In this document: positions 1 through 64,000 of the stretch, in pieces
Layout of the letters: every line of letters begins with the position of its first letter
How positions within the stretch are numbered: position 1 is the stretch's first letter
Assembly (NCBI RefSeq): GCF_007833215.1
Contig: NZ_CP042239.1
Span: 2,850,001 to 2,914,000, forward strand
DNA: 64,000 nucleotides
From: Sphingomonas suaedae
GTDB lineage: Bacteria > Pseudomonadota > Alphaproteobacteria > Sphingomonadales > Sphingomonadaceae
Direction of reading: 5' to 3'
Translations under genes and position numbers: made by a program
The notes under the pieces: generated by a model
Databases searched by the model: none
Seen by the model: only the letters and a program-made list of their open reading frames with translations
Told to the model about the DNA's origin: nothing

Positions 1-1
1 A

Positions 2-340
2 AACGGTATCAAGGGCGGCCTGGCCGGGTGGCGGCTGCGCGCGGTGCTTGAGTTCATCGCCGAGCATCGCGCCACCGACATATCGTTCTCAAGTCTGGTC
101 CACATTTCGGGCCTGAGCCGGGCGCATTTCTATCGCGCGTTTCAGCAATCGACGGGTCTGACGCCGGGGCAATATCTCGAACGGCTGAGGGTCGAGGATG
201 CTCGGCGGGCGATCGAGCGCGGCATGGCCACGGCAGAGCTCGCTGCGGCGACGGGTTTTTCGAGCCAGGCCGCCCTGACCAGGGCATTTCGACGCACCCT
301 CATGGTGACGCCCGATGCATATCGGCGCTGCGTGCGTTAG
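2..340 (+). CDS. AraC-family transcriptional regulator, C-terminal part (5' end outside window)
   Basis: The reading frame is open from the window edge, so this is the end of a longer gene. The visible part begins with the linker GGLAGWRLR typical of AraC proteins and then carries the two helix-turn-helix motifs of the AraC/XylS DNA-binding domain: the first around the segment SFSSLVHISGLSRAHFYRAF, the second around the segment AELAAATGFSSQAALTRAFR, ending with the usual G/T-P-x-x-YRR signature. An internal GTG at 44 is not needed as a start, because the family motif begins upstream of it. The sensor domain is missing, so the inducer cannot be guessed. The gene converges with the sigma factor gene on the other strand, with only 21 bases between them. 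Confidence 0.85.
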   Translation, partial: NGIKGGLAGWRLRAVLEFIAEHRATDISFSSLVHISGLSRAHFYRAFQQSTGLTPGQYLERLRVEDARRAIERGMATAELAAATGFSSQAALTRAFRRTLMVTPDAYRRCVR

Positions 341-361
341 GATCGCTGCGTCAGCCGGGAG

Positions 362-997
362 TCATGCGGACGATTCCATCTCCGACGCAGCGATCATCGT
401 CGCGAACTTCCCCAGGCCGCGATGAACGTTGATCTTCACCAGGCTTTCAGACTGACCGGTCGCTGCGGAGGTCTCCCGCACGCTATATCCTTCAAGCCTG
501 ACCAACCGGATCGCATCGGCCTGCGCAGGCTTCAGCTGTGCGAGGATCGTTGACACCACGATGGCGCTCGTCACGGGCGCTTCGTGGCCGTCCGAGGCAA
601 TGCCGTCGGGCAGGGCGTCAAGGTTGTTGCGATAATGCGCCCGCAGATAATCGATGCGCTTGTACCGCGCGATCGCCGCGAGCCACCGCCGGAATGGCTT
701 ACCGGGCTCGAAAGTGTCCCGCTTCTGATGCAGCGCGACGAGCACATCCTGCACTGCATCCTCCGCCTGCATCGGTGGGAAACGCCGCCCGAAGAAGCGG
801 TGCAGCCACGGATAGATTTCCTGAAGCAGCGTGCGATAGGCGCTGCGGTCGCCCCGTTGGGCCAACGCCATCAAAATACTCCAGCGATCGTCGCAGTTCG
901 ACGAGCCACTTCGATCGCGTCCAGTGGCCGGGCCCGCTTCGCCGCGCTGCAGTTCATTCGCCAAAGATTGACCGCCGTTCAGGGATGAATCGTGCAT
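362..997 (-). CDS. ECF sigma factor, SigF-like (ECF16-type)
   Basis: This is a sigma-70 family extracytoplasmic-function sigma factor. Region 2 is visible as the segment YRTLLQEIYPWLHRFFGRRF followed by AEDAVQDVLVALHQKRDTF and the W-L-x-A-I-A-R-Y-K-x-I-D-Y-L-R signature. Region 4 ends with GYSVRETSAATGQSESLVKI and NVHRGLGKF. That ending resembles the Caulobacter/Azospira SigF group, which is held by the membrane anti-sigma factor NrsF (DUF1109). No NrsF gene is adjacent or elsewhere in the window, which is unusual. The start is set at the ATG at 997; an internal ATG at 871 would give a compact protein of about 169 residues. The SigF-type promoter motifs found at 1137, 3136, 4435 and 16802 suggest it controls genes in this window, but it lacks that motif itself. 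Confidence 0.82.
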   Translation of the reverse strand: MHDSSLNGGQSLANELQRGEAGPATGRDRSGSSNCDDRWSILMALAQRGDRSAYRTLLQEIYPWLHRFFGRRFPPMQAEDAVQDVLVALHQKRDTFEPGKPFRRWLAAIARYKRIDYLRAHYRNNLDALPDGIASDGHEAPVTSAIVVSTILAQLKPAQADAIRLVRLEGYSVRETSAATGQSESLVKINVHRGLGKFATMIAASEMESSA

Positions 998-1035
998 CAC
1001 TGCGATACGCGCGGGAACTGCCGAGGATCTATGTT

Positions 1036-1054
1036 TATATGCTTGACGCACATA
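1036..1054. promoter_or_regulatory. Inverted-repeat operator candidate upstream of the ECF sigma gene
   Basis: The sequence TATATGCTTGACGCACATA is an imperfect palindrome 39-57 bases upstream of the sigma factor start. It matches the perfect palindrome at 19239-19257, upstream of msrA, at 16 of 19 positions. That similarity suggests one dimeric regulator acts at both places. The regulator is not known. Confidence 0.4.
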
Positions 1055-1136
1055 AAATGAGACCTGCGGCGCCCGGCGAACAAATAGTCGCATAGGCGGC
1101 GGCGACGTCGGGCAAAACCGAACTGGCCGCACGGAT

Positions 1137-1162
1137 GTAACGTCAACGCCCCCCGCAACGAA
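1137..1162 (+). promoter_or_regulatory. SigF-type promoter candidate (GTAACG-N16-CGAA)
   Basis: GTAACG at 1137-1142 is followed after exactly 16 bases by CGAA at 1159-1162. It differs at one base of the -35 element from the GTAACC-N16-CGAA motif reported for Caulobacter SigF. It points toward the frameshifted GH130-like gene and the DUF1223 gene. The bases after the -10 element (CGAATGGAAC) are the same as after the promoter at 4435. Confidence 0.5.
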
Positions 1163-1329
1163 TGGAACAGCAAGATCCGTCGTCGGCATTACCATCGCGA
1201 GTGGCCCCGGCAGGCCTCGGATGCGACGCAACGGGCCGCAGGATCGGGCGCCCGATGCGAGACAGACTGTCCCCTCGCGTCGCCGGGCGAACAGGAGATC
1301 AGCGTGAACGCATTTCAAGGAGTCAAGGC

Positions 1330-2328
1330 ATGAGCGGCCGTCCCCTGTTCACCGTACAGGCGGTCACGCCGGGCACGCTGACCCCGCCCAATTGGCTGGC
1401 CAACACGTACCCATTCAGCCCATTCGTCTGGCGGGCGAACGACCGTTTTCACCCGATGCGCGGTGCGTCCCGAGGCGCGACGACGACCCGCGCCTCAAGA
1501 TGGCCGAAGTCTGGTTCGGAATGTCCGACGACGGGTTGCATTTCACTATGGACGAGGCGCCGGTGATATTCCCCGGGCCCGACTTGGCCGATCTGGACGG
1601 GTGCGAGGATCCGACTGTCATGCAGCATGACGGGCTGCTGCTCCTGTGGCATACCGGCTATAACGAGCGAGAGCGGGTGGGGCGTTTGCTCTATGCCCGT
1701 GGCCCCGATTCCAAGCGCCTGGCCACGGTTGGCGTTGCGATTGAACCCTGGCCGTCACGCTTCGCTGATCCCAAGGAAGCAAGTGTGGTTCAGATTGGAG
1801 ACCGATGGCGGCTGTTCTTCGAGTTTGCCTGTGATGGCGCGTCGCTGGTCGGCCAAGTCGACGCCGGTCGGCCCGATGATCCGTGGAGCGATCCGGCGGA
1901 CTTGCTGATCGCACCGCGGTCCGATAGCTGGGATAATTGGCACCTTCGCCCTGGCCCCGTGATCGGCGCCGGCACCGATCGTCCGGTGCTGATCTATAAC
2001 GGTGCCGACCGTGCGGCGCGCTGGCGCATCGGCTGGGCGGCGTCCAGCCGGGACTTTTCCCAGATCGTCGCGCGGTCGGACGCGCCGCTGCATTCGCCGG
2101 AACGCGAGCGCTTGGGACAGGATGCCGACATCGCCTTCGCATCGTCCGCGGTGGAGACTGAAGATGGGGGTCGCGAACTATTTCTCCGACTCAGATCGGC
2201 ATTTGCGGCGCGCATTCGTGACGTTCGAATGGGCATCCGTGAACCGCATCCGTTCAGGTCGACACCTACGCGTCCTCACGTCACGCCACCCGGCCGCCGT
2301 GCAACCGGCGTCCGCCGGTATCGGGTAA
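1330..2328 (+). pseudogene. GH130/GH43-like beta-propeller glycosidase, two frameshifts
   Basis: Three reading-frame segments join into one family-like protein. It starts at ATG 1330 (segment starting SGRPLFTVQAVTPGTL), continues in another frame from about 1455 (ARCVPRRDDDPRLKMAEVWF, then GCEDPTVMQHDGLLLLWHTG and DPKEASVVQIGDRWRLFFEF), and returns to the first frame near 2170 (YFSDSDRHLRRAFVTFEW). The motifs fit COG2152/GH130-type five-bladed propeller enzymes acting on mannosides, though the exact family is uncertain. The first shift is explained by one lost base near a CCC run at about 1453. The second is explained by one extra G in the GGGGG run at 2166-2170. Both lie in homopolymers, so sequencing error is a real alternative to true decay. 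A SigF-type promoter lies about 170 bases upstream. Confidence 0.6.
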
Positions 2329-2341
2329 CAGGGAGTGAATC

Positions 2342-3079
2342 ATGAAATCGATCTATCTTTCAGCAGCGATCGGCGCGCTCGCGCTTGGTGGCGTGGGCTT
2401 GACGGTCAACGCGCAACGTTCCCCTGATGTGAGACCGCCGGTTGGCAACAGAGCGCCGCCCGAACCCGCGCGACTGACCGTCGTCGAGCTTTTTCAAAGC
2501 CAGGGTTGCTCGAGTTGCCCGCCCGCCGCCGCCAATGTCAACGCGATTGCCGGCCAGCCAAACGTCCTGGCGCTTTCCTATGGCGTGACCTATTGGGACC
2601 AGCTGGGGTGGAAGGACAGCTTCGCATCACCACAGTTCACCGAGCGGCAGTGGGAATATGCGCGCAGCCGCGGGCGCGCGCGGGTCTGGACGCCCCAGGT
2701 CTATGTGAATGGCCAGCGCGACTTGGTGGGATCCAACCGCGCGCAGCTCAACCAGACGATCGCCGCGTCCAGCATCAAGGGGCCGTCCGTGTCGGTTTCT
2801 GGTGGCAAGGTGCATATCGGCGCAGGCCGCGCGGCACGTCGTGCGACAATATGGATGGTGCGCTACGATCCGCGAACGGTCAATGTACCGATCCGGGCCG
2901 GGGAGAATGGCGGGCGTACCCTGCCGCACCGCAATATTGTCCGCCAGCTGACGCGATTGGGCCAGTGGACAGGCGCGGCGACGAGCTTTTCGCTGCCGGT
3001 GCCGCGTGACGGGTTTCGCACGGCAATTCTGGTTCAGGACGGCAAGGGCGGTGCCATCATCGGCGCTGTGAAGGCTTAG
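2342..3079 (+). CDS. DUF1223 secreted thioredoxin-like protein
   Basis: The protein has 245 residues with an N-terminal signal peptide (MKSIYLSAAIGALALGGVGL). It carries the DUF1223 hallmark VVELFQSQGCSSCPPAAANV, which includes a C-x-x-C pair, then YWDQLGWKDSF and the segment RVWTPQVYVNGQRDLVGS, all typical of the family. DUF1223 proteins are periplasmic and have a thioredoxin-like fold. Their biochemical role is not established; disulfide chemistry or redox sensing is an inference from the cysteines. The start ATG at 2342 follows AGGGAG at a good distance. It lies directly after the broken GH130-like gene and may share the SigF-type promoter at 1137, which would place it in the envelope oxidant response. 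Confidence 0.85.
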   Translation: MKSIYLSAAIGALALGGVGLTVNAQRSPDVRPPVGNRAPPEPARLTVVELFQSQGCSSCPPAAANVNAIAGQPNVLALSYGVTYWDQLGWKDSFASPQFTERQWEYARSRGRARVWTPQVYVNGQRDLVGSNRAQLNQTIAASSIKGPSVSVSGGKVHIGAGRAARRATIWMVRYDPRTVNVPIRAGENGGRTLPHRNIVRQLTRLGQWTGAATSFSLPVPRDGFRTAILVQDGKGGAIIGAVKA

Positions 3080-3135
3080 CGACGCTGCGGTTTTGCGTTC
3101 TTTTCGAAAATACTCCGCCCGTGCGACGGATGTCT

Positions 3136-3161
3136 GTAACCATCCGCCGATCCCGCACGAA
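3136..3161 (+). promoter_or_regulatory. SigF-type promoter candidate (GTAACC-N16-CGAA)
   Basis: GTAACC at 3136-3141 and CGAA at 3158-3161 are separated by exactly 16 bases. The context CTGTAACCAT is shared with the promoter at 4435. It points toward the hairpin at 3213, a small ORF and the methionine-rich lipoprotein gene. Confidence 0.65.
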
Positions 3162-3212
3162 AAAGAACTGAGGATCGACCGGCAAATTCTGCTCCCAAAG
3201 CCAGCCGATCCG

Positions 3213-3246
3213 CATGCGCCGCCGCGACAGATCGCGGCGGCGCATG
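3213..3246 (+). repeat. Perfect 15-bp inverted repeat (stem-loop) in the leader after a SigF-type promoter
   Basis: CATGCGCCGCCGCGA (3213-3227) and its exact reverse complement (3232-3246) flank a 4-base CAGA loop. No T-run follows, so it is not a standard terminator. It would lie about 45 bases into a transcript starting from the promoter at 3136, and could be an attenuator, an RNA-stability element or a protein-binding palindrome. Confidence 0.7.
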
Positions 3247-3273
3247 AGGTATCTTGCCGAAGGAGTGCAACGC

Positions 3274-3447
3274 ATGACCTGGCGCTCGACCGCCATTGGC
3301 GCAGTGGCACACCGCGTAGCCAGCGGCCTGCGACTTGCGTTGCCTTCGCCATTCCTTATGCGGCGCGCGTTTCGCTACCCGGGAACAGCCATATCGCCGC
3401 AGCAGCGTCCCTCGTCTGCGTTGAAGCGTGAATCTTGCAGAGGTTGA
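3274..3447 (+). CDS. Possible small protein, 57 residues, unknown
   Basis: ATG 3274 is preceded by a strong Shine-Dalgarno sequence (AAGGAG at 3260-3265, spacing 8). The product begins MTWRSTAIGAVAHRVASGLR and has a weakly hydrophobic N-terminus, but no family is recognised and the C-terminal half reads like non-coding frame. A different frame (FAIPYAARVSLPG) looks more protein-like after about 3340, so it may be a frameshifted small signal-peptide protein of the kind often found in SigF regulons. The support is the ribosome binding site and its position downstream of the SigF-type promoter. Confidence 0.25.
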   Translation: MTWRSTAIGAVAHRVASGLRLALPSPFLMRRAFRYPGTAISPQQRPSSALKRESCRG

Positions 3448-3562
3448 GCGCGACCAGATCGATTACGAAATCCGCGGAGCACCGTGCTCGCGCATGGCGG
3501 GTGGTGCCTTCCCGCCGGGCGACGAATTCATTGCAAGGCACGAACAGGAGATCCTTCCGTGA
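3428..3562 (+). CDS. Possible 44-residue ORF overlapping the lipoprotein start
   Basis: A GTG-initiated frame ends with TGA overlapping the GTG start of the lipoprotein gene (GTGA). Its content (RDQIDYEIRGAPCSRMAGGA) has an amino-acid mix plausible for a real or remnant protein, but no family is recognised. It may be the tail of a decayed gene. The AGGAG used by the lipoprotein lies inside its last codons. Confidence 0.2.
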   Translation: MNLAEVERDQIDYEIRGAPCSRMAGGAFPPGDEFIARHEQEILP

Positions 3563-3846
3563 AGCTCAAGCAAAATATCGGTGGCCTAGCATTTGGTCTC
3601 ACCGCAGCGCTCTGCCTCGCCGCATGTGGCGGCAATAGCGCGTCGACCGCTGGCAACGATGCCATGATGTCGACCGGCAACGACGCCATGGCGACTGACG
3701 ACGCCATGACCAGTGACAACGCAATGACGACCGGCGATGCGATGGCCAGCGACAATGCCATGTCCTCCGATGATGCCATGGCGATGGACGACGCAATGGC
3801 GAAGGGCGGCAACGACGCGATGGCCGCCGACGCGCCGAAGCAGTGA
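3559..3846 (+). CDS. Methionine-rich hexapeptide-repeat lipoprotein (MrpX-like)
   Basis: A GTG start at 3559 is preceded by AGGAG with 8-base spacing, giving 95 residues. The signal peptide ends in a lipobox (ALCLAAC), so the mature protein should be a lipid-anchored periplasmic or outer-membrane protein. The mature part is almost entirely a hexapeptide repeat of form (D/N)AMxx(D/G), seven or more copies, with no aromatic residues and about 17 methionines in 75 residues. Methionine-rich periplasmic peptides such as MrpX of Azospira suillum (relatives of the MXKDX pentapeptide repeat family) act as a sink for hypochlorite and are regenerated by a periplasmic methionine sulfoxide reductase. A SigF-type promoter at 3136, the sulfite-oxidase-like enzyme at 15206 and the MsrB at 13942 fit that role. 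A copper-binding role is an alternative. Confidence 0.75.
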   Translation: MKLKQNIGGLAFGLTAALCLAACGGNSASTAGNDAMMSTGNDAMATDDAMTSDNAMTTGDAMASDNAMSSDDAMAMDDAMAKGGNDAMAADAPKQ

Positions 3847-3853
3847 ATGCCGT

Positions 3854-3888
3854 GGGAGGAGTCGGCCACACCGTCGCCGGCTCCTCCC
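3854..3888 (+). terminator. Stem-loop after the methionine-rich lipoprotein gene
   Basis: GGGAGGAGTCGGC (3854-3866) can pair with GCCGGCTCCTCCC (3876-3888) through 13 base pairs, one of them G-T. It begins 8 bases after the stop codon. The T-run is poor, so termination efficiency is uncertain. Confidence 0.55.
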
Positions 3889-4434
3889 AAGCTTCTCCAC
3901 CGACGATCACCACGATGGGGGGCAACGTGCGCGGTCGTCCTGATCGGGCAGGTGAAATCGCAGCCGCTACCGCGATGCGCTGAGCGACACGCGCCGCGCC
4001 CATCGCGGTTGCTATCGCCCTTCGGCATCGTGCGGGCCGATGCCGATGCCGCCAATACCAGCCGCTCCGCTTTTTCGAAAATGATGGGTGATTGTGAATG
4101 AGAACGGCGTCTCAAAACTCACGCCCATGCAGGCGTGAGAAACAATCGCCCCGCGTCTAGCTGGGAAGGTTCTGGTCAATAATCTTGGGATCTATTCCCA
4201 GCGGATGGGGCGAAGCGATTAGGAAGCAGCTTCGCGATCGCGCCATGGACGATCGACCGTCTGCCACCTTGCTTGGCGCCGTGCTCCCCAGAGGGCGTAT
4301 GCGCTTGTTCTGGAATTCTTTCCCTTGAAGCGGAGCATCGACAGGGTTCGTGAGCGGATCCGCGACTGCATCCCCGCCCATGGGCAACAGGTCGCCCTCG
4401 TCGACGTGCATCGACAGAGACTGGCGTCCCGACT
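3889..4434. other. Stretch without a recognisable gene
   Basis: No open frame here looks like a protein family on either strand. It contains a short perfect hairpin at 4118-4139 (CTCACGCC, 6-base loop, GGCGTGAG) with no T-run, and otherwise nothing I can interpret. Confidence 0.5.
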
Positions 4435-4460
4435 GTAACCATTCGACCCGATGTGGCGAA
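4435..4460 (+). promoter_or_regulatory. SigF-type promoter candidate (GTAACC-N16-CGAA)
   Basis: GTAACC at 4435-4440 and CGAA at 4457-4460 are exactly 16 bases apart, 24 bases before the start codon of the DUF417 gene. This is the best-placed of the four matching elements in the window. Confidence 0.7.
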
Positions 4461-4483
4461 TGGAACCGCAAGGGAGAATGAGC

Positions 4484-4945
4484 ATGAATTTACCCAAGCC
4501 TCCGGGCGATGCTGTGGTCATTGCCGGTCTACGCTGGACGATCGTTCTGATCTTTACGTTGTTCGGAACCGCGAAGTTTGCAGAATACGAGGCTACGGGC
4601 GTAGCGATGATCGCTGGTAAGCATCCCTTGTTCAGTTGGATGTATTCGCTCTGGGGAGAGCGCGGCGCGAGCAACGCGATCGGGACTGTCGAACTGATTA
4701 CTGGGACCCTGATTGCTCTTGGCGCATTCTCGGCACGAGCAAGCTTCGTGGGTGGTGCGATGGGCGTTGCCACCTTCTGCATCACGCTTACTTTCTCCTT
4801 TGGCGCACCGGCATTCTGGCAGCCAGGCTATGGAGCGCCGTTTCTCGGTACGATCGGACAGTTCCTGATCAAAGACGCTGTGCTGTTGGCTGGGTGTTTT
4901 GCCATCGCAGTCAATGGCCTGCGTCGCATGCAGTTGGCTTCGTAG
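4484..4945 (+). CDS. DUF417 inner-membrane protein (YkgB/RclC-like)
   Basis: The protein has 153 residues and about four hydrophobic segments (around IAGLRWTIVLIFTLFGTAKF, the segment IGTVELITGTLIALGAF, ATFCITLTFSFGAP and IKDAVLLAGCFAIAV). The motifs LRWTIVLIFTLFGTAKFAEY and GIxP-like HPLFSWMYSLWGERGASN fit DUF417. The E. coli member RclC (YkgB) belongs to the reactive-chlorine resistance operon. ATG 4484 is preferred over ATG 4478, because AGGGAG at 4471 is too close to the latter. The SigF-type promoter immediately upstream supports a role in oxidant stress. The molecular function of the family is unknown. Confidence 0.85.
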   Translation: MNLPKPPGDAVVIAGLRWTIVLIFTLFGTAKFAEYEATGVAMIAGKHPLFSWMYSLWGERGASNAIGTVELITGTLIALGAFSARASFVGGAMGVATFCITLTFSFGAPAFWQPGYGAPFLGTIGQFLIKDAVLLAGCFAIAVNGLRRMQLAS

Positions 4946-5064
4946 CGCCGCTCCTAACGTTCCGCGATGATGTCACGAGGATGCTGCAGCAAATGGATAA
5001 ACCGGAGGCACATACGACGGCGCCCCTTCCGAGCGCCCCAGCAGACGATCGCGAGCGGCCTGTG

Positions 5065-6051
5065 ATGGATCGGCTAACGGTTGCGATCGTCCAGCGCCCG
5101 CCCGTGTTCCTAGATCTTGCCGCTTCGACCGCGCGAGCGGTCGAAATCATCGCCGACGCGGGGCGTGACGGCGCAGGACTGGTCGTGTTTCCGGAGACGT
5201 GGCTACCGGGCTACCCGATCTGGGTGGACGAAGCAGACGAGGTGGCGCGCTGGGAGCATCCGGGCGCCGACGCGCTGTTCGCGCATCTTTTCGCGAACTC
5301 GGCAAAGCGTGATGGCGCCGAGATCGCGGCGCTGGCGAAGGCCGCGGCCGACGCAGGCGCCGATGTCGTGATGGGCATGCACGAGCGCGCCGGAAGGACC
5401 CTCTACAACACCACGCTGACGCTCGGCGCGGACGGCAGTCGCTATGCGCGCCGCAAGCTGGTTCCGACCCATGGCGAGCGTCTCTTGTGGGGACGTGGCG
5501 ACGGCAGCACGCTGGACGTCGTGGAGCGCCCTTATGGCCGGCTCGGCAGCCTAGTCTGCTGGGAACATTGGATGCCGCTCGCTCGCGCCGCCATGCATGC
5601 GCGCGCCGAGGATATACATGTGGCGCAGTGGCCATCGGTCGAATGGCGCCACCTGCTGGTCAGCCGCAGCTATGCGTTCGAAGGGCAGTGCGTGGTCATC
5701 GCCGCAGGATGCGCGCTGTCACTCGACGACGTGCTCGACGGGTTCGACCATGCGGGCGGCGACCGGCGGGCGCGCTCACTGCTCGAGACGATGAGCAGTG
5801 AGCGGCTGCTGAAGAACGGCGGGAGCACCGTCATCGCGCCGGACGCCACCTTCTTGTGCGAACCTGCGGAACGCGAGCCGATCGTCTGGGCGTCGCTGGA
5901 CATCGCGGAACTGCGTCGGCGCACCCCCTATCTGGACGTCTCCGGGCATTATGCCCGCCCGGACGTGTTCGAACTGCGGGTGGATACGCGTCCACGATCG
6001 GACACGGTGTTCGGCGGAGGATCCCAACCCCCTCCGCCTACGGCACCATAG
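5065..6051 (+). CDS. Carbon-nitrogen hydrolase, nitrilase family
   Basis: The catalytic triad of the nitrilase superfamily is clear: Glu in LVVFPETWLPGYP (near residue 42), Lys in RRKLVPTHGERLLWGRG and Cys in LGSLVCWEHWMPLARAAM. The spacing and flanking motifs match true nitrilases (nitrile to carboxylate plus ammonia), not amidases. At 328 residues the size is normal. The start ATG 5065 (MDRLTVAIVQ) gives the usual N-terminus; upstream in-frame codons would add an unrelated leader. No signal peptide is seen, so it is cytoplasmic. It stands about 120 bases after the DUF417 gene and 100 bases before the HisD-family gene. The natural nitrile is unknown. Confidence 0.88.
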   Translation: MDRLTVAIVQRPPVFLDLAASTARAVEIIADAGRDGAGLVVFPETWLPGYPIWVDEADEVARWEHPGADALFAHLFANSAKRDGAEIAALAKAAADAGADVVMGMHERAGRTLYNTTLTLGADGSRYARRKLVPTHGERLLWGRGDGSTLDVVERPYGRLGSLVCWEHWMPLARAAMHARAEDIHVAQWPSVEWRHLLVSRSYAFEGQCVVIAAGCALSLDDVLDGFDHAGGDRRARSLLETMSSERLLKNGGSTVIAPDATFLCEPAEREPIVWASLDIAELRRRTPYLDVSGHYARPDVFELRVDTRPRSDTVFGGGSQPPPPTAP

Positions 6052-6150
6052 ACAATTCCACGAGCACCGGCTGACGCGCTGCGGCAGAAGTCTTTTGCGA
6101 TCGACGGGCATTCGCCAGCGTCAGGTCGCGGCAAGAAAGAGGAAGACGGA

Positions 6151-7454
6151 ATGGCTGATACAGCACCCAAGGGCTTCGAGCACACGACCCGCTATGTGAA
6201 GGCGCCGAAGCAGCACAGGGCGGGTGATCAGCAGGACGTGCGGAACTGGTCGAGCGCATCCTGGCGGACGTTCGGAAGCGCGGCGATGCCGCCGTGCGCG
6301 AATATTCAGTCAAATTCGACAAGATCGACGTTAAAGAGCCCGAAGTTCCAGCGGCGGACCGCGAGGTTGCGGTGGCCGAGCTTGATTCCCAGACCCGGGC
6401 CGACACCGAGTTCGCCATCGACAATGTCCGCCGGTTCGCAGAAGCACAACTCGCAACGATCCTGCCGCTTGATATCGAACCCTTGCCCGGCCTGCATCTG
6501 GGCCACCGGGTCATCGCGATCGAGCGGATCGGCGCCTATGTGCCCGGCGGCCGTTTTCCCCTGCTCTCCGCTCCGATCATGACGATCGTACCGGCGAAGG
6601 TTGCGGGGTGCCGCGAGGTGATCGCCTGCCTACCGCCGAACGCGCATCACGCGATGATCGCTGGCTGCCATCTGGCTGGTGCCGACCGTATCTTTCGTAT
6701 CGGTGGCGCGCAGGCGATCGCGGCGATGGCGTTCGGAACCGACAGCATACCGCAGGTCGATAAGATCGTCGGCCCGGGCAACGCATTCGTTAACGAGGCG
6801 AAGCGACAGGTTTTCGGTCCCGTCGGCATCGATCAGTTGGCCGGCCCGTCGGAAATATTCGTGCTGGCCGATGCGAGCGGTGATCCGCGCCTGATCGCCA
6901 CCGACCTGCTGGCCCAGGCTGAACACGACGTTCGCACCCGTGTCGGCCTGATCACCACCGACCGCTCATTGGCCGAGCGAACCGCGACGGAAGTGACGCG
7001 CCAACTCGAAACGCTGGAGACCGCAGAGATCGCTGGCGCCAGCTGGGAAGACTATGGCGAGATCGTCCTGTGCGAGGACGAGGAGGCGATGATCGCCTAT
7101 TCGGATCATGTCGCCGCCGAGCATTTGCAAGTCCACACCAGCGACCCGCACGCCCTCGCCGCCAAGCTGTGCAACTACGGCTCGCTGTTCATCGGCGAAA
7201 ATGCGAGCGTGGTCTATTCAGACAAGACCGTGGGTACAAACCATACGCTCCCGACGGCGGGTGCCGGCCATTACACCGGCGGTCTGTGGGTGGGCAGCTA
7301 TGTCAAGATCGCCACGCATCAATGGCTCGAGAACGAAGCGGTGTTGAAGGTCGGCCCGCCCGCATCGCGCCAGAGTGCCAGCGAGGGGCTGGACGGTCAT
7401 AGGAAGGCCGCGCAGGTTCGCGTCGACAAGCTGCGTCAATGGTCGGCGGCTTGA
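6151..7454 (+). pseudogene. Histidinol dehydrogenase-family protein, single frameshift near the 5' end
   Basis: From about 6240 the frame encodes a HisD-family enzyme: VPGGRFPLLSAPIMTIVPAK, the segment QVDKIVGPGNAFVNEAKRQV, IDQLAGPSEIFVLAD, LAQAEHD, TVGTNHTLPTAGAGHYTGGL. The first 30 residues (MADTAPKGFEHTTRYVKAPK...) lie in a different frame. Adding one G to the GG at 6242-6243 joins both parts as QQDVRELVERILADVRKRGD, which is what the family expects. The gene is therefore either frameshifted or carries a sequencing error. No other his gene is near, so it is probably a paralogue, perhaps acting like HpsN (sulfopropanediol dehydrogenase) on another amino- or sulfo-alcohol. Its end overlaps the next gene by 16 bases, which suggests coupling. 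Confidence 0.7.
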
Positions 7455-9040
7455 CGGTTTTCCGGGCGCTTGCGATCCGGGCCGCACACGGCATCAACTT
7501 CCTGTCGGCCCCCGTGATGCATACGCTGGACGCGCTTTCCACGGTGTTCGTGTTCGCGATCGGTCTCGCCTTTCTGGCGCTGGTCGTCGTCTTCGCACTG
7601 GACCGGCGACAGCGGCGCGATGCCATCCTCCGCAATTACCCGGTTATCGGCCATCTGCGGTATATTCTGTCTGGTCTCGGGGAATTCCTTCGGCAGTATT
7701 TCTTCGCGATGGATCGCGACGAGCTGCCGTTCAATCGTGCCGACCGGACATGGGTGGAGGCGGCGTCCAAAAGTGCCGACCAGACCGTGGCATTCGGATC
7801 GACCAAATACATCCGCGAAACGGGCACACCGATATTCGTAAACTGCCCGTACCCGACGCTCGAAGACCATATTGAGGAGCCTCCGCCGTTCCTCATCGGT
7901 CCCGATTCGCCAAACCCCTATCTGGCGAAATCGCTGTTCAATATTTCAGGGATGAGCTTCGGCGCGTTGTCGGCACCTGCAGTACGTGCCTTGTCCAGAG
8001 GCGCTCATGCGGCGGGATGCTGGCTGAATACCGGCGAAGGGGGCCTTTCCGACCATCATCTCGAAGGCGGCGCGGACATCGTGTTCCAGATCGGCACCGC
8101 CAAATACGGCGTGCGCCACGCCGACGGCACTCTGAACGAAGAGCGAGTCCGCGAACTGGCCGCGATGCCGCAGGTCAGGATGTTCGAGGTGAAGCTGTCG
8201 CAGGGCGCCAAGCCGGGCAAGGGCGGCATCCTCCCGGCGATCAAGGTGACGCCGGAGATCGCAGAAATCCGCGGCATCCCGGCCGGCGAGGATTCGAACA
8301 GCCCCAACCGCCATCCCGAGATCAACAGCAATGCCGAGTTGCTGGATTTCGTCGCCCGGATCAAGGCGCTGTCGGGCAAGCCGGTCGGGATCAAGGCGGT
8401 GGTCGGCGCATATGGCTGGATCGACGAACTGATGGCGATGATCACCGCCTGCGGCGACGGACCGGATTTCTTCACGCTCGATTCAGGCGACGGGGGGACA
8501 GGCGCCGCGCCGATGGCGCTGATCGACAATGTCGGCCTGCCGATCCGCGAATCCCTGCCGCTGTTGCGGGACATCATCGACAAACACGGGCTGGGCGAGC
8601 GCATCCCGATAATCGCCTCGGGCAAGCTCACCACCCCGGCCGATGTCGCCTGGGCGCTCTGCGCAGGCGCGACCTTCGTCAATTCCGCGCGCGGGTTCAT
8701 GTTCGCATTGGGTTGCATCCAGTCTCTCAAGTGCAACAGGAACACTTGCCCGACGGGCATCACCACACACGACAAGCGGCTGCAGATGGGCCTGGATCCG
8801 ACCGAAAAGTCGCTGCGGGTGGCGAATTACTGCGCCAACCTGAAGCATGACGTGGAAACCATCGCGCACAGCTGCGGCGTCCCGCATTCCCGGCGACTGC
8901 GCCGCCTACACGTCCGGATCGTCGGCCAGGACGGTGCATCCCGACCGATGGACGAGCTGTACCCGGCGTACCCCGTCCCAACGCGGCCGATCACTGCTGC
9001 ACCAGTAGAAGCGAAGCAAGAAAGCCGCCCACGGCGATGA
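7439..9040 (+). CDS. FMN-binding glutamate synthase family protein
   Basis: The protein has 533 residues with one N-terminal membrane segment (TVFVFAIGLAFLALVVVFAL) followed by a glutamate-synthase-like FMN TIM barrel (PF01645). Visible motifs are FNISGMSFGALSAPAVRALS, NTGEGGLSDHH, KLSQGAKPGKGG, DSGDGGTGAAP, LIASGKLTTPADVA-like and the iron-sulfur cluster region CNRNTCPTGITT. This stand-alone family lacks the glutaminase domain; its substrate is generally unassigned. The start overlaps the HisD-family gene by 16 bases. A TTG at 7451 overlapping that gene's stop is an alternative. The 3' end overlaps the convergent ZIP transporter gene by 50 bases. Confidence 0.88.
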   Translation: MVGGLTVFRALAIRAAHGINFLSAPVMHTLDALSTVFVFAIGLAFLALVVVFALDRRQRRDAILRNYPVIGHLRYILSGLGEFLRQYFFAMDRDELPFNRADRTWVEAASKSADQTVAFGSTKYIRETGTPIFVNCPYPTLEDHIEEPPPFLIGPDSPNPYLAKSLFNISGMSFGALSAPAVRALSRGAHAAGCWLNTGEGGLSDHHLEGGADIVFQIGTAKYGVRHADGTLNEERVRELAAMPQVRMFEVKLSQGAKPGKGGILPAIKVTPEIAEIRGIPAGEDSNSPNRHPEINSNAELLDFVARIKALSGKPVGIKAVVGAYGWIDELMAMITACGDGPDFFTLDSGDGGTGAAPMALIDNVGLPIRESLPLLRDIIDKHGLGERIPIIASGKLTTPADVAWALCAGATFVNSARGFMFALGCIQSLKCNRNTCPTGITTHDKRLQMGLDPTEKSLRVANYCANLKHDVETIAHSCGVPHSRRLRRLHVRIVGQDGASRPMDELYPAYPVPTRPITAAPVEAKQESRPRR

Positions 9041-9749
9041 ACCCGATGAACGGCGGCGCATCGTCCGCCGCCTCGGGGATCACCGTTTCGGTCAGCATCG
9101 CGAGCACCGCGCCCGCAGCGAATGCCAGGATCACCGGCGCTTCCGCCGCCGCCGCGCCCAGGATCAGATTACCGGACGCCGCGCTCGCGCCGATCAGCAG
9201 CGGAATGCCTGTCCAGATTGCGAAGATATAGCGTCGCGATCGGCCCGCCGCCTTCATACCCGCGGCGCTCGACAAGCCCTGCGGCACGTTGGCCAGGAAG
9301 AAGCCGGCGATCACGCCCACGCCAAGCGCGCCCCCGGCCATCACCGACAGCCCTATCACGAGCGCCTCGGGAATGCCGTCCAGCACGGACCCCACGGCGA
9401 TCGCGGTCCCACTTCCGCGATGCTGTTCTTCGGTTGGCTGCGCCACACACCCACCGCAGCGCTTCCTGTTCTTCGCGCCGGCACGCGCCAGATACCAGTT
9501 GATGCCGCTGAACATCGCGGCGCCGGCGAGCAGCGCCGTGATCGCCCACAGACCCGTATCAAGCCGGATCGCATCGCCGACTAGGCTGCCCACAACCACG
9601 GCAAGCTGGACACCTGCACCGAAGCCCATGACGGCCGCGATCGTGCGGTGCCTCAGTTTCTTGGAGAACATCTCGGCTGCGACAGCGCCGACAAGAAGCC
9701 CGCTTCCCGCTACCAGGCCCCATAACCCGACGACAATCGCGTCAGTCAT
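8991..9749 (-). CDS. ZIP-family metal transporter-like membrane protein
   Basis: The protein has 252 residues and about seven or eight hydrophobic segments. It has an AVGSVLDGIPEALVIGLSVM segment in which Asp, Pro and Glu stand at the positions of the family's metal-binding helix (HxxxE in classical ZIPs, here DGIPEA). A second segment, GFFLANVPQGLSSAAGMKAA, corresponds to helix V. The histidine-rich loop of zinc ZIPs is replaced by a short Cys-containing loop (KRCGGCVAQPTEEQHRG). The metal is uncertain. Its start overlaps the stop of the upstream hydrolase-OsmC gene by ATGA, so the two are one operon. The two 3' ends overlap the convergent glutamate-synthase-like gene. Confidence 0.82.
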   Translation of the reverse strand: MTDAIVVGLWGLVAGSGLLVGAVAAEMFSKKLRHRTIAAVMGFGAGVQLAVVVGSLVGDAIRLDTGLWAITALLAGAAMFSGINWYLARAGAKNRKRCGGCVAQPTEEQHRGSGTAIAVGSVLDGIPEALVIGLSVMAGGALGVGVIAGFFLANVPQGLSSAAGMKAAGRSRRYIFAIWTGIPLLIGASAASGNLILGAAAAEAPVILAFAAGAVLAMLTETVIPEAADDAPPFIGFIAVGGFLASLLLVQQ

Positions 9750-10960
9750 CGCTTCTTATAACCCACCGCATCGAGCGTCTCGATGCGCAAATCCGATGTC
9801 AGCGTGTGATGTACGGGGCAGCGATCTGCGATCGCGATCAGTTGCTTGCGCTGATCGTCCGACAGCGAACCGGTCAGTTCCACATGGCGGGTGATCCGCT
9901 CGATCTTTCCTTGGTTTGCCTCGCAGTCTTCCCCGTGAACGCGATCGTGGCGCAGCCCGATGCTGACATCCTCCAGCGGGATCTTCTCGCGCGCGGCAAA
10001 CATCTTGATCGTCATAGCGGTGCATGTTCCCAGCGACGCCAGCAGCAGGTCGTAGGGCGTGGGTCCTGCATTCCATCCTCCCAATCGCACCGGCTCATCC
10101 GCAACGAAGCGATGCTCCCCCGCAACCACGTCCTGAAGGAACTTGCCGTCGGTTGAGCGTACCTGGACACTGCCTTCGAGCTCGATCGCGACCTCATCGG
10201 CCAGGCCGAGGTAGCGTTCAGCCCAGGATGCGATCAACGTAGCGGCTTGCTCGCCGTCCCTTTTCTCCGTCAGCAGGTGGTCGGCACCATCGAGCGACAG
10301 GAAGGACTTGGGATGACGGGCGGCCTCAAAAATCTCCCGCGCGTTGTCGATCCCGACTATTTCATCGACCGGAGAGTGCATGACCAACAGGGCGCACTTC
10401 AGTTCGGCCAGCCGCCGCCCCTGATCCTGCTCCCGCGCCGCATCGAGGAAGTCCTTGCGAACGGTGAAGGTACGACCGGCGATGGTAACGTCCGCCTCTC
10501 CCACCTGCTCGATCTCGTCAATGCTCGACCCGAAATGCTGCAAAACATGCGCGGGATCGAACGGCGCGCCGATCGTCACGACGGCCTTGATGCTCGGCAG
10601 GTCTCCCGCAGCGGCGATCACGGCGGTACCGCCGAGTGAATGACCGATGAGGACAGTCGGCGCCCGCCATTTGTCCGACAGATATCGCGCCGCCTGTTTC
10701 AGATCGTCAACATTCGCCGCGAAATGACTGTCGGCAAACTCGCCGCCACTGATGCCGAGCCCGGTGAAATCGAAGCGCAGCGTCGCAATGCCATGAAGCG
10801 TCAGCGCCTGCGCAATCCGCTTGGCCGCGTGGCTCTGAGAGGAGCAGCTGAAGCAATGCGCGAACAGTGCGAACGCCCGCGGTTTCCCGGGTGGCAGATC
10901 GAGCGCGCCGGCTAGTTCGATGCCGTCGGCGTTCCTGAACGAGATACTTTCCGAGCGCAT
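9746..10960 (-). CDS. Bifunctional alpha/beta hydrolase - OsmC domain protein
   Basis: Residues 1-250 form an alpha/beta hydrolase with FALFAHCFSCSSQSHAAKRI, the nucleophile elbow VLIGHSLGGTAV, and a late Asp/His pair (HSPVDEIVG, LDGADHLL). Residues 265-404 form an OsmC/Ohr domain with the two reactive cysteines in LLLASLGTCTAMTIKMFA and AIADRCPVHHTLTSD. OsmC domains reduce organic hydroperoxides; this fused architecture is widespread in proteobacteria. The 404-residue length is normal. The gene is coupled to the ZIP transporter gene by an ATGA overlap. A decayed second copy of the hydrolase half lies at 14463-15200. The enzyme fits the peroxide/oxidant theme of this arm. Confidence 0.92.
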   Translation of the reverse strand: MRSESISFRNADGIELAGALDLPPGKPRAFALFAHCFSCSSQSHAAKRIAQALTLHGIATLRFDFTGLGISGGEFADSHFAANVDDLKQAARYLSDKWRAPTVLIGHSLGGTAVIAAAGDLPSIKAVVTIGAPFDPAHVLQHFGSSIDEIEQVGEADVTIAGRTFTVRKDFLDAAREQDQGRRLAELKCALLVMHSPVDEIVGIDNAREIFEAARHPKSFLSLDGADHLLTEKRDGEQAATLIASWAERYLGLADEVAIELEGSVQVRSTDGKFLQDVVAGEHRFVADEPVRLGGWNAGPTPYDLLLASLGTCTAMTIKMFAAREKIPLEDVSIGLRHDRVHGEDCEANQGKIERITRHVELTGSLSDDQRKQLIAIADRCPVHHTLTSDLRIETLDAVGYKKR

Positions 10961-11017
10961 TGGTACATTCCTCCTAGCTGGCCCTCCGTGTCGTCCGGTG
11001 AGCGGGTTACAGCGCCG

Positions 11018-12013
11018 CTACGCCGCGGCGATGCGACGGCGGAGGAAGTCGCGCATCAGCGCAGCGATCTCACGGTGGTGCGTATCAAGCGCGAAGTGTC
11101 CCGTATCGAGGAGATGGACCTCCGCATCTGGCACATCGCGCTTGTACGCTTCCGCGCCTGGCGGCAGGAAGAAGGCATCATGCCTGCCCCATACCGCGAG
11201 CACCGGCGGGCGATGCTTGCGCAGATACGCCTGGAAGTCAGGATAGAGCGCAACATTGGTACGATAGCTCAGGATCAGATCGAGCTGGATCTCCTGCGCC
11301 TCCGGGCGATGCATGAAGTAGGTGTCGAGCAGATAAGCATCCGGCGACACCGCGCCCACGGGCGAGCCATGTTCGTGCTGGAAGCGGAGCGCATCGTCAG
11401 TAAGCGCGGCGCGCGTCGCCTCCCGATGCGCTTGTGTCGGCTCGCGCCAATAGGTCTGCCACGGCCCCCATTCCTTGCTGAACCCCTCCACATACGCGTT
11501 GCCGTTCTGCGTGATGATTGCGGTCACGCGCTCGGGATGCTTCATTGCCAGGCGCAGTCCGATCGGCGCGCCGTAATCGAAGATGTAGATTGCATAGCGC
11601 CGCAGCCCCATCGCGTCGACGAAGCCGCCGATGACATCGGCCAGCGCATCGAAGGTGTAGTCGAACGTCCCGCGCGGGGGCGCCTTCGTGAGGCCGAAGC
11701 CGGCCAAGTCGGGTGCGATCACGCGGTAACTGTCGGCCAGTTCGGGCATTAGGTCGCGGAACATATGGCTGGAGGTCGGGAAGCCATGAAGAAGCAGGAT
11801 CACCGGCGCATTGGCGGGACCCGCTTCACGGTAGAACACGTCCACATCGCCAAGCTTTTGTGTGCGATAGCGGGTTGCGGGCATTGGGTTCTCCTTCAAG
11901 CTGGAGCGGCGCTGCGCCGCGATGGACAGTCGGGGCAGCAAGGTCTCCACCGATGCCGCTGCGATCAAGGTGAGGACGTTGCGGCGAGAAGCGGTTACTG
12001 GCGCGTGGTTCAT
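11018..12013 (-). CDS. Secreted alpha/beta hydrolase (haloalkane dehalogenase / epoxide hydrolase-like)
   Basis: The protein has 331 residues. The N-terminus (RRNVLTLIAAASVETLLPRL) is twin-arginine-like, which suggests export; an internal start at MPATRYRTQ would make it cytoplasmic. The fold is clear from ILLLHGFPTSSHMFRDL, APDLAGFGLT, the nucleophile segment YAIYIFDYGAPIGLRLA (Asp nucleophile in FDYGA), and LDTGHFALDTH with the catalytic His. An Asp nucleophile points to dehalogenase or epoxide hydrolase chemistry, not an esterase. The gene is divergent from the LysR gene at 12104, with a perfect palindrome between them, so that LysR protein probably controls it. Confidence 0.85.
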   Translation of the reverse strand: MNHAPVTASRRNVLTLIAAASVETLLPRLSIAAQRRSSLKENPMPATRYRTQKLGDVDVFYREAGPANAPVILLLHGFPTSSHMFRDLMPELADSYRVIAPDLAGFGLTKAPPRGTFDYTFDALADVIGGFVDAMGLRRYAIYIFDYGAPIGLRLAMKHPERVTAIITQNGNAYVEGFSKEWGPWQTYWREPTQAHREATRAALTDDALRFQHEHGSPVGAVSPDAYLLDTYFMHRPEAQEIQLDLILSYRTNVALYPDFQAYLRKHRPPVLAVWGRHDAFFLPPGAEAYKRDVPDAEVHLLDTGHFALDTHHREIAALMRDFLRRRIAAA

Positions 12014-12033
12014 CTATTCCTCATTCGATGCCA

Positions 12034-12054
12034 CGAATGTACAAGTTACATTCG
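12034..12054. promoter_or_regulatory. LysR-type operator candidate between divergent genes
   Basis: CGAATGTA-N5-TACATTCG is a perfect 21-base palindrome in the 90-base gap between the hydrolase and LysR genes. It contains the T-N11-A core expected for LysR regulators. Confidence 0.6.
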
Positions 12055-12103
12055 ACCGGAAAACGTGGGAAACACGGTCGGCTGGCTTGCGGAATCTGAA
12101 ACA

Positions 12104-13081
12104 ATGGACAAACTGGATGCGATGGCGCTGCTGGCGACGGCGGTCGATGAAGGCTCGCTGGCCGCTGCGGGCCGGCGGCACGGACGTTCCCCTGCCAGCG
12201 TCACACGGGCTGTAGCGCTCCTCGAAGCGCTTACCGGCGAAACCCTGCTGCTGCGTTCGACGCGCCGCCTGCGCCTCACGCCCGCTGGCGACCGTCATCT
12301 CGCCGTCTGGCGTGATGTACTGGCCAGATTGGGCGAGATGGAGCATGCGACCACCAACGGGCTGCTCAACGGCAGAATCGTCCTTACTGCACCGGAACTG
12401 TTCGGGCGATTGAAGGTGTTGCCCGTGCTTGAATCCTTCCTTAACCAGCAGCCTCTCGTCTCCGCGCGAATCTTGCTGCTTAACAGGCTTGTCGACCTGG
12501 TGGGCGAGGGTGTCGATCTGGCGATCCGGCTTGCGCCGCTGCCCGACTCGACCTTGACGGCGATCAAGCTCGGTGAGTTGCGCGTGCTGGTCTGTGCAGC
12601 GCCGCAATATTTGGACCGCGTAGGGCTACCGACCAGTCCCCGGGATCTGGCGGAACACGATTGTCTCGGCCTGAACGCTGCCGGAGATGGGGAGCTGTGG
12701 CCGTTTCGAACCACCAGCGTCAGCGGATCGCGGGTGCGCTCGATCCGCGTTCAGACCCGGCTCAGCATGAATAACGCCAGCGCCGCCATCGACGCTGCGC
12801 TGCGCGGCCATGGTCTCGTTCGAGTTCGTTCCTATCAGGTGGCAGCGTATCTTTCCGAGGGGCGCCTCGTTCAGGTGCTGAGCGATTTCGAGACACCACC
12901 TGAGCCGGCGCATCTGGTCTTTCACCCAGAACGTGGCAAGCTCCCCTCCCTGCGGGCATTCGTTGATCATGCAGTTCCTGCCCTTCGTGACGAATTGCAA
13001 CGCATCAAACAGATGGTGGCGCTGCCCTCCTCCTTGATATCCTCGTCAACAACCCCGGTGGGGCAAGGGCGGGCCATTTAG
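12104..13081 (+). CDS. LysR-family transcriptional regulator
   Basis: The winged helix-turn-helix occupies residues 1-60 (MDKLDAMALLATAVDEGSLA, AAGRRHGRSPASVTRAVALLE, LLRSTRRLRLTPAG). The substrate-binding domain follows (NGRIVLTAPELFGRLKVLPV and the conserved VDLAIRLAPLPDSTL). The natural end should be near VPALRDELQRIKQM. The last 17 or so codons run out of frame through the start of a broken SDR gene, so the C-terminus is abnormal and the family-like protein is about 308 residues. ATG 12104 gives the typical N-terminus. It probably regulates the divergent hydrolase and perhaps once regulated the SDR, a common pairing. Confidence 0.88.
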   Translation: MDKLDAMALLATAVDEGSLAAAGRRHGRSPASVTRAVALLEALTGETLLLRSTRRLRLTPAGDRHLAVWRDVLARLGEMEHATTNGLLNGRIVLTAPELFGRLKVLPVLESFLNQQPLVSARILLLNRLVDLVGEGVDLAIRLAPLPDSTLTAIKLGELRVLVCAAPQYLDRVGLPTSPRDLAEHDCLGLNAAGDGELWPFRTTSVSGSRVRSIRVQTRLSMNNASAAIDAALRGHGLVRVRSYQVAAYLSEGRLVQVLSDFETPPEPAHLVFHPERGKLPSLRAFVDHAVPALRDELQRIKQMVALPSSLISSSTTPVGQGRAI

Positions 13082-13584
13082 AAGCGATCGAAGAAAGGCG
13101 AAATCCTCCCGATGATCGTGGTCAATGGGCGGGCCGATTCTGTTGACGCACGCAGCATTGCCGATGCTGCACGCGAGCAGCGACGCACTTATCGCGAATG
13201 TAAGCTTCGAGATCGCACAAATTGCGTTACCTTATTTCGCCACCTATTCGTGCAACCAAGGCCGGATTCGTCTCGTTCGGCGAGGCGTTGCGGCGCGAGC
13301 TCGCCGGAAAGAGAGTTAGCGTCCTCACTATATATCCTACCGCGACCGAGACTCCGATGATGACGATTTCCAGCTTGGCGCAGGAGCAGCGGCAAGTCTG
13401 CGGGATGTCGCTCTAGCGGTGGTGGGCGCGACCGTAGCAGGCAACTTGGAAGTCGTCCGCACGGACGAAGAGCGCCGGAAAAAATGGGCGGTGCTTAACC
13501 GTGCTGATACCCCCAGCCGACGCTGCGCTCGCCGATTTGGAAGACCACTTGGAGCAGACTCCTAGCGATCATTCGGCCTTATGA
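13025..13584 (+). pseudogene. Short-chain dehydrogenase remnant (N-terminus missing, several frameshifts)
   Basis: In shifting frames the DNA still encodes SDR pieces in the right order: LLDILVNNPGGARAGHLEAI (the NNAG motif, inside the end of the LysR gene), PILLTHAALPMLHASSDALI, NVSFEIAQIALPYFATY, ATKAGFVSFGEALRREL, VSVLTIYPTATETPMM, ASLRDVALAVVGATVAGNLE, and a last piece, PPADAALADLEDHLEQ, reaching a stop at 13582-13584. The Rossmann cofactor-binding N-terminus is absent. The gene is dead. Its fusion to the end of the LysR gene shows a deletion removed the N-terminal part and the intergenic region. Confidence 0.75.
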
Positions 13585-13860
13585 CCTTGGTCCCGTCGGC
13601 TCGTTGCCGGCCGAAAAACGTCAGCACGGCACCGGCAACAAAGATGCTGGGAGGTACTAAGCCGCGCACCGGGTCGACGGAGCCGGGTAGAACGACGACA
13701 GCAATCCAGATGCTGTCCGCCCATCCGGCGACGCAAAGATTGGGCCAGCAACCGAGCCGGTTGCGCCAGAGGCTTACGGTCAGAACGAAAAGCGCTCGAG
13801 AGCATATAGGCTGCGAACCGTTAGAGTCGGCCTTGCGTCAGCCCGTGCTGCTCTTGGCCC
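13585..13860 (-). pseudogene. Possible remnant of a small membrane protein
   Basis: On the minus strand a frame without an ATG, ending near 13570, reads WRNRLGCWPNLCVAGWADSI followed by WIAVVVLPGSVDPVRGLVPP and a hydrophobic SIFVAGAVLTFFG. It looks like the end of a real protein but has no start and no family I can name. It overlaps the tail of the SDR remnant. Confidence 0.25.
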
Positions 13861-13941
13861 ATGCGAGCGATGTCCCGCGCGCAAAGCGCGCCGGCCGCGC
13901 CTGGAGAGGTGCTACAGCGGTTTGCTGTTTGGCGCGACCGA

Positions 13942-14466
13942 TCATGATGACGTTCGCTGCGCGGGTGCGAAACGCAGGGCAACGCCGTTTATGCAATAGC
14001 GCAAACCCGTGGGCTTCGGACCATCGTTGAATACGTGCCCGAGATGCCCGTTGCAACGAGCACAGCGTACCTCTGTGCGGATCATGCCAAGCGTTGCGTC
14101 ACGATGTTCGGCGGTGGCGTTGGGAGCTTGCGTCCAGAAGCTCGGCCAGCCTGTGCGGCTGTCAAACTTCGCGCGCGAAGAGAACAGCGGGAGCGAGCAG
14201 CCGGTGTACGTGAAAGCGCCCGGACGATGCTCGTGGTCAAGCGGGCTAGAGAACGGTCGCTCGGTCCTGCGCTGTCGAAGCACCGCATAGGCTGGCGGGG
14301 AAAGACGTCGGCGCCATTCGGCATCGGAGAGCCGCAGCGGCTGTGGTCGAACGGCTAACGCTGGCACGGGATAGGCTGCGGCCACTCCGCCGGCGAACGT
14401 TAAAGCGCTGGTCGTCAAAAAAGATCGGCGGTCACATATCTGGGTCATCTTGGAGCATTCGTTCAA
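13942..14466 (-). CDS. msrB: Exported peptide-methionine (R)-S-oxide reductase MsrB
   Basis: The protein has 174 residues with a twin-arginine signal (DRRSFLTTSALTFAGGVAAA), so it is periplasmic. MsrB motifs are complete in order: PLFSSRAKFDSRTGWPSFW, EVRCARCNGHLGHVFNDGP, and the catalytic segment LRYCINGVALRF. The enzyme reduces methionine-R-sulfoxide in proteins. The second zinc CxxC (CARC) is present, but the first pair is reduced to a single Cys (FTYTGCSLP), so zinc binding is doubtful. A periplasmic MsrB fits repair of the methionine-rich lipoprotein at 3559. Its start abuts the decayed hydrolase copy. Confidence 0.9.
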   Translation of the reverse strand: MNECSKMTQICDRRSFLTTSALTFAGGVAAAYPVPALAVRPQPLRLSDAEWRRRLSPPAYAVLRQRRTERPFSSPLDHEHRPGAFTYTGCSLPLFSSRAKFDSRTGWPSFWTQAPNATAEHRDATLGMIRTEVRCARCNGHLGHVFNDGPKPTGLRYCINGVALRFAPAQRTSS

Positions 14467-15200
14467 TTTGGCCGTTCGATTACGGGAGCTAAACCTGATC
14501 CTACTGGCCGCAATCGGATCCTGGAGCGGGGACTCCAGATAGCGGTTGGCCCAGGTCGCGATGGTTGCGGCGACCTGCTCGGCGCCCGCCAGTCGAAGAG
14601 CAGGTGGTCCATCCCATCAAGTGCGAGGAATGACTTGCCGCGCCGCGCCGCAACGAAGATTTGCCGCGCATTGCCGATCCTCACGATGCCGTCGCTCGCT
14701 GCGTGCGTAACCAGCAGCGCGCGACCAACGTCCGCCAGGCGCACGGCCTGATCCTGGCCTCGTGCGGCTTCAAGGAAGTCGCGACCGACCGTGAACGTGC
14801 GGCCCCTGAGCGTGACTCGCGCCTCGCCGGCTGTTCGACCTGATCGAGCTGTCGTCGAAGTGAGAAAGGACGTGGGCCGGGTAGAGGGAGGGCGATGGTC
14901 ACCACCGCGCGCGCGCTCGGCCCTTGTTCGGCGGCAATTATTTCCGTGCCGCCCAGCGAGTGGCCGATCAGGATGGACGGGGCATGTCCTTGGTTGGTGA
15001 GATCGTCGGCTGCAGCGGCCAGGTCATCGACATTGGCGGCGAAATCGCTGTCGGCGAACTCGCCCTCGCTCGATCCCCAGCGGTGAAATCAAAGCGAAGC
15101 GTGGTAATACCAGCGCCAGCGCCAGCGCCAGCGCCAGCGCCTGCGCAATCCGCTTGGCGGCGCGGCTTTTGGCCGGGCAGCTGAAACCGGGCGGGCGCCA
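14463..15200 (-). pseudogene. Decayed duplicate of the alpha/beta hydrolase-OsmC gene (hydrolase half)
   Basis: In several frames the minus strand matches residues of the intact protein at 9746-10960: SRAAKRIAQA, ITTLRFDFT, a GEFADSDFAANVDDL-like segment, an IGHSLGGTE-like elbow, VGRALLVTHAASDGIVRIGN, FVAARRGKSFLALDGMDHLL. There are frameshifts throughout, and a CAGCGC microsatellite has expanded inside it at 15111-15146. The OsmC half is gone, replaced by the msrB gene. It is non-functional. Confidence 0.75.
15111..15146. repeat. CAGCGC hexanucleotide repeat (5 perfect copies plus 1 variant)
   Basis: Five tandem CAGCGC units at 15111-15140 are followed by CTGCGC. They lie in the decayed hydrolase gene where the intact copy encodes AKRIAQALTLHGIATL, so the repeat arose by slippage from the QAL-coding stretch after selection was lost. 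Confidence 0.85.
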
Positions 15201-15205
15201 TCGAA

Positions 15206-15967
15206 TCAGATTCCGGCATACCATTCGTATCCGGCCATATCTTCCCAATAGCCGCCCTTGCCGCCGAACAGGCCAGTCAGGCTCTCGACCAATTCGATAC
15301 GCTGGACATATTTGGCGTGTTTGTAGCCGAGTTGACGCTCCACCCGCAGGCGCAGCGGGGCGCCGTTCTGCGGGGGCAGCGCCTCGTCGTTTAGCGCCCA
15401 GGCAAGGATGGTCTGCGGGTGGATGGCATCGATCCGGTCGATCGATTCATAATATCGGACTCCATTCGATTTCGCGTCGGCGCAGTGGAACACGACATAG
15501 CGGGCCTGCGGGCTGGCGCCCGCGCGGTCGAGCAGCAGCTTGACCGGAACGCCGGTCCATTTGCCGATGGCGCTCCACCCCTCGACGCAATCGTGACGTG
15601 TGATCTGCGATCGTGCCGGCATCGCGCGCAACTGGGCCACGCTATAGGCTTGCGGGTGCGCCACCAGTCCGTCGACCGGGACCCGCCAGTCGGCGAACCC
15701 GTTGGCGAGATGACGGGCATAGTCGCCGCCGGGGTTCGAGGTCCCGTTGGCGCGGAAGATCGGCGAGCGCTGGTCTGGTCGGAATTCTTGCGCCAGTGCC
15801 GTACGGTTCTGGAGCAAGCGCTGCAGCGCCTCATTGCCGCGTTCGCCGGTCTTCAGCAGTGCCTTGAACCGCTCGTCCCGGCCCAACTGATCGCACCCGG
15901 ACAGGAGCGCGCCGGCGCCCGCCGTGATGCCCGCCAACACCGTGCGGCGCGTGATGATGCGGCTCAT
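15206..15967 (-). CDS. Molybdopterin-dependent sulfite oxidase-like protein (YedY1/MsrP-like)
   Basis: The protein has 253 residues with a twin-arginine/lipoprotein-like signal (RRTVLAGITAGAGALLSGCD). The body is the oxidoreductase molybdopterin-binding domain: LVAHPQAYSVAQLRAMPARS, the cofactor cysteine in TRHDCVEGWSAIGKW, VVFHCADAKSNGVRYYESID and APLRLRVERQLGYKHAKYVQ. These enzymes are periplasmic; YedY1 of Azospira and MsrP of E. coli reduce methionine sulfoxide. The start overlaps the stop of the cytochrome b gene (ATGA), so the pair is one operon. A GTAACC-N16-CGAA promoter precedes that operon. I infer that it repairs oxidised envelope methionines, including those of the repeat lipoprotein. 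Confidence 0.88.
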   Translation of the reverse strand: MSRIITRRTVLAGITAGAGALLSGCDQLGRDERFKALLKTGERGNEALQRLLQNRTALAQEFRPDQRSPIFRANGTSNPGGDYARHLANGFADWRVPVDGLVAHPQAYSVAQLRAMPARSQITRHDCVEGWSAIGKWTGVPVKLLLDRAGASPQARYVVFHCADAKSNGVRYYESIDRIDAIHPQTILAWALNDEALPPQNGAPLRLRVERQLGYKHAKYVQRIELVESLTGLFGGKGGYWEDMAGYEWYAGI

Positions 15968-16740
15968 GCTGCTTCCTCCTGCGGATCGCTCTCGTGCGGA
16001 ACCTTGAACCACCCGGTGATCATTGATCGTATCTCGTTATACGGGCCGGCCAGCAGCACGAGCAGCAGATGCACGACGATGAACAACGCGATCAGGCCAG
16101 CGGTCACAAAATGAATCGAGCGCATCGATGCGCGCCCGCCGACCAGGTCCATCGGCCAATGCATGACGGCGTTGAAGCCTGGCGACATTGACAGGCCGCT
16201 GACAATCATAAGCGGGAAAAGTACGAAAAGAACGGCGATGTACGTCATCTTCTGGATTACGTTGTAGGACAGCGCAGCCTTGCCCGTGGGGAAACGGAGC
16301 CGGGCGTGGTCCTTCACTTCCTGCCACAGATGCCGCGGCGCCACTTCGCTGCGCGTGAGTGTCAGGTCGCGCTGGATATGCCGATTCACCAGACCGGCGA
16401 TCATGTGTCCGAGCAGGCCGAACGCAAAGATCCACGCAAAGAACAGGTGCCAGTTGCGCCCGAGCGCCAGATTGTAGGCCGACGGGATGGTCGACCAGCC
16501 TGGAAAGTGCGGAAGGTGCAGCCATGCGTGATCGTTGTTCGCGCCGAACGCACCCCAATAGAGATGGGGATGCGCATTGGAGATCGTCAGCCCGCTCATC
16601 AGCAGAACGATGACCGTCACCGCGTTGACCCAGTGCCACAGCCTGGTCGCCAACCGGTGCTTGTAGACAAGCTCGCCACCTTGATCGTGGTCGTCGGAAA
16701 GTGTCTTGGGACCGGTGAAGGGCTTTGCGGGATCAGCCAT
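15964..16740 (-). CDS. Cytochrome b561-type membrane subunit (YedZ1-like partner)
   Basis: The protein has 258 residues and four or five membrane segments (LWHWVNAVTVIVLLMSGLTI, HLFFAWIFAFGLLGHMIAGL, MTYIAVLFVLFPLMIVSGLS, IHFVTAGLIALFIVVHLLLV). Heme-ligand histidines sit in these helices, as in prokaryotic b561/thiosulfate-reductase cytochrome b proteins. It should pass quinol electrons to the molybdopterin enzyme encoded directly downstream with a 4-base overlap. ATG 16740 is chosen because GAGGAT lies 6 bases upstream; a TTG at 16752 is weaker. The SigF-type promoter lies 37-62 bases upstream. Confidence 0.87.
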   Translation of the reverse strand: MADPAKPFTGPKTLSDDHDQGGELVYKHRLATRLWHWVNAVTVIVLLMSGLTISNAHPHLYWGAFGANNDHAWLHLPHFPGWSTIPSAYNLALGRNWHLFFAWIFAFGLLGHMIAGLVNRHIQRDLTLTRSEVAPRHLWQEVKDHARLRFPTGKAALSYNVIQKMTYIAVLFVLFPLMIVSGLSMSPGFNAVMHWPMDLVGGRASMRSIHFVTAGLIALFIVVHLLLVLLAGPYNEIRSMITGWFKVPHESDPQEEAA

Positions 16741-16776
16741 CGATATCCTCAAGCGCAGACGGGGACTATTTGTCTT

Positions 16777-16802
16777 TTCGTCGCGCCGCCCGCTCTGGTT
16801 AC
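16777..16802 (-). promoter_or_regulatory. SigF-type promoter candidate (GTAACC-N16-CGAA) for the cytochrome b/YedY1 operon
   Basis: Read on the minus strand, GTAACC (16802-16797) and CGAA (16780-16777) are exactly 16 bases apart and upstream of the operon start at 16740. Confidence 0.7.
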
Positions 16803-16996
16803 ATCGGCGACGACGTTCGCCGCATTTGGCCGAATGACGATGGCTGCTGGCGCCGATGCGGCGTCCGACGGGAGGCTGACGCGATCATATGCCTACCGGG
16901 TGCCGGAAGCTCGCGACAAAGGTGGGGCGCACATGAGAGGCAAAAATTCGGGATGCCCCTTCTCAATCATCAATGAATTGCATATGAATACGACTT

Positions 16997-17011
16997 ATAT
17001 GATAATTAATG
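16997..17011 (+). promoter_or_regulatory. PUL operator candidate ATATGATAATTAATG
   Basis: This AT-rich element, 20-34 bases before the start of the hydrolase gene at 17031, matches the element at 34346-34360 (ATACGATAATTAGTG) at 13 of 15 positions, and shares its core with the other elements of the locus on the right. Confidence 0.55.
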
Positions 17012-17030
17012 TGTAAGTCAGGAGGGGCCA

Positions 17031-18320
17031 ATGAAGGCATTTCAAACTTCGACGCGACCGCAAAGCGTGGCGATGCCCCGCGTGAGCCGCCGCGTCCTGC
17101 TCGGTCTGGTTGCAGGCTGTGCGGCCGGAGCGTTGTCCAGCTGTTCAGGTGGTGGCCAGAGCGGCGGTAACGCGGGCGGCGGTGTAATCGTCGCTCCGAC
17201 ACCGACTCCCACGCCGGCGCCGAGCCCTTCGCCGTCACCGACACCCACACCGACCGGGGCCGTCGACTTCGGCGGCGCGATCGGCGCAAATTTCAACGAA
17301 CATTATGACGACATCGATTATGACGAAATGCGTGAAGCCAATGCCAAGTGGCTGCGCATCTTCGTCGGTCCGGCGCTGCCGACGCGCGACGCCGCGCTCA
17401 ACGCCACGCTTGCGGCAAACAGCAACGGGTTCAAGACCGTCCTGTCGATCAAATGGTCCTTCCTCGACCGCGATTTCCCCAGGCCCGACACCGCCAACAT
17501 GCAGCGCGAGCTGGATCGCCTCGACGTGATCCTTCAGCGCGTGATGGGGAAGGTCGACATCCTGGTGATCGGCAACGAACCCTATATCGACACGCTGACC
17601 CAGCAGCAGGACGATGACCTCAACGTCTTCTACGAAACAATGGCCGCCCGGGCGATCGCCTATCGCGCCCAGTCGTGTGGCGACACCTGCAACACACGGC
17701 TCTACATGGGTGCGCTTAACCGGCTGGACCTGGCCAGCAACATCACGCCCTCAGTCGAGCGCTGGATGCAATACGTCAAGGCCACCCCGGAGATTGACGG
17801 CGTCGACATCCATCCGCACGTCCCGGCGATCGAGGCATCGAAGGCGTTCCTCGATTACATCCTGCCGCGCATGCGGCCCGATCAGCGCTTCATTGCGACG
17901 GAATTCTCGCTCGTCCACTGGTGGCGCGAAAATTCCACCAAGGCGATCTCGGCAGGCTTCGCCGACAAATACGGCCTGCCGCGCACAACCCAGAACTGGC
18001 AGGTGATCCGATCTGCGGTCGACAACCCGTTCGCCAAGGCGAAGTGGGACGAGTTCCTATCGATGAGCCCCTGGTTCGAGAACCGCAAACGCTTTCTGGC
18101 CAACCAGATGAAGATCTTCCGCGACACCAAGCAGTTGGCTGTCGCGACCTATGCCTTCAAGCAGTCGCCCGAAATGGGCGTGGATTATGGACCCGACAAA
18201 CCAACCTGGATTCTGAATGGCGTTTATGCTCCGATCACGGTTCAACGCAGGCCTAATGGCAAGGCCGATTTCAACTATGCCTGGATCGACGACTTCCGTG
18301 TGCTCGCACAGACACCGTGA
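17031..18320 (+). CDS. Putative clan GH-A glycoside hydrolase, lipoprotein, paralogue 1 of 3
   Basis: The protein has 429 residues. ATG 17031 follows AGGAGGGG. A twin-arginine-like leader (SRRVLLGLVAGCAAGALSSC) ends in a lipobox-like Cys, followed by a Gly-rich stretch and a Pro/Thr/Ser linker (residues 55-75), so it is probably surface- or membrane-anchored. The catalytic part starts at GANFNEHYDDIDYDEM and has clan GH-A hallmarks: VDILVIGNEPY (Glu near 183, acid/base) and RFIATEFSLVHWW (Glu near 291, nucleophile), with GVDIHPHVP between. Two paralogues sit in the sulfatase locus (33153 and 42545) but lack the linker. I cannot assign a CAZy family. The operator element upstream links it to that locus although 15 kb separate them. 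Confidence 0.72.
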   Translation: MKAFQTSTRPQSVAMPRVSRRVLLGLVAGCAAGALSSCSGGGQSGGNAGGGVIVAPTPTPTPAPSPSPSPTPTPTGAVDFGGAIGANFNEHYDDIDYDEMREANAKWLRIFVGPALPTRDAALNATLAANSNGFKTVLSIKWSFLDRDFPRPDTANMQRELDRLDVILQRVMGKVDILVIGNEPYIDTLTQQQDDDLNVFYETMAARAIAYRAQSCGDTCNTRLYMGALNRLDLASNITPSVERWMQYVKATPEIDGVDIHPHVPAIEASKAFLDYILPRMRPDQRFIATEFSLVHWWRENSTKAISAGFADKYGLPRTTQNWQVIRSAVDNPFAKAKWDEFLSMSPWFENRKRFLANQMKIFRDTKQLAVATYAFKQSPEMGVDYGPDKPTWILNGVYAPITVQRRPNGKADFNYAWIDDFRVLAQTP

Positions 18321-18586
18321 GTGCTTGTGCCGAGGCGATCCGCGATTTCCACTTTAGGTCCTGCTTGGGACGATGAAAGCGCGGATCGCAGCTATTAGGG
18401 CTTCTTCAATATGCATATTATCGCCCCGATAGGTGATCTGCAGCTTAAGGACTGCGCCCAGGCCGGGGCGGCAGTTGCACCGGTAAGCGTGTCGGGGGCA
18501 GCTTGATGCTCCTCCCTCGCGCTAGCCGCCGTGCACGGCGAGCGCAGTGTACGCGATACCGGCGGAGACAATGGGATCGCGGTGGC
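18321..18586. other. Intergenic stretch
   Basis: No gene is seen. It contains a perfect 12-base palindrome AATATGCATATT at 18408-18419. Confidence 0.4.
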
Positions 18587-19126
18587 CTAGACCGACCGCG
18601 TGACCTTGGCGAAGTTCTTCCTAATATAAGCGAGCTTCGGATCGATATAGCGTTTGCAGAAGGGCCTCTGCGGATCTGTCGCATAATAGTTCTGATACCG
18701 GGCGTCCGAAGGCTTGAACTCGCGGAACGGCAGGACAGTTGTCGAGAGCGGTTTGTCGAATGCCAATGCCAGCGACGATATTGCGCCCTCCAGCATGGAC
18801 GCCTGGGCGTCGTTGAAGGTGTAGGCGGCGGTGCGGTACTTGCCGCCTGGCACGAAGGGTTTCGCGGCTGAATGAGTCCGCAGGTGAATTTCCAGAAGCG
18901 TCGCGAGATCAATCTGCGCCGCATCGAAGTGAATCACGACCGCCTCCGCCCAGGTGTCGGCTGGCGCATCAGAGCGAATGAACCCCTGATCGACCTGCTG
19001 CACGCCGCGGATCGCCTGGAACACGCCCTCCGTGCACCAGTGACAACCTCCGCCGAAACCGATTTTCTCCATCTCCGTTTCCAAGCTTTCCTGATGATCA
19101 GGGAGAGTGAATAGCCCACGTTGCAT
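18587..19126 (-). CDS. msrA: Peptide-methionine (S)-S-oxide reductase MsrA
   Basis: The protein has 179 residues. The catalytic motif is KIGFGGGCHWCTEGVFQAIR, with the first Cys as nucleophile. Further family segments are GFIRSDAPADTWAEAVVIHF, LLEIHLRTHSA (the usual H-x-P-T replaced), KYRTAAYTFNDAQ and RYQNYYATDPQRPFC. It reduces methionine-S-sulfoxide, complementing MsrB. No signal peptide is evident, so it is probably cytoplasmic. An internal start at 19072 (MEKIGFGG) is possible. The palindrome at 19239-19257 upstream resembles the one before the sigma factor gene, which suggests shared control. Confidence 0.9.
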   Translation of the reverse strand: MQRGLFTLPDHQESLETEMEKIGFGGGCHWCTEGVFQAIRGVQQVDQGFIRSDAPADTWAEAVVIHFDAAQIDLATLLEIHLRTHSAAKPFVPGGKYRTAAYTFNDAQASMLEGAISSLALAFDKPLSTTVLPFREFKPSDARYQNYYATDPQRPFCKRYIDPKLAYIRKNFAKVTRSV

Positions 19127-19570
19127 GACCTGGCATTTTCTTCACCCAGAGCGGCAGCGCCATTGCCCGCGAAAATGCCGAACGAGCGCTTGTTTCAGGC
19201 ATTGCGACCTGCTCGCATCATGCAAGTCGTCCTTGAACTATATGCGTCACGCATATATAGAGTTCATATAGTCGATGTGCAGGTGGTAAACCGCGCCGGC
19301 CGCCGGCGCCCAGCCTTTTCGTCAGGCTGATTGATGCCCGCTGATTGTGGGTAGTCACGCAAGCACAGCGCTATGAAGCTCATGATTAGAGGCCAAGGCG
19401 TGTTTTAAATCTATGACACCTTGGTTCTGACCGAATTATCAAGATTTTGAGTTTGCTGAAAATCATCGTTTCGATAAATACTGCACTGCCTTGAGAAGCA
19501 GTGTCCGATTTCGTTAATTGATCATGGCACGTGGTGCGTTGGGACACCCTGCGATCGATAGCGAGCGGGT
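19127..19570. other. Intergenic region with palindrome, between msrA and the luxR-type gene
   Basis: No gene is supported. It holds the operator candidate at 19239-19257 and an AT-rich stretch at 19380-19530 probably carrying the luxR-type gene's promoter. Confidence 0.5.
19239..19257. promoter_or_regulatory. Perfect palindrome upstream of msrA
   Basis: TATATGCGT-C-ACGCATATA is a perfect 19-base palindrome 113-131 bases upstream of msrA. It matches the site at 1036-1054 before the ECF sigma gene at 16 of 19 positions. Confidence 0.5.
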
Positions 19571-20317
19571 ATGTCAGCGTTCATTCTAGCGGAGACATTT
19601 GAACTGATCGCATGCAAGGCGAGCGGGCTGGATGAATTATTCGACGCGTTGTCGGAATGCACCCGTGAAATGGGGTTTCGATATTTCGCGCTGAGCCAGC
19701 ATGTCGATTTCGGACATGGCCTCACGTCCGGCATCCGGCTCCATAACTACCCGTCGCAGTGGGAAGCGTGGTTCGACGAGCGCGCCTTGGGGCGGCTCGA
19801 TCCGATCCATCGCGCGAGCCATGTGACAAGCACCGGCTTCAGCTGGTCGCATGTGCCCGCGATGATCCAGCTGACGATTGGCGATCACGACGTGCTCCGC
19901 GCGGCACGCCGGGCCGGTATCGGCGACGGCTTCACGGTTCCCGCCCATGTACCCGGAGAATATAATGGCTCCTGCTCCTTTGCGGTTTGCAGCGATGAGC
20001 GCTGTCCCGCGGATACGTCAATGGTCGCTCAGCTTATCGGTGGCATGGCGTTCGAGGCAGCGCGGCGCATTGGCCAGCCCCGGCGGGCGCCGCAACCAAC
20101 CGTGCCCATGACCGACAGGCAGCGCGGCTGTGTGCTCTGGGCGGCACGCGGCAAGACCGACTGGGAGATTTCGCGCATCCTTGGTGTAAGCCACGACACG
20201 GTCATCCAGCATCTCAAGCATGCACGTGAACGTTATGGGGTGCAAAAGCGCGCACATCTTGCCGTCATGGCATTGTTCGACGGCAGCATCTGCTTCTCCG
20301 ATATCTTCATCTACTAG
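19571..20317 (+). CDS. LuxR-family regulator with autoinducer-binding domain (solo)
   Basis: The protein has 248 residues. The N-terminal acyl-homoserine-lactone-type domain keeps the conserved aromatic/Asp pattern (YPSQWEAWFDERALGRLDPI followed by GFSWSHV). The C-terminal helix-turn-helix is clear: MTDRQRGCVLWAARGKTDWE, ISRILGVSHDTVIQHLKHAR, ERYGVQKRAHLAVMAL. One usual Tyr is Phe in the binding pocket. No luxI-type synthase gene is in the window, so this is a solo LuxR that may sense an exogenous or unlinked signal. Neighbours do not reveal its targets. Confidence 0.85.
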   Translation: MSAFILAETFELIACKASGLDELFDALSECTREMGFRYFALSQHVDFGHGLTSGIRLHNYPSQWEAWFDERALGRLDPIHRASHVTSTGFSWSHVPAMIQLTIGDHDVLRAARRAGIGDGFTVPAHVPGEYNGSCSFAVCSDERCPADTSMVAQLIGGMAFEAARRIGQPRRAPQPTVPMTDRQRGCVLWAARGKTDWEISRILGVSHDTVIQHLKHARERYGVQKRAHLAVMALFDGSICFSDIFIY

Positions 20318-21276
20318 CAACCGCCTTTGGACGAAGTGATAATCCATCATCCAGATCGCGTATCCGGTTCCAGATCCCTTCCGCCCGACCCCTATCGTCT
20401 CGCACAGCCTGGTGGTGCGATAGCGCCGGTTTCTTGAGCGCGGCCAGCCGAGCGTCGTGCCGGGTGGTGGCACGGACGCGTTCGCGGATGTTGCTAGCAA
20501 TCCGGGCAAATTCAGAACTGGACGCGAGCGGGGAAGGTACGGGTCGCCTGACGATGTGGTGGTGGTCTGATTGGAGCGGATCGTCGAGTAACATTGGGCC
20601 GTAATCCCGGCGACAACGACCCCGCAAGCTAGCGCAATGCTTAGGCGCAGCGTGGCCGGCTGCTCATGACCCATGATCGGTTCCAAGCCTGGTCCCTATT
20701 ACCGGAAAGAGGTGGGAGGTGGGGAGGTGCTGCGCATCGTGCGGGACCCTCTCTGGCCGCTCGTCACCGGGGAGCGAACCGGAATGGCCCGAGCCCGAAA
20801 TCGAGAATCCCAGGCTCCCGCCGGGCGCGGCGCAGCCGCCAGAAGGCAGCTATGCGGGCTATTGAGGGAGCGATTTCTGGCGGAGGTCTTTACCCCATCT
20901 GCAGCCGCTGGTTCTGGGACATAAAGGAGTGTCCGATCCCACACCGGTTGCTGGAAGATGGCTTTCCTCTAGGTGTCGGTGAGGTCTGGGTCGCGGCCGG
21001 TGCCGCAGCTGCGGTCTGTTGCGCCAGGGACGATCACTCGCACTGGCGGAAAATGTCGCCGCCATGATGCGCGGATGCGCCGACCTGGTCGAATGGGTTG
21101 CGCCCGCTGCCCCGGGGGGCGTTCGCGGCGATTCACTCCGGCGAATCATCGCCCAAGGCCCGATGCTGCCATCGCTTTTTTTGCTGAATCCGGTCTCGGC
21201 CAGCCGCTTCACCGGGTAGCGGCTGGATCCCTGCGAGTCATCAGTGCGGCAGCTTTGGACGACGCTCGATCCTTGT
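20318..21276. other. Stretch of about 960 bases without a supported gene
   Basis: Several frames are open on both strands but none resembles a known protein. On the minus strand near 20686, MGHEQPATLRLSIALACGVV reads like a membrane-protein start but soon loses coding character. It may be decayed DNA. Confidence 0.4.
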
Positions 21277-22149
21277 TCATCGGAAATACGGCTTGAGGTT
21301 TGCTGCGAGAATGCGGTCGAGCACACGATCCGACACGAGCCTGGTAAGCTTGACGATCATCCCGGTGCCACGACCAACCGTGTACCTGGTCCTGGGGCGC
21401 GGGCTGATAATCGCGTGTGCGATGATACGGGCGGCCTCCTCAGGCGGTGCTCCGCTTGCCACGGACGCCTCGGCTTGCGCAACGACCGCGTGCATGAGCG
21501 CTGCAGAGCGGTCGCGGTGTATGGGCGTCATTGCGTCCACAACCTTAGCTCCCCTGCCTCCTACCTGTTTGAGCATGCCAGTCGTGATCGCACCTGGCTC
21601 GACCACAACGACCCTGACACCAAGCGGAGCGACCTCGCGGCGCAAGGAGTCGCTGATCGCCTCCAGAGCAAACTTGGTGCCTGCGTACGGACCGTAAGTC
21701 GGCATCGCCACCTTGCCACCAACCGATGAAATGTTGACGATCGTGCCGCGACTTTCGATCAAGGCTGGCAGCAATGCCTGAATCATCGCGACATGGCCAA
21801 AGAGGTTGACTTCGAACAAGCGGCGCAACGCGTCCAACTTGTAGGCTTCTAAAGGGGCGTTGATCGCTACTCCCGCGTTATTCACGAGCGCTCCAAGCGG
21901 ACGACGCTCGGGATCGGCATCGATACGTTGTACCAATGCTGCGATCGCAGCCTCGTCCGTTATGTCGAGCATGATCGGCTCCAGATTCGTGGCTTGGAGC
22001 GCGTCCGCATCCTCGCTGCGGCGAACGCCAGCCAATACGTGGTAACCTGCCATCGCCAGTTCGCGGGCTGTCGCGGCGCCAATGCCGCTCGATGCGCCAG
22101 TGACAACCGCCAAGCAATGGCGCGGACTTGCTGGGGGTCTGCCGGTCAT
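21277..22149 (-). CDS. Short-chain dehydrogenase/reductase (classical SDR)
   Basis: The protein has 290 residues. The cofactor motif VVTGASSGIGAATARELA, the ALVNNAGVAINAPL motif, the catalytic Ser in TIVNISSVGGKVAMPTYGPY and the Y-x-x-x-K in YAGTKFALEAISDSLRRE are all intact. The C-terminal tail (TRYTVGRGTGMIVKLTRLVS) is typical of SDRs annotated as oxidoreductases related to retinol/steroid dehydrogenases. The substrate is unknown. It is cytoplasmic and stands alone; the neighbouring CcdA gene is 190 bases away on the same strand. Confidence 0.88.
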   Translation of the reverse strand: MTGRPPASPRHCLAVVTGASSGIGAATARELAMAGYHVLAGVRRSEDADALQATNLEPIMLDITDEAAIAALVQRIDADPERRPLGALVNNAGVAINAPLEAYKLDALRRLFEVNLFGHVAMIQALLPALIESRGTIVNISSVGGKVAMPTYGPYAGTKFALEAISDSLRREVAPLGVRVVVVEPGAITTGMLKQVGGRGAKVVDAMTPIHRDRSAALMHAVVAQAEASVASGAPPEEAARIIAHAIISPRPRTRYTVGRGTGMIVKLTRLVSDRVLDRILAANLKPYFR

Positions 22150-22340
22150 AAGAACTCCGCTTGTTTTTGGACTGGTGGAGCGCGCGCCACATCGCCGTAA
22201 ATCCGGTGTGGCGCGGCGTCCGTCAGCAACGCTTTGAAGAGCCGGGCTAGCGGATTTCCGACGCCCGCCTCATGACGACGGCGTGGCTGCTTGGCAAAAT
22301 CCCAAGCAGTGCAGGTTCCAGATGACTTTGAAACGCGTCT

Positions 22341-23066
22341 TCAAAACGCGGTACTGACGGTGATCAGCCAGTCCGGCGAATGGTCGAGGATGACGGCTTC
22401 GATCGCCCGGTCAAGCCCGGTCCCGATCGCCACGGCAACAACAAGAAGCAGCGCACCCAAGAGACGCCGGCCGGTATCACCCGCGTGCAGCAGACGCGAA
22501 CGCAATTTTGTCATCACTGACCGACCGGCAAGCGCAATGGCTAGCATGACGCTGGCAATGCCAAGTCCAAATGCGAACATCACCACGGCGGCCGCGCCAA
22601 GACTCTGGCCGTCAGCGGCAAGGACGGTCGCTGCCCCGAGCGTCGGTCCGACGCATGGGCTCCACACGATCCCGAGCAGGGCACCGATCGCCGCCTGGCC
22701 GGCCAAGCCATGTCTCTCCAGCCCGTCCTGCCGGGCCCCGGCCCAGCTGGCGGCAGGTGCGGCGGCGATTTCGAGCGCCATCCGCAGCTGCGGGACCAGC
22801 AGCGCAAGCCCAAACAGCCCAAGAAGCGCCGCGCCGAAATAGCGCAGCACCTCCGCGTCGATGCCGATCGCGCTTCCCACCGTGGCGAGGCCAAATCCGA
22901 CCACCGTGAAGCTGACGACCAACCCGCCCGCGAGCGCGAATGGCCCGAGACGGTGTGTTTGCGCGGCACTGCCAAGTACAATCGGGATCAGAGGCAGGAC
23001 ACAGGGCGACAGGATCGTCAGCGCTCCGGCGGCAAAGCCGAGCACGGGATTGAGCAGGCTGTCCAC
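22341..23066 (-). CDS. CcdA/DsbD-type transmembrane thiol-disulfide transporter
   Basis: The protein has 241 residues and about six membrane segments. The two redox cysteines lie in the paired motifs AGALTILSPCVLPLIPIVLG and LGIVWSPCVGPTLGAATVLA, which define the CcdA/DsbD family that moves reducing power across the membrane. The gene starts 4 bases after the stop of the exported thioredoxin-like gene, so they form a two-gene unit: CcdA probably reduces that protein in the periplasm. Links to periplasmic Msr enzymes in this arm are possible but not shown. Confidence 0.88.
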   Translation of the reverse strand: MDSLLNPVLGFAAGALTILSPCVLPLIPIVLGSAAQTHRLGPFALAGGLVVSFTVVGFGLATVGSAIGIDAEVLRYFGAALLGLFGLALLVPQLRMALEIAAAPAASWAGARQDGLERHGLAGQAAIGALLGIVWSPCVGPTLGAATVLAADGQSLGAAAVVMFAFGLGIASVMLAIALAGRSVMTKLRSRLLHAGDTGRRLLGALLLVVAVAIGTGLDRAIEAVILDHSPDWLITVSTAF

Positions 23067-23070
23067 CTTG

Positions 23071-23463
23071 TCAGCCTCGCGTCGCCGCGAGCAATACGGC
23101 GATCCGGCGTTCGTCCGACTGATACGAGACGCGATCGGTTTCTCGCTTGCCGCGAAAGGCGATCAGCGTGGACTGTTTTTGCGCACCGAACCGTTGCCAA
23201 AGCGGTTTCTGGGTATCGTAATCGATCCGGAAGATGACGAGGTCCTTATGCGCGCCGTTGGCGGTCAACTTGGCGATCGCTTTGCCCTGAGCGCGGCATA
23301 TCGGGCACCAAGGCGCGTGAACCTCTACAAGGATCGGCTTGCCTGCGGCTTGCGCGGCCGCAAACGCCTTTTGGTCAAACGGCTTCAGGGTTGCCGCCTG
23401 TGCCGGTGCCACGGCAGCGGCGACAACGATCACGGGGGCGGCAAAGGGCAACAGTCTATGCAT
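23071..23463 (-). CDS. Exported thioredoxin-like protein
   Basis: The protein has 130 residues. The signal peptide is RLLPFAAPVIVVAAAVAPAQ-A. The thioredoxin fold has the active site LVEVHAPWCPICRAQGKAIA (C-P-I-C) and the partner segment DLVIFRIDYDTQKPLWQRFG and QKQSTLIAFRGKRE. ATG 23463 gives the complete signal peptide; in-frame codons further upstream are untranslated. It is co-transcribed with ccdA 4 bases downstream, and should act as a periplasmic disulfide reductase kept reduced by CcdA. Confidence 0.88.
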   Translation of the reverse strand: MHRLLPFAAPVIVVAAAVAPAQAATLKPFDQKAFAAAQAAGKPILVEVHAPWCPICRAQGKAIAKLTANGAHKDLVIFRIDYDTQKPLWQRFGAQKQSTLIAFRGKRETDRVSYQSDERRIAVLLAATRG

Positions 23464-23623
23464 AGCGATACCTCGAGGCGAACGGGAAGCAGGTGTGCTC
23501 CTGTCGGTATTCGCACGCAGGGCGCGAACGGTTACGGGCCCGGCGAGGTTAGTACCGGCGCATAGCGACTGCGCGCACTCCTGATTATGATGGTCGGCGC
23601 ACCATCGCAGAAAGATCGCGTCA

Positions 23624-24340
23624 TCATTGTTTAGCCCAATGCGCTTCAAGCGCGGCGGCCACTTCAGCTGGACTCTCGAGCGGAAACCAATGGCCGGCGT
23701 CAAACAGCAGCAGCGGCGACTTGGTATCCGCGGCCAGCCTTTCGGCGCTGGATTGTAGGCAAGCTTTGTCCCGCCGGCCGTGCACGAGACCCGGTGCGGT
23801 GATCCGCGCCAGATCGGGCTGCCATTCCTTGCCGACGGTCAGGGCCGATCGATAGAGCCGAAGGATGCTGTCGGCCATCGTGGCGTCGATCCGCCCGATA
23901 ACCTTTGGCGACAGATCATATGGTACGCCATCGGCGCGCAACCGCTCGATCAGCACGTCGCGATCGAGTTCTGCGAAGAAGGCTTCGCCCAATCCAGGAG
24001 TCTGCCAGACCTTCGCCAGCGGATGCCTTTGTTGCGCGGGATCGACCGATCCGCCCCCGCCTGTCCAACTACGAATCAATGCAGGCCGCAGCGACGCGAC
24101 GCGTACACCCAGGATGCAGCCCCAATCATGCATGACCAGGTCAACTGGCGTGCCGACCGCCTCAATTCGATCGATCAGCCGATCAACATATGCCTCCTTC
24201 GTCGCTGCGAAGCCGTCGGGCGATGGTGCGCAAAAGCCCGGCAAATTTTCGGCGATGATGTCATCTCGAGACAAGCGTTCAATCACGGGCGTCCAAATAT
24301 CGTGCGTTTCAGGCACGCCGTGAATGAAGAACGCGGGCAT
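23624..24340 (-). CDS. Alpha/beta hydrolase (dehalogenase/epoxide hydrolase-like)
   Basis: The protein has 238 residues. The oxyanion segment is AFFIHGVPETHDIWTPVIER, and the nucleophile elbow VDLVMHDWGCILGVRVASLR has Asp, as in haloalkane dehalogenases and epoxide hydrolases. The catalytic His is in LLFDAGHWFPLESP. It is shorter than typical members (about 290), mostly in the cap. No signal peptide is seen, so it is cytoplasmic. The substrate is unknown. Confidence 0.83.
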   Translation of the reverse strand: MPAFFIHGVPETHDIWTPVIERLSRDDIIAENLPGFCAPSPDGFAATKEAYVDRLIDRIEAVGTPVDLVMHDWGCILGVRVASLRPALIRSWTGGGGSVDPAQQRHPLAKVWQTPGLGEAFFAELDRDVLIERLRADGVPYDLSPKVIGRIDATMADSILRLYRSALTVGKEWQPDLARITAPGLVHGRRDKACLQSSAERLAADTKSPLLLFDAGHWFPLESPAEVAAALEAHWAKQ

Positions 24341-24617
24341 CCAGGCGTCTCCCGATCAAAAATAGTACATCCGAACGGATCGCTTGGTCGCTTCGCATCG
24401 GATCGAAGCTGGCGGCTCCACATTCTCAGGAGTTCGAGCCAGCGGCAAACCCGGTGCGGCCATTGAAGCGCGAAGGGTCGTCTGAAGCGATAACTACTGA
24501 CGGTCTGCATTCCAAAAGGCGGCCCCGAACGGTGCATCACGCCTGACATGATCTTTCATCGCACGAGTTTGCAAATGGGAACCTCACCCTTGCCGCTCGA
24601 ACACAGAATGGAGTTAT

Positions 24618-24658
24618 TCTGACTGCCTCGTGATGGCACCGATCACGAGGCAGTCAGA
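24618..24658 (-). terminator. Stem-loop terminator of the TonB receptor gene
   Basis: A 17-base-pair stem (core GACTGCCTCGTGAT, 24621-24634, pairing with 24642-24655) with a 7-base loop lies just after the receptor stop codon at 24664. The following bases on the minus strand (AATAACTC) are AT-rich but not a clean T-run. The remaining 280 bases up to the hydrolase gene hold nothing I recognise. Confidence 0.7.
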
Positions 24659-24663
24659 GTTCT

Positions 24664-27600
24664 TCAAAAGCGCATGGTTGCACCAAAGAGGATGGTGCGG
24701 CCGCTGACCGTATTCGTCATCAGGCGCTGGGCATCGCGATCGGCATATTGGACGATCTGCTGGTCGGTGATGTTGATCGCCTCTACCGTCAGCTTCAATC
24801 GCGGCGTCAGATTGAAATAGGCCGAGGCGTCATAGTTCTGGGTGCTGGGAAAGAATTCGCCGATGTTACCGTTGCCACCAGTGCCAACGCGATACTTGCC
24901 CCGGATCGCGGCCGATCCGCGAACGCCCCAGCGCTCGGTTTCGAAGTAGAGCGTCGCATTGGCGGAGAATTTGGAGAGGTTGGGCAACGGCAGATCGACC
25001 GGTCGTCCCGAATAGAGCACATCGCTCGATCCGTCGGCGATCGTCAGGTTGCCGAGCGCGCCGAGGTGCCTGAGCGGGCCGGGAAGGAAATCGAAATCGC
25101 GCTTGCCGGCGATCTCTATACCCTTGATCGACGCGCCCGGGCCATTCACTGGCCGGGTGAAGTTGATCAGCACGTCCGGTGCCTGCCCGTCGGTCAGCAG
25201 CGACAGCGGATAGCCGGTGCTGTTGTACGGCACCGGGGTGGTTTCCGTAGTGATAAACGAATCCATATTCTTGTAGAAGGCGCCGATTGCCAGGAAGCCG
25301 CGCTCGCCGTCATAATATTCAAGCGATGCATCGATCGAGTCCGCGCGGAATGGCGTGAGAAACGGGTTGCCGGCGCTGATGGTGCCGCCGAACGCGGCGA
25401 GGTTTAGCGTGGCGGCGGCACGCATGTCGCCAAGCCCGGCGCGGCTGATGTTGCGGGCCGCACCGACCCGAAACACGAGCGAGCGATCGAGGTCGAACGC
25501 CACGTTCAACGCAGGCAGAAAATCATCATAGCTATTCTCTACCGTCACGGGCGTCAGCGTTCCGCCGGTGATCGCGGTACCTTTCGACGTCAGCGTCGTC
25601 CGGAAATAGCGCAGGCCCACATTGGCGCGCACACCGATGCCTGCAATCTCACCCGCCATGTCGAACTGGCCGAAGCCGCTATAGGTCCGCTCGCGGATCG
25701 AGAAGTCTGAGCCGGCGATGGTGTCTCCGGCATCGAGGCGCGTGTCCGGATTAAGCGTGGCATAGGCGCCGCGCACGTCGGCGATTAGATACGGTACGAT
25801 CGAACTGCGCGGCACCAGCATGGTCGGGACCTGCGGCACGCCGGGAAGATCCTCGTATACAAAGGTGAGGCGCCGCTGCCATGCCGAGTTCTCGAACTGC
25901 TTGAACGAGCCGCCCAGCTTAAGGGTGGCGCCTTCGCCCACCCGCCATGCAAGCTGGCCTTCGGCATTGTAGAATTCGCTCTGAATCCGGTCGGCGCGGG
26001 TTTCCATCCGCTGGACGTCCCAGCCGGTGGCTGGATCGGTGATGTCGAAGCCATACATCGTCCGCGGCTTGTCGATATTGACGTCGAACGAAAAGCTTTT
26101 GCCAACCGTTTCTAGCCAGGTCTGATCATACGAACCGTTGAAGTTCGACTTTGACCAGCCGGCTAGGCCCGACAACTGCACATTGTCCGTCAGGTCAGTG
26201 CGACCGTTGAGCACGACTTGCCAGAATTCGGTCGCGTCCTCGCTTAGTCGCGACTCGCTGCGGAAATCGACATTATCGAACGAGGCGGCGACAATAGAAT
26301 TGTAGCGGTCCAGCGTTACGTCGGTGATGACCTGGGTACCACGAATATCGTTGGCGGCGACGCCGTTGGTGCCGCCAGAACCAATCGCAGTATTGTGGCG
26401 GTCGTTCGTCAGCTTGCCGTAGAGAATGTCCAGCGTCACGTCGGTCCGGTCATCGGGGTGATATTGCAGCGCGCCGGTGATCCCCAGGCGTTCGCGCTTG
26501 GCGAACCAGGTCGCATAGGTCTGCTGCCGGCTGCTCCAGACCCGATCGGCTCCACTCGCGTTGACCAGTTTATCGCGGATCTCGGCCGAGATGTTGGGTC
26601 CGACATTAGCCGCGCCGAAATTGATCTGCGACCAGTTTATGTTGCGAAAGCCATATTCGATCGTGTCGGCGGAACTATACGCGACCGACAGCAGCGCGCC
26701 GAAATCGCCCCAGCGGTTCGAGATCAAGCCAACCGCGCGGGGCGTCAGCGTCTTGGTATGCTCATTGACCTGGCCCTTGGCGGATACGACGGCGGTCAGA
26801 CCGGCATAGTCGAACGGCTTGGCCGTGCGCAGCCCAATGGTGCCGCCGATCCCGCCCTCATCCTGCTCGGCGGCGAAGGACTTTTGGACCGTGACCTGAT
26901 TGAACAGTTCGGAAGCGAACACGCTGTAATCGAAAGAGCGGCTGCGGCTGATCGCGCCGCGGCTGTCCAGGCCGGACGCTGTGTTGGTCAGCACCTCCAT
27001 CCCGTTGAGTTGGGTGCGGGTGAACTCGGGTCCCAGCCCGCGCAGTGAAATCTGGCGCCCCTCGCCGCTGTCGCGCGTGATCGCGACGCCGGCGATGCGC
27101 TGCAGCGCCTCCGCCAGGTTCTGATCGGGAAATGCGGCGATGTCCTGAGCGACGATCACATCGGAAGTGCCCGTGGCGGCCTTCTTCAACTCTTGCGCCT
27201 TTGCAAGACTCTCGCGAAAGCCTGTGACGACGATCTCGGTCGCTGCGGGCGTGAGGTCGTCATTCTGCAAGGCACCCGCAGCGGTCGGGTCTGCAGTCCT
27301 GCTGCTCGCCGCCTGCGTTGCGCGCGACACCGGCTTACCTGCCACGCGCCGCCGTGTGACGGTCACGGTATCGCCGACGATCCGTCCGTCAATACTGCTT
27401 CCTGACATCAGCCGGCGCAGCGCCTGCGCCGCGGTCATACGGCCTCGCAGGGGCGTGCTGCGCATCCCGTTCAGCAAGTCCGGAGACGTGGCCACCTGGA
27501 GCCCGGTCACGCGCGAGAATTGAAGTAGCGCACTGCCAAGGGGCTGTGCGGGCAGATCGAAATCGAACTGGCGCGCACTTGCCAAAGTGGTGGCCTGAGC

Positions 27601-27678
27601 AAGCGCTGGATCCCAGGCGACGTTGCAGAAAGCGACCGAACAGAGCAGCAGATGCGTAAAGTGACGCGGAACAATCAT
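24664..27678 (-). CDS. TonB-dependent receptor with N-terminal STN signalling domain
   Basis: The protein has 1004 residues. A signal peptide (to ALAQA) is followed by the secretin/TonB short N-terminal domain (FDLPAQPLGSALLQFSRVTG ... IVGDTVTVTRRR, residues about 38-115), a TonB box-like EIVVTGFRESL, the plug (IAAFPDQNLAEALQRIAGVA, ISLRGLGPEFTRTQLNGMEV) and a 22-strand-type barrel ending in Phe (ILFGATMRF). STN receptors signal outer-membrane occupancy to a FecR anti-sigma factor. The divergent fecI/fecR-like genes 220 bases away complete that circuit. The neighbouring PhoD and PLC genes suggest a phosphorylated organic ligand, but the plug resembles carbohydrate-type receptors, so the ligand is open. 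Confidence 0.93.
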   Translation of the reverse strand: MIVPRHFTHLLLCSVAFCNVAWDPALAQATTLASARQFDFDLPAQPLGSALLQFSRVTGLQVATSPDLLNGMRSTPLRGRMTAAQALRRLMSGSSIDGRIVGDTVTVTRRRVAGKPVSRATQAASSRTADPTAAGALQNDDLTPAATEIVVTGFRESLAKAQELKKAATGTSDVIVAQDIAAFPDQNLAEALQRIAGVAITRDSGEGRQISLRGLGPEFTRTQLNGMEVLTNTASGLDSRGAISRSRSFDYSVFASELFNQVTVQKSFAAEQDEGGIGGTIGLRTAKPFDYAGLTAVVSAKGQVNEHTKTLTPRAVGLISNRWGDFGALLSVAYSSADTIEYGFRNINWSQINFGAANVGPNISAEIRDKLVNASGADRVWSSRQQTYATWFAKRERLGITGALQYHPDDRTDVTLDILYGKLTNDRHNTAIGSGGTNGVAANDIRGTQVITDVTLDRYNSIVAASFDNVDFRSESRLSEDATEFWQVVLNGRTDLTDNVQLSGLAGWSKSNFNGSYDQTWLETVGKSFSFDVNIDKPRTMYGFDITDPATGWDVQRMETRADRIQSEFYNAEGQLAWRVGEGATLKLGGSFKQFENSAWQRRLTFVYEDLPGVPQVPTMLVPRSSIVPYLIADVRGAYATLNPDTRLDAGDTIAGSDFSIRERTYSGFGQFDMAGEIAGIGVRANVGLRYFRTTLTSKGTAITGGTLTPVTVENSYDDFLPALNVAFDLDRSLVFRVGAARNISRAGLGDMRAAATLNLAAFGGTISAGNPFLTPFRADSIDASLEYYDGERGFLAIGAFYKNMDSFITTETTPVPYNSTGYPLSLLTDGQAPDVLINFTRPVNGPGASIKGIEIAGKRDFDFLPGPLRHLGALGNLTIADGSSDVLYSGRPVDLPLPNLSKFSANATLYFETERWGVRGSAAIRGKYRVGTGGNGNIGEFFPSTQNYDASAYFNLTPRLKLTVEAINITDQQIVQYADRDAQRLMTNTVSGRTILFGATMRF

Positions 27679-27900
27679 GGTTTCCCCCTTGAGTGGACTC
27701 TGGGGAAATGACGGGGGAAATGATCGAACCCGACATCAAAAAAAAACATTTCTTTTACGTGACTTTTATTGGTCTTATTCGTGACGATGATCCGATCATT
27801 TCTTGTGGCAAGCCGCACTGAAACCGCTCGATCGCCCGATGTTGAAACGAGAACGTCACAAAGTCCCTTTAGCGCGCCTAGACGACCCGGCGGATATCGC

Positions 27901-28440
27901 ATGCCCGTTTTGCTGCCCCAGATTGATCAGTCGCCAGGCGAACTTCCGGAGCAGGAGTGGGACAAGGTTTCCAGCGTGCTGACGCGGTACGTTCGCGCCC
28001 GCACCAGAAATCCGGTCATTGTGGAGGACGTGGTGCAGGAGACGCTCACCCGGCTGATCCAGCAACTGCAGGTTCAAAAGCCGGTCAGCATCTTTGCCCT
28101 GGGATTCCGCATTGCCGGCAATCTGCTGGTCGATCAGCATCGGCAGGAGAAGCGATTGACCGGGGAGCCGGAACAGGAACTAGTCAGTCAGGCACCCCTT
28201 CCCGACCGCGTCATCTCTGCCCGGCAGGAACTGGTCGTGCTGTCCGAAGCGCTCGCCGCCATGCCGCCGCTGCGGCGTGAGGTCGTTGTCAGACGCCGGC
28301 TCGACGGGCAGAGTTGCGCTGCCATTGCAAAGGACCTGGATTTGAGCCTCAAGGCTGTGGAGAAGCATATTACCCGTGGCCTGGCCGATCTGCACAAGGC
28401 GATCGCGCTGAGCCGCGACGCCGAAGCCGCGAACCCATGA
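27901..28440 (+). CDS. FecI-like ECF sigma factor
   Basis: The protein has 179 residues. Region 2 includes VLTRYVRARTRNPVIVEDVV, QETLTRLIQQL and a modified ALGFRIAGNLLVDQHRQEKR. Region 4 is LPPLRREVVVRRRLDGQSCA-like with AIAKDLDLSLKAVEKHITRG. The last motif (S-x-K-A-V-E-K-H-I) is the FecI signature. Start chosen at ATG 27901; upstream in-frame ATGs give an implausible leader. It overlaps the FecR gene by ATGA. It should direct polymerase to the divergent STN receptor gene when the receptor is occupied. Confidence 0.88.
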   Translation: MPVLLPQIDQSPGELPEQEWDKVSSVLTRYVRARTRNPVIVEDVVQETLTRLIQQLQVQKPVSIFALGFRIAGNLLVDQHRQEKRLTGEPEQELVSQAPLPDRVISARQELVVLSEALAAMPPLRREVVVRRRLDGQSCAAIAKDLDLSLKAVEKHITRGLADLHKAIALSRDAEAANP

Positions 28441-29411
28441 AGCGCGAACCCGATCCTCGAGAGGAGGCCGCGTCCTGGGTCCACCGGCTCGATCAACCTG
28501 CGATCGATGCGTCTTTGGGGCCAAAGTTCGACCGATGGCTGGCCGCTTCGGACGGCAATGCCGACACGTTCGCCGACGTACAGGCGCTATGGGAATCCGA
28601 CACGCTCAAACAGGCGCTGCGAGAGTCCTCCGAAGCGACCACGAGCACCGTAGTTGCAGCACCGCGCGGCGACCTCTCGCGGTTCAGATTCCGGGCTTCG
28701 GCGATCGCCGCCGCTGCCTGCGCGGTTTTAGTCGTCGCGACGGTCCTCATTTCCGACCTGTCCTTTGCAACCTATCAGGCTGGCGTGGGCGAAGATCGCG
28801 CGATAGTCCTGGCGGATGGATCGCGTGTCGACCTGAGTGGGGGCAGCAAACTGCGCGTGCAGATCCTGCCGTGGCAACGCACCGCCACGCTCGAGCGGGG
28901 AGAGGCATTTTTCAACATCCAGCATGAACCATCGCGCGCGTTCCGCGTGCACAGCGGAAACACGTCGGTGCGGGTGCTCGGAACCGCGTTCAACGTCGAT
29001 CGTCAAAGCGCCACCCGAACAACGGTCGAGGTGTATCGCGGCGCGGTCGAGGTGGATATCGGCGGCACCCGCCAGATGGTGCTGCGCAAGGGCGAGCAGA
29101 CTCGCGTCGCCGAAGGCAGCGTCATTCTGCGGTCGCACAGCACACGCCAGGCTCCCGATTGGAAATCCGGATGGTTTGAAGCGGACAATGTGCCGCTGGA
29201 AGTGCTCATCACCAAGGTCCAGCGCTATTCCAGCCGGCCAATCGTGTTCGGCAATGACGAACTCGCAGCACGGCCAATCAGCGGGCGCTTCCAGGTTTCG
29301 GACCCCGCGCGGGTGCTGACGGCAATTCGTCAGGCCTATGGCGTTAAGGTGCAATCTCGCGGCGAGCAGATCCGCATCTCGTCCGAACCAACGGAATCGA
29401 CAAGGCCGTAA
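28437..29411 (+). CDS. FecR-family anti-sigma regulator
   Basis: The protein has 324 residues. The cytoplasmic N-terminus carries the FecR WxxxL motif region (EEAASWVHRLDQPAIDASLG ... FDRWLAASDGNADTFADVQA). One membrane helix (ASAIAAAACAVLVVATVLIS) follows, then the periplasmic FecR domain (FATYQAGVGEDRAIVLADGS, SVRVLGTAFNVDRQ, EVYRGAVEVDI) and a C-terminal STN-like fold (VPLEVLITKVQRYSSRPIVF). It transmits the receptor signal to FecI. The ATGA overlap with fecI indicates coupled translation. Confidence 0.9.
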   Translation: MKREPDPREEAASWVHRLDQPAIDASLGPKFDRWLAASDGNADTFADVQALWESDTLKQALRESSEATTSTVVAAPRGDLSRFRFRASAIAAAACAVLVVATVLISDLSFATYQAGVGEDRAIVLADGSRVDLSGGSKLRVQILPWQRTATLERGEAFFNIQHEPSRAFRVHSGNTSVRVLGTAFNVDRQSATRTTVEVYRGAVEVDIGGTRQMVLRKGEQTRVAEGSVILRSHSTRQAPDWKSGWFEADNVPLEVLITKVQRYSSRPIVFGNDELAARPISGRFQVSDPARVLTAIRQAYGVKVQSRGEQIRISSEPTESTRP

Positions 29412-29478
29412 TGCCCGATTGTCGGGTGTGACGCCATTGTGCCGTCTTACTCCTGAATCCTGATGGGCCGGAGAAGTG

Positions 29479-31041
29479 ATGCTGCAGCAAAATCGTCGCA
29501 ACCTCGTGAAATCCGCTCTCGCGATGACGTTGCTGGGCGGTGGAGTTCCACAAGGTCTCGCGCGTCCAGTTTTCACGCGGTATCCCTTCACGCTCGGCAT
29601 TGCTGCGGGCGATCCGGCGCAGGATGGGTTCGTCATCTGGACGCGGCTGGCGCCTGATCCTCAGACCCCCGGTGGCGGCATGCCTCCAGCGGATGTGGCC
29701 ATACGGTGGGAAGTGTCGGAGGATCCGGACTTCCGGAAAGTGGCGCGGGCCGGTACTGCGCTTGCCGAAGCACGCCTGGCGCACTCTGTGCACGTTGAGG
29801 TTGAGGGGCTTCTGCCGCGCCGTCCTTATTGGTACCGGTTCCTGGTGCACGGCGCGGGCACGAGCCCCATTGGCATGGCACGCACCGCGCCGGGACGGGG
29901 CATGCCGGTGGACCAGGTTCGGCTGGTCATGGCGGGCTGCCAGAACTTCGAGATGGGCTACTACACCGCCTTCGCGCGTCTCGCGCAGGAGCCAAATGTC
30001 GATGCCGTCTATCACTATGGCGACTATCTGTACGAGATGGGGATCCAAAAGGCCGCCAGTCCGCGGAAACACCTGACCGGCGAATTGTACACGCTGGACG
30101 ATTATCGTCGGCGCTACGCCCAGTACAAGGCGGACCCCGATCTCCAGGCGGCGCATGCGGCCGCGGCATTCATCTTGTCGTTCGACGATCACGAGATCGA
30201 CGACAATTGGGCAGCCAAGTTCGACAAGGATGGCAGCCCGGCCGAAGTGTTCGCCATCCGCAAGGCCGCCGCGCTCCAAGCCTGGTACGAGCATATGCCT
30301 GTCCGTCGGGCGTTGATGCCCGGTTCGAACGGCGTACGAATGTACCGTCGCCTCGATTATGGATCGCTCGTCCGCGTGCACGTCCTCGACACTCGATCCT
30401 ATCGGAGCGATCAGGCATGTGAGCGGCCGGGCCTCAGTCGCGCGGAGATCGAGCGCTGCTACCCTGTCGATCGACCAGATCGGACCATATTGGGCGCCGC
30501 GCAGGAGCGCTGGCTGGACGAAGGGTTGTCTAACCAAGCGCGCTGGAACTTCCTGGCGCAGCAAGTGATGGTGATGCCACATGATTCGCGCCGAGATGGC
30601 GCGACATCTCCTGTCGCCAGTGCCGACAATTGGAACGGCTATTCCTACGCCCGCCAGCGGCTGGTGGATTCCATTCGCCGGAAGGGGCTGACGAACGTCG
30701 TGATCGGCAGCGGCGATGCGCACCAGAACTATGTCGGCGTGGTGCCGTTAGAAATCGAGGATCTAGAAGGTCCGGCGATTGCAACGGAATTTCTCGCCAC
30801 CTCGATCAGTTCGGGCGGTACGGGTGGCTTGCGTCTTCCCGACGAGCAGGACGGGCTTTTTCACAACCCCCATATGAAGCTCCTCAACAATCAGCGCGGC
30901 TATCACCTGTTCACGATATCGCCAGATCGTTGGCAGACGGAGATCAAGGTGATCGACCAAGTTGATCGACCCAATGGCAACCTGAGCACGCTGGCAGCAT
31001 TCCTGACGCATCCGGGGCGGCCCGGTGCCGAAGCGGTGTAA
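29479..31041 (+). CDS. phoD: PhoD-type alkaline phosphatase/phosphodiesterase
   Basis: The protein has 520 residues with a twin-arginine-like leader (NRRNLVKSALAMTLLGGGVP). The PhoD N-terminal Ig-like domain starts YPFTLGIAAGDPAQDGFVIW. The metallophosphatase core has MAGCQNFEMGYYTAF, YHYGDYLYEMG, ILSFDDHEIDDNWAAKFD, QQVMVMPHD and VIGSGDAHQNYVG, supplying the Asp, Tyr, Asn and His ligands for the Fe/Ca centre. ATG 29479 follows GGAG at 5-6 bases. It is exported by Tat and releases phosphate from phosphodiesters and monoesters. It follows fecR by 67 bases and precedes the PLC-like gene, forming a phosphate-ester unit. Confidence 0.92.
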   Translation: MLQQNRRNLVKSALAMTLLGGGVPQGLARPVFTRYPFTLGIAAGDPAQDGFVIWTRLAPDPQTPGGGMPPADVAIRWEVSEDPDFRKVARAGTALAEARLAHSVHVEVEGLLPRRPYWYRFLVHGAGTSPIGMARTAPGRGMPVDQVRLVMAGCQNFEMGYYTAFARLAQEPNVDAVYHYGDYLYEMGIQKAASPRKHLTGELYTLDDYRRRYAQYKADPDLQAAHAAAAFILSFDDHEIDDNWAAKFDKDGSPAEVFAIRKAAALQAWYEHMPVRRALMPGSNGVRMYRRLDYGSLVRVHVLDTRSYRSDQACERPGLSRAEIERCYPVDRPDRTILGAAQERWLDEGLSNQARWNFLAQQVMVMPHDSRRDGATSPVASADNWNGYSYARQRLVDSIRRKGLTNVVIGSGDAHQNYVGVVPLEIEDLEGPAIATEFLATSISSGGTGGLRLPDEQDGLFHNPHMKLLNNQRGYHLFTISPDRWQTEIKVIDQVDRPNGNLSTLAAFLTHPGRPGAEAV

Positions 31042-31154
31042 CATCGACGGCTGTGCTGTTAGCGCGGCCGGCTGGCACGATTGTGTCACATACCCGTGAT
31101 AATCCACGCTGGGCATTTCGGCCCGCCGGTCCGCCCCACTTACCGGAGTGCGCC

Positions 31155-32192
31155 ATGTTCTTGCTGCTTGCTTTGCCAGCGATCGTTGCGTCCGAAGCGC
31201 CGTTGCGCATCAACGACCTGACGATGATCGGCACGCATAACAGCTACAAGCTGGCAATGCCCGACACGCGGATGGCGCAGCTGCGCGCCGTCGATCCGGC
31301 CAGCGCCGATGCGCTCGACTATGCCCATCGCCCGATCGTCGAACAGCTCGACGCCGGTGCACGCCAGCTCGAGCTCGACATCTGGTACGATCCGCGCGGC
31401 GGACTCTATGCCGACGGGTCGGACGACCCGGCGATGCAGCGCCCGGGATTCAAGGTCCAGCATATGGCCGGGTTCGACAACCGCTCGACCTGCCTGACAT
31501 TGGTCGCATGCCTGACGATCATTCGCGACTGGTCGAACGCACATCCCGGGCATGTCCCGATCCTGCTGATGTTCAACACCAACGACAATGAGCGCTTCCT
31601 CAAAGGCGAACCCTATACCGAAGCCGCCTATGACGCGCTCGACGCCGAGGTCCGCTCAGTCCTTTCACCCGCCAAGCTGATCGTGCCCGACGATGTCCAG
31701 GGGGGTTACCCCACGTTGCGCGACGCGGTACTCGCGAACAACTGGCCGACACTGGCGGCATCGCGGGGCAAATTCCTGTTCGCGCTCGACCAAGGGCCGG
31801 CCAAGGTCGCGCTGTATCGCGGCCAGCGCCGCTCGCTTGAAGGTCGGGTCTTCTTCGTCAATACGGATGAGGACTCGCCCGCTGCTGCCTATCTGACGCT
31901 CAACGATCCCGTGGGGCAGGCCGATCGCATTGCCCGCGCGGTGAAGGCGAATTTCATCGTCCGCACCCGCGCCGATGTCGCCACCCGCGAAGCGCGCACC
32001 AACGATACCCGCCTGCGCGACGCCGCGCTGCGCAGCGGCGCGCATTACATCTCGACCGATTATCTGTGGTCTGACCGCCGCTTTACCGGCGGCTATCGCG
32101 TGCGACTGCCCGACGGCGCCGTCGCGCTTTGCAATCCGGTGCGCCGACCGCAAGGATGCGACGACGCGACTACTGAACCCGTCAACCGCTGA
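31155..32192 (+). CDS. Secreted phosphoinositide phospholipase C-like phosphodiesterase
   Basis: The protein has 345 residues with a short signal peptide ([15 protein letters not shown]). The fold is a PLC-like TIM barrel of the Ca2+-dependent PI-PLC-C1 type: [15 protein letters not shown] (catalytic His), [20 protein letters not shown] (Glu/Asp metal ligands), [13 protein letters not shown] (second His), and the late segment [21 protein letters not shown] 31155 has GGAG 6 bases upstream. The protein is exported and probably cleaves a glycerophospho- or inositol-phosphodiester. It lies 113 bases after phoD, which supports joint use of phosphoesters. Confidence 0.85.
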
Positions 32193-32520
32193 CCTGGAAT
32201 TCCCGTTTGCCGCCTTGCTGGACCTCACGGCGCCGAGCGCGCTGGCGCAGGACGCTGCGCCCGATTTGGCGCGTGGCGCGCGCGGCGACATTCGCGAGCC
32301 CCCCGGTGCGCGCCGGGTCGAGGGCCATGCGTAGAACATATCCCAAACTCGCCGCCAAGGCCAAGGTGCACAACGCCATCCTGCAGATCGGCGACGGAAT
32401 GAGCGATTGCGAAATCACCGTCGTGCGCAACTATGCAGAAGGAGCCTGGGGCTGTTTCAAGGGCATCGGCGCACTGCCCTTCACCGACCAGATCACCCAA
32501 TATTCGCTTCCCGATTATCT
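32190..32520 (+). pseudogene. Alkaline phosphatase (PhoA-family) N-terminal remnant
   Basis: The reading is broken by a stop near 32333 but matches the start of an alkaline phosphatase: a signal-like [16 protein letters not shown], a second segment [20 protein letters not shown], then [20 protein letters not shown], and the segment [20 protein letters not shown], which is the conserved metal-binding start of the PF00245 family. Similarity stops near 32520 and the catalytic Ser region is missing. This fits decay of another phosphatase of the phoD unit. The bases 32521-32756 that follow are unassigned. Confidence 0.65.
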
Positions 32521-32756
32521 GCGCCGCCCCGGCACCGTGGCGGGCCATGCGTGGTTTCCCACCGGCCCCTTTTCTGCAAAGCGCGACAATCGCCGCGACG
32601 AACCCGCTTTTGGCCTTGAGCTTGCGGGTCAATCTCCATTCCGCCTCGCGAATGGGTCCATCGTGTTTGAGATGGCTTGCACGGGTCGCGCTGCCAGGAT
32701 GACCCGGCCCGCAGGGATGCGTCCATGCCGGAAGCGGGGTCGGTTCCATCGCCCAT

Positions 32757-33130
32757 GTTGATGTTATGCCGACGCTGGCGGCGATCACCGGGGCCAGGCT
32801 GCGCGGCCCGGTTATGGACAGGATGTGTCGGCTGCGCTCAGGAACCGCAAGCCCCTGCCCGCGCACGCCTGAGGCGTCGCTCGGGCGTGGCGGATCGGTC
32901 ATTTGTGGACATTGGAAACTGGTCGGCGACCAGTTGCTTGATCTTGATGTTGATCCCTCTGAATAGACCGACCTCGCCGCCGCCAATCCGGAGATTGTCA
33001 AGCGGCTGACCGCCTAGGTCGAGCGCTTTTCCGCGATGCGGCAGGTTCCTCGGAACCGGATCAATGCCACGCCTCTCCCGCCGGTGAAGCAGTGGCAAAT
33101 CCCGGATGCGCCATCTGCTCCACCAGCGGC
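32757..33130 (+). pseudogene. Sulfatase C-terminal remnant
   Basis: In shifting frames the DNA reads MPTLAAITGARLRGPVMD, then ICGHWKLVGDQLLDLDVDPS, then DLAAANPEIVKRLTA, stop, VERFSAMRQVPRN. These are the usual sulfatase end motifs (VDxxPTLAxIxGA, WKL, LYDLxxDPxExxDLA). The N-terminal catalytic part is absent. It lies at the edge of the sulfatase locus. Confidence 0.65.
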
Positions 33131-33152
33131 CGATTGAGCCGCTGGCGGCGAT

Positions 33153-34274
33153 CTAGTCGCGCGCCATTCGGCGAAAATCGTCGATCCAGGCGTAGTTGAA
33201 CGCGGTGGTGCCGTCAGGATTGGGCCGCACTGTTCGCCCCGCATAGACGCTGTTGATCAGCCATGGCGTGGATTTCGGCCCGAAATTCGTCGTCATCGAG
33301 CGCCCCTGCTTGAAGCCGTAGGTCGCGACGGCAAGGCGACCGGTATCGCGGAAAATCTTCATCTGGTTCGCCAAATAATGCTTCCTGTTCTCAAACCACG
33401 GGCTCATCTTCAGGAAATCGTCCCATTGCGCTTTCGGGAACGGGGTCTCCAGGGCGGCCTTGATGATCTGCCAGTTCTGCGCGGTGCGCGGCGCCTGATA
33501 TTTGTCGGCAAAGGCGGTCGCGACCGGCTTGTCGAGATTCTGCTGCCACCAGCCGACCAGCGAGAATTCGGTGGCGATGAACTTTTGCTCAGGCCGCATG
33601 CGCGCGAAGATATAGTCGAGGAACGGCCTGGACAGCTCGATGCTCGGCACGTGCGGGTGGATGTTGACCCCGTCGATCTCGGGCGTCGCCTTGACGAACG
33701 CCATCCAGCGTTCGGTCGATGGCGTGCGGTTCTTCTTGAGGTCCATACGATTGAGCGCGCCCATATAGAGGCGCGTCTTGCAGTCGCCGCCGCAATTGGC
33801 ATTGCGATAGGCGACGATCCGCTTTGCCAGCGCCTCGTAGAAGACGTTGAGGTCGAGGTCGCGGTCCTGTTCGCGGGTTTCGAAATAGGGTTCGTTGCCG
33901 ATCACGAGGATGTCGACCTTGCCCATCACCAGCGGCAACACCGCGTCCAGCCGTGCCACTTCGCGGTTGAAGGCTGCGCTGTCCGGCTTGGGAAAGTCGC
34001 TGCGGGTGTACGGCCATTTGAGCGTGAAGATCGTCTTGTAGCCGCGCGCGCCGGCCGCGAGCGTTGTCTTCACCGCGCCATGTTCGGCGGGAGGCGCACG
34101 ATCGACCTGCGGCATCGGCAGGAACAGGCGAATCCATTTCGCTCCCGCTGCGTCGAGTTCGCGATAGTCGACGTCCTCATAATGCTCGTTGAAATTGGCG
34201 CCCAATGCGCCCTGCGCCAGCGCCGGCGTGCTCATAGCAGTGATTGCGGCACCCGCCGCCAGAAGCATCCGCAT
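33153..34274 (-). CDS. Putative clan GH-A glycoside hydrolase, paralogue 2 of 3
   Basis: The protein has 373 residues; the start ATG 34274 follows GGGGAGAG. The signal peptide is MRMLLAAGAAITAMSTPALA-QG, so it is periplasmic. The domain begins GANFNEHYEDVDYREL immediately after the signal. Clan GH-A-type residues are Glu128 in VDILVIGNEPYF and Glu236 in KFIATEFSLVGWW, with GVNIHPHVPSIE between and a conserved Cys pair (NCGGDCKT) that may form a disulfide. It is close to paralogue 3 (same length, same Glu positions) and shares the catalytic domain with paralogue 1. It is divergent from a sulfatase gene, with an operator element between. Family not assigned. Confidence 0.75.
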   Translation of the reverse strand: MRMLLAAGAAITAMSTPALAQGALGANFNEHYEDVDYRELDAAGAKWIRLFLPMPQVDRAPPAEHGAVKTTLAAGARGYKTIFTLKWPYTRSDFPKPDSAAFNREVARLDAVLPLVMGKVDILVIGNEPYFETREQDRDLDLNVFYEALAKRIVAYRNANCGGDCKTRLYMGALNRMDLKKNRTPSTERWMAFVKATPEIDGVNIHPHVPSIELSRPFLDYIFARMRPEQKFIATEFSLVGWWQQNLDKPVATAFADKYQAPRTAQNWQIIKAALETPFPKAQWDDFLKMSPWFENRKHYLANQMKIFRDTGRLAVATYGFKQGRSMTTNFGPKSTPWLINSVYAGRTVRPNPDGTTAFNYAWIDDFRRMARD

Positions 34275-34345
34275 ATCGTTACTCTCCCCAGGCGATGGCC
34301 CGTCTGCACGAGCGCCCCGACTAATGTTTGACACATATCACAATA

Positions 34346-34360
34346 ATACGATAATTAGTG
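34346..34360. promoter_or_regulatory. PUL operator candidate ATACGATAATTAGTG
   Basis: It lies in the 122-base gap between the divergent hydrolase (34274) and sulfatase (34397) genes. It matches the element at 16997-17011 at 13 of 15 positions. Confidence 0.5.
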
Positions 34361-34396
34361 CATGGCCAGCGTTTAACTGCGGCACAGGGAGCGGCT

Positions 34397-35851
34397 ATGA
34401 CGGCGCAACGGGTTTCGCGACGCAAGGCAATCGGGCTGGCGGCCGCGCTGCTTGCGACGGCCCTCGGCTCGGGAACCGCGCTAGCTGGCCCCCAGGAGAC
34501 GACCGCTCGCCCCGCCCAAACCGCGCCGCAGCGCCCCCCGACAAAGCCCAATATCCTCTTCGTGCTGGTCGACGACATGGGATATGGCGACCTGTCGATC
34601 ACGGGTAACCGCCTCGTCGCGACGCCGCATATCGATGCGCTCGCGCGCGACGGGCTGATGATGACCCAGTTCTACGACGCCTCGCCGATCTGCTCCCCAT
34701 CGCGCGCCGGCTTCATGACCGGGCGCTTCCCGGCCCGCGACCGGTTCGTCACCTTTGTCGACGGTCGACGTCGCAATGCCGCGTTCAACCAGGCCGACTG
34801 GCTCGATCCCAAATTGCCGACCCTGCCGCGCACGCTGCAACAGGTGGGGTACGCGACTGGGCAGTTCGGCAAATGGCATTTGGGTGGGGGGCGCGACATA
34901 GGCGATGCGCCACTGCCGACCGCCTATGGGTTCGATGAAAGCTATGTGCAGTGGGAGGGCCTTGGCCCCCGCGTGCTGCCCACCGATCTGACCAACAAGC
35001 TTGGCGAGCAGAGCGCGGCTCTGGGCAAGGGGCCGATCGACTGGCTGCCCCGCGCCCAGCTTACCGCGCGGTTCATTGACAAGACGCTCGATTTCGTTCG
35101 CCGCAGCAAGGACAAGTCCTGGTTTGCGCAGCTTTGGCTGACCGACATGCACTCGCCCTGGGTGCCCAGCGCCGAGCAGCTTGCGGCGACCAAGGGCAAG
35201 GGGCGCAACCCGCGCGAGGACAATTTCCTTGCGGTACTGGTCGCGATGGATGCCGAGATCGGTCGGCTGGTCGAGGGGCTTCGCGCGGCGGGCGAACTGG
35301 ACGACACGTTGATCGTCTTCACATCGGACAACGGCCCGACGATCGGCGCCAATGCTCCCGGTTCGGCCGGTCCGTATCGCGGGCGCAAGGCGAGCCTGTA
35401 CGAAGGCGGGGTGCGCCAGCCACTGATCATACGCTGGCCGGGTCAGGTGCCTGCGGGACGCCGCGATGCCGATAGCGTGGTGCAAGCGGTCGACCTGCTG
35501 CCGACGATGGCCGCGATAACCGGCGCGCGCAACCCAAGCGGAATCGACGGGATCGACGTCTCCGCCGCCTGGCGCGGCAAGCCGATCACGTCGCGACCCG
35601 ACCTTTACAGTCATATCGCGCGCGCGGGGGGTGAGGCGTTCGGACCGCTTTATGCAATCCGCTCCGGCCCGTGGAAACTGCTGATGAATGTCGATGGCAG
35701 CGCGGCCGAGCTCTACAATATCGAGCAGGATCCGGGCGAGCAGCGCGACCGCAAGGCCGATTCACCCTCTGTGTTCAAGGACTTGTCGCGCAGGCTGGCA
35801 AGCTGGATCGCCACCCTTCCGCCACCGGCCACGCCGCGGCCCAGGCGCTGA
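34397..35851 (+). CDS. Sulfatase (Cys-type, S1 family), Tat-exported, near-duplicate of the one at 48160
   Basis: The protein has 484 residues; ATG 34397 follows AGGGAG. The leader VSRRKAIGLAAALLATALGS is a twin-arginine signal. Metal-binding NILFVLVDDMGYGDLSITGN is followed by the formylglycine motif with Cys99 in SPICSPSRAGFMTG, then FGKWHLGGG, WLTDMHSPW and FTSDNGPTIG. It hydrolyses sulfate esters after Cys-to-formylglycine conversion; no maturation enzyme is encoded in the window. The protein is very similar along its whole length to the sulfatase at 48160. The target sulfate position is unknown; context suggests an algal-type sulfated glycan. Confidence 0.92.
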   Translation: MTAQRVSRRKAIGLAAALLATALGSGTALAGPQETTARPAQTAPQRPPTKPNILFVLVDDMGYGDLSITGNRLVATPHIDALARDGLMMTQFYDASPICSPSRAGFMTGRFPARDRFVTFVDGRRRNAAFNQADWLDPKLPTLPRTLQQVGYATGQFGKWHLGGGRDIGDAPLPTAYGFDESYVQWEGLGPRVLPTDLTNKLGEQSAALGKGPIDWLPRAQLTARFIDKTLDFVRRSKDKSWFAQLWLTDMHSPWVPSAEQLAATKGKGRNPREDNFLAVLVAMDAEIGRLVEGLRAAGELDDTLIVFTSDNGPTIGANAPGSAGPYRGRKASLYEGGVRQPLIIRWPGQVPAGRRDADSVVQAVDLLPTMAAITGARNPSGIDGIDVSAAWRGKPITSRPDLYSHIARAGGEAFGPLYAIRSGPWKLLMNVDGSAAELYNIEQDPGEQRDRKADSPSVFKDLSRRLASWIATLPPPATPRPRR

Positions 35852-35902
35852 ACCCGGGCGGCACAAACCAAAGTTCATCGTGCGAGCCGAACTTCTTGAT
35901 TA

Positions 35903-35932
35903 GTATGATAATTCGGATATATGCATCCGAAT
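35903..35932. promoter_or_regulatory. PUL operator candidate plus perfect inverted repeat before the receptor gene
   Basis: GTATGATAATT at 35903-35913 carries the shared core. It overlaps a perfect 8-base inverted repeat, ATTCGGAT (35911-35918) and ATCCGAAT (35925-35932), separated by ATATGC. The block lies 23 bases or more before the receptor start. Confidence 0.5.
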
Positions 35933-35954
35933 AAATTTCCTGGGGAGGATATAA

Positions 35955-38666
35955 ATGAGAATTTCTATTATTCTTGCGTGCACGACGTCGGCGCTCGCGC
36001 TTGTTGCGATTCCGACCGGCGCGATGGCGCAGGACGAAACCGTCACCGTCGACAGCGCGCCCGAAGACCCTTCCGAACAGGAAGAGATCGTCATCACCGC
36101 GATCCAGCGCAGCCTTGAAACGTCGCAGGCGATCAAACAGGATTCCGACCAGATCGTCGATTCGATCGTTGCGGAGGATATCGGCAAGCTGCCCGACGTG
36201 ACCGCGACGGAATCGCTCGCGCGTATCACCGGCGTGCAGGTTGACTTCGCGAATGGTACGGCGGCCGGCACCCGCGTACGCGGCCTCCCCGATATCACGA
36301 CCACCTATAACGGCCGCGAATTGTTCACCGGTCAGGGACGCGCAGTCGCGCTTCAGGATTTCCCGTCGAGCAGCATCGCGCGGCTCGACGTGTACAAGTC
36401 AGGAAGCGCAAACTTGCTCGAGCCCGGCATTGCCGGCCTGATCGACGTCCGCGCGCGCAAGCCGCTCGACTTCAAGGGCGATCGCATTGCGGGCGGCATC
36501 AGCGGCGTGCACTGGCGCCAGTCGCAGAAGCTGGGCGTCGATGCAAACCTGCTCATCAGCAAGCGCTGGGACACCGGGATCGGCGACATCGGTTTCCTGA
36601 TCGAGGGGTCCTACACCGATATAAAGTTCCTCGATTCCTCACGCAACGTCAGCCAGCAGATCCTGAGCCGCAACGTCGCCGGGCTGGGCACGATCCGTTA
36701 TCCCTCGTTCGTCAACATCAACTATAATTCGGCCGATCGTTACCGCCCCTCGGTCGCAACGGCGCTGCAATGGCGTCCCAGCACCGAGCTGGAATTCTAT
36801 GCCGATTTCCTGTTTCAGGGTTATCGGAACACCGGCTTTGGCAGCAACTTCCAGGTTAATTCCGGGCAACAGGCGAACCTGACCGACATCGTTTTGATTC
36901 CCGGCACGAACCAGGTCAAAAGCATGACGGCGGCAGCCGGCGCATTCCCGACCGGCGTTCAGCGCGCGATCGATGCATGGACGGATACCTATCAGGCAGG
37001 TGTCGGCTTCATTTGGAGGCGTGACGGGCTGCGCATCACCGGGGATGTCGCATTCACCGATTCGACGTTCACCCAGGACGCGCTGAATTTCAATTTTAGC
37101 GGCATCGTTCCGCAAGCGACCCGTACGTTCGACTTTGATACGGACCAGGGTGTCGGCGGCGGCACCACCGTCGTGACCGACGTCAATCTGAGCGACCCTT
37201 CCCGCTATCGCATGACGGGTTTGGGTCAGAATGGTTCGCGCGCTCATGGCCGCGACTGGCAGGGACGCCTGGATCTCGACTATCGTTTCGGCCCCCGCGG
37301 CCTCACCAATGTGCAGGCGGGCGTTCGCTTCAACACCCGTGATTTCGATCAGTCGAACTACAGCGAAAGCGGCGTTGCGCCGGCGGGGCAGTTCTTCCCC
37401 CTGCTGCCGCTGGACTATACCAGCACTTCGCCCGGATTCCGCGGTGACGCGGTGGAGATCACGCGCACGTTCGTGACGCCGACGCCCGAAAGCCTGCGCG
37501 CCAATTTGGCGGCGCTTCGTGCCATCGCGGGCATGTCCGCAGAGCGGGCGCCACTTGAGGAAGTCTATTTCGGTAAAGAAAAGACCTATGCCGGCTATCT
37601 GCAAGGCCGCTACGCCTTTGATCTGGGCAGCATGACCCTCGACGGTCTGGTCGGGCTGCGCGCCGTGCGGACCGAAAACGAGATCAACGGGTTCGATCGG
37701 GTCACAACTGGCGGCGTGACCACGGTGGTCCCGGTATCGAACAGCAACAGCTATACCGATTTCCTGCCCAATATCAGCGCACGGTTGCGCATCACGCCCA
37801 AGCTGCAGCTTCGCCTTGCCTATACGGAGACTCGGACACGTCCCGGTTTTGGCGATCTCAACCCGTCGCTGACGATCGGTGCGCCTTCCACCACGTGTAA
37901 CACCGATCCGAACGATCCGGATTGCGTTCGCGTGTCGAACGGCGGCAACTCCGATCTCGACCCGATCCGGTCGCACAATTATGATGCGTCGCTGGAATGG
38001 TATTTCACGCGCAGTGGATCGCTGACGTTCGGCGTGTTCAACCGTGATGTCACCGGTTTTATCTCGGACTTCACCACGGACGTCGAGGATGCCGAATTCG
38101 GCCGCTTGCGCGTCACCCGTCCGTTCAACGGCGGTGAGGGTCGATTGCGGGGCTTGGAGGCAGCGTTCCGCTCGTTCCTGCGGTTCCCGGGCGTGCCCGA
38201 CTGGGCCCGTAATTTCGGCGTTCTCGCCAACTACACCTATATCGATCATGAATCGGAACTGCCACAGGCATTGGCGGAGACGCTGCCCGGCAAGCAGCGG
38301 CTTGCCGGCGTGTCCAACCACATCGCCAATGCCGGCATTTTTTACGACAGCCGCTTCTTTTCGGCGCGCGCATCGTACAATTACCGGTCGGACTATGTGG
38401 TCGAATATAATCGCGTGAACGATCCCGCGCTTGGCAATGCCGTGCTCGGCCCGACGCTGCCGATCATCGAGGACGGGCGTGGCACGCTGGATATCAATGC
38501 CACGCTCGAGCCGACCCGGAATGTCACGCTGGCGTTCAGCGTCGCCAATGTGCTGGGCGCCGCAGCAACGAACCAACGCCAGTTCAATACCGAAGGGCAG
38601 ATCTATCCCTGGCAGACCCGATTCCTGGAGACGGTCTATCGCGTAGGTGTCCGCTTCCGCTTCTGA
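35955..38666 (+). CDS. TonB-dependent receptor of the sulfated-glycan locus
   Basis: The protein has 903 residues; GGGGAGG lies just upstream of ATG 35955. The signal peptide is MRISIILACTTSALALVAIP-TGAMA. There is no STN domain. A TonB box (EEIVITAIQRSL) precedes the plug (IVAEDIGKLPDVTATESLAR, RVRGLPDITTTYNGRELFTG, VYKSGSANLLEPGIAGLIDV), and the barrel ends in Phe (VYRVGVRFRF). Plugs with SIVAEDIGKLPD are common in alphaproteobacterial carbohydrate receptors. It should import oligosaccharides released by the neighbouring enzymes. It is regulated with the locus by the element upstream, and a terminator follows at 38693. Confidence 0.93.
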   Translation: MRISIILACTTSALALVAIPTGAMAQDETVTVDSAPEDPSEQEEIVITAIQRSLETSQAIKQDSDQIVDSIVAEDIGKLPDVTATESLARITGVQVDFANGTAAGTRVRGLPDITTTYNGRELFTGQGRAVALQDFPSSSIARLDVYKSGSANLLEPGIAGLIDVRARKPLDFKGDRIAGGISGVHWRQSQKLGVDANLLISKRWDTGIGDIGFLIEGSYTDIKFLDSSRNVSQQILSRNVAGLGTIRYPSFVNINYNSADRYRPSVATALQWRPSTELEFYADFLFQGYRNTGFGSNFQVNSGQQANLTDIVLIPGTNQVKSMTAAAGAFPTGVQRAIDAWTDTYQAGVGFIWRRDGLRITGDVAFTDSTFTQDALNFNFSGIVPQATRTFDFDTDQGVGGGTTVVTDVNLSDPSRYRMTGLGQNGSRAHGRDWQGRLDLDYRFGPRGLTNVQAGVRFNTRDFDQSNYSESGVAPAGQFFPLLPLDYTSTSPGFRGDAVEITRTFVTPTPESLRANLAALRAIAGMSAERAPLEEVYFGKEKTYAGYLQGRYAFDLGSMTLDGLVGLRAVRTENEINGFDRVTTGGVTTVVPVSNSNSYTDFLPNISARLRITPKLQLRLAYTETRTRPGFGDLNPSLTIGAPSTTCNTDPNDPDCVRVSNGGNSDLDPIRSHNYDASLEWYFTRSGSLTFGVFNRDVTGFISDFTTDVEDAEFGRLRVTRPFNGGEGRLRGLEAAFRSFLRFPGVPDWARNFGVLANYTYIDHESELPQALAETLPGKQRLAGVSNHIANAGIFYDSRFFSARASYNYRSDYVVEYNRVNDPALGNAVLGPTLPIIEDGRGTLDINATLEPTRNVTLAFSVANVLGAAATNQRQFNTEGQIYPWQTRFLETVYRVGVRFRF

Positions 38667-38692
38667 CCTTCGCCAGGCCCCACCTGACAGAC

Positions 38693-38726
38693 AAGCCCGC
38701 CATCGTCCGACGACGTTGGCGGGCTT
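38693..38726 (+). terminator. Rho-independent terminator after the TonB receptor
   Basis: AAGCCCGCCA (38693-38702) pairs with TGGCGGGCTT (38717-38726), with further CGTC/GACG pairing inside, ending in TTTT. Confidence 0.85.
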
Positions 38727-38819
38727 TTCGTTGCGGTACGGTGTCAGGCAGCGAAGACCATCGGACGTCGCGACATTTTGCGACACATGTCCGCTTGCGC
38801 GCCAATTCTGAACTTATTT

Positions 38820-38831
38820 ATATGATCATAT
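38820..38831. promoter_or_regulatory. PUL operator candidate ATATGATCATAT (perfect palindrome)
   Basis: A perfect 12-base palindrome 20-31 bases before the sulfatase start at 38851. It is a compact version of the ATATGATA element. Confidence 0.5.
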
Positions 38832-38850
38832 TGCAGTTTGGAGAGCATTG

Positions 38851-40557
38851 ATGGTCGCACGTCGCAACTTTATGAGAACCATCGCGGTCGCTCTGGCGGG
38901 CTCGATGCTGTCGAGCATGGCCGGCGCCGCGCCGATGCCACAGGCGCCGGGCAAGGACCGGCCTAACATCGTCGTCATCCTGGTCGATGACATGGGCTTT
39001 TCCGACTTCAGCAGCTATGGCGGCGAAATTCCCACCCCGAACATCGACGCGCTCGCGGACAATGGGCTGCGGTTCACCCAATTCTACAACAATGCGCGAT
39101 GCAGCCCGACGCGTGCAGCATTGCTGACCGGGCTAAACCCGCATCAAGCCGGGATGGGCTATCTGTCGGGCAAGGTCGAGCCGGAGTCACGCGGCACATT
39201 CGGACGGCTGCACGAACGCAGCGTCACGATCGCGCAGCTGCTGCGCGGCTCGGGCTATATGACCGCGATGACCGGCAAATGGCATCTGGGCAACCGGCCC
39301 GGCACGACCGCGGCAACCCGTGGCTTCGACCGGTCGCTTTCGGCAGTCGCGGGTGGCATCTATTTCCCCGACCAGACATTCGGAACACGCGGCGGCAGGC
39401 GCTTTTTACTGCGCGATGGCGAGCGCATCGAGCTCAACGATCCTTCCCTGGGCAAGGACTGGTACGGCACCGATTTGTGGACCGATGAAGGCATCCGCTA
39501 CATCGACGAAGCGCGGGAGGAGAAGAAGCCGTTCTTCCTCTACCTCGCCCATGTCGCCCCGCACTTCCCGCTGATGGCGCCCCAGGCGGACATCGAGCGC
39601 TTCGTCGGCAACTATCGCGAAGGCTGGACCAAGCTGCGCGCCGCGCGCTTCAAGCGCCAACAGGAAATGGGGCTGATCGGCCCGAACACCGGCCTTGGCG
39701 AAGTACCCGAGGCCGCAGACGATTGGGACGCGCTTTCCGAGGCGGACAAGACCCGGTTCGACCGGATGATGGCGGTCTATGCCGCGACGATCAGCCGCGT
39801 CGACCAGTCGGTCGGTCGCCTGACGGCGCACCTCAAGGCAACGGGTCAGTTCGACAACACGCTGATCCTGATCATGTCGGACAATGGCGGGAATGCCGAA
39901 TCCGGCCCGCGCGGCCGCACCGGTGCCGCGCCATGGGGTGGCCCGTCGAGCGATACCTGGGCGGGCATGAACTGGGCGGTGCTTCAGAACACCCCCTTCC
40001 GGTCGTTCAAGCATTTTACCCATGAGGGCGGCATCGCCACGCCGCTCATCGCACATTGGCCGGCGGGGATCGCGGCGAACCTTCGCGGGCGGCTGGAGCG
40101 GACCCCGGCGCATGTGATCGACATCATGCCGACGCTGCTGGAACTCACCGGCACCCGCTATCCCGAGACGTTCGCGGGCCATGCGATCCTGCCCTATGAA
40201 GGCACGACGCTCGCCCCCCTGCTGCGCGGCAACCCGGCAAAGCGCGACAAGCCGATCTTCTGGGCGCATGAAGGCAATAACGCGGTCCGCGACGGCCAGT
40301 GGAAGGCAGTCAAACGGCTGGGCTATTCATGGCAGCTGTTCGACATGAGCGCGGATCGCACCGAGCGGAACGATCTGGCCAAGGAGCAGCCCGCACGGCT
40401 GGCGGCGATGTCGAGCACTTGGGACCAGTGGGCCGAGCGCACCTATGTCGATCCATGGACCGACGAGCCGCGGCGCACCGACTGGGGCGCGCCGATCGGT
40501 GGAGGCGCTCAGGCCGAGGACCGTCCGCGCAGGCCGCGCCGACGCCGCCGGAACTGA
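38851..40557 (+). CDS. Sulfatase (arylsulfatase AtsA-like, Cys-type)
   Basis: The protein has 568 residues; ATG 38851 follows GGAGAG. The leader VARRNFMRTIAVALAGSMLS suggests export. Motifs: NIVVILVDDMGFSDFSSYGG, the formylglycine site Cys84 in NNARCSPTRAALLTGLNPHQ (CSPTR variant), MTGKWHLG, LYLAHVAPHFPL, IMSDNGGNAESG and HWPAGI. The NARCSPTRAALLTG segment and a long insertion (SGPRGRTGAAPWGG) are typical of AtsA-like arylsulfatases. The C-terminus is an unusual Arg/Pro-rich tail (DRPRRPRRRRRN). It converges with the GH43-type gene, with a strong terminator between. Confidence 0.92.
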   Translation: MVARRNFMRTIAVALAGSMLSSMAGAAPMPQAPGKDRPNIVVILVDDMGFSDFSSYGGEIPTPNIDALADNGLRFTQFYNNARCSPTRAALLTGLNPHQAGMGYLSGKVEPESRGTFGRLHERSVTIAQLLRGSGYMTAMTGKWHLGNRPGTTAATRGFDRSLSAVAGGIYFPDQTFGTRGGRRFLLRDGERIELNDPSLGKDWYGTDLWTDEGIRYIDEAREEKKPFFLYLAHVAPHFPLMAPQADIERFVGNYREGWTKLRAARFKRQQEMGLIGPNTGLGEVPEAADDWDALSEADKTRFDRMMAVYAATISRVDQSVGRLTAHLKATGQFDNTLILIMSDNGGNAESGPRGRTGAAPWGGPSSDTWAGMNWAVLQNTPFRSFKHFTHEGGIATPLIAHWPAGIAANLRGRLERTPAHVIDIMPTLLELTGTRYPETFAGHAILPYEGTTLAPLLRGNPAKRDKPIFWAHEGNNAVRDGQWKAVKRLGYSWQLFDMSADRTERNDLAKEQPARLAAMSSTWDQWAERTYVDPWTDEPRRTDWGAPIGGGAQAEDRPRRPRRRRRN

Positions 40558-40567
40558 AACCGGGATC

Positions 40568-40606
40568 AAAAAGGGCGTTGCCGACCGCGTCGGCAACGCC
40601 CTTTTT
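40568..40606. terminator. Bidirectional rho-independent terminator
   Basis: An 18-base perfect stem (AAAAAGGGCGTTGCCGAC at 40568-40585, complement at 40589-40606) with a 3-base loop and A/T runs on both sides serves the convergent sulfatase and GH43-type genes. Confidence 0.95.
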
Positions 40607-40637
40607 TACACGATCGAGACGGCCGCGGGCCGCGGAT

Positions 40638-42548
40638 TCAGTCGCGTACCGCGTCGATCCGCGGCACACCGATCGACGCGGGATCGCCGATGTCGATCGG
40701 CACCAGCCCGAACTGCATCCGCCACGGCGCGGTCGGATCATTGCCGAACATCGTGTACCAGTAGTTGCCCTGTTTGTCCTTGAACGCCGTGCCATGGCCG
40801 CCATGCGGGGCACCCATGCGTCGCTGGCTATAAGGCCCGAACAACGTCTTCGACGTGCCATACATCATGTCGTATGTGCCGTGTGTACGGAGTGGACCAT
40901 GCCACTCCGCGCCGGTCAAAAAGTACACGCCGTTGACCTTGATCAAGCCGTTGCCCTCATAGCCGACATGATCGCCATCGGCATCGACCAATGTCCGCAC
41001 TGGTCCGTCGAACCCGTCGCGCTTGGCATTCAACTTGCCGATGCTGCCGCCGCCCCACAGGAAATAGAGGCCGTCGTCATCCTCGAACGGGAAGCCGTCG
41101 ATGCCCTTCACGAAATAGCTTTTCGTGACATTCTCATACGGCCCGTCGGGCTTGCCGCTGGTCGAGCGGTAGAGCCAGGTCTTGCCCCCCACCCCGCGCT
41201 CCATGACCGAGAAGGCGAGGTAATAGGTCTTGTCGCGCTCAACCCATTTGATCTCGGGTGCCCAGAGTTCGGCGATATTGTCGCCGAAATCATAGCCCAA
41301 ACCTTCCCATTTCCAGATGAAGCCGGCGTCGTCCCATGTCTTGAGATCGGCCGAACGCCACAGTTTCACCCCGCCCTCCGGCCGGTGATAGCCATAGCCG
41401 TCGAGCGTGCCGACCAGATAGTAATAGCCATCGCCGCCCAGCGTCACCGACGGGTCGCGCATCGACTCGGTCGTCACCAGCGGCTTGCGAGCCGCAACGG
41501 CGCTGTCTTCAGTAATGACCGATGCCGCCTGACGCAGTCGCCCGTCCGGCGCGCGTTCGAGCGGGGCGAGACCGACCTGCTCACAGAACAGCGCGAAGCC
41601 ATCATCGCATTTGGGGTTATAGACTGCGGCAAGTTTGCCATCGTCCATCCGCACCAGCGATCCGCGCCCGGCATGCGGCACCGCAAGCGCGCGCATCGTG
41701 AATGGGCCATAGGGGGTCGGTGCTTCGGCGACGAACAGATCCTCGGTCGCGGTGCGCATTCGGCCGGTGGTTTCGCTGGCGACGAGGATGTATTTGTCGC
41801 CGTCGCGCGTCATCGTCGCGCCGCGCGTGCCGATACGGGTGCGCACCGGCCAGTCCTTGCCCACCGGCGGATGCTTGGCGAACAGTGTCTGGTCGGGCTT
41901 GAGGAAGCGGGGCGCTTCGGCGATCTTCTGGAAGCCCGGCACAAGCCGCGCGATCATGCCCCCGCCCCACACCAGATAACCCTTGCCGTCATTGTCGATG
42001 AACAGCGACACGTCGCTTGCGTCCTCCACAAGACATGGCGAGGCCGCAAAGGCGCCGCCCGGCGTCGCGGCACTGCCAATGGCGATTCGCGCGCAGCCGG
42101 TCTTGTCGGAGAATGCCAGATAAAGCGCGTCGCCCGCCACCGTCACCGACGGCGCGAGATAGCGTTCGGACACATCGCCCACCTTGATGCCGTTACCCGA
42201 AATCTTGGCCGGACCGACCCGTGTCCAGGTCTTTGCATCGGCGGAACGCCAAAGTTCGACGCCATGGCGCGCGCCAGTGCGCAGGCTGGTACCGGTGAGG
42301 ATCCACCCGCCCCCCGGCAACCGCGCGACCGACGCGTCGCCGATCGGGCGTTCTGCGAAGATCGCGGCGACGGGCTTCGCATCTGCGGCCGGCATCACCG
42401 TCGCATTCTGGTCCATCGATGGATGGTCGGCGAAAATATCGTCGGCCACCGCCTTTTTGAGTGGCTGGACCTGCGCAGCGACCGGAATCGCGGCGAACGC
42501 AGCGAGGGCGAGGCCGGACAGCAGAGCCGGTTTCGTCATACACATCAT
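40638..42548 (-). CDS. Tandem GH43-like two-propeller glycoside hydrolase
   Basis: The protein has 636 residues; the start ATG 42548 overlaps the stop of the upstream hydrolase gene (ATGA), so they are coupled. A signal peptide ends at AAIPVAAQ. Two five-bladed propellers follow. The C-terminal one (from about residue 360) keeps a GH43-like triad: Asp in TESMRDPSVTLGGDG, Asp in VKGIDGFPFEDDDG, Glu in VGYEGNGLIKVNG. The N-terminal one has the matching frame (SDVSLFIDNDGKGYLVWGGG) but lacks the acid Glu (TRGATMTRDGDKY), so it looks like a degenerate, perhaps binding, copy. Likely activity is on arabinose or xylose linkages. Longer starts inside the upstream gene are not needed. Confidence 0.8.
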   Translation of the reverse strand: MMCMTKPALLSGLALAAFAAIPVAAQVQPLKKAVADDIFADHPSMDQNATVMPAADAKPVAAIFAERPIGDASVARLPGGGWILTGTSLRTGARHGVELWRSADAKTWTRVGPAKISGNGIKVGDVSERYLAPSVTVAGDALYLAFSDKTGCARIAIGSAATPGGAFAASPCLVEDASDVSLFIDNDGKGYLVWGGGMIARLVPGFQKIAEAPRFLKPDQTLFAKHPPVGKDWPVRTRIGTRGATMTRDGDKYILVASETTGRMRTATEDLFVAEAPTPYGPFTMRALAVPHAGRGSLVRMDDGKLAAVYNPKCDDGFALFCEQVGLAPLERAPDGRLRQAASVITEDSAVAARKPLVTTESMRDPSVTLGGDGYYYLVGTLDGYGYHRPEGGVKLWRSADLKTWDDAGFIWKWEGLGYDFGDNIAELWAPEIKWVERDKTYYLAFSVMERGVGGKTWLYRSTSGKPDGPYENVTKSYFVKGIDGFPFEDDDGLYFLWGGGSIGKLNAKRDGFDGPVRTLVDADGDHVGYEGNGLIKVNGVYFLTGAEWHGPLRTHGTYDMMYGTSKTLFGPYSQRRMGAPHGGHGTAFKDKQGNYWYTMFGNDPTAPWRMQFGLVPIDIGDPASIGVPRIDAVRD

Positions 42549-43666
42549 TTGTTCTGCAATCTCTTGAACTGGTCGAACCACATATAATTGGGCGCGGCGG
42601 TCCCATCGGCTTCCGGGCGAATGGTACGGCCGGCGAACACGCTGTTGAGCAGCCAGGGCGTCTTGTCCGGCCCCCATTTCGCGGACATCGAGCTGCCCTG
42701 CTTGAACCCATAGGTCGCGACCGCGAGGCGACCGGTTTCGCGGAAGATCTTCATCTGGTTCGCGAGATAGAATTTCCGGTTCTCGAACCACGGGCTCATC
42801 TTGAGATATTCGTCCCACTGCGCCTTGGGGAATGGAGTCTCCAGCGCGGCCTTGATGATCTGCCAGTTCTGCGCGGTGCGCGGTGCCTGATATTTGTCGG
42901 CAAAGGCCGGCGCGACCGGCTTCTTCATATTCTGCTGCCACCACCAGATCAGCGAGAATTCGGTGACGATGAATTTCTGTTCCGGGCGCATGCGCGGCAG
43001 GACATAGTCGAGAAACGCTTTCGATTGCTCGATCGCGCCAAGGTGCGGGTGAATGGTGACTCCGGCGAGTTCCGGCGTTTCCTTGACGAAGGCCATCCAG
43101 CGCTCAGTCGTCGCGGTGCGCCACTTCGGATTGTTGAGCTTGTTCATCGCGCCCATGTACAGCGCCGTTGCACATTGGGCGCCGCAATGCTGGTTCCGAT
43201 AGGCGATGACCCGCTTCGCCAGCCCTTCGTAAAAGGCGTTGAAATTGGGATTCCAGTCCTGCTGGCGGCTTTCGATGAAGGGCTCGTTACCGATCACCAA
43301 TATGTCGACCTTGCCCATGACCAGCGGCAACACGGCATCGGTGCGCGCGAGCTGGCGCTGATATTCCTCGCCCCCGGCCTTTGGAAACGGCACGCGATTA
43401 TAGGGATATTTTAGCGTCAGGATCGTCTTGTAGCCGCGGGCCTTGGCCTCCAGGATCGTCTTGACCGCACCATGCTCCGCAGCGGGCTGACGGTCGAGCT
43501 GGGGCATGGGCAGGAAGATGCGGACCCATTTCGCGCCCGCTTTTTCAAGCTCGCGATAGTCCACATCCTCATAATGCTCGTTATAGTTGGCGCCGAGCGC
43601 CCCCTGCGCCAGTGCCGGGCCCGACAGGCCGATCAGCGCAGCGGCCGCCGCGAGAAACAATCGCAT
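42545..43666 (-). CDS. Putative clan GH-A glycoside hydrolase, paralogue 3 of 3
   Basis: The protein has 373 residues; ATG 43666 follows GGGGAGAG, the same leader as paralogue 2. The signal peptide is MRLFLAAAAALIGLSGPALA-QG. The domain opens GANYNEHYEDVDYREL; Glu128 in VDILVIGNEPFI and Glu236 in KFIVTEFSLIWWW are the presumed acid/base and nucleophile, and GVTIHPHLGAIE precedes the latter. It overlaps the tandem GH43-like gene by 4 bases and follows a sulfatase gene by 24 bases, so sulfatase, this hydrolase and the GH43-like enzyme are probably one transcript. Family not assigned. Confidence 0.75.
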   Translation of the reverse strand: MRLFLAAAAALIGLSGPALAQGALGANYNEHYEDVDYRELEKAGAKWVRIFLPMPQLDRQPAAEHGAVKTILEAKARGYKTILTLKYPYNRVPFPKAGGEEYQRQLARTDAVLPLVMGKVDILVIGNEPFIESRQQDWNPNFNAFYEGLAKRVIAYRNQHCGAQCATALYMGAMNKLNNPKWRTATTERWMAFVKETPELAGVTIHPHLGAIEQSKAFLDYVLPRMRPEQKFIVTEFSLIWWWQQNMKKPVAPAFADKYQAPRTAQNWQIIKAALETPFPKAQWDEYLKMSPWFENRKFYLANQMKIFRETGRLAVATYGFKQGSSMSAKWGPDKTPWLLNSVFAGRTIRPEADGTAAPNYMWFDQFKRLQNK

Positions 43667-43690
43667 GAGTCTCTCCCCTTTCATCTTTGT

Positions 43691-45304
43691 CTAGTTGCGC
43701 GCGCGCGCTTCGCGCTGCGCCTTGAGGTTCACCGACACCGGCTCGGGCTGGGCATCGAGCATCGCTTCGAGCCGCGCGCGAACCTTGGGCCGGGCGTCGG
43801 CGATGTTCTTCGTCTCGCCCGGATCGCCCTGCATATCGTACAGTTCATAGGCGCGCTGGCCGGTCGCCTCCTGCGTCCAGCGGATCAGGCGATAGCGGTC
43901 GGTGCGGATCGCCTGGCCGATGCGACCGGGGCGGTTGAAGGCGTGATAGGCATAGGACCGCACCCGCTTTGACGGATCACGCAGCACCGGCGTGAGGTCC
44001 GCGCCATCGATTGGCTGCATCTCAGTCGGCAATGCGACCCCGGCCAGCCTGGCGAGCGTCGGATAGACATCCACCGTCTCGGCCAACTGCCCCGGTGCGC
44101 GACCCGGCGTTCCCGTCCCCGGCCCTGCGAAGATCAGCGGAAGATGAACCGCCTGTTCGTAATTGGTGTGCTTGGTCCAAATGCCATGGTCGCCCAGATG
44201 AAATCCGTGATCGCCCCACAGCACGACGATGGTGTTGTCCGCCAATCCTTCGCGCTCCAGCGCGTCGAGCACCTTGCCGATCTGTGCATCGACATAGCTC
44301 ACCCCGGCATAATAGCCGTGGATCAGCTTGCGCTTGAGCGACTCCGGAAACGCCTTGCCCGGAACCTGACCTTCGGGAACCGGCGTGTAGGCAGCGATCT
44401 CGCCGCCCAGTTTGTTGGCGAACGCAGGCGCACCGTCGGGCATCCGCTCGAAATCGGGCATCGGCAGCGCCGCCGGATCATACATGTCCCAGTAGCGCTT
44501 GGGCACCGAGAAGGGCAGATGCGGGCGCGCGAAGCCGACCGCGAGGAAGAAAGGCGACGCCGAGCCCTTCAGCTCCTTCAGCCGCTGAACCGCGCGCTTC
44601 GCCGTGCGCCCGTCGGCATAGGCATCGTCGGCCACATCGGGGCTTTCCCAGGCCGCGCCGCGGGCCAGCGTCGATGCGTATTTGAAGATTTCCTGATCGG
44701 CAGGAACCGGGAATTCGTTGAACAGCGCCTCTTCACGCGTCGATTTGCCCGCGTTGGCAGGATCGACATATTCGATCACATGGTCCTTGACCGGCGGTAC
44801 TGACCAGCTTGCCCTATCGTCATAAGAGCCATGGCCGACATGGAAGACCTTGCCATAGCTTTCGGCGCGATAGCCCGCGCGCATGAACGCCTGGGGCAGT
44901 GTCACCGCGTCGGGCATATAATCGCGCAGGTTTTGCCCGAAATTGTAGATGCCAGTCGAGGTCGAACGGCGGCTGGTCATCAGGTTGATGCGGCTGGGTG
45001 CGCAGACGGCCTGGTTGGCATAGGCGCGCTCGAACCGCGTCCCGCGCGCTGCAAGCCGGTCGATATTTGGGCTAATCGCGGTGCGGTCGCCGAACGACCT
45101 CAAGCTCGGCTTGAGGTCGTCGACCAGAATCAGCAGGACGTTGGGGCGTTGCGCAGCGGGTGCAGGTGCGGTCCCCGGTGCGCTAGCCTGTGACGGACCG
45201 CTGACGGCGCCAGTCTGCGCGCACCCCGCCAACGCCGTGGCGGCCATCAGGGCCAGTGCCCGCTTCGCGATCCCGGATAAACGCACGTCAACAACCCCTC
45301 TCAT
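43691..45304 (-). CDS. Sulfatase (iduronate-2-sulfatase-like), lipoprotein
   Basis: The protein has 537 residues. A lipobox follows the leader (ALALMAATALAGC), so it is probably membrane-anchored. Sulfatase motifs: NVLLILVDDLKPSLRSFGDR, the formylglycine Cys101 in NQAVCAPSRINLMTSRRSTS, GYRAESYGKVFHVG, VGFARPHLPFSVPKRYWDMY and VVLWGDHGFHLGDHGIWTKH. These are the features of the iduronate-2-sulfatase-like subgroup, which acts on uronic or hexose 2-sulfates; exact specificity is not predictable. The start at 45304 has AGGA upstream; a GTG at 45286 with AGAGGGG is equally good. An operator-like GATAATTA lies at 45326-45333. Confidence 0.92.
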   Translation of the reverse strand: MRGVVDVRLSGIAKRALALMAATALAGCAQTGAVSGPSQASAPGTAPAPAAQRPNVLLILVDDLKPSLRSFGDRTAISPNIDRLAARGTRFERAYANQAVCAPSRINLMTSRRSTSTGIYNFGQNLRDYMPDAVTLPQAFMRAGYRAESYGKVFHVGHGSYDDRASWSVPPVKDHVIEYVDPANAGKSTREEALFNEFPVPADQEIFKYASTLARGAAWESPDVADDAYADGRTAKRAVQRLKELKGSASPFFLAVGFARPHLPFSVPKRYWDMYDPAALPMPDFERMPDGAPAFANKLGGEIAAYTPVPEGQVPGKAFPESLKRKLIHGYYAGVSYVDAQIGKVLDALEREGLADNTIVVLWGDHGFHLGDHGIWTKHTNYEQAVHLPLIFAGPGTGTPGRAPGQLAETVDVYPTLARLAGVALPTEMQPIDGADLTPVLRDPSKRVRSYAYHAFNRPGRIGQAIRTDRYRLIRWTQEATGQRAYELYDMQGDPGETKNIADARPKVRARLEAMLDAQPEPVSVNLKAQREARARN

Positions 45305-45325
45305 TTTCTTTTCCTATAAATCTTA

Positions 45326-45333
45326 TAATTATC
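45326..45333 (-). promoter_or_regulatory. PUL operator-like core GATAATTA
   Basis: On the minus strand, within ATGAGATAATTATAAGAT, 22-29 bases before the sulfatase start at 45304. The half-site is weaker than the others. Confidence 0.3.
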
Positions 45334-45378
45334 TCATGGGATGGCAAGCCATCATTCTGCGAGCCCGGCCAGGCCAGT

Positions 45379-46941
45379 CTAGCGACGACTGCGGCCGTCT
45401 CGCTCGATCTTGTCGAGCCAGGCCGCCATCTGCCGGGTGCGATCCGGCACCTTCGCCGCCACATCGTCGCGCTCGCCGGGATCGCGCGCGAGGTTATAGA
45501 GCTGATGACGCGGCAGCGTACCGATCTGGTTTCCGTGAAATTCATGCGGCTCGACGCTGCCGCGAATGAACTTCCAGTCGCCAGCCCGCAGTGCGAGGAT
45601 GCGCGCGCCGCTGCTCGCGACAGTCGTTCCTGTCGTGACCATCAGCTTGGTGTCCTGCACCACATGGTCCCTGCCTTTCTCGCTCTGGCCCAGAAAGGCG
45701 GCGCGCAGGTCGAAGCTGTCGACCGCCTGATCGGCGGGAAGCGGTTGCCCGACCAGGCCGGCGAGCGACGCAAGCAGGTCGACATGGCTGAGCATCGCCT
45801 GCGAGACATGCCCGGCGCGCGCATTGCCCGGCCAGGTCACGATCATCGGGACACGGGTGCCGCCTTCATAGATGGCGTATTTGCCGCTACGATACGGCCC
45901 GGCCATGCGATGATCGCCTGCCTTCTCGACCGCCTGGTCCTCATAGCCGTCGAACAGGATCGGGCCATTGTCGCTGCTGAACACGATCATCGTATCGTCG
46001 GCGACACCCAGTTCCTCCAGCTTGCGGACCAATTCGCCCACCGTCCAGTCGAGCTGTACGATCGTGTCACCGCGCGGCCCCATGCCCGACTTGCCGACGA
46101 AACGCGGGTGCGGCGCGCGGGGCACATGCGGCTCGTTCATCGCGAAATAGAGGAAGAAGGGCGCGCCCTTGCGCGCCGTGACGAACTCCACCGCCTTGCC
46201 CAGCAGCACATCGGTCAGATCCTCGTCCGTCCACCGCGCCGCCTTGCCCCCGGTCATATAGCCGATGCGGCTGATGCCGTTATGGATCGTATTGGAATGC
46301 TCTGGGTCGCCGCGAAACTTGAGCAGGTCGGGATTGTCGAAGCCGGTCGGCTCGTCACCCACCTTTGCCTTGTAATCGACGCGGATCGGATCGGCGGGAT
46401 CGAGGTTCACCACGCGGCGATTCTCGATCAGCACGGTCGGCACGCGATCGAGCGTCGCGGGCATGTAAAACCCATAGTCAAAGCCGATATCGAGCGGCCC
46501 CGGCGCGATCTCGCCATTCCAGTCGACCTTGCCGTCGCCAAGGCCCAGATGCCATTTGCCAACCACGCCGGTGGCATAGCCCGCCTGTTTCAGCATCGAT
46601 GGCAGCGTGAACCGGCCCGGCCGGATGATCGCCGGCGCATCGCCCGGCAGGATCTGCGTGCCCGACGCGCGCCATGCATAATCGCCGGTCAACAGCGAAT
46701 AGCGCGACGGAGTACAGGTGGCGGAGGTGGAATAGGCGTTGACGAAGCGCGTGCCGCGCGCAGCCAGCCGGTCGAGATTGGGCGTCTGAATCGTCTTCGA
46801 CCCATAGCAGCCGACATCGCCATAGCCGAGATCGTCGGCATAGATCACGATGATGTTCGGCTTGCGCGGCCCCGCCAGCGCGCTAGCCCGCGGTGATAGA
46901 AGGGTGGCGGCGCTCGCCAGCAGCAATCCACGGCGTGTCAT
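45379..46941 (-). CDS. Sulfatase (Cys-type, S1 family)
   Basis: The protein has 520 residues; ATG 46941 (MTRRGLLLASAATLLSPRAS) gives a twin-arginine-like leader, with GGGAGAGG upstream. Motifs: NIIVIYADDLGYGDVGCYGS, formylglycine Cys76 in STSATCTPSRYSLLTGDYAW, GVVGKWHLGLGDG, YFAMNEPHVPRAPHPRFVG, FSSDNGPILFDGY and EGGTRVPMIVTWPG. This is an exported sulfatase distinct in sequence from the other five. It heads the minus-strand series and shares a 90-base divergent promoter region with the GH43 gene at 47031, where the perfect ATATGATA palindrome lies. Confidence 0.92.
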   Translation of the reverse strand: MTRRGLLLASAATLLSPRASALAGPRKPNIIVIYADDLGYGDVGCYGSKTIQTPNLDRLAARGTRFVNAYSTSATCTPSRYSLLTGDYAWRASGTQILPGDAPAIIRPGRFTLPSMLKQAGYATGVVGKWHLGLGDGKVDWNGEIAPGPLDIGFDYGFYMPATLDRVPTVLIENRRVVNLDPADPIRVDYKAKVGDEPTGFDNPDLLKFRGDPEHSNTIHNGISRIGYMTGGKAARWTDEDLTDVLLGKAVEFVTARKGAPFFLYFAMNEPHVPRAPHPRFVGKSGMGPRGDTIVQLDWTVGELVRKLEELGVADDTMIVFSSDNGPILFDGYEDQAVEKAGDHRMAGPYRSGKYAIYEGGTRVPMIVTWPGNARAGHVSQAMLSHVDLLASLAGLVGQPLPADQAVDSFDLRAAFLGQSEKGRDHVVQDTKLMVTTGTTVASSGARILALRAGDWKFIRGSVEPHEFHGNQIGTLPRHQLYNLARDPGERDDVAAKVPDRTRQMAAWLDKIERDGRSRR

Positions 46942-46986
46942 CACGATTTGCGGCCTCTCCCTTGTTTCTCGTTAGCAGACAGGGAT

Positions 46987-47004
46987 ATATGATATTTATC
47001 ATAT
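46987..47004. promoter_or_regulatory. Best PUL operator candidate: perfect palindrome ATATGATATTTATCATAT
   Basis: An 18-base perfect palindrome in the centre of the divergent promoter between a sulfatase gene and the GH43 gene. It defines the two half-sites (ATATGATA / TATCATAT) seen in weaker form elsewhere. Confidence 0.65.
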
Positions 47005-47030
47005 CTTGAAGTGCGGAATCGCGCGCGGCG

Positions 47031-48074
47031 ATGAGGATGGACCCGATGGAGTGGAAGATCATGCCCTGCACGGCGCTGCTGCTGGCGCTTGCGCCGCAGA
47101 CCTCGGCGCAGGAACAGGCTCCTGCAGCCACCTTCGCGAACCCGTTGCTGCCCTCGGGGCCGGACCCGTGGGTGATCTCGCACGATGGGGTTTACTACTA
47201 CACCCACACGCTGGGAAACCGCATCCAGCTGTGGCGCACGAGCGACATGGCGGAGCTGGCGCGCGCCAAGAAGCGCGTGGTTTGGACCCCGCCCAAGACG
47301 GGAGCGAACGCGCATTCGATCTGGGCACCCGAGCTCCACCGCATCGGCGGCAAATGGTATATCTATTATTCGGCGACCGCCGCGGGCCATAAGGACGACC
47401 GCCATCGCGCGGTGTTCGTCCTGGAAAATGATGCGGCGAACCCCTTTACCGGCAAATGGGTCGATCGCGGTCGCGTCAACACGCAAAGGGCGGGCATCGA
47501 CGGCACCGTGTTCGACCAGGGCGGCACCCTCTACTTCGCCTATTCGCCCTATATCGGGTCGGTCAGCGGGATCGCACTGGCACGGATGACCAACCCCTGG
47601 ACGCTGACCGGCGAAGAGACGGTGATCGCCCGTCCCGACAAGCGCTGGGAGGATCGCGGCGGCCGCAGGATCCTTGAGGGGCCGCAGTTCCTGAAAGGAC
47701 CGGACGGGCGTATCTTCATGACCTATTCGGCGGGCGCCTGCTGGTCGGACGATTATGCACTCGGCCTGCTTGAGGCAAAGCCTGGTGCCTCCCTGCTCGA
47801 TGCAGCGAGCTGGACCAAGCACCCGCAACCGGTGCTGACCAAGGGCAACGGCATCTATGCCACCGGACATAACGGCTTTTTCAAATCACCCGACGGGCGC
47901 GAAGACTGGATCGTCTATCACGCCAATTCAGGGCCCGGCATGGGATGTACTGCAAAGCGGGCACCGCACATGCAGCGCATCGTTTGGAACGCCGCGGGCG
48001 AACCCGATTTCGGCGCGCCGACTCCTCCGACGATGCGATTGGCCAAACCTTCAGCGATTCCTGCGCCAGAATGA
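47031..48074 (+). CDS. GH43 glycosidase, probable exo-alpha-L-arabinofuranosidase type
   Basis: The protein has 347 residues (ATG 47046, with GAGG 9 bases upstream, is an alternative start). Signal peptide to PQTSA. One five-bladed propeller with the GH43 triad: Asp in LLPSGPDPWVISHDG (base), Asp in AGIDGTVFDQGGTLY, Glu in GRRILEGPQFLKGPDG (acid). FANPLLPSGPDPWV and IWAPELHRIGGKWYIYYSAT resemble the GH43 subgroup that trims arabinose side chains or alpha-1,5-arabinan. It is exported to the periplasm. It fits the L-arabinose oxidation genes at the right end of the locus. Confidence 0.88.
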   Translation: MRMDPMEWKIMPCTALLLALAPQTSAQEQAPAATFANPLLPSGPDPWVISHDGVYYYTHTLGNRIQLWRTSDMAELARAKKRVVWTPPKTGANAHSIWAPELHRIGGKWYIYYSATAAGHKDDRHRAVFVLENDAANPFTGKWVDRGRVNTQRAGIDGTVFDQGGTLYFAYSPYIGSVSGIALARMTNPWTLTGEETVIARPDKRWEDRGGRRILEGPQFLKGPDGRIFMTYSAGACWSDDYALGLLEAKPGASLLDAASWTKHPQPVLTKGNGIYATGHNGFFKSPDGREDWIVYHANSGPGMGCTAKRAPHMQRIVWNAAGEPDFGAPTPPTMRLAKPSAIPAPE

Positions 48075-48159
48075 CCCTCCCGCCCCCCCCGCCCGCAACC
48101 TCGACGCTTCCACGGTTGCGACCCATCATGACATGAGAAAAGCATCAGCGGAGTTCGCT

Positions 48160-49611
48160 ATGGGACCGACACGATTGAGCCGCCGCAAGGCGATCACACT
48201 GACGACACTGGCCGTATTGGCAACGCTGGGCGGCGGATGCACCGTCGCGAGTGTCGGCGCGGGAGCTGCGGACGCGACAGATCAGACGCCGCGCGCGGCA
48301 CCGCGACAGCCCAACATCCTGTTCGTTCTGGTCGACGACATGGGTTATGGCGACCTATCGATCACGGGTAACCGCCTGGTCGATACGCCCCACATCGACG
48401 CGCTCGCGCGCGACGGCATGGTGATGACCCAATTCTATGATGCGGCGCCGATCTGCTCGCCGTCACGCGCGGGGTTCTTGACCGGCCAGTTCCCGGCGCA
48501 CAATCGCTTCGTCACCTTTGTTTCCGACCGCAAGCGCAATCAGGCGTTCGGGCAGGCCGACTGGCTCGATCCGAAGCTGCCCAACCTGTCCCGAACGCTG
48601 AAGCAGGTTGGCTACGCCACCGGTCATTTCGGCAAATGGCATCTGGGCGGCGGGCGCGACGTGGGCGATGCTCCCATGATCACCGCCTATGGCTTTGACG
48701 AAAGCTATACGCAATTCGAAGGCCTCGGCCCGCGCGTGCTGTCGAGGGACGGCGGCGGCAAGCTCGCGGAGCAGAGCGCGGCGTTGGGCAAGGGACCGAT
48801 CGACTGGCTGCCCCGCGCCCAGGTGACCGGGCTCTATGTCGATAAGACGCTCGACTTCGTTCGCCGCAGTAAGGATCGGCCCTGGTTCGCGCAATTATGG
48901 CTGGACGACGTCCACACCCCCTGGGCACCCAGCGCCGAACAGCTTGCCGCGGTGAAGGGCAAGGGCCGCAACCCGCGCGAGGACAAGTTCCTAGCCGTGC
49001 TGGTCGCCATGGATGCGGAGATGGGCCGACTGGTCGATGGACTGCGCCGCGCGGGTGAACTGGACGACACGCTGATCGTGTTCACGTCCGACAATGGCCC
49101 CACGGTCGGGGCGCAGACGCCGGGATCGGCGGGGCCGTATCGGGGCCGTAAGGCCAGCCTGTACGAAGGCGGCATTCGCCAGCCGCTGATCATCCGCTGG
49201 CCCGGTCACGTCCCGGCAGGCAGCCACGACGCGGCGACGGTGGCGCAGGGCGTTGACCTCTACCCCACGCTGGCACGCATCGCTGGCGCGGCAAAGCCGA
49301 CGGGCGTCGATGGCATCGACATCGGCGCGGCGTGGCGCGGCACGCCAGTCGCGGCCCGCCCCGACCTCTATTATTATATCGCCCGCCCCGCTGGCGAAGC
49401 GTTCGGACCGCTTTATTCGGTCCGGTCGGGACCGTGGAAACTGCTGATGGACGCCAACGGCAGCGGCGCCGAACTCTACAATATCGAGCAGGATCCACGC
49501 GAGCAGAAGGATCTGGCGGGGGACAACCGGGAGGTCACGAAGCGGCTTTCCGCCAAGCTGGCCAGTTGGATCGCGCGACTGCCCGAGCCCGGACGCGCGG
49601 TCAGCCGATAG
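48160..49611 (+). CDS. Sulfatase (Cys-type, S1 family), near-duplicate of the one at 34397
   Basis: The protein has 483 residues; ATG 48160 follows GCGGAG at 7 bases (ATG 48133 is an alternative). The leader LSRRKAITLTTLAVLATLGG-GC combines a twin-arginine motif with a lipobox-like Cys. Motifs match the sulfatase at 34397 nearly residue for residue: NILFVLVDDMGYGDLSITGN, formylglycine Cys99 in APICSPSRAGFLTG, FGKWHLGGGRDVGDAP, FTSDNGPTVG, FGPLYSVRSGPWKLLMD. The two arose by duplication of a block that also holds a clan GH-A-type paralogue. It converges with the sulfatase at 49670. Confidence 0.92.
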   Translation: MGPTRLSRRKAITLTTLAVLATLGGGCTVASVGAGAADATDQTPRAAPRQPNILFVLVDDMGYGDLSITGNRLVDTPHIDALARDGMVMTQFYDAAPICSPSRAGFLTGQFPAHNRFVTFVSDRKRNQAFGQADWLDPKLPNLSRTLKQVGYATGHFGKWHLGGGRDVGDAPMITAYGFDESYTQFEGLGPRVLSRDGGGKLAEQSAALGKGPIDWLPRAQVTGLYVDKTLDFVRRSKDRPWFAQLWLDDVHTPWAPSAEQLAAVKGKGRNPREDKFLAVLVAMDAEMGRLVDGLRRAGELDDTLIVFTSDNGPTVGAQTPGSAGPYRGRKASLYEGGIRQPLIIRWPGHVPAGSHDAATVAQGVDLYPTLARIAGAAKPTGVDGIDIGAAWRGTPVAARPDLYYYIARPAGEAFGPLYSVRSGPWKLLMDANGSGAELYNIEQDPREQKDLAGDNREVTKRLSAKLASWIARLPEPGRAVSR

Positions 49612-49634
49612 AGGGCCGCGCCCGCAAACAAGGT

Positions 49635-49661
49635 GGCCCACGACCATGCCGGTCGCGGGCC
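49635..49661. terminator. Stem-loop between convergent sulfatase genes
   Basis: GGCCCACGACC (49635-49645) pairs with GGTCGCGGGCC (49651-49661) with one mismatch and a 5-base loop, followed by CTTT on the plus strand. Confidence 0.65.
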
Positions 49662-49669
49662 CTTTCGTG

Positions 49670-51079
49670 TCACGGCTGGCCGGGCGGGAGTCCCTCGATC
49701 TGGCCTTCGCTCAGATGGGGCGGATGCTTGACCGGACGATCGTCATTCTGAGCGGTGCGCCATCCGGAGAGCTTGAGCCGCAGTTCCTCAAGCACCGGCG
49801 CATATTGCGGGTCCGCCGCCAGATTGCGGGTTTCGTCGGGGTCGGCGTTCAGATCATAGAGTTCCTCGGCCGGGCGGCGATAATATTGATCCACGATCCG
49901 CTTGGCCTTCGGGTCGGTCTGCGCGGCGCGACGCCATGCGGGGAAATAGCCGCCATCGCCCTTGGCCGGCTTCAAGTCGACATGAGTCGTGAAGACCCAT
50001 TCGGGATGCAGATTCGCGATATATTTCCACCGGTCCGTGCGCACGCTGCGCATCGGATAGACGTTCATCTTCAGATCGCTCTTGTGGATCGTATAGACTT
50101 CCGACCGCCCCTTGAACGACGCGGTCGATTTGAACGCAGGCGCGAACGAGCGCCCGTCGATTTCCAGCGGCGCCTTGCCGCCGCCGACCTCTACCAGAGT
50201 GGGCAGGATATCGACCCAGCTCACCATCGCGTCGGTCTTTGTACCGGGCTGGACGCGCCCGGCCCAGCGCACGACCATCGGGACCCGCGTGCCGGTGTCG
50301 TAGAGGTTCCACTTGCCGAACGGCCACTGCTCGCCATGATCGGAGGAAAACAGCACGAAGGTGTTCTTGCCCAGCGTGCTGTCCACAACCTCAAGGGTCT
50401 GGCCCAGTTCCTGGTCCATTCGCGTGACCGCGGCATAATAGCGCGCACGGGCACGGTAGGAGATTGGCACGTCGACCGACTTGGGCGGCAGCTTGATCTT
50501 CGCCGGATCATAGCCCTCGGTCTCGACGGGCCAGGGCACATGCGGCCAGTTGCTGCCGACGAAAATCGCGAGAGGGCGCTTGTCCTTGCGGGCCTTGAGC
50601 CAGCGTAGCGCCGACGGCACGCCGTCCGGATTGTGGAACGTATCGTTTTCGAAGTAATCGAAACCGTACATCTTCGTCGTCCGGTAATGCGCGACCTTGC
50701 CGAATGCGACGACCTGATAACCCAGCGATTGCAGATAGGCCGGCAGCTTCCTGACGTCTTGCGTCGGGATTTCGTGATTGCCCTCCGCCCCGTTGCGTGA
50801 CGGCATGAAGCCCGTGAGCATGGCCGCCCGGCTTGGTGCACAGCTGGGCGATGCGACGAAGGCGCGGTCGAACGTCAGCCCCTGAGTGGTCAGCTTGTCG
50901 AGATTGGGGGTGCGGATGTCGCGATCCCGGCCGGCGCCGAAATCCTTATAGCCCATATCATCGGCCAGAAAGACGACGATGTTGGGGCGGGAAACGCTTT
51001 CTTGCGCCGACGCTATGGATATTGCCCCGACGGCGGTGGCCATGATGGCGGCTGCCCAAATTGCTCGCTTCATCGTCAT
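49670..51079 (-). CDS. Sulfatase (N-sulfoglucosamine/heparan-sulfatase-like subgroup)
   Basis: The protein has 469 residues; AGGAG lies 6 bases before ATG 51079. Signal peptide to ISIASA. Motifs: NIVVFLADDMGYKDFGAGRD, formylglycine Cys80 in ASPSCAPSRAAMLTGFMPSR, then NGAEGNHEI, VVAFGKVAHYRT, FVGSNWPHVPWP and FSSDHGEQWPFGKWNLYDTG. The NGAEGNHE segment and GKWNLYDTG are typical of the heparan N-sulfatase-like branch, whose bacterial members act on diverse sulfated sugars. It precedes no gene closely upstream other than the receptor at 51109, with 29 bases between; those two are probably one transcript. Confidence 0.92.
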   Translation of the reverse strand: MTMKRAIWAAAIMATAVGAISIASAQESVSRPNIVVFLADDMGYKDFGAGRDRDIRTPNLDKLTTQGLTFDRAFVASPSCAPSRAAMLTGFMPSRNGAEGNHEIPTQDVRKLPAYLQSLGYQVVAFGKVAHYRTTKMYGFDYFENDTFHNPDGVPSALRWLKARKDKRPLAIFVGSNWPHVPWPVETEGYDPAKIKLPPKSVDVPISYRARARYYAAVTRMDQELGQTLEVVDSTLGKNTFVLFSSDHGEQWPFGKWNLYDTGTRVPMVVRWAGRVQPGTKTDAMVSWVDILPTLVEVGGGKAPLEIDGRSFAPAFKSTASFKGRSEVYTIHKSDLKMNVYPMRSVRTDRWKYIANLHPEWVFTTHVDLKPAKGDGGYFPAWRRAAQTDPKAKRIVDQYYRRPAEELYDLNADPDETRNLAADPQYAPVLEELRLKLSGWRTAQNDDRPVKHPPHLSEGQIEGLPPGQP

Positions 51080-51108
51080 TCGTAGCTCCTGATCTTCCTG
51101 TGCATCGT

Positions 51109-53895
51109 TCAGAACTTAATCCGCGCGCCGATGGAATAGACCGTCTCATCGCCCTGCAGACCCAGCACGACGCGCTCGTCGCCCCAATAGGTCGAGGTCT
51201 TGTTGCGCAGGAGATTGGTTCCACCGATGTCGAGGCGAAGCGATTCCGTCACGTCGTACCCGACGCTGAAATCAAGCCGTCCAGCCGGACGTACATAGGA
51301 CAGGAACACCGGCAAATAGGCCTCGTTGACCCGCGCCGGATCGAACGGACGCAACGCAACGCCCCCGGTGTTGTCGGCGTTGATATATTTGGAACGATAG
51401 GTCCAGATCAGCCGCCCGCTCAGGCCACCTTTGTCGTAGAGCAGTCCGGTCGTGTAGTTGTATTTTGACACCCCGACCAGCGGATTGCCCGCCAGCGTGT
51501 CATCGCCCTTGACCTTCGAATCCGCTAGGGTGAACGCGCCCTGGACGCCAAATCCGGAGAGCGCCCCGGGCAGGAAATCGAAGAAATACTGGGCGCTCAC
51601 CTCCAGCCCCTTCAGATCGACCGAGCCGATGTTGCGAGGTGACGAGATCAGGTAGTTGAGGCCGTTAATCTCCTCCTGCGTGTTCGAATTGACCACGCGA
51701 TCCTTGATCGAGCGATAATAACCGGTCACTGCAATATAGCCGCTGCGGAAATAATATTCCGCCGTCACGTCGATGCTGTCCGATTTTTGCGGCTTCAGAT
51801 TAGGGTTCCCGCGTGAACCGTTGTTGAGCAGGAACACATTGCCTACGAGCGTCAGCGTCTCGTTCGGATTCAGCGCGCCGAAATCGGGCCGCCGCATCGA
51901 CCGCGAATAGGTCAGGCGCGTCTGGAACGAGCCGGGGAACTTCAATCGCGCGGTCGCCGCAGGCAAAAGGTCGGTGTCCGACGTGGAGGCGGTGATCGGA
52001 TTTAAAGTCGTGCCCGTACGGGTGAAGCCGCCGATGGTGCGGTCGGTACGGATCACTCGCGTGCCGATCACCCCGTCCAGCGTCAGGTCGCCCAGCGGAA
52101 TTTCATAGCTGCCCTCGATATAGCCGGCATAAGTCGTTTCTTGCGCGGTGAACGTCTTGGTGGGATCGTAGTCCGGCTGACGCAGCGGCAGATTGAAGAG
52201 CGATCGCAATTCGTTACGCCCTCGCTCCGAACGGAGATATTCAGGATTGATGCCGATAAACGGCGTTCCGCCGTTCAGTCGGGGTGCGATCCCGATTTCC
52301 GCGAAGAAATCGTCGGACAACGGCAGGCTGGAGATCAGGCGCGCATTGGCCTCGCTGGGGGTGCCGATATTGCCGAACCCGATCGAGGCGACGGTGTTGG
52401 TCTGGCGGACCTCCTGAAACTGCGCTTCGCGACGTGCGAAACGCAGCCCCGCCTTCAATTTCGGCAACAGCCCGCCGACCTCGAACTCGCCATCCAGCCG
52501 CGCCTGCAGCAGCTCGCCCTCGCCTAGCGAGTAATTCTGGTTGATCGAATTGCGCAGCGACAAATTGGCCGAGTTCATAGGGATCGAGGGGTCGATGGTG
52601 AAGGACGGTCCGTTATCGTCGTTCAGCACCACGAAGATCGACGGCACGCGCTGCCCCACCTCGGCATTGAAATTCTGAAGGAAGGAGCGCGACGTCTGGT
52701 ACGCCGCGTCAAACACCAGCTTGGTACCGCCCTCCTCGAAGTTGAGGCCGCCCGCGATCATCTTGTTTCGCTGGGTGATGTCTTCGGAATTGGAATTCTG
52801 GTTGATGACGACATTGTCGAACCGCGCGCTTTCCAGTTCGCACACGCGTTGCACGGTAAAGGGCTGGATCGACACCGTGCCGTCGGCATTATTGACGAGC
52901 TGCGGGTTGGTGCCGCCGACGTTCACTCGCGCGTCGAAACAATAATCGCTCGCGGTGACCTGCGAGATGCGCGAATTGTTGGTGAAGGGTTGAGGATTGA
53001 ACCCGACGAACCCGGTGGTGCTGCGGAAGTGCGTGTAGAGACCGTCGAGATAGACCTCCAGCGATGGGGTCGCCTGCCACTGGATCGCGGCATTCACCTG
53101 TTTGCGTTCGACATCGCCGACATCGGGCATGTTGCGAAGCACCTGCGGAATCATCAGGCCCGGCACATTCAGCGGCGCTCCGCCCGAATAGCGTCGCTCG
53201 CTCAGGTTAGAGACGGCGCGAATATTCTCGGCACGCGAGTAGGTCGCGTTGACCAGCACGCCGATCTCGCCGATCCCGGTGTCCTTGCGCGTTGTGGCGA
53301 GAATCCCAAACTGTGGATTGCTGGCATCGGCCAACAATGCATAATTCTGACGCGCGGACAGCACGAGCGTGGGATCGTGGAAATTGAACGGACGGTTGAG
53401 GCGCAGGTCGATCGCACCGGCCACACTGCCCTCGATCTGGCTTGCGGTCTGTGACTTGAAGGCGTCGATCCGTGCCAGCGCCTCGGCCGGGACATCCTGC
53501 AGATCGAAACCGCGACCGGTAGTGGTGACGACCTCCCGCCCATTCACCGTGGTGAGAATATCGGTCAGGCCGCGGATGCGGACGGTGGACAATTCGTTGT
53601 TGCGGTCGTTCTGGACCTGGATGCCCGGCACGCGCTGCAATGCCGCCGCCACCGTCGGATCGGGCAGTTTGCCAATGTCGGTAGCGACAATCGAATCGAC
53701 GACCTGTACTGCATTGCGCTTCACCTCCGCCGCGCGCTCGAGCGAGGCACGGACACCCGTGACGACGATAACCCCTTCCGCTTCACCCTCTCCAGGCTGG
53801 GTCGAAACATCCGGTGCAGGCGCTTCCTGAGCGGTGGCGGGAATGGCGGTGGCAAATGCAACAAGCGATGCGGTCAGAAGTAAATCAACTCGCAT
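51109..53895 (-). CDS. TonB-dependent receptor, second of the sulfated-glycan locus
   Basis: The protein has 928 residues with a signal peptide (MRVDLLLTASLVAFATAIPA), TonB box (GVIVVTGVRASLERAAEVKR), plug (IVATDIGKLPDPTVAAALQR, VRIRGLTDILTTVNGREVVT, IDAFKSQTASQIEGSVAGAI) and a barrel ending in Phe (VYSIGARIKF). There is no STN domain, so control is at the promoter level. An ATATGAT element lies about 95 bases upstream on the same strand (53996-53990). It is co-directional with the sulfatase gene just downstream. It imports oligosaccharide products. Confidence 0.93.
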   Translation of the reverse strand: MRVDLLLTASLVAFATAIPATAQEAPAPDVSTQPGEGEAEGVIVVTGVRASLERAAEVKRNAVQVVDSIVATDIGKLPDPTVAAALQRVPGIQVQNDRNNELSTVRIRGLTDILTTVNGREVVTTTGRGFDLQDVPAEALARIDAFKSQTASQIEGSVAGAIDLRLNRPFNFHDPTLVLSARQNYALLADASNPQFGILATTRKDTGIGEIGVLVNATYSRAENIRAVSNLSERRYSGGAPLNVPGLMIPQVLRNMPDVGDVERKQVNAAIQWQATPSLEVYLDGLYTHFRSTTGFVGFNPQPFTNNSRISQVTASDYCFDARVNVGGTNPQLVNNADGTVSIQPFTVQRVCELESARFDNVVINQNSNSEDITQRNKMIAGGLNFEEGGTKLVFDAAYQTSRSFLQNFNAEVGQRVPSIFVVLNDDNGPSFTIDPSIPMNSANLSLRNSINQNYSLGEGELLQARLDGEFEVGGLLPKLKAGLRFARREAQFQEVRQTNTVASIGFGNIGTPSEANARLISSLPLSDDFFAEIGIAPRLNGGTPFIGINPEYLRSERGRNELRSLFNLPLRQPDYDPTKTFTAQETTYAGYIEGSYEIPLGDLTLDGVIGTRVIRTDRTIGGFTRTGTTLNPITASTSDTDLLPAATARLKFPGSFQTRLTYSRSMRRPDFGALNPNETLTLVGNVFLLNNGSRGNPNLKPQKSDSIDVTAEYYFRSGYIAVTGYYRSIKDRVVNSNTQEEINGLNYLISSPRNIGSVDLKGLEVSAQYFFDFLPGALSGFGVQGAFTLADSKVKGDDTLAGNPLVGVSKYNYTTGLLYDKGGLSGRLIWTYRSKYINADNTGGVALRPFDPARVNEAYLPVFLSYVRPAGRLDFSVGYDVTESLRLDIGGTNLLRNKTSTYWGDERVVLGLQGDETVYSIGARIKF

Positions 53896-54347
53896 GCGTT
53901 CCTCCCCTTTGTGTCACAAACAATCCGGGGTGCCGTTGCGGCATCTCTTCCAGGACGGTTTCGGCTACCAGAGCCTCCAGAGGCTATCAATCATATAAAT
54001 AGAATAATATGCGAAATGACGTTTCTGGCGCCTCGTGGGCACGCGTCGCAGTGCGCTTCCCGCGCCTTTCCACCGGCTGTTTCGACTTTTGCCGGTCGCG
54101 GTTGCGCATCGAATATGATGCCTCGCCCGTTTGAATGGCGTCCGGCAATTTGCATGAGATAAATCTGATAATTTGCTTTCAAGCGTGGGCGCTTTTGGTT
54201 AGGCTGGCCCTCAAGGCGCTCGCTCGACAGCGCCGGTACGAGGGGATGGGCATGATATTTCGCACAGCGAATTGTTCGACGTCGACACCCGCGCGACAAG
54301 CACCACACCCGCAAAGCCACTTCCACTCTGGATCAGGACAACCGTGC
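53896..54347. other. Divergent promoter region with two operator-like elements
   Basis: This 452-base gap between the receptor and the GH5-like gene holds no gene. On the minus strand it has ATATGATTGATAG (53996-53984), serving the receptor. On the plus strand it has CATGAGATAAATCTGATAATTTG (core GATAATT at 54167-54173) about 175 bases before the GH5-like start. Confidence 0.5.
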
Positions 54348-55481
54348 ATGAAACATCTGCTGCTGCTCGCCGGCGCGGCCTTTACCGGCCTTGCGGCGCT
54401 CCCCGCCGACGCGCGGGATATGTGGACCAAGGAACAGGCCAATGGCTGGTATGCCAAACAGCCCTGGCTGGTCGGCGCGAATTACAATAACCGCAGCGCG
54501 ATCAATCAGTTCGAGATGTGGCAGGCCGACAGTTTCAACCCGAAGGAGATCGACCAGGAACTCGGCTGGGCCGCCGACATGGGGATGAACACCATGCGCG
54601 TCTATCTCCACAATATGCTGTGGGAAGAAGACGCCGCCGGGCTCAAGCAACGCATGGAAACCTTCCTCCAGATCGCCGATAAGCACAAAATCAAGATCAT
54701 GTTCGTGCTGTTCGACAGCTGCTGGGATCCGGACCCCGTGTCGGGGCCGCAGCGGCCGCCGATCCCCGGCGTCCACAATAGCGGATGGATGCAGGCACCC
54801 GGTGCCGCACGGCTCGCCGACAAGAGCCAGTACGGCAAGCTCGAAGCCTATGTGAAGGACATTGTCGGATCCTTCGCAAAGGACCAGCGGATCGTGGCGT
54901 GGGACGTGTGGAACGAGCCCAACAACCAGGGCGGCGGGGGCGGCGCGTACAAGCCGACGCCGAACAAGGTCGCGCTGGTTGCCGGCCTGCTTGGTCCCGT
55001 CTTCGAATGGGCGCGCAGCGTCGATCCTACCCAGCCGCTGACCAGCGGCTTGTGGATCGGCCAGAACTGGGATCAACAAGACAAGCTCGACGCGGTCGAG
55101 AAGATCCAGGTCGCCCAGTCCGACGTGATGAGCTTCCACGACTATAGCTGGCCCGAGACCTTCGAGAAGCGCGCCAAGCAGATGATGAGCTATGGCCGCC
55201 CCGTGCTCGCCACCGAATATATGGCGCGCGGCAACGGATCGACCTTCGACGGCTCGCTGCCGATCGGCAAGAAGTACAAGATCGCGATGTTCAACTGGGG
55301 CTTTGTCGACGGCAAGTCGCAGACCCGCATGCCGTGGGACAGCTGGAAAAAGCCCTACACGCATGAGGAACCGACCATCTGGTTCCACGACGTGTTGCGC
55401 GCCAACGGCAAGCCCTATCGCCCGGCCGAGGTCGAGATGATCAAGCGGCTGACGACCGAAGCCAACGGCCCGCGCCGCTGA
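54348..55481 (+). CDS. GH5-like clan GH-A glycosidase (mannanase/cellulase-like)
   Basis: The protein has 377 residues with a signal peptide (MKHLLLLAGAAFTGLAALPA-DA). A TIM barrel with LGWAADMGMNTMRVYLHNML, IMFVLFDSCWDP, the acid/base Glu in VAWDVWNEPNNQGGGGG, and the nucleophile Glu in RPVLATEYMARGNGSTFDGS. It resembles COG3934-type endo-glycosidases and the barrels of GH5/GH2-like enzymes; the exact family is uncertain. It starts the plus-strand run that continues with a small ORF and the GH2 gene. It is unrelated at the family level to the three paralogues at 17031, 33153 and 42545. Confidence 0.85.
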   Translation: MKHLLLLAGAAFTGLAALPADARDMWTKEQANGWYAKQPWLVGANYNNRSAINQFEMWQADSFNPKEIDQELGWAADMGMNTMRVYLHNMLWEEDAAGLKQRMETFLQIADKHKIKIMFVLFDSCWDPDPVSGPQRPPIPGVHNSGWMQAPGAARLADKSQYGKLEAYVKDIVGSFAKDQRIVAWDVWNEPNNQGGGGGAYKPTPNKVALVAGLLGPVFEWARSVDPTQPLTSGLWIGQNWDQQDKLDAVEKIQVAQSDVMSFHDYSWPETFEKRAKQMMSYGRPVLATEYMARGNGSTFDGSLPIGKKYKIAMFNWGFVDGKSQTRMPWDSWKKPYTHEEPTIWFHDVLRANGKPYRPAEVEMIKRLTTEANGPRR

Positions 55482-55547
55482 GCGATGCGCCGCCGCGGGG
55501 CCGGTCGCGACCGGCTCTGCGGCGGCCCGCCCATTCGGGAAGACCAT

Positions 55548-55706
55548 ATGCATGAATCCGACCGTCCGCGCGTCGCTCCGGTCTGCGGCGTCGCGCGGCA
55601 CGAGCTGAGCGATCGCAAGTACCGCGACCGCATGGCCGAAGAGGCCCGGCTTCAACGCCGCTTCGAACGCATTTGCGCGCGCGAATTGCTGGGCGAAATC
55701 GACTGA
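55548..55706 (+). CDS. Small conserved-looking protein, 52 residues, unknown
   Basis: ATG 55548 follows GGGAAGA. The product is charged and lacks a signal peptide (HESDRPRVAPVCGVARHELS, DRKYRDRMAEEARLQRRFER). It has a predicted helical, Arg/Glu-rich C-terminal half. No family is recognised. It sits between two exported glycosidase genes on the same strand, 66 bases after the first and 47 before the second, which supports transcription but not function. Confidence 0.4.
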   Translation: MHESDRPRVAPVCGVARHELSDRKYRDRMAEEARLQRRFERICARELLGEID

Positions 55707-55753
55707 CCGCGCGCGACGCGGGCCAAGTCCATCGAGAAAAGGGGACAGGAAAT

Positions 55754-57712
55754 ATGCGCTTCGCTCTCATCGGCATGACGGCGCTCGCCGCATCGATGCT
55801 GTCCCCTGCCGCGGCGTGGAGCCGGACCGCGCCTGCGCCTGCGCCGGCTCCGCAGGGCGGCGACAAAGTCTATGCCGGCGACATCATCACCCGCTGGGGC
55901 AAGGCAGTGACGGCGGAGAATGCCTGGCGCAGCTATCCCCGCCCCCAGATGAAGCGCAAGGACTGGCTGAACCTCAACGGCAAATGGGACTATGCGATCA
56001 CGCCGCTGGACGCGCCGCAGCCCAGCCGGATGGACGGCAAGATTCTGGTCCCGTTCGCGGTGGAATCGCGCCTGTCGGGCGTGCAGCGTCGCCTGACCGC
56101 GAATGACCGGCTCTGGTATCGCCGCGACTTCACAGTGCCGGCGGCCTGGGCGGGGCAGAATGTGCTGATCCATTTTGGCGCGGTCGATTTCGAGGCGGCG
56201 GTGTTCGTCAACGGCGCATTCGCCGGATCGCATCGCGGCGGATCGGATGCGTTCAGCTTCGATATCACCCCCTTCCTCAGGGCGGGGGCGAACGCGCTGG
56301 AAGTGCGTGTTACCGATCCGACCACCGACGGCAGCCAGCCGCGCGGCAAGCAGACCCTCGATCCGCGCGGCATCTGGTACACTGCGGTCTCGGGCATCTG
56401 GCAGACGGTGTGGCTTGAGCCGGTGCCCAGGCTGCACATCAAGGAAGTGCGCGCGACGCCGCACATCGACACCGGCATGCTGGCGGTGGACGTGCTGCTC
56501 AGCAGCGGCAGCATGGCGACCGACGCGGTGCGGGTTACGGCGCGGGCTGGTGGCAAGGTCGTGGGATCGACGCTGATCCGCGGCAACCGGCGCGGCTTCA
56601 TCGCCATCCCGAATGCGCGGCTGTGGTCGCCGGACGATCCGTTTCTCTACGATCTTACCGCCGAACTGGTGACGGTCGGAAATCCGCTGGGCGGCGGCAG
56701 GCCTAATCCGCCGATGTATCAGCAGGGCCAGACGCAGCGCGAGGCCGATGCATTTGCGACGGCGAAGATCGTCGGTGCACCACGCGATACGGTCGATGCC
56801 TATTTCGCGATGCGCAAGATTTCGGTCGGGCGCGGCCCGGTCGGCAATCGCCTCGCGCTGCATCTCAATAACAAGCCGCTCTTCCATAACGGTACGCTCG
56901 ATCAGGGCTGGTGGCCCGAAAGCCTGCTCACCCCGCCGTCGGAAGAGGCCATGATCTATGACATGGAATTCCTCCAAAAGGCGGGGTTCAACATGCTGCG
57001 CAAGCATATCAAGGTCGAACCGGCGCAATATTACGCCGCCGCCGACCGGATGGGCATGCTGATCTGGCAGGACATGCCCTCGGGCGGATTCCGCGACCAG
57101 GGCGTCGGCCGCGCGAGCGACCGCCAGGCGACGTTGTCGTCGGACGACATGGCGCAGTTTCAGGACGAGCTTTCGCGGATGATCGGCGATCTGCGCGCCT
57201 TCCCCTCGATCGTGATGTGGGTGGTGAACAATGAAGGCTGGGGGCAGTATGACGCCGCCACGCTCGGCCGCTTCGTCAAGGGCACCGACCCCAGCCGCCT
57301 GGTCAACGCAGTCAGCGGCTGGCAGGACGTCGGCGACACGCCGTCCGACGTGTACGACATCCACAGCTATGACGAGACGCCGAAATCGCCCGAATGGCGA
57401 CCGGGCCGCGCATCGGTGATCGGCGAATTCGGCGGGGTGAGCTATTCGGTGCCGGGGCATCTGTGGTTCCCGGATCGCGTCGATCGCCTCTATCAGGCCG
57501 CCAAGACCCCCGAGGATTATCTTGCCCGCTACAAGCAAAAGATGGGCGGAGTAGTGCGCCAGAAGCAAATGGAGGGCCTCGCCGCATCGGTCTATACCGA
57601 GACCACCGATGTCGAGGGCGAACTGAACGGTCTGCTGACCTATGATCGCGCAGTTATCAAGATTCCGGTGGGGACGCTAGCCGAGATCGCCGCGCCGCTG
57701 ACCGAGGACTAG
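55754..57712 (+). CDS. GH2-family glycosidase (beta-galactosidase/beta-glucuronidase fold)
   Basis: The protein has 652 residues; AGGA precedes ATG 55754. Signal peptide to PAAAWS. Sugar-binding jelly-roll (LNGKWDYAITPLDAPQPSRM, WYRRDFTVPAAWAGQNVLIH, FEAAVFVNGAFAGSHRGGSD), an Ig-like domain, then the TIM barrel with acid/base Glu494 in MWVVNNEGWGQYD and nucleophile Glu558 in ASVIGEFGGVSYS. The Asn before the acid/base Glu is kept, as in clan GH-A. Family members cleave beta-galactosides, beta-glucuronides, beta-mannosides or alpha-L-arabinopyranosides; specificity is open. The length is short for lacZ but normal for exported PUL enzymes. Confidence 0.9.
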   Translation: MRFALIGMTALAASMLSPAAAWSRTAPAPAPAPQGGDKVYAGDIITRWGKAVTAENAWRSYPRPQMKRKDWLNLNGKWDYAITPLDAPQPSRMDGKILVPFAVESRLSGVQRRLTANDRLWYRRDFTVPAAWAGQNVLIHFGAVDFEAAVFVNGAFAGSHRGGSDAFSFDITPFLRAGANALEVRVTDPTTDGSQPRGKQTLDPRGIWYTAVSGIWQTVWLEPVPRLHIKEVRATPHIDTGMLAVDVLLSSGSMATDAVRVTARAGGKVVGSTLIRGNRRGFIAIPNARLWSPDDPFLYDLTAELVTVGNPLGGGRPNPPMYQQGQTQREADAFATAKIVGAPRDTVDAYFAMRKISVGRGPVGNRLALHLNNKPLFHNGTLDQGWWPESLLTPPSEEAMIYDMEFLQKAGFNMLRKHIKVEPAQYYAAADRMGMLIWQDMPSGGFRDQGVGRASDRQATLSSDDMAQFQDELSRMIGDLRAFPSIVMWVVNNEGWGQYDAATLGRFVKGTDPSRLVNAVSGWQDVGDTPSDVYDIHSYDETPKSPEWRPGRASVIGEFGGVSYSVPGHLWFPDRVDRLYQAAKTPEDYLARYKQKMGGVVRQKQMEGLAASVYTETTDVEGELNGLLTYDRAVIKIPVGTLAEIAAPLTED

Positions 57713-57719
57713 GGTGCGT

Positions 57720-57750
57720 CGGACGGGCGGCGGATAGCACCGCCCGTCCG
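57720..57750. terminator. Stem-loop between the convergent GH2 and dehydrogenase genes
   Basis: CGGACGGGCGG (57720-57730) pairs perfectly with CCGCCCGTCCG (57740-57750) across a 9-base loop. No long T-run is present. Confidence 0.65.
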
Positions 57751-57760
57751 CACCGCGATG

Positions 57761-58684
57761 TCAGAATTCGAACGGTTCGGTCACGCGGCGCTCAGCGACG
57801 AGGAATGCGTCCGCGACCAGTTTGATCGGGCGAAGGTCGACGTCCGATTCGCCGCTGCGCACCAGCTCGGCAAAGCGGCGATACAGCCGCGGATACTCAT
57901 CGTTCGATCCGCTGACGAGCGGTTCACCCGGCAATTCCAGACGGCTGCCGCCATGCGTCAGGCGCAGCATGCCTGCATCGGTATCGACCTCGATATCCCA
58001 GGTCTGCCCGCCGGTCTGGAGGAAGTCGAAGCACGCATCGACCGCCGCCTCGCCGCTGCGGAAGGTGATCGCAGCAGCGAGCGGACAGGCGCGGTTGGCG
58101 GGCACGTCCATCGTCGCGTGCAGCACGACCAGCGGCTGCGGCAGGATGCGGGTCGCGATCGACAACGCGTTGATGCCCGGATCGAACACGCCAAAGCCCC
58201 CGGCGGCCAGGATCCAGTCCTGTCCCGGATGCCATTGCCGGATATTCTCCATCCAACGGATGCGCACCGCGTCGATGCGCCGGTCGGCCAGCCAGGTGCG
58301 CGCGGCATCGACCTCCGCCGCCTCGCGCGAATGCCAGGTGGCGAACAACGTCACGCCCGACGCCCGCGCCGCAGCGGCCAGCGCCTCCGCCTCCGACACC
58401 GTCGCTGCGGGTGGCTTCTCCAGCATCACATGCTTGCCAGCGCGAATCGCCGTCATCGCTTGCTCGAACCGCCCCTCAGGCGGGGTGCAAAGCGATACCG
58501 CCTCGACCTGCGGACAGGCATGGATCATTTCGGCAATCGAAACATAGCCTGTCACGCCCTCGACCCGCCCATGGCGGCTCGCCGTCGCCACCAGTTCAAA
58601 ATCATCCGAGGCGGCGAGCGCCGGCACGTGCTGGTCGCGTGCGATTTTGCCGATCCCGGCGAGCCCTAGCTTGATCCTATCCAC
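57761..58684 (-). CDS. Gfo/Idh/MocA-family sugar 1-dehydrogenase (L-arabinose/D-galactose type)
   Basis: The protein has 307 residues. NAD(P)-binding N-terminus: [20 protein letters not shown]. The lysine motif is [20 protein letters not shown], followed by [52 protein letters not shown] and [20 protein letters not shown]. This pattern matches, over its whole length as I recall it, the L-arabinose 1-dehydrogenase of Azospirillum brasilense, which also accepts D-galactose. It would oxidise the sugar to its lactone as the first step of the non-phosphorylative pathway. It is divergent from the dehydratase gene, with an operator element between. It is cytoplasmic. Confidence 0.87.
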
Positions 58685-58698
58685 ACCCTGCCTCTTTT

Positions 58699-58712
58699 AT
58701 ACGATATATATG
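58699..58712. promoter_or_regulatory. PUL operator candidate ATACGATATATATG
   Basis: Located in the 116-base gap between the divergent dehydrogenase and dehydratase genes. It shares ATACGATA with the element at 34346. Confidence 0.45.
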
Positions 58713-58800
58713 CTTCCTATCCGCGAAAATGCACTATATCAACGCGCATATGAAGCGAGCGACGGCGGTGCCGGCGCGTTGGCGGGGAACCGGAGAGGGT

Positions 58801-60612
58801 ATGGGCTTGGCGGACGATAGCACGAAACCGGCGAATCGCAGGCTGCGATCGCGTGCCTGGTTCGACAACCGCGAAAACCCCGACATGACCGCGCTCTATG
58901 TCGAGCGATACCTGAATTACGGGATCAGCCTCGAAGAGCTCCAGTCCGGCCGTCCGATCATCGGCATCGCCCAGACCGGCAGCGACCTGGTGCCGTGCAA
59001 CCGCCACCACATCGAACTGGTCAAGCGCACCCGGGAAGGCATCCGCGACGCGGGCGGCATCGCCATCGAATTTCCCGCGCACCCGATTCAAGAGACGGGC
59101 AAGCGCCCAACCGCCGGGCTCGACCGCAACCTGTCCTACCTCAGCCTCGTCGAATCCATCTACGGCTATCCGATGGACGGGGTCGTCCTCACCATCGGCT
59201 GCGACAAGACCACCCCGGCCTGCCTGATGGCGGCCGCCACGGTGAACCTTCCGGCGATCGCGCTGTCGGTCGGGCCGATGCTCAACGGTTGGTTCAAGGG
59301 CGAGCGCACCGGCTCCGGCACCATCGTGTGGAAGGCGCGCGAGATGCTCGCCGCGGGCGAGATCGACTATAAGGGGTTTATCGAGCTGGTCGCCTCGTCG
59401 GCGCCCTCGACCGGCTGGTGCAACACGATGGGCACCGCGACGACGATGAACTCGCTCGCCGAGGCGCTCGGAATGTCGCTGCCCGGATCGGCGGCGATCC
59501 CTGCGCCCTATCGCGACCGGCAGGAGAATGCGTATCTCACGGGCCTTCAGATCGTCGAGATGGTGCAGGCCGACCGCAAGCCGAGCGACATCATGACGCG
59601 GGAGGCGTTCCTCAATGCGATCCGCGTCAACAGCGCGATCGGCGGATCGACCAACGCGCCGATCCACTTGAACGCCATCGCCCGTCATATCGGCGTCGAA
59701 CTGAGCCTGGCGGATTGGGAAGCGCATGGGGCCGACGTGCCGCTCGTCGTCAATCTCCAGCCAGCCGGAACCTATCTGGGCGAGGATTTCTATCGCGCCG
59801 GCGGCGTCCCGGCGGTGATGGGACAGTTGCTGCGCGCCGGGATGATCGACGGCAGTGTCGTGGGCGCCAACGGTCGCACGGTCGCCGAGAATATCGGCGA
59901 TGTGCAGGCGAGCGACACCGATGTCATCCGCCCGCTGGCCGATCCTCTGAAACCCGCTGCTGGCCTGAGCGTACTGTCGGGCAATCTGTTCGACAGCGCA
60001 GTGATGAAGCTCAGCGTCATCTCGCCAGAGTTCCGCGCGCGCTATTTGTCCAACCCCGATGATCCCGAAGCGTTCGAGGCGACCGCAGTCGTGTTCGACG
60101 GGCCGGAGGATTATCACGCGCGGATCGACGATCCGGCGCTGGGCGCGGACGATTCCTCGATCCTGATCATGCGGGGCGCGGGGCCGATCGGTTATCCGGG
60201 CGGCGCGGAAGTGGTGAACATGCGGCCCCCGGTGGCGCTGATCCAGGCGGGGGTGCATGCCCTCCCCTGCCTGGGCGACGGACGCCAATCGGGGACCAGC
60301 GGCAGCCCGTCGATCCTGAACGCCGCGCCCGAAGCGGCGGTGGGCGGCGGGCTCGCACTGATCCGCACCGGCGACCGGGTGCGCATTGATCTTGGCAAGC
60401 GCACCGCAGACATGCTGGTCGATGCCGACGAGCTGGAGCGCCGTCGCGCGGCGCTGGCCGCCGATCTAGACTATGTCCCCGCCTCGCAGACGCCGTGGCA
60501 GGAGATCCACCGCAACATCACTGGCCAGTTCGAGGGCGGGGCAGTGATTGAGCTGGCGGTCAAGTACCAGCGGATCGCGCAGACGCGCGGGCTTCCCCGC
60601 GACAGCCACTGA
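58801..60612 (+). CDS. IlvD/Edd-family sugar-acid dehydratase (D-xylonate/L-arabonate type)
   Basis: The protein has 603 residues; ATG 58801 follows GGAGAGGG. The sequence tracks the Caulobacter XylD family: [80 protein letters not shown], the cluster ligand region [20 protein letters not shown] and [20 protein letters not shown]. The three conserved cysteines of the Fe-S cluster site are present. It dehydrates a C5 (or C6) aldonate to the 2-keto-3-deoxy acid. With the arabinose-type dehydrogenase next door, L-arabonate is the likeliest substrate. Its stop overlaps the lactonase start (TGATG). Confidence 0.92.
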
Positions 60613-61466
60613 TGGCTGACGTCGCAATCATCGACCGCGACCGTGCCGACCGGCTGGGCGAAGGCCCGCTCTGGTCGGCGCGCGAGGATGCGCTCTACTG
60701 GGTCGATATCCTCGACCACCGCATCAACCGCCTGTCGCTGACCGACAACAGCGTCGAGAGTTTCCAGCAGCTCGATTATGCCGCCTGGATCATCGAGCGA
60801 GAGGCGGGTGGGTTCGTCGCGGGGGTCGGGCTCGACATCGTCCGGCTCGACCTTCCCTCCAACGCGCATACGGTCATCGGATCGGTTGATCGCGGCATCG
60901 CGGGCAACCGGCTCAACGATGCCAAGGCGGACGCACAGGGCCGCATCTGGGCGGGAACGATGCCCGCCAGTTGCGACCGGCCCAGCGGCGCATTCCACCG
61001 CATCGATCCCGACGGGCGGATCGCCGCGGTCGATGCCCCCTACACCATCGCCAACGGCCCGGCGATCGATCCGACGGGACGCTGGCTCCTCCACACCGAC
61101 ACCGCGCTCGGCACCATCTTCCGCTTCGACATCAACGACGACGGCAGCCTGTCGGAGCGCCGCCCGTTCATCGTCTTCGAGCCCGAATGGGGCAATCCCG
61201 ACGGCATGACCTTCGACGCCGAGGGCGGGCTGTGGGTCGCCTGCTGGGGAGCGGGGTGCGTGACACGCTTCACGCCGGAGGGGCGCCGCGAACGCTCGAT
61301 CGCCCTGCCCGCCAGCCAGATTACCAGCTGCACCTTTGCCGGACCGGATCTCGACCGCATGTTCGTCACCTCCGCCGCCGATGGCGTGGACGAGGAACAT
61401 GGCGGTGCGCTGTTCGAAGTCGATCCCGGTTGTCGCGGCCGGGCGCCCATGATGTATCGCGGATAA
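60612..61466 (+). CDS. SMP-30/gluconolactonase-family sugar lactonase
   Basis: The protein has 284 residues and begins in the stop codon of the dehydratase gene. Six-bladed propeller with metal ligands: Glu in DRLGEGPLWSAREDALYWVD, Asn in GNRLNDAKADAQGRIWAGTM, a second Asn in YTIANGPAIDPTGRWLLHTD and Asp in WGNPDGMTFDAEGGLWVACW. Family members hydrolyse aldonolactones (XylC, AraB). It is cytoplasmic. It completes the dehydrogenase, lactonase and dehydratase steps; the later enzymes to 2-oxoglutarate or to pyruvate and glycolaldehyde are not in the window. Confidence 0.92.
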   Translation: MADVAIIDRDRADRLGEGPLWSAREDALYWVDILDHRINRLSLTDNSVESFQQLDYAAWIIEREAGGFVAGVGLDIVRLDLPSNAHTVIGSVDRGIAGNRLNDAKADAQGRIWAGTMPASCDRPSGAFHRIDPDGRIAAVDAPYTIANGPAIDPTGRWLLHTDTALGTIFRFDINDDGSLSERRPFIVFEPEWGNPDGMTFDAEGGLWVACWGAGCVTRFTPEGRRERSIALPASQITSCTFAGPDLDRMFVTSAADGVDEEHGGALFEVDPGCRGRAPMMYRG

Positions 61467-61485
61467 AGCAGGAGAGAGATTCAAG

Positions 61486-62643
61486 ATGGCAACGAAAAGC
61501 GCATATCTGGTGGCCGCTGCGGCGGCCTGTATCCTGGGCGGCGCGGCAGAGGCGGCGACCGCCAAGCGCGGCAGCTTCGGCAAGCTGTCCGATGGACGCG
61601 CGGTCGCATCGGTCACGCTCGCCAACGGTCGTGGCGTATCGGTGACGATGATCGCCTATGGCGCGACGATCCAGTCGGTGGTGATGCCCGACCGCAATGG
61701 CCGCAAGGCCGATGTCGCGCTCGGCTATGACAAGATCGACCTGTACGAGACCAAGCCGCAATATTTCGGCGGGATCGTCGGGCGCTTCGGCAACCGGCTG
61801 GCCGAGGGCAAGTTCACGCTCGACGGCAAGACCTATCAGACCCCCGTCAACAATGGGAAGAACGCGCTGCACGGCGGCACCAAGGGGTTCGACAAGGTTT
61901 TGTGGGACGTGGTGTCGGTAAAGAGCGGTCCGACCGCGTCGGTCACCTTCCGCTATGTGAGCCGCGACGGCGAGATGGGCTATCCCGGCACACTGACGGT
62001 CGATGCGATCCACTTGCTCGACGAGAAGAACCATCTCACCATCGAATATCGCGCCACCACCGACAAGGCGACCGTCGTCAACCTGACCAACCACAATTAC
62101 TGGAACCTGTCGGGCGAAGGGTCGGCGAATGGCGCGATGGGCCATGTCGTGATGATCCCGGCGCAGACCTATCTACCGACCGACGACGGTGCGATCCCGA
62201 CCGGCGAATTCAAGTCGGTCGCGGGCACCGTGTTCGATTTCCGCACGCCGCGCGCGGTGGGCGACCGGGTTCGCGATGCCAGGGACCAGCAGATCGTTTG
62301 GGGTCGCGGCTATGATCACAACTGGGTGATCGGTCGCAAGGTAATCCCCGGCCAGCAGCTGATGGCGAAGGTCCATGACCCGGCTTCGGGCCGCGGGTTC
62401 GAGCTGTGGTCGAACCAGCCGGGACTGCAATTCTACTCGGGCAATTTCTTCGACGCGACCAGCAGCGGGAAAGCCGGGAAAATCTATCGCATGGGCGATG
62501 CGATCGTGATGGAGCCGCAGAATTTCCCCGACGCGCCGAACCAGAAGGGATTCCCCAGCGCGCGGCTCGATCCGGGCCAGACCTATCGCAACGTGATGAC
62601 CTATCGTCTCACCACCGGCGCAGCGCCGCGCAGGAAGCGCTGA
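61486..62643 (+). CDS. galM: Exported aldose 1-epimerase (mutarotase)
   Basis: The protein has 385 residues with a signal peptide (SAYLVAAAAACILGGAAEA), so it is periplasmic. GalM motifs: YGATIQSVVMPDRNGRKADV, GGIVGRFGNRLAEGKFTLDG, LHGGTKGFDKVLWDV, the catalytic His in TNHNYWNLSGEGS, WGRGYDHNWVIG and the catalytic Glu in AIVMEPQNFPDAPNQKGFPS. It interconverts alpha and beta anomers so that released sugars suit transport or the dehydrogenase. It lies 19 bases after the lactonase gene, with GGAGAG upstream, and 1 base before the GH43 gene, so it is in one operon. Confidence 0.93.
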   Translation: MATKSAYLVAAAAACILGGAAEAATAKRGSFGKLSDGRAVASVTLANGRGVSVTMIAYGATIQSVVMPDRNGRKADVALGYDKIDLYETKPQYFGGIVGRFGNRLAEGKFTLDGKTYQTPVNNGKNALHGGTKGFDKVLWDVVSVKSGPTASVTFRYVSRDGEMGYPGTLTVDAIHLLDEKNHLTIEYRATTDKATVVNLTNHNYWNLSGEGSANGAMGHVVMIPAQTYLPTDDGAIPTGEFKSVAGTVFDFRTPRAVGDRVRDARDQQIVWGRGYDHNWVIGRKVIPGQQLMAKVHDPASGRGFELWSNQPGLQFYSGNFFDATSSGKAGKIYRMGDAIVMEPQNFPDAPNQKGFPSARLDPGQTYRNVMTYRLTTGAAPRRKR

Positions 62644-62644
62644 G

Positions 62645-63601
62645 ATGCTGGCGGCGGAGCGATCGTTGATCCGCCTCGCCGCCCTGTGCGCGGCCGTTCC
62701 CATAGTACTGGGAGCGGCCGTGGTCGCGCATGACGCACCGACCGCGTTCGCCGGTGCCGATCCGGATATCGAGGTCGCGGACGGCCGTTACTGGATCTAT
62801 CCGACCAACAGCGGCGAAGGCGGGGCGGCGCGGCTATACGCATGGACGTCACGCGATCTGCGCACCTGGCAGCGTGACCGCGAATTGCTGCGGCTGGACG
62901 ATATCGACTGGATCGCTGACGACGGTGCGCCGCGCCATTTTCTCTGGGCTCCCGACATGGTCGCCGCCAATGGCCGCTATTATCTCTATTATTCGGTCGG
63001 CCCGCAGAACCCGACGCCCAGCCGCATCGGGGTCGCCACGTGCGATACTCCGGCTGGCCCCTGTTCCGACAGCGGCAAGCCGCTGATCACCGGAGGCAAC
63101 GGGTTCGAGGCGATCGATCCGGCGGTCTTCGTCGATCCTCGCGATGGCAGCCGGTATCTCTATGCCGGCGGCAGCGCGGGTGCGACGTTGCGGATGTGGC
63201 GGCTGAACCCGGACTTGACGTCGCTCGACCGCGAGATGCCGGTCGAGACGCCACCGCAGTTCACCGAGGGCGCGTTCGTGCATGAACGGAACGGCACCTA
63301 CTATCTATCCTACTCCCATGGCTCGTGGCGGCATGCGACCTATTCGGTCCATTATGCCACGTCGCGTTCGCCGTCGGGTCCATGGGCGTATCGCGGCGCG
63401 ATCCTGACCAGCGATGGGCGCTTCAAGGGGCCCGGGCACCACGCCTGTCTGCGCGACCCCGGCACTGGCCGCTGGCACATCGCTTATCATCGCTGGGAAG
63501 GCGAGCAGGGCGACGGCCCCTATAAGGGCCAGCGCCGCATCGTCGTGCAACCGATAACCTATGGGCCAGACGGCGCGATCGAACCTATTGCGATGCAGTG
63601 A
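62645..63601 (+). CDS. GH43 glycosidase, exported
   Basis: The protein has 318 residues. The hydrophobic leader SLIRLAALCAAVPIVLGAAV is a signal peptide or anchor. Single propeller with the GH43 triad: Asp in FAGADPDIEVADGRYWIYPT, Asp in GNGFEAIDPAVFVDPRDGSR, Glu in PPQFTEGAFVHERNGTYYLS. It also has LWAPDMVAANGRYYLYYSVG. Such enzymes are alpha-L-arabinofuranosidases, beta-xylosidases or exo-beta-1,3-galactanases; the DPDI and EGAF forms fit a broad GH43 subgroup. Only one base separates it from galM, and it ends the operon 6 bases before the convergent GntR gene. Confidence 0.88.
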   Translation: MLAAERSLIRLAALCAAVPIVLGAAVVAHDAPTAFAGADPDIEVADGRYWIYPTNSGEGGAARLYAWTSRDLRTWQRDRELLRLDDIDWIADDGAPRHFLWAPDMVAANGRYYLYYSVGPQNPTPSRIGVATCDTPAGPCSDSGKPLITGGNGFEAIDPAVFVDPRDGSRYLYAGGSAGATLRMWRLNPDLTSLDREMPVETPPQFTEGAFVHERNGTYYLSYSHGSWRHATYSVHYATSRSPSGPWAYRGAILTSDGRFKGPGHHACLRDPGTGRWHIAYHRWEGEQGDGPYKGQRRIVVQPITYGPDGAIEPIAMQ

Positions 63602-63607
63602 CGCGGC

Positions 63608-64000
63608 TCAGCGAGCCGCGCCTGCCTCTGCCGCATCGATCAGTTCCAGCACGTCTCCGATCAGCTCACGCATCGCGGTGCGCGCGCCGTCGGGATCGCG
63701 CCCGACGATCGCATCGCGCACTGCCGCGTGATCGGCGACGCTGGCGCTGCGTCCCTTGATCCGGTTGGTGAAGCGGATCGACGTGCGCAGCGCAGTCGTC
63801 ACCACCTCCCGGAACTGCGCGTAGAACGGGTTTCCCGAGCCGCGCAGAATCGCGATGTGAAATGCGATGTCCGCCTCAAGCGTATCGTCATGCCCCTGCT
63901 CCGCCGCCTTCATGCGGTCTAGCCCGTCATTGATTCGCTGGAAATCGTCCGCGTCGGCGAACCGCGCGGCAAGTGCGGCGGCCTCGGGCTCGATCGCGAC
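63608..64000 (-). CDS. GntR-family regulator, FCD ligand-binding domain (start outside window)
   Basis: The frame is open to the window edge (130 residues visible). The FCD domain opens with IEPEAAALAARFADADDFQR, followed by EADIAFHIAILRGSGNPFYA with the metal-binding Asp/His pair, and DHAAVRDAIVGRDPDGARTA with the later His. The DNA-binding winged helix lies beyond the right edge. FCD regulators bind sugar acids or related carboxylates and usually repress nearby catabolic genes. It is the only transcription factor in the right-hand locus and the best candidate to bind the ATATGATA elements, with an aldonate or keto-deoxy acid as effector. Confidence 0.85.
   Translation of the reverse strand, partial: VAIEPEAAALAARFADADDFQRINDGLDRMKAAEQGHDDTLEADIAFHIAILRGSGNPFYAQFREVVTTALRTSIRFTNRIKGRSASVADHAAVRDAIVGRDPDGARTAMRELIGDVLELIDAAEAGAAR

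Follow-up and report, generated by a model that had tools for sequence, protein, structure and literature searches.

The window analysed here, a stretch of 64,000 nucleotides from Sphingomonas suaedae (host genome of one contig, 4.15 Mb), probably carries a complete utilisation locus for a sulfated D-galactan, most likely of the arabinogalactan type, which reaches to about 68633 in window numbering. The original prediction of a sulfated-glycan utilisation locus at 33153-63601 is supported by six sulfatases, the sulfatase-maturing FGE, receptors, a symporter, a regulator and a common cis-element, but that interval ends in mid-locus, and five further genes follow it, the last ending at 68633. 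The interval itself holds six S1 sulfatases and, as had been read from it, three GH43 proteins (one double), a GH2, a GH5-like protein and two TonB receptors, together with two GH-A enzymes. The genes are as follows, the last four lying past the window end.

17031..18320, plus strand: third GH-A paralogue, proline-rich linker (profile A2, 550 bits; not in that alignment)
33153..34334, minus strand: GHA1, GH-A-type glycosidase, 73% identical to GHA2; signal peptide-like N-terminus by eye
34358..35851, plus strand: sulfatase, S1_16-like (PF00884 178 bits; GTG start uncertain, later start possible)
35955..38666, plus strand: TonB-dependent receptor 1 (PF00593, PF07715)
38848..40557, plus strand: sulfatase, arylsulfatase 1hdh group (PF00884 203 bits)
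40638..42539 (longest ORF to 42944), minus strand: tandem GH43 (PF04616 146 bits)
42545..43684, minus strand: GHA2, GH-A-type glycosidase, predicted E134 and E242
43691..45304, minus strand: sulfatase, 6hhm/iduronate-2-sulfatase type (PF00884 153 bits; lipobox-like N-terminus by eye)
45379..46944, minus strand: sulfatase, S1_15-like (galactose/GalNAc-6-sulfate type), the conserved one (PF00884 193 bits)
47031..48074, plus strand: GH43, arabinofuranosidase type, 3akf group (PF04616 186 bits; PDB 3akf E 4e-62)
about 48133..49611, plus strand: sulfatase, second S1_16-like copy (PF00884 169 bits; start uncertain)
49670..51079, minus strand: sulfatase, S1_8/SGSH-like (PF00884 150 bits)
51109..53895, minus strand: TonB-dependent receptor 2, TonB-Xanth-Caul subfamily (PF00593; TIGR01782 506 bits, cut-off 310)
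54348..55481, plus strand: GH5/GH10-like cellulase-family protein (PF00331 23 bits, barely above cut-off)
55673..57712, plus strand: GH2 glycosidase, beta-galactosidase or beta-glucuronidase type (PF02837/PF02836)
57761..58684, minus strand: Gfo/Idh/MocA sugar 1-dehydrogenase, putatively for D-galactose (PF01408 66 bits)
58729..60612, plus strand: IlvD/EDD dehydratase, putative D-galactonate dehydratase (PF00920; NF009560 1006 bits against 684)
60612..61466, plus strand: SMP-30 lactonase, putative galactonolactonase (PF08450 242 bits)
61486..62643, plus strand: aldose 1-epimerase (GalM, mutarotase; PF01263 294 bits; NF008277 297 against 240; signal peptide-like N-terminus by eye)
62645..63601, plus strand: GH43 nearest 3qz4, deposited as endo-1,4-beta-xylanase D (PF04616 174 bits; PDB 3qz4 E 1e-35)
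63608..64429, minus strand: GntR/FCD regulator, truncated at 64000 where the window stops (L001)
64442-66130: SSS (sodium) symporter
66121-66999: DgoK, 2-keto-3-deoxygalactonokinase (PF05035 266 bits)
66996-67625: DgoA, KDPGal aldolase (NF006600 287 against 207, curated cut-off passed)
67671-68633: FGE (PF03781 275 bits)

The Oxidised Sugar

An arabinose-type oxidation pathway had been proposed for the locus, and its dehydrogenase, lactonase and dehydratase genes indeed belong to the Gfo/Idh/MocA, SMP-30 and IlvD/EDD families, but the arabinose assignment is not supported, because DgoK and KDPGal aldolase follow in the locus and the AraD1-family and XylB (xylose) clusters lie elsewhere. These three families are common to L-arabinose and D-galactose oxidation, and it is the genes past 63601, DgoK and the aldolase with the regulator, symporter and FGE, that point to the sugar. 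The De Ley-Doudoroff gene set is complete, KDGal kinase and KDPGal aldolase being joined by a dehydrogenase, a lactonase and a dehydratase that are placed in broad families only, and the pathway thus composed is predicted to oxidise D-galactose, not L-arabinose. Two other DgoK genes occur in the genome, so that galactonate could also be used outside the locus, a point against the galactose reading. In its favour, PF10509, a galactokinase domain whose model is short (49 positions), finds no match in the genome and matches 10 of 14 controls.

A sulfated arabinan or other arabinose-rich polymer, oxidised via the L-arabinose pathway, is highly improbable. The three oxidation families would serve it too and an arabinofuranosidase-type GH43 is present, but DgoK and KDPGal aldolase complete the galactose route in the same gene run, the sulfatases are mostly of galactose types, and the AraD1-family gene (C1:30 kb, 502 against 340 bits) comes with a dehydratase, a mutarotase and a sugar transporter of its own in a cluster at C1:26-31 kb, which we take to be the arabinose-type cluster of the genome. 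No KDA dehydratase, AraD1 or other, was recognised among the scanned locus genes. The L-arabinonate dehydratase model NF009559 gives 516 bits in the locus against 882, and since neither the matches of the genome, among them the AraD1-linked one, nor those of 14 controls pass it, this test does not separate the two sugars. Where a sulfated arabinan or arabinogalactan had been proposed, then, the arabinan backbone is unlikely, given DgoK, the aldolase and the clusters elsewhere, and sulfated arabinogalactan is possible and is our favoured class, because the GH43 at 47031 is nearest to an arabinofuranosidase structure and one enzyme of the S1_8 type has sulfated arabinogalactan protein as a known substrate (PMC8406133).

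Sulfatases and Their Maturation

All six sulfatases exceed the Pfam cut-off for PF00884, and all six PF00884 matches of the whole genome (E 0.001) lie inside the locus, as does the only strong FGE match of the genome (275 bits against 88 for the second best; no NCBIfam cut-off was reached for FGE), which together argue for a dedicated sulfatase system. The maturation motif C-x-P-[ST]-R is found in every one, in five by the first pattern and in the 38848 copy as C-S-P-T-R. The earlier count of six different Cys-type sulfatases holds for number and type, but the copies at 34358 and 48133 share 73% identity.

By its closest sequences, the sulfatase at 45379 is assigned to subfamily S1_15 and predicted to act on Gal-6-sulfate: it matches PDB 7oze, 6s20, 9bas (named S1_15A), 9bau (S1_15B) and others at E 4e-165 to 2e-141, the top eight sequences, two of them named S1_15, all standing at E 2.2e-141 or better and the next at E 4e-55. 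The 34358 enzyme is nearest, at E 5e-60, to 9fo1, a chain named k-carrageenan sulfatase S1_16, with the runner-up at E 3e-54, and the 49670 enzyme to 4mhx (sulphoglucosamine sulphohydrolase, E 3e-39), followed by 9bb9 (S1_8A) and 9bbd (S1_8B) at E 2e-37 to 6e-35. The 38848 enzyme matches the 1hdh group and 7all (E 6e-88 or better), presumably S1_4, and the 43691 enzyme matches 6hhm (E 1e-87), presumably S1_7. The lead of the nearest structure, in a comparison with PDB, is clear for the S1_4 and S1_7 groups and narrow for S1_16 and S1_8. The six sulfatases therefore resemble S1_15, S1_16 (two), S1_4, S1_8 and S1_7, mostly galactose-sulfate types: S1_15 takes off Gal-6-sulfate and S1_8 Gal-2-sulfate, according to PMC12549532, and S1_4 and S1_16 act on 3S-Gal and 4S-Gal/GalNAc, respectively (PMC10154612). 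The S1_7 enzymes named among the comparisons have uronic acid or carrageenan 4-sulfates as their substrates, an observation that counts against a sulfated galactan.

These same sulfatases could suggest a carrageenan or a mucin/glycosaminoglycan locus, the first of them being nearest to a kappa-carrageenan S1_16 enzyme and S1_15 plus S1_8 being also the lambda-carrageenan set (PMC12549532). We consider this improbable, given that, among the scanned locus genes, Pfam, whose coverage is incomplete, recognised neither a hexosaminidase or lyase family nor the carrageenan partners GH110, GH150 and GH16.

Glycoside Hydrolases and the GH-A Enzymes

We take the 3akf group of the GH43 at 47031 to be GH43_26, and the GH43 at 62645 to be an arabinofuranosidase as well. 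GH43_26 has so far yielded alpha-L-arabinofuranosidase solely (PMC11036162). In the tandem protein, the GH43 domain is C-terminal and the N-terminal half seems degenerate by eye; the protein has only two weak PDB matches and 107 homologues among 8000 scored candidates. The GH5/GH10-like protein is common in sphingomonads, 8000/8000 scored candidates matching. The best match of the 62645 protein was deposited as a xylanase, which counts against arabinogalactan. A GH43_24 beta-1,3-galactanase is the signature of known arabinogalactan systems, and no clear one was recognised, the 62645 protein matching solved 1,3-galactanases at E 3e-7 to 6e-5 only. For the GH2, no NCBIfam galactosidase or glucuronidase model reached its cut-off, and its absence from all 29 loci and from the stretches of all 12 genomes counts against a galactan.

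Besides the GH5-like protein, three unassigned GH-A enzymes had been announced; two lie inside the interval, GHA1 and GHA2, but the third copy lies outside it, at 17031-18320. GHA1 and GHA2 are computed to fold as a (beta/alpha)8 barrel in which strands 4 and 7 are each followed by Glu, as in clan GH-A, and E134 and E242 of GHA2 are the predicted acid/base and nucleophile. None of the three paralogues matched a Pfam or NCBIfam family, no PDB sequence matches GHA2 at E 1, and against existing families (GH39/PslG, GH35, GH53, GH1, GH5) the best Foldseek TM is about 0.5 at 12% identity. With no Pfam, NCBIfam or PDB sequence match, the enzyme is a candidate for a new glycosidase family. Only tentatively do we extend this to the proposal that GHA1 and GHA2 found a new GH-A family of endo-galactanases, acting with the galactose-6-sulfatase and the tandem GH43 on 6-sulfated galactans and spread among sphingomonads, some of them non-marine. 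That the backbone-cutting enzyme has no family assignment was counted against a sulfated galactan.

Conservation in Other Genomes

Among 201 genomes of the genus, the host's included, GH-A occurs in 13, the S1_15-like sulfatase in 13 and the tandem GH43 in 10, and the first two coincide in 12 (Fisher p 2.6e-17, kinship not corrected for); the three form a conserved module. Within about 20 kb of GH-A, IlvD is found in 8 of 11 other GH-A genomes inspected and DgoK plus DgoA in 5, while in 3 (G183, G112, G155) the galactose genes are absent at that distance, which speaks against the galactose reading. The design had been thought new in a sphingomonad: the literature matches listed include no such sphingomonad locus, but several sphingomonad genomes carry it again.

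One of these belongs to Sphingomonas turrisvirgatae MCT13 (L002; S1_15-like 83%, S1_7-like 85%, tandem GH43 92%), described in PMC7472734 as agarolytic and as coming from a wetland ditch, i.e., non-marine. This close version of the locus, the GH-A plus S1_15-like pair in Steroidobacter agaridevorans (L015), agar-related by name, and sulfatase types that suit sulfated galactose would all fit a red-algal agaran-type galactan (agaropectin, porphyran-like), with D-galactose bearing 6-, 4- and 2-sulfate alternating with L-galactose, agarase-like GH-A enzymes and GH43s working on other side groups. We find this unlikely, though less so than a carrageenan, since the scanned locus genes gave no agarase-type match in Pfam, which covers such families in part, the genome's two GH16 matches lie outside the locus, and the arabinofuranosidase-like GH43 would be left without a role.

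Proposed Route and Known Systems

Gene content, family membership, conservation, the common element and the GH-A fold come from computation, and from these we infer, for the sulfated D-galactan, a route in every substrate, reaction, order and compartment. The two TonB receptors would import sulfated galacto-oligosaccharides into the periplasm, and FGE would mature the sulfatases in the cytoplasm. The S1_15-like enzyme would remove galactose 6-sulfate, a step common to most related loci, the two S1_16-like enzymes 4-sulfate, the S1_4-like 3-sulfate and the S1_8-like 2-sulfate; the paralogous GH-A enzymes and tandem GH43 would cut the desulfated chain, the remaining GH43s would take off arabinofuranosyl side groups, and GH2 may free terminal galactose. 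Mutarotase and sodium symporter would bring galactose to the cytoplasm, where the Gfo/Idh dehydrogenase, SMP-30 lactonase, IlvD-type dehydratase, DgoK and DgoA would convert it to pyruvate and glyceraldehyde-3-phosphate. The gene set would be turned on at the element WTAYGATAW, either by the GntR protein or by some other factor.

All five gene types of the De Ley-Doudoroff pathway are here embedded in a sulfatase locus. The kappa/iota-carrageenan regulon of Zobellia galactanivorans reportedly also joins sulfatases and sugar catabolism genes, but for anhydrogalactose polymers and with other enzyme families. The scanned locus genes include TonB receptors and no SusD match, thus lacking the canonical SusC/SusD pair of Bacteroidota. 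In Pseudoalteromonas distincta U2A (PMC12549532), the lambda-carrageenan locus likewise has S1_15, S1_8 and GH2 and frees D-galactose from a highly sulfated galactan, but uses GH150 and GH110, neither recognised here, whereas the Sphingomonas locus adds GH-A, tandem GH43, arabinofuranosidase-like GH43, S1_16/S1_4/S1_7 types and the oxidative galactose pathway. Bacteroides plebeius PUL13 also uses an S1_8 sulfatase, on sulfated arabinogalactan (Codium, wine AGP), but is SusC-based, with two sulfatases (S1_8, S1_14), with GH43_24 and GH145 enzymes placed in a partner locus, and with no sugar oxidation genes in the available description (PMC8406133).

The locus offers a testable route for sulfated galactan breakdown by Alphaproteobacteria, with S1_15-like sulfatase, GH-A enzyme and tandem GH43 as its usable marker, and it highlights an unclassified glycosidase together with a likely operator. 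Sulfation of land-plant arabinogalactans has been proposed only recently, and the locus bears on whether sulfated arabinogalactans are present and eaten in land and freshwater habitats; were the new GH-A family real, 6-sulfated (arabino)galactans would be ordinary food off-sea, from freshwater algae or land plants.

A Shared Cis-Element

The nine-base WTAYGATAW has five sites at four places in 82 kb (0.85 expected), all intergenic and each in front of locus genes or the third GH-A copy:

16997..17005, plus strand: ATATGATAA, ahead of the third GH-A copy
34346..34354, plus strand: ATACGATAA, between GHA1 and the first S1_16-like sulfatase
46987..47004, no strand: inverted pair ATATGATATTTATCATAT, between the S1_15-like sulfatase and GH43
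58699..58707, plus strand: ATACGATAT, between dehydrogenase and dehydratase

That the sulfatases merely scavenge sulfur, with the rest incidental to taking sulfate and no carbon use, is the least probable reading: sulfatase-domain matches do occur in 135/201 genus genomes (128 above cut-off), many presumably serving other purposes, but here the genes for uptake, for hydrolysis and for a full sugar pathway sit in one locus and, in part, have this element in common, and the gene sets travel jointly in other genomes. Across 29 related stretches, 37 of 44 sites fall in upstream regions, which make up 4.5% of the sequence, a number reached by none of 300 letter permutations, and WTAYGATAW is likely an operator.

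Extent and gene content of the locus

The genome is a single contig of 4.15 Mb, of which the window covers bases 2850001-2914000, and the coding strands from 33153 to the window end were set by codon scoring, trained on the locus genes, together with Pfam. This stretch encodes two unassigned GH-A-type glycosidases, six sulfatases, two TonB receptors, and three GH43 proteins, along with a GH5/GH10-like protein (structure model pLDDT 79), a GH2, a Gfo/Idh/MocA dehydrogenase, an IlvD/EDD dehydratase, an SMP-30 lactonase, and an aldose 1-epimerase. Because its genes carry on after the window end, the locus is about 35.5 kb long (33153-68633); the next 5 kb encode a GntR/FCD regulator, a sodium:solute symporter, a 2-keto-3-deoxygalactonokinase (DgoK), a KDPG/KDPGal aldolase (DgoA), and an FGE-type sulfatase-maturation protein, after which Pfam places an RND efflux pump on the opposite strand. 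Two open reading frames were discarded as genes after empty Pfam and NCBIfam scans, namely 46941-47870 on the minus strand and 57758-58669 on the plus strand, with codon scoring and Pfam favoring 47031-48074 (+) and 57761-58684 (-) in their respective places. Our genome searches scored only the best candidates from a loose first pass, and the absences reported from them are thus not absolute; GH16 had two matches in the genome, both outside the locus.

Galactose as the probable sugar

The original prediction had assigned the dehydrogenase, lactonase, and dehydratase to an L-arabinose-type oxidation pathway. The three genes are indeed present, while the arabinose-type assignment did not hold, since these families are common to both the arabinose and the galactose pathways, and the downstream DgoK and KDPGal aldolase, together with an AraD1 cluster located elsewhere, speak against it. 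The aldolase scores 287 bits against NF006600 (2-dehydro-3-deoxy-6-phosphogalactonate aldolase), above its curated cut-off of 207, and the kinase scores 266 bits against PF05035. The AraD1-family gene (502 vs. 340 bits), which we take to serve arabinose use, lies at G000:C1:22000-32000 (stretch L032 of the same genome) with an IlvD-type dehydratase, a mutarotase, and a sugar MFS transporter, and a second IlvD-type dehydratase outside the locus is found near a D-xylose 1-dehydrogenase (XylB, 439 vs. 400 bits) at G000:C1:2458000-2470000 (stretch L033). Because the AraD1 and XylB clusters each hold their own IlvD/EDD paralogue, there are three paralogous dehydratases in three contexts, and the locus copy is the one in the galactose context. 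The model for L-arabinonate dehydratase could not tell the two sugars apart, and the galactokinase domain had no match in the genome, with its control positive in 10/14. Two more DgoK genes elsewhere in the genome count against the locus as the unique route. The sugar is likely galactose, and the polymer is likely a sulfated galactan.

Sulfatases and their maturation

According to the nearest solved structures in a PDB sequence search, the sulfatases starting at 34358, 38848, 43691, and 45379 are S1_16-like, S1_4-like, S1_7-like, and S1_15-like, respectively, and that at 49670 is SGSH/S1_8-like, the S1_4 and S1_7 labels of the chains nearest to 38848 and 43691 being our assumption. The sixth sulfatase (48133) is 73% identical to that at 34358, and its S1_16-like label rests on this identity. 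At the sequence level, the S1_15 assignment of 45379 is firm, as the E value jumps from 2e-141 to 4e-55, and the S1_16 and S1_8 assignments have a narrow lead over the next structures. In published work, S1_15 enzymes take the 6-sulfate off galactose or GalNAc and S1_8 enzymes the 2-sulfate off galactose (PMC12549532), S1_4 removes 3-sulfate and S1_16 removes 4-sulfate (PMC10154612), and an S1_8 enzyme is active on sulfated arabinogalactan protein (PMC8406133). The search of the Sphingomonas suaedae genome found no sulfatases outside the locus, and the one strong FGE match of this genome is also located in the locus. Sulfatases are common in the genus, with at least one match in 135 of 201 genomes and matches over the cut-off in 128 of 201.

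GH43 proteins and the type of polymer

In the PDB sequence search, the best match of the GH43 protein at 47031 is 3akf, named as an alpha-L-arabinofuranosidase and presumably a GH43_26 member. The best match of the GH43 protein at 62645 is 3qz4, a xylanase by its deposited name, which we take to be BT3675; this GH43 protein also matches solved 1,3-galactanases weakly. The tandem GH43 (40638-42539) gave weak PDB matches only. PMC8939339 describes BT3675 as an arabinofuranosidase with arabinogalactan protein as its substrate. An arabinogalactan-type polymer is tentatively the best of several readings, at somewhat less than even chances. The main rival is an agaran-type galactan, because Sphingomonas turrisvirgatae is agarolytic (PMC7472734). 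Among the literature matches listed, which were open-licence papers, there was no sphingomonad sulfated-galactan locus.

Conservation in other genomes

Our survey of public genomes covered 29 places encoding a GH-A relative, some of them cut by contig ends, and a neighbor was counted at 45% identity or more over 120 residues within 10 kb. By this count, the S1_15-like sulfatase accompanies the GH-A relative in 19/29 cases, TonB receptor 1 in 18/29, the tandem GH43 in 17/29, the Gfo/Idh dehydrogenase in 10/29, and the IlvD dehydratase in 9/29. The ten loci without the S1_15-like sulfatase belong to five actinobacteria, Pantoea, an Acidobacteriaceae MAG, and three extra sphingomonad copies; the scanned neighbors of the actinobacterial and Pantoea homologues were uninformative. 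In the Acidobacteriaceae MAG (L026), the GH-A relative (about 47%) lies near two sulfatases, and the pairing may reach beyond Alphaproteobacteria.

Within the genus (201 genomes, including our own), GH-A occurs in 13, among them one weak match (84 bits) and one gene with an in-frame stop, and the S1_15-like sulfatase also occurs in 13, counting matches from 57% identity upward and leaving aside one of 43% in G001. Both are found together in 12/201 genomes (Fisher p 2.6e-17, not corrected for relatedness), and the tandem GH43 is found in 10, all of them among these 12. The 40 kb surrounding GH-A were examined in all of the 13 genomes but our own and the weak one (11 genomes), and G086, which has the sulfatase only, was added. 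The order in G078, G104, G109, and G126 is GH-A, S1_15, receptor, tandem GH43, dehydrogenase, dehydratase, lactonase, mutarotase, GH5-like, GH43, GntR, symporter, DgoK, DgoA, and GH43, with weaker sulfatase matches (28-35%) nearby in G078, G109, and G126. No dehydrogenase, dehydratase, DgoK, or DgoA was found in the 40-kb stretch around GH-A in G183, G112, and G155. The locus of the window is a larger form that has additional sulfatases and also a GH2, the latter being absent from all other loci and stretches compared. At the order level, GH-A was found in 8 of 396 evenly drawn genomes, once at 20 bits.

The cis-element WTAYGATAW

Within 82 kb, this nine-base element has five sites, vs. 0.85 expected (mean of 20 random sequences); they are all intergenic and fall at four places:

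Before the third GH-A gene (17031)
Between GHA1 (33153-34334) and the sulfatase at 34358
Between the dehydrogenase and the dehydratase
Between the S1_15-like sulfatase and the GH43 at 47031, as an inverted pair

The promoter before 17031 was outside the set from which the element was first inspected. In 29 related stretches, drawn from 8 of the 29 GH-A relative loci (L002-L030) and from L048-L069, 37 of the 44 sites are located no more than 300 bases upstream of a locus gene, and the remaining 7 lie elsewhere. The element was derived from promoters of the locus and of relatives with shared ancestry, and the binomial p for upstream placement therefore overstates the evidence. None of 300 letter permutations was as good, the best ones being close to or overlapping the same element, in a control that addresses composition only. 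Because WTAYGATAW is missing from L001 (the stretch past the window end), L031, L032, L033, L046, and L047, it does not precede the symporter or the fourth GH-A copy. A palindromic operator, TATGAT-n-ATCATA, was tried and rejected, with one exact site and 6 relaxed sites vs. 4 to 11 in random sequence; the half-site form WTAYGATAW held up where the palindrome failed.

GH-A enzymes and other genes in the window

GHA2 (42545-43684) had no match among PDB sequences, and the Pfam scan of 20 GH-A family members gave chance-level matches only. GH39, GH35, and GH53 are unnamed in the titles of the 50 VIA-align matches listed for GHA2, which excludes none of them. The third paralogue (17031-18320) has a proline-rich linker and stands alone upstream of the locus, with WTAYGATAW 25 bases before its start. 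The fourth copy shares its region (G000:C1:2816-2830 kb; L031 6839-8131 and L046 12761-14596) with a second tandem GH43 (58%) and a further GH43. Two Gfo/Idh-type genes, STN-type TonB receptors, and a gene of the 3-keto-disaccharide hydrolase family are also found there, and the region lacks WTAYGATAW. The gene with the in-frame stop (G026:C1:3061363-3062478) may be decaying.

A separate block at 24664-32192, with an STN-type TonB receptor, FecR, a PhoD-like phosphatase, and a calcium-dependent phosphoinositide phospholipase C family protein, is perhaps for phosphate acquisition, and a LuxR-type regulator with an autoinducer-binding domain is encoded at 19571-20317.
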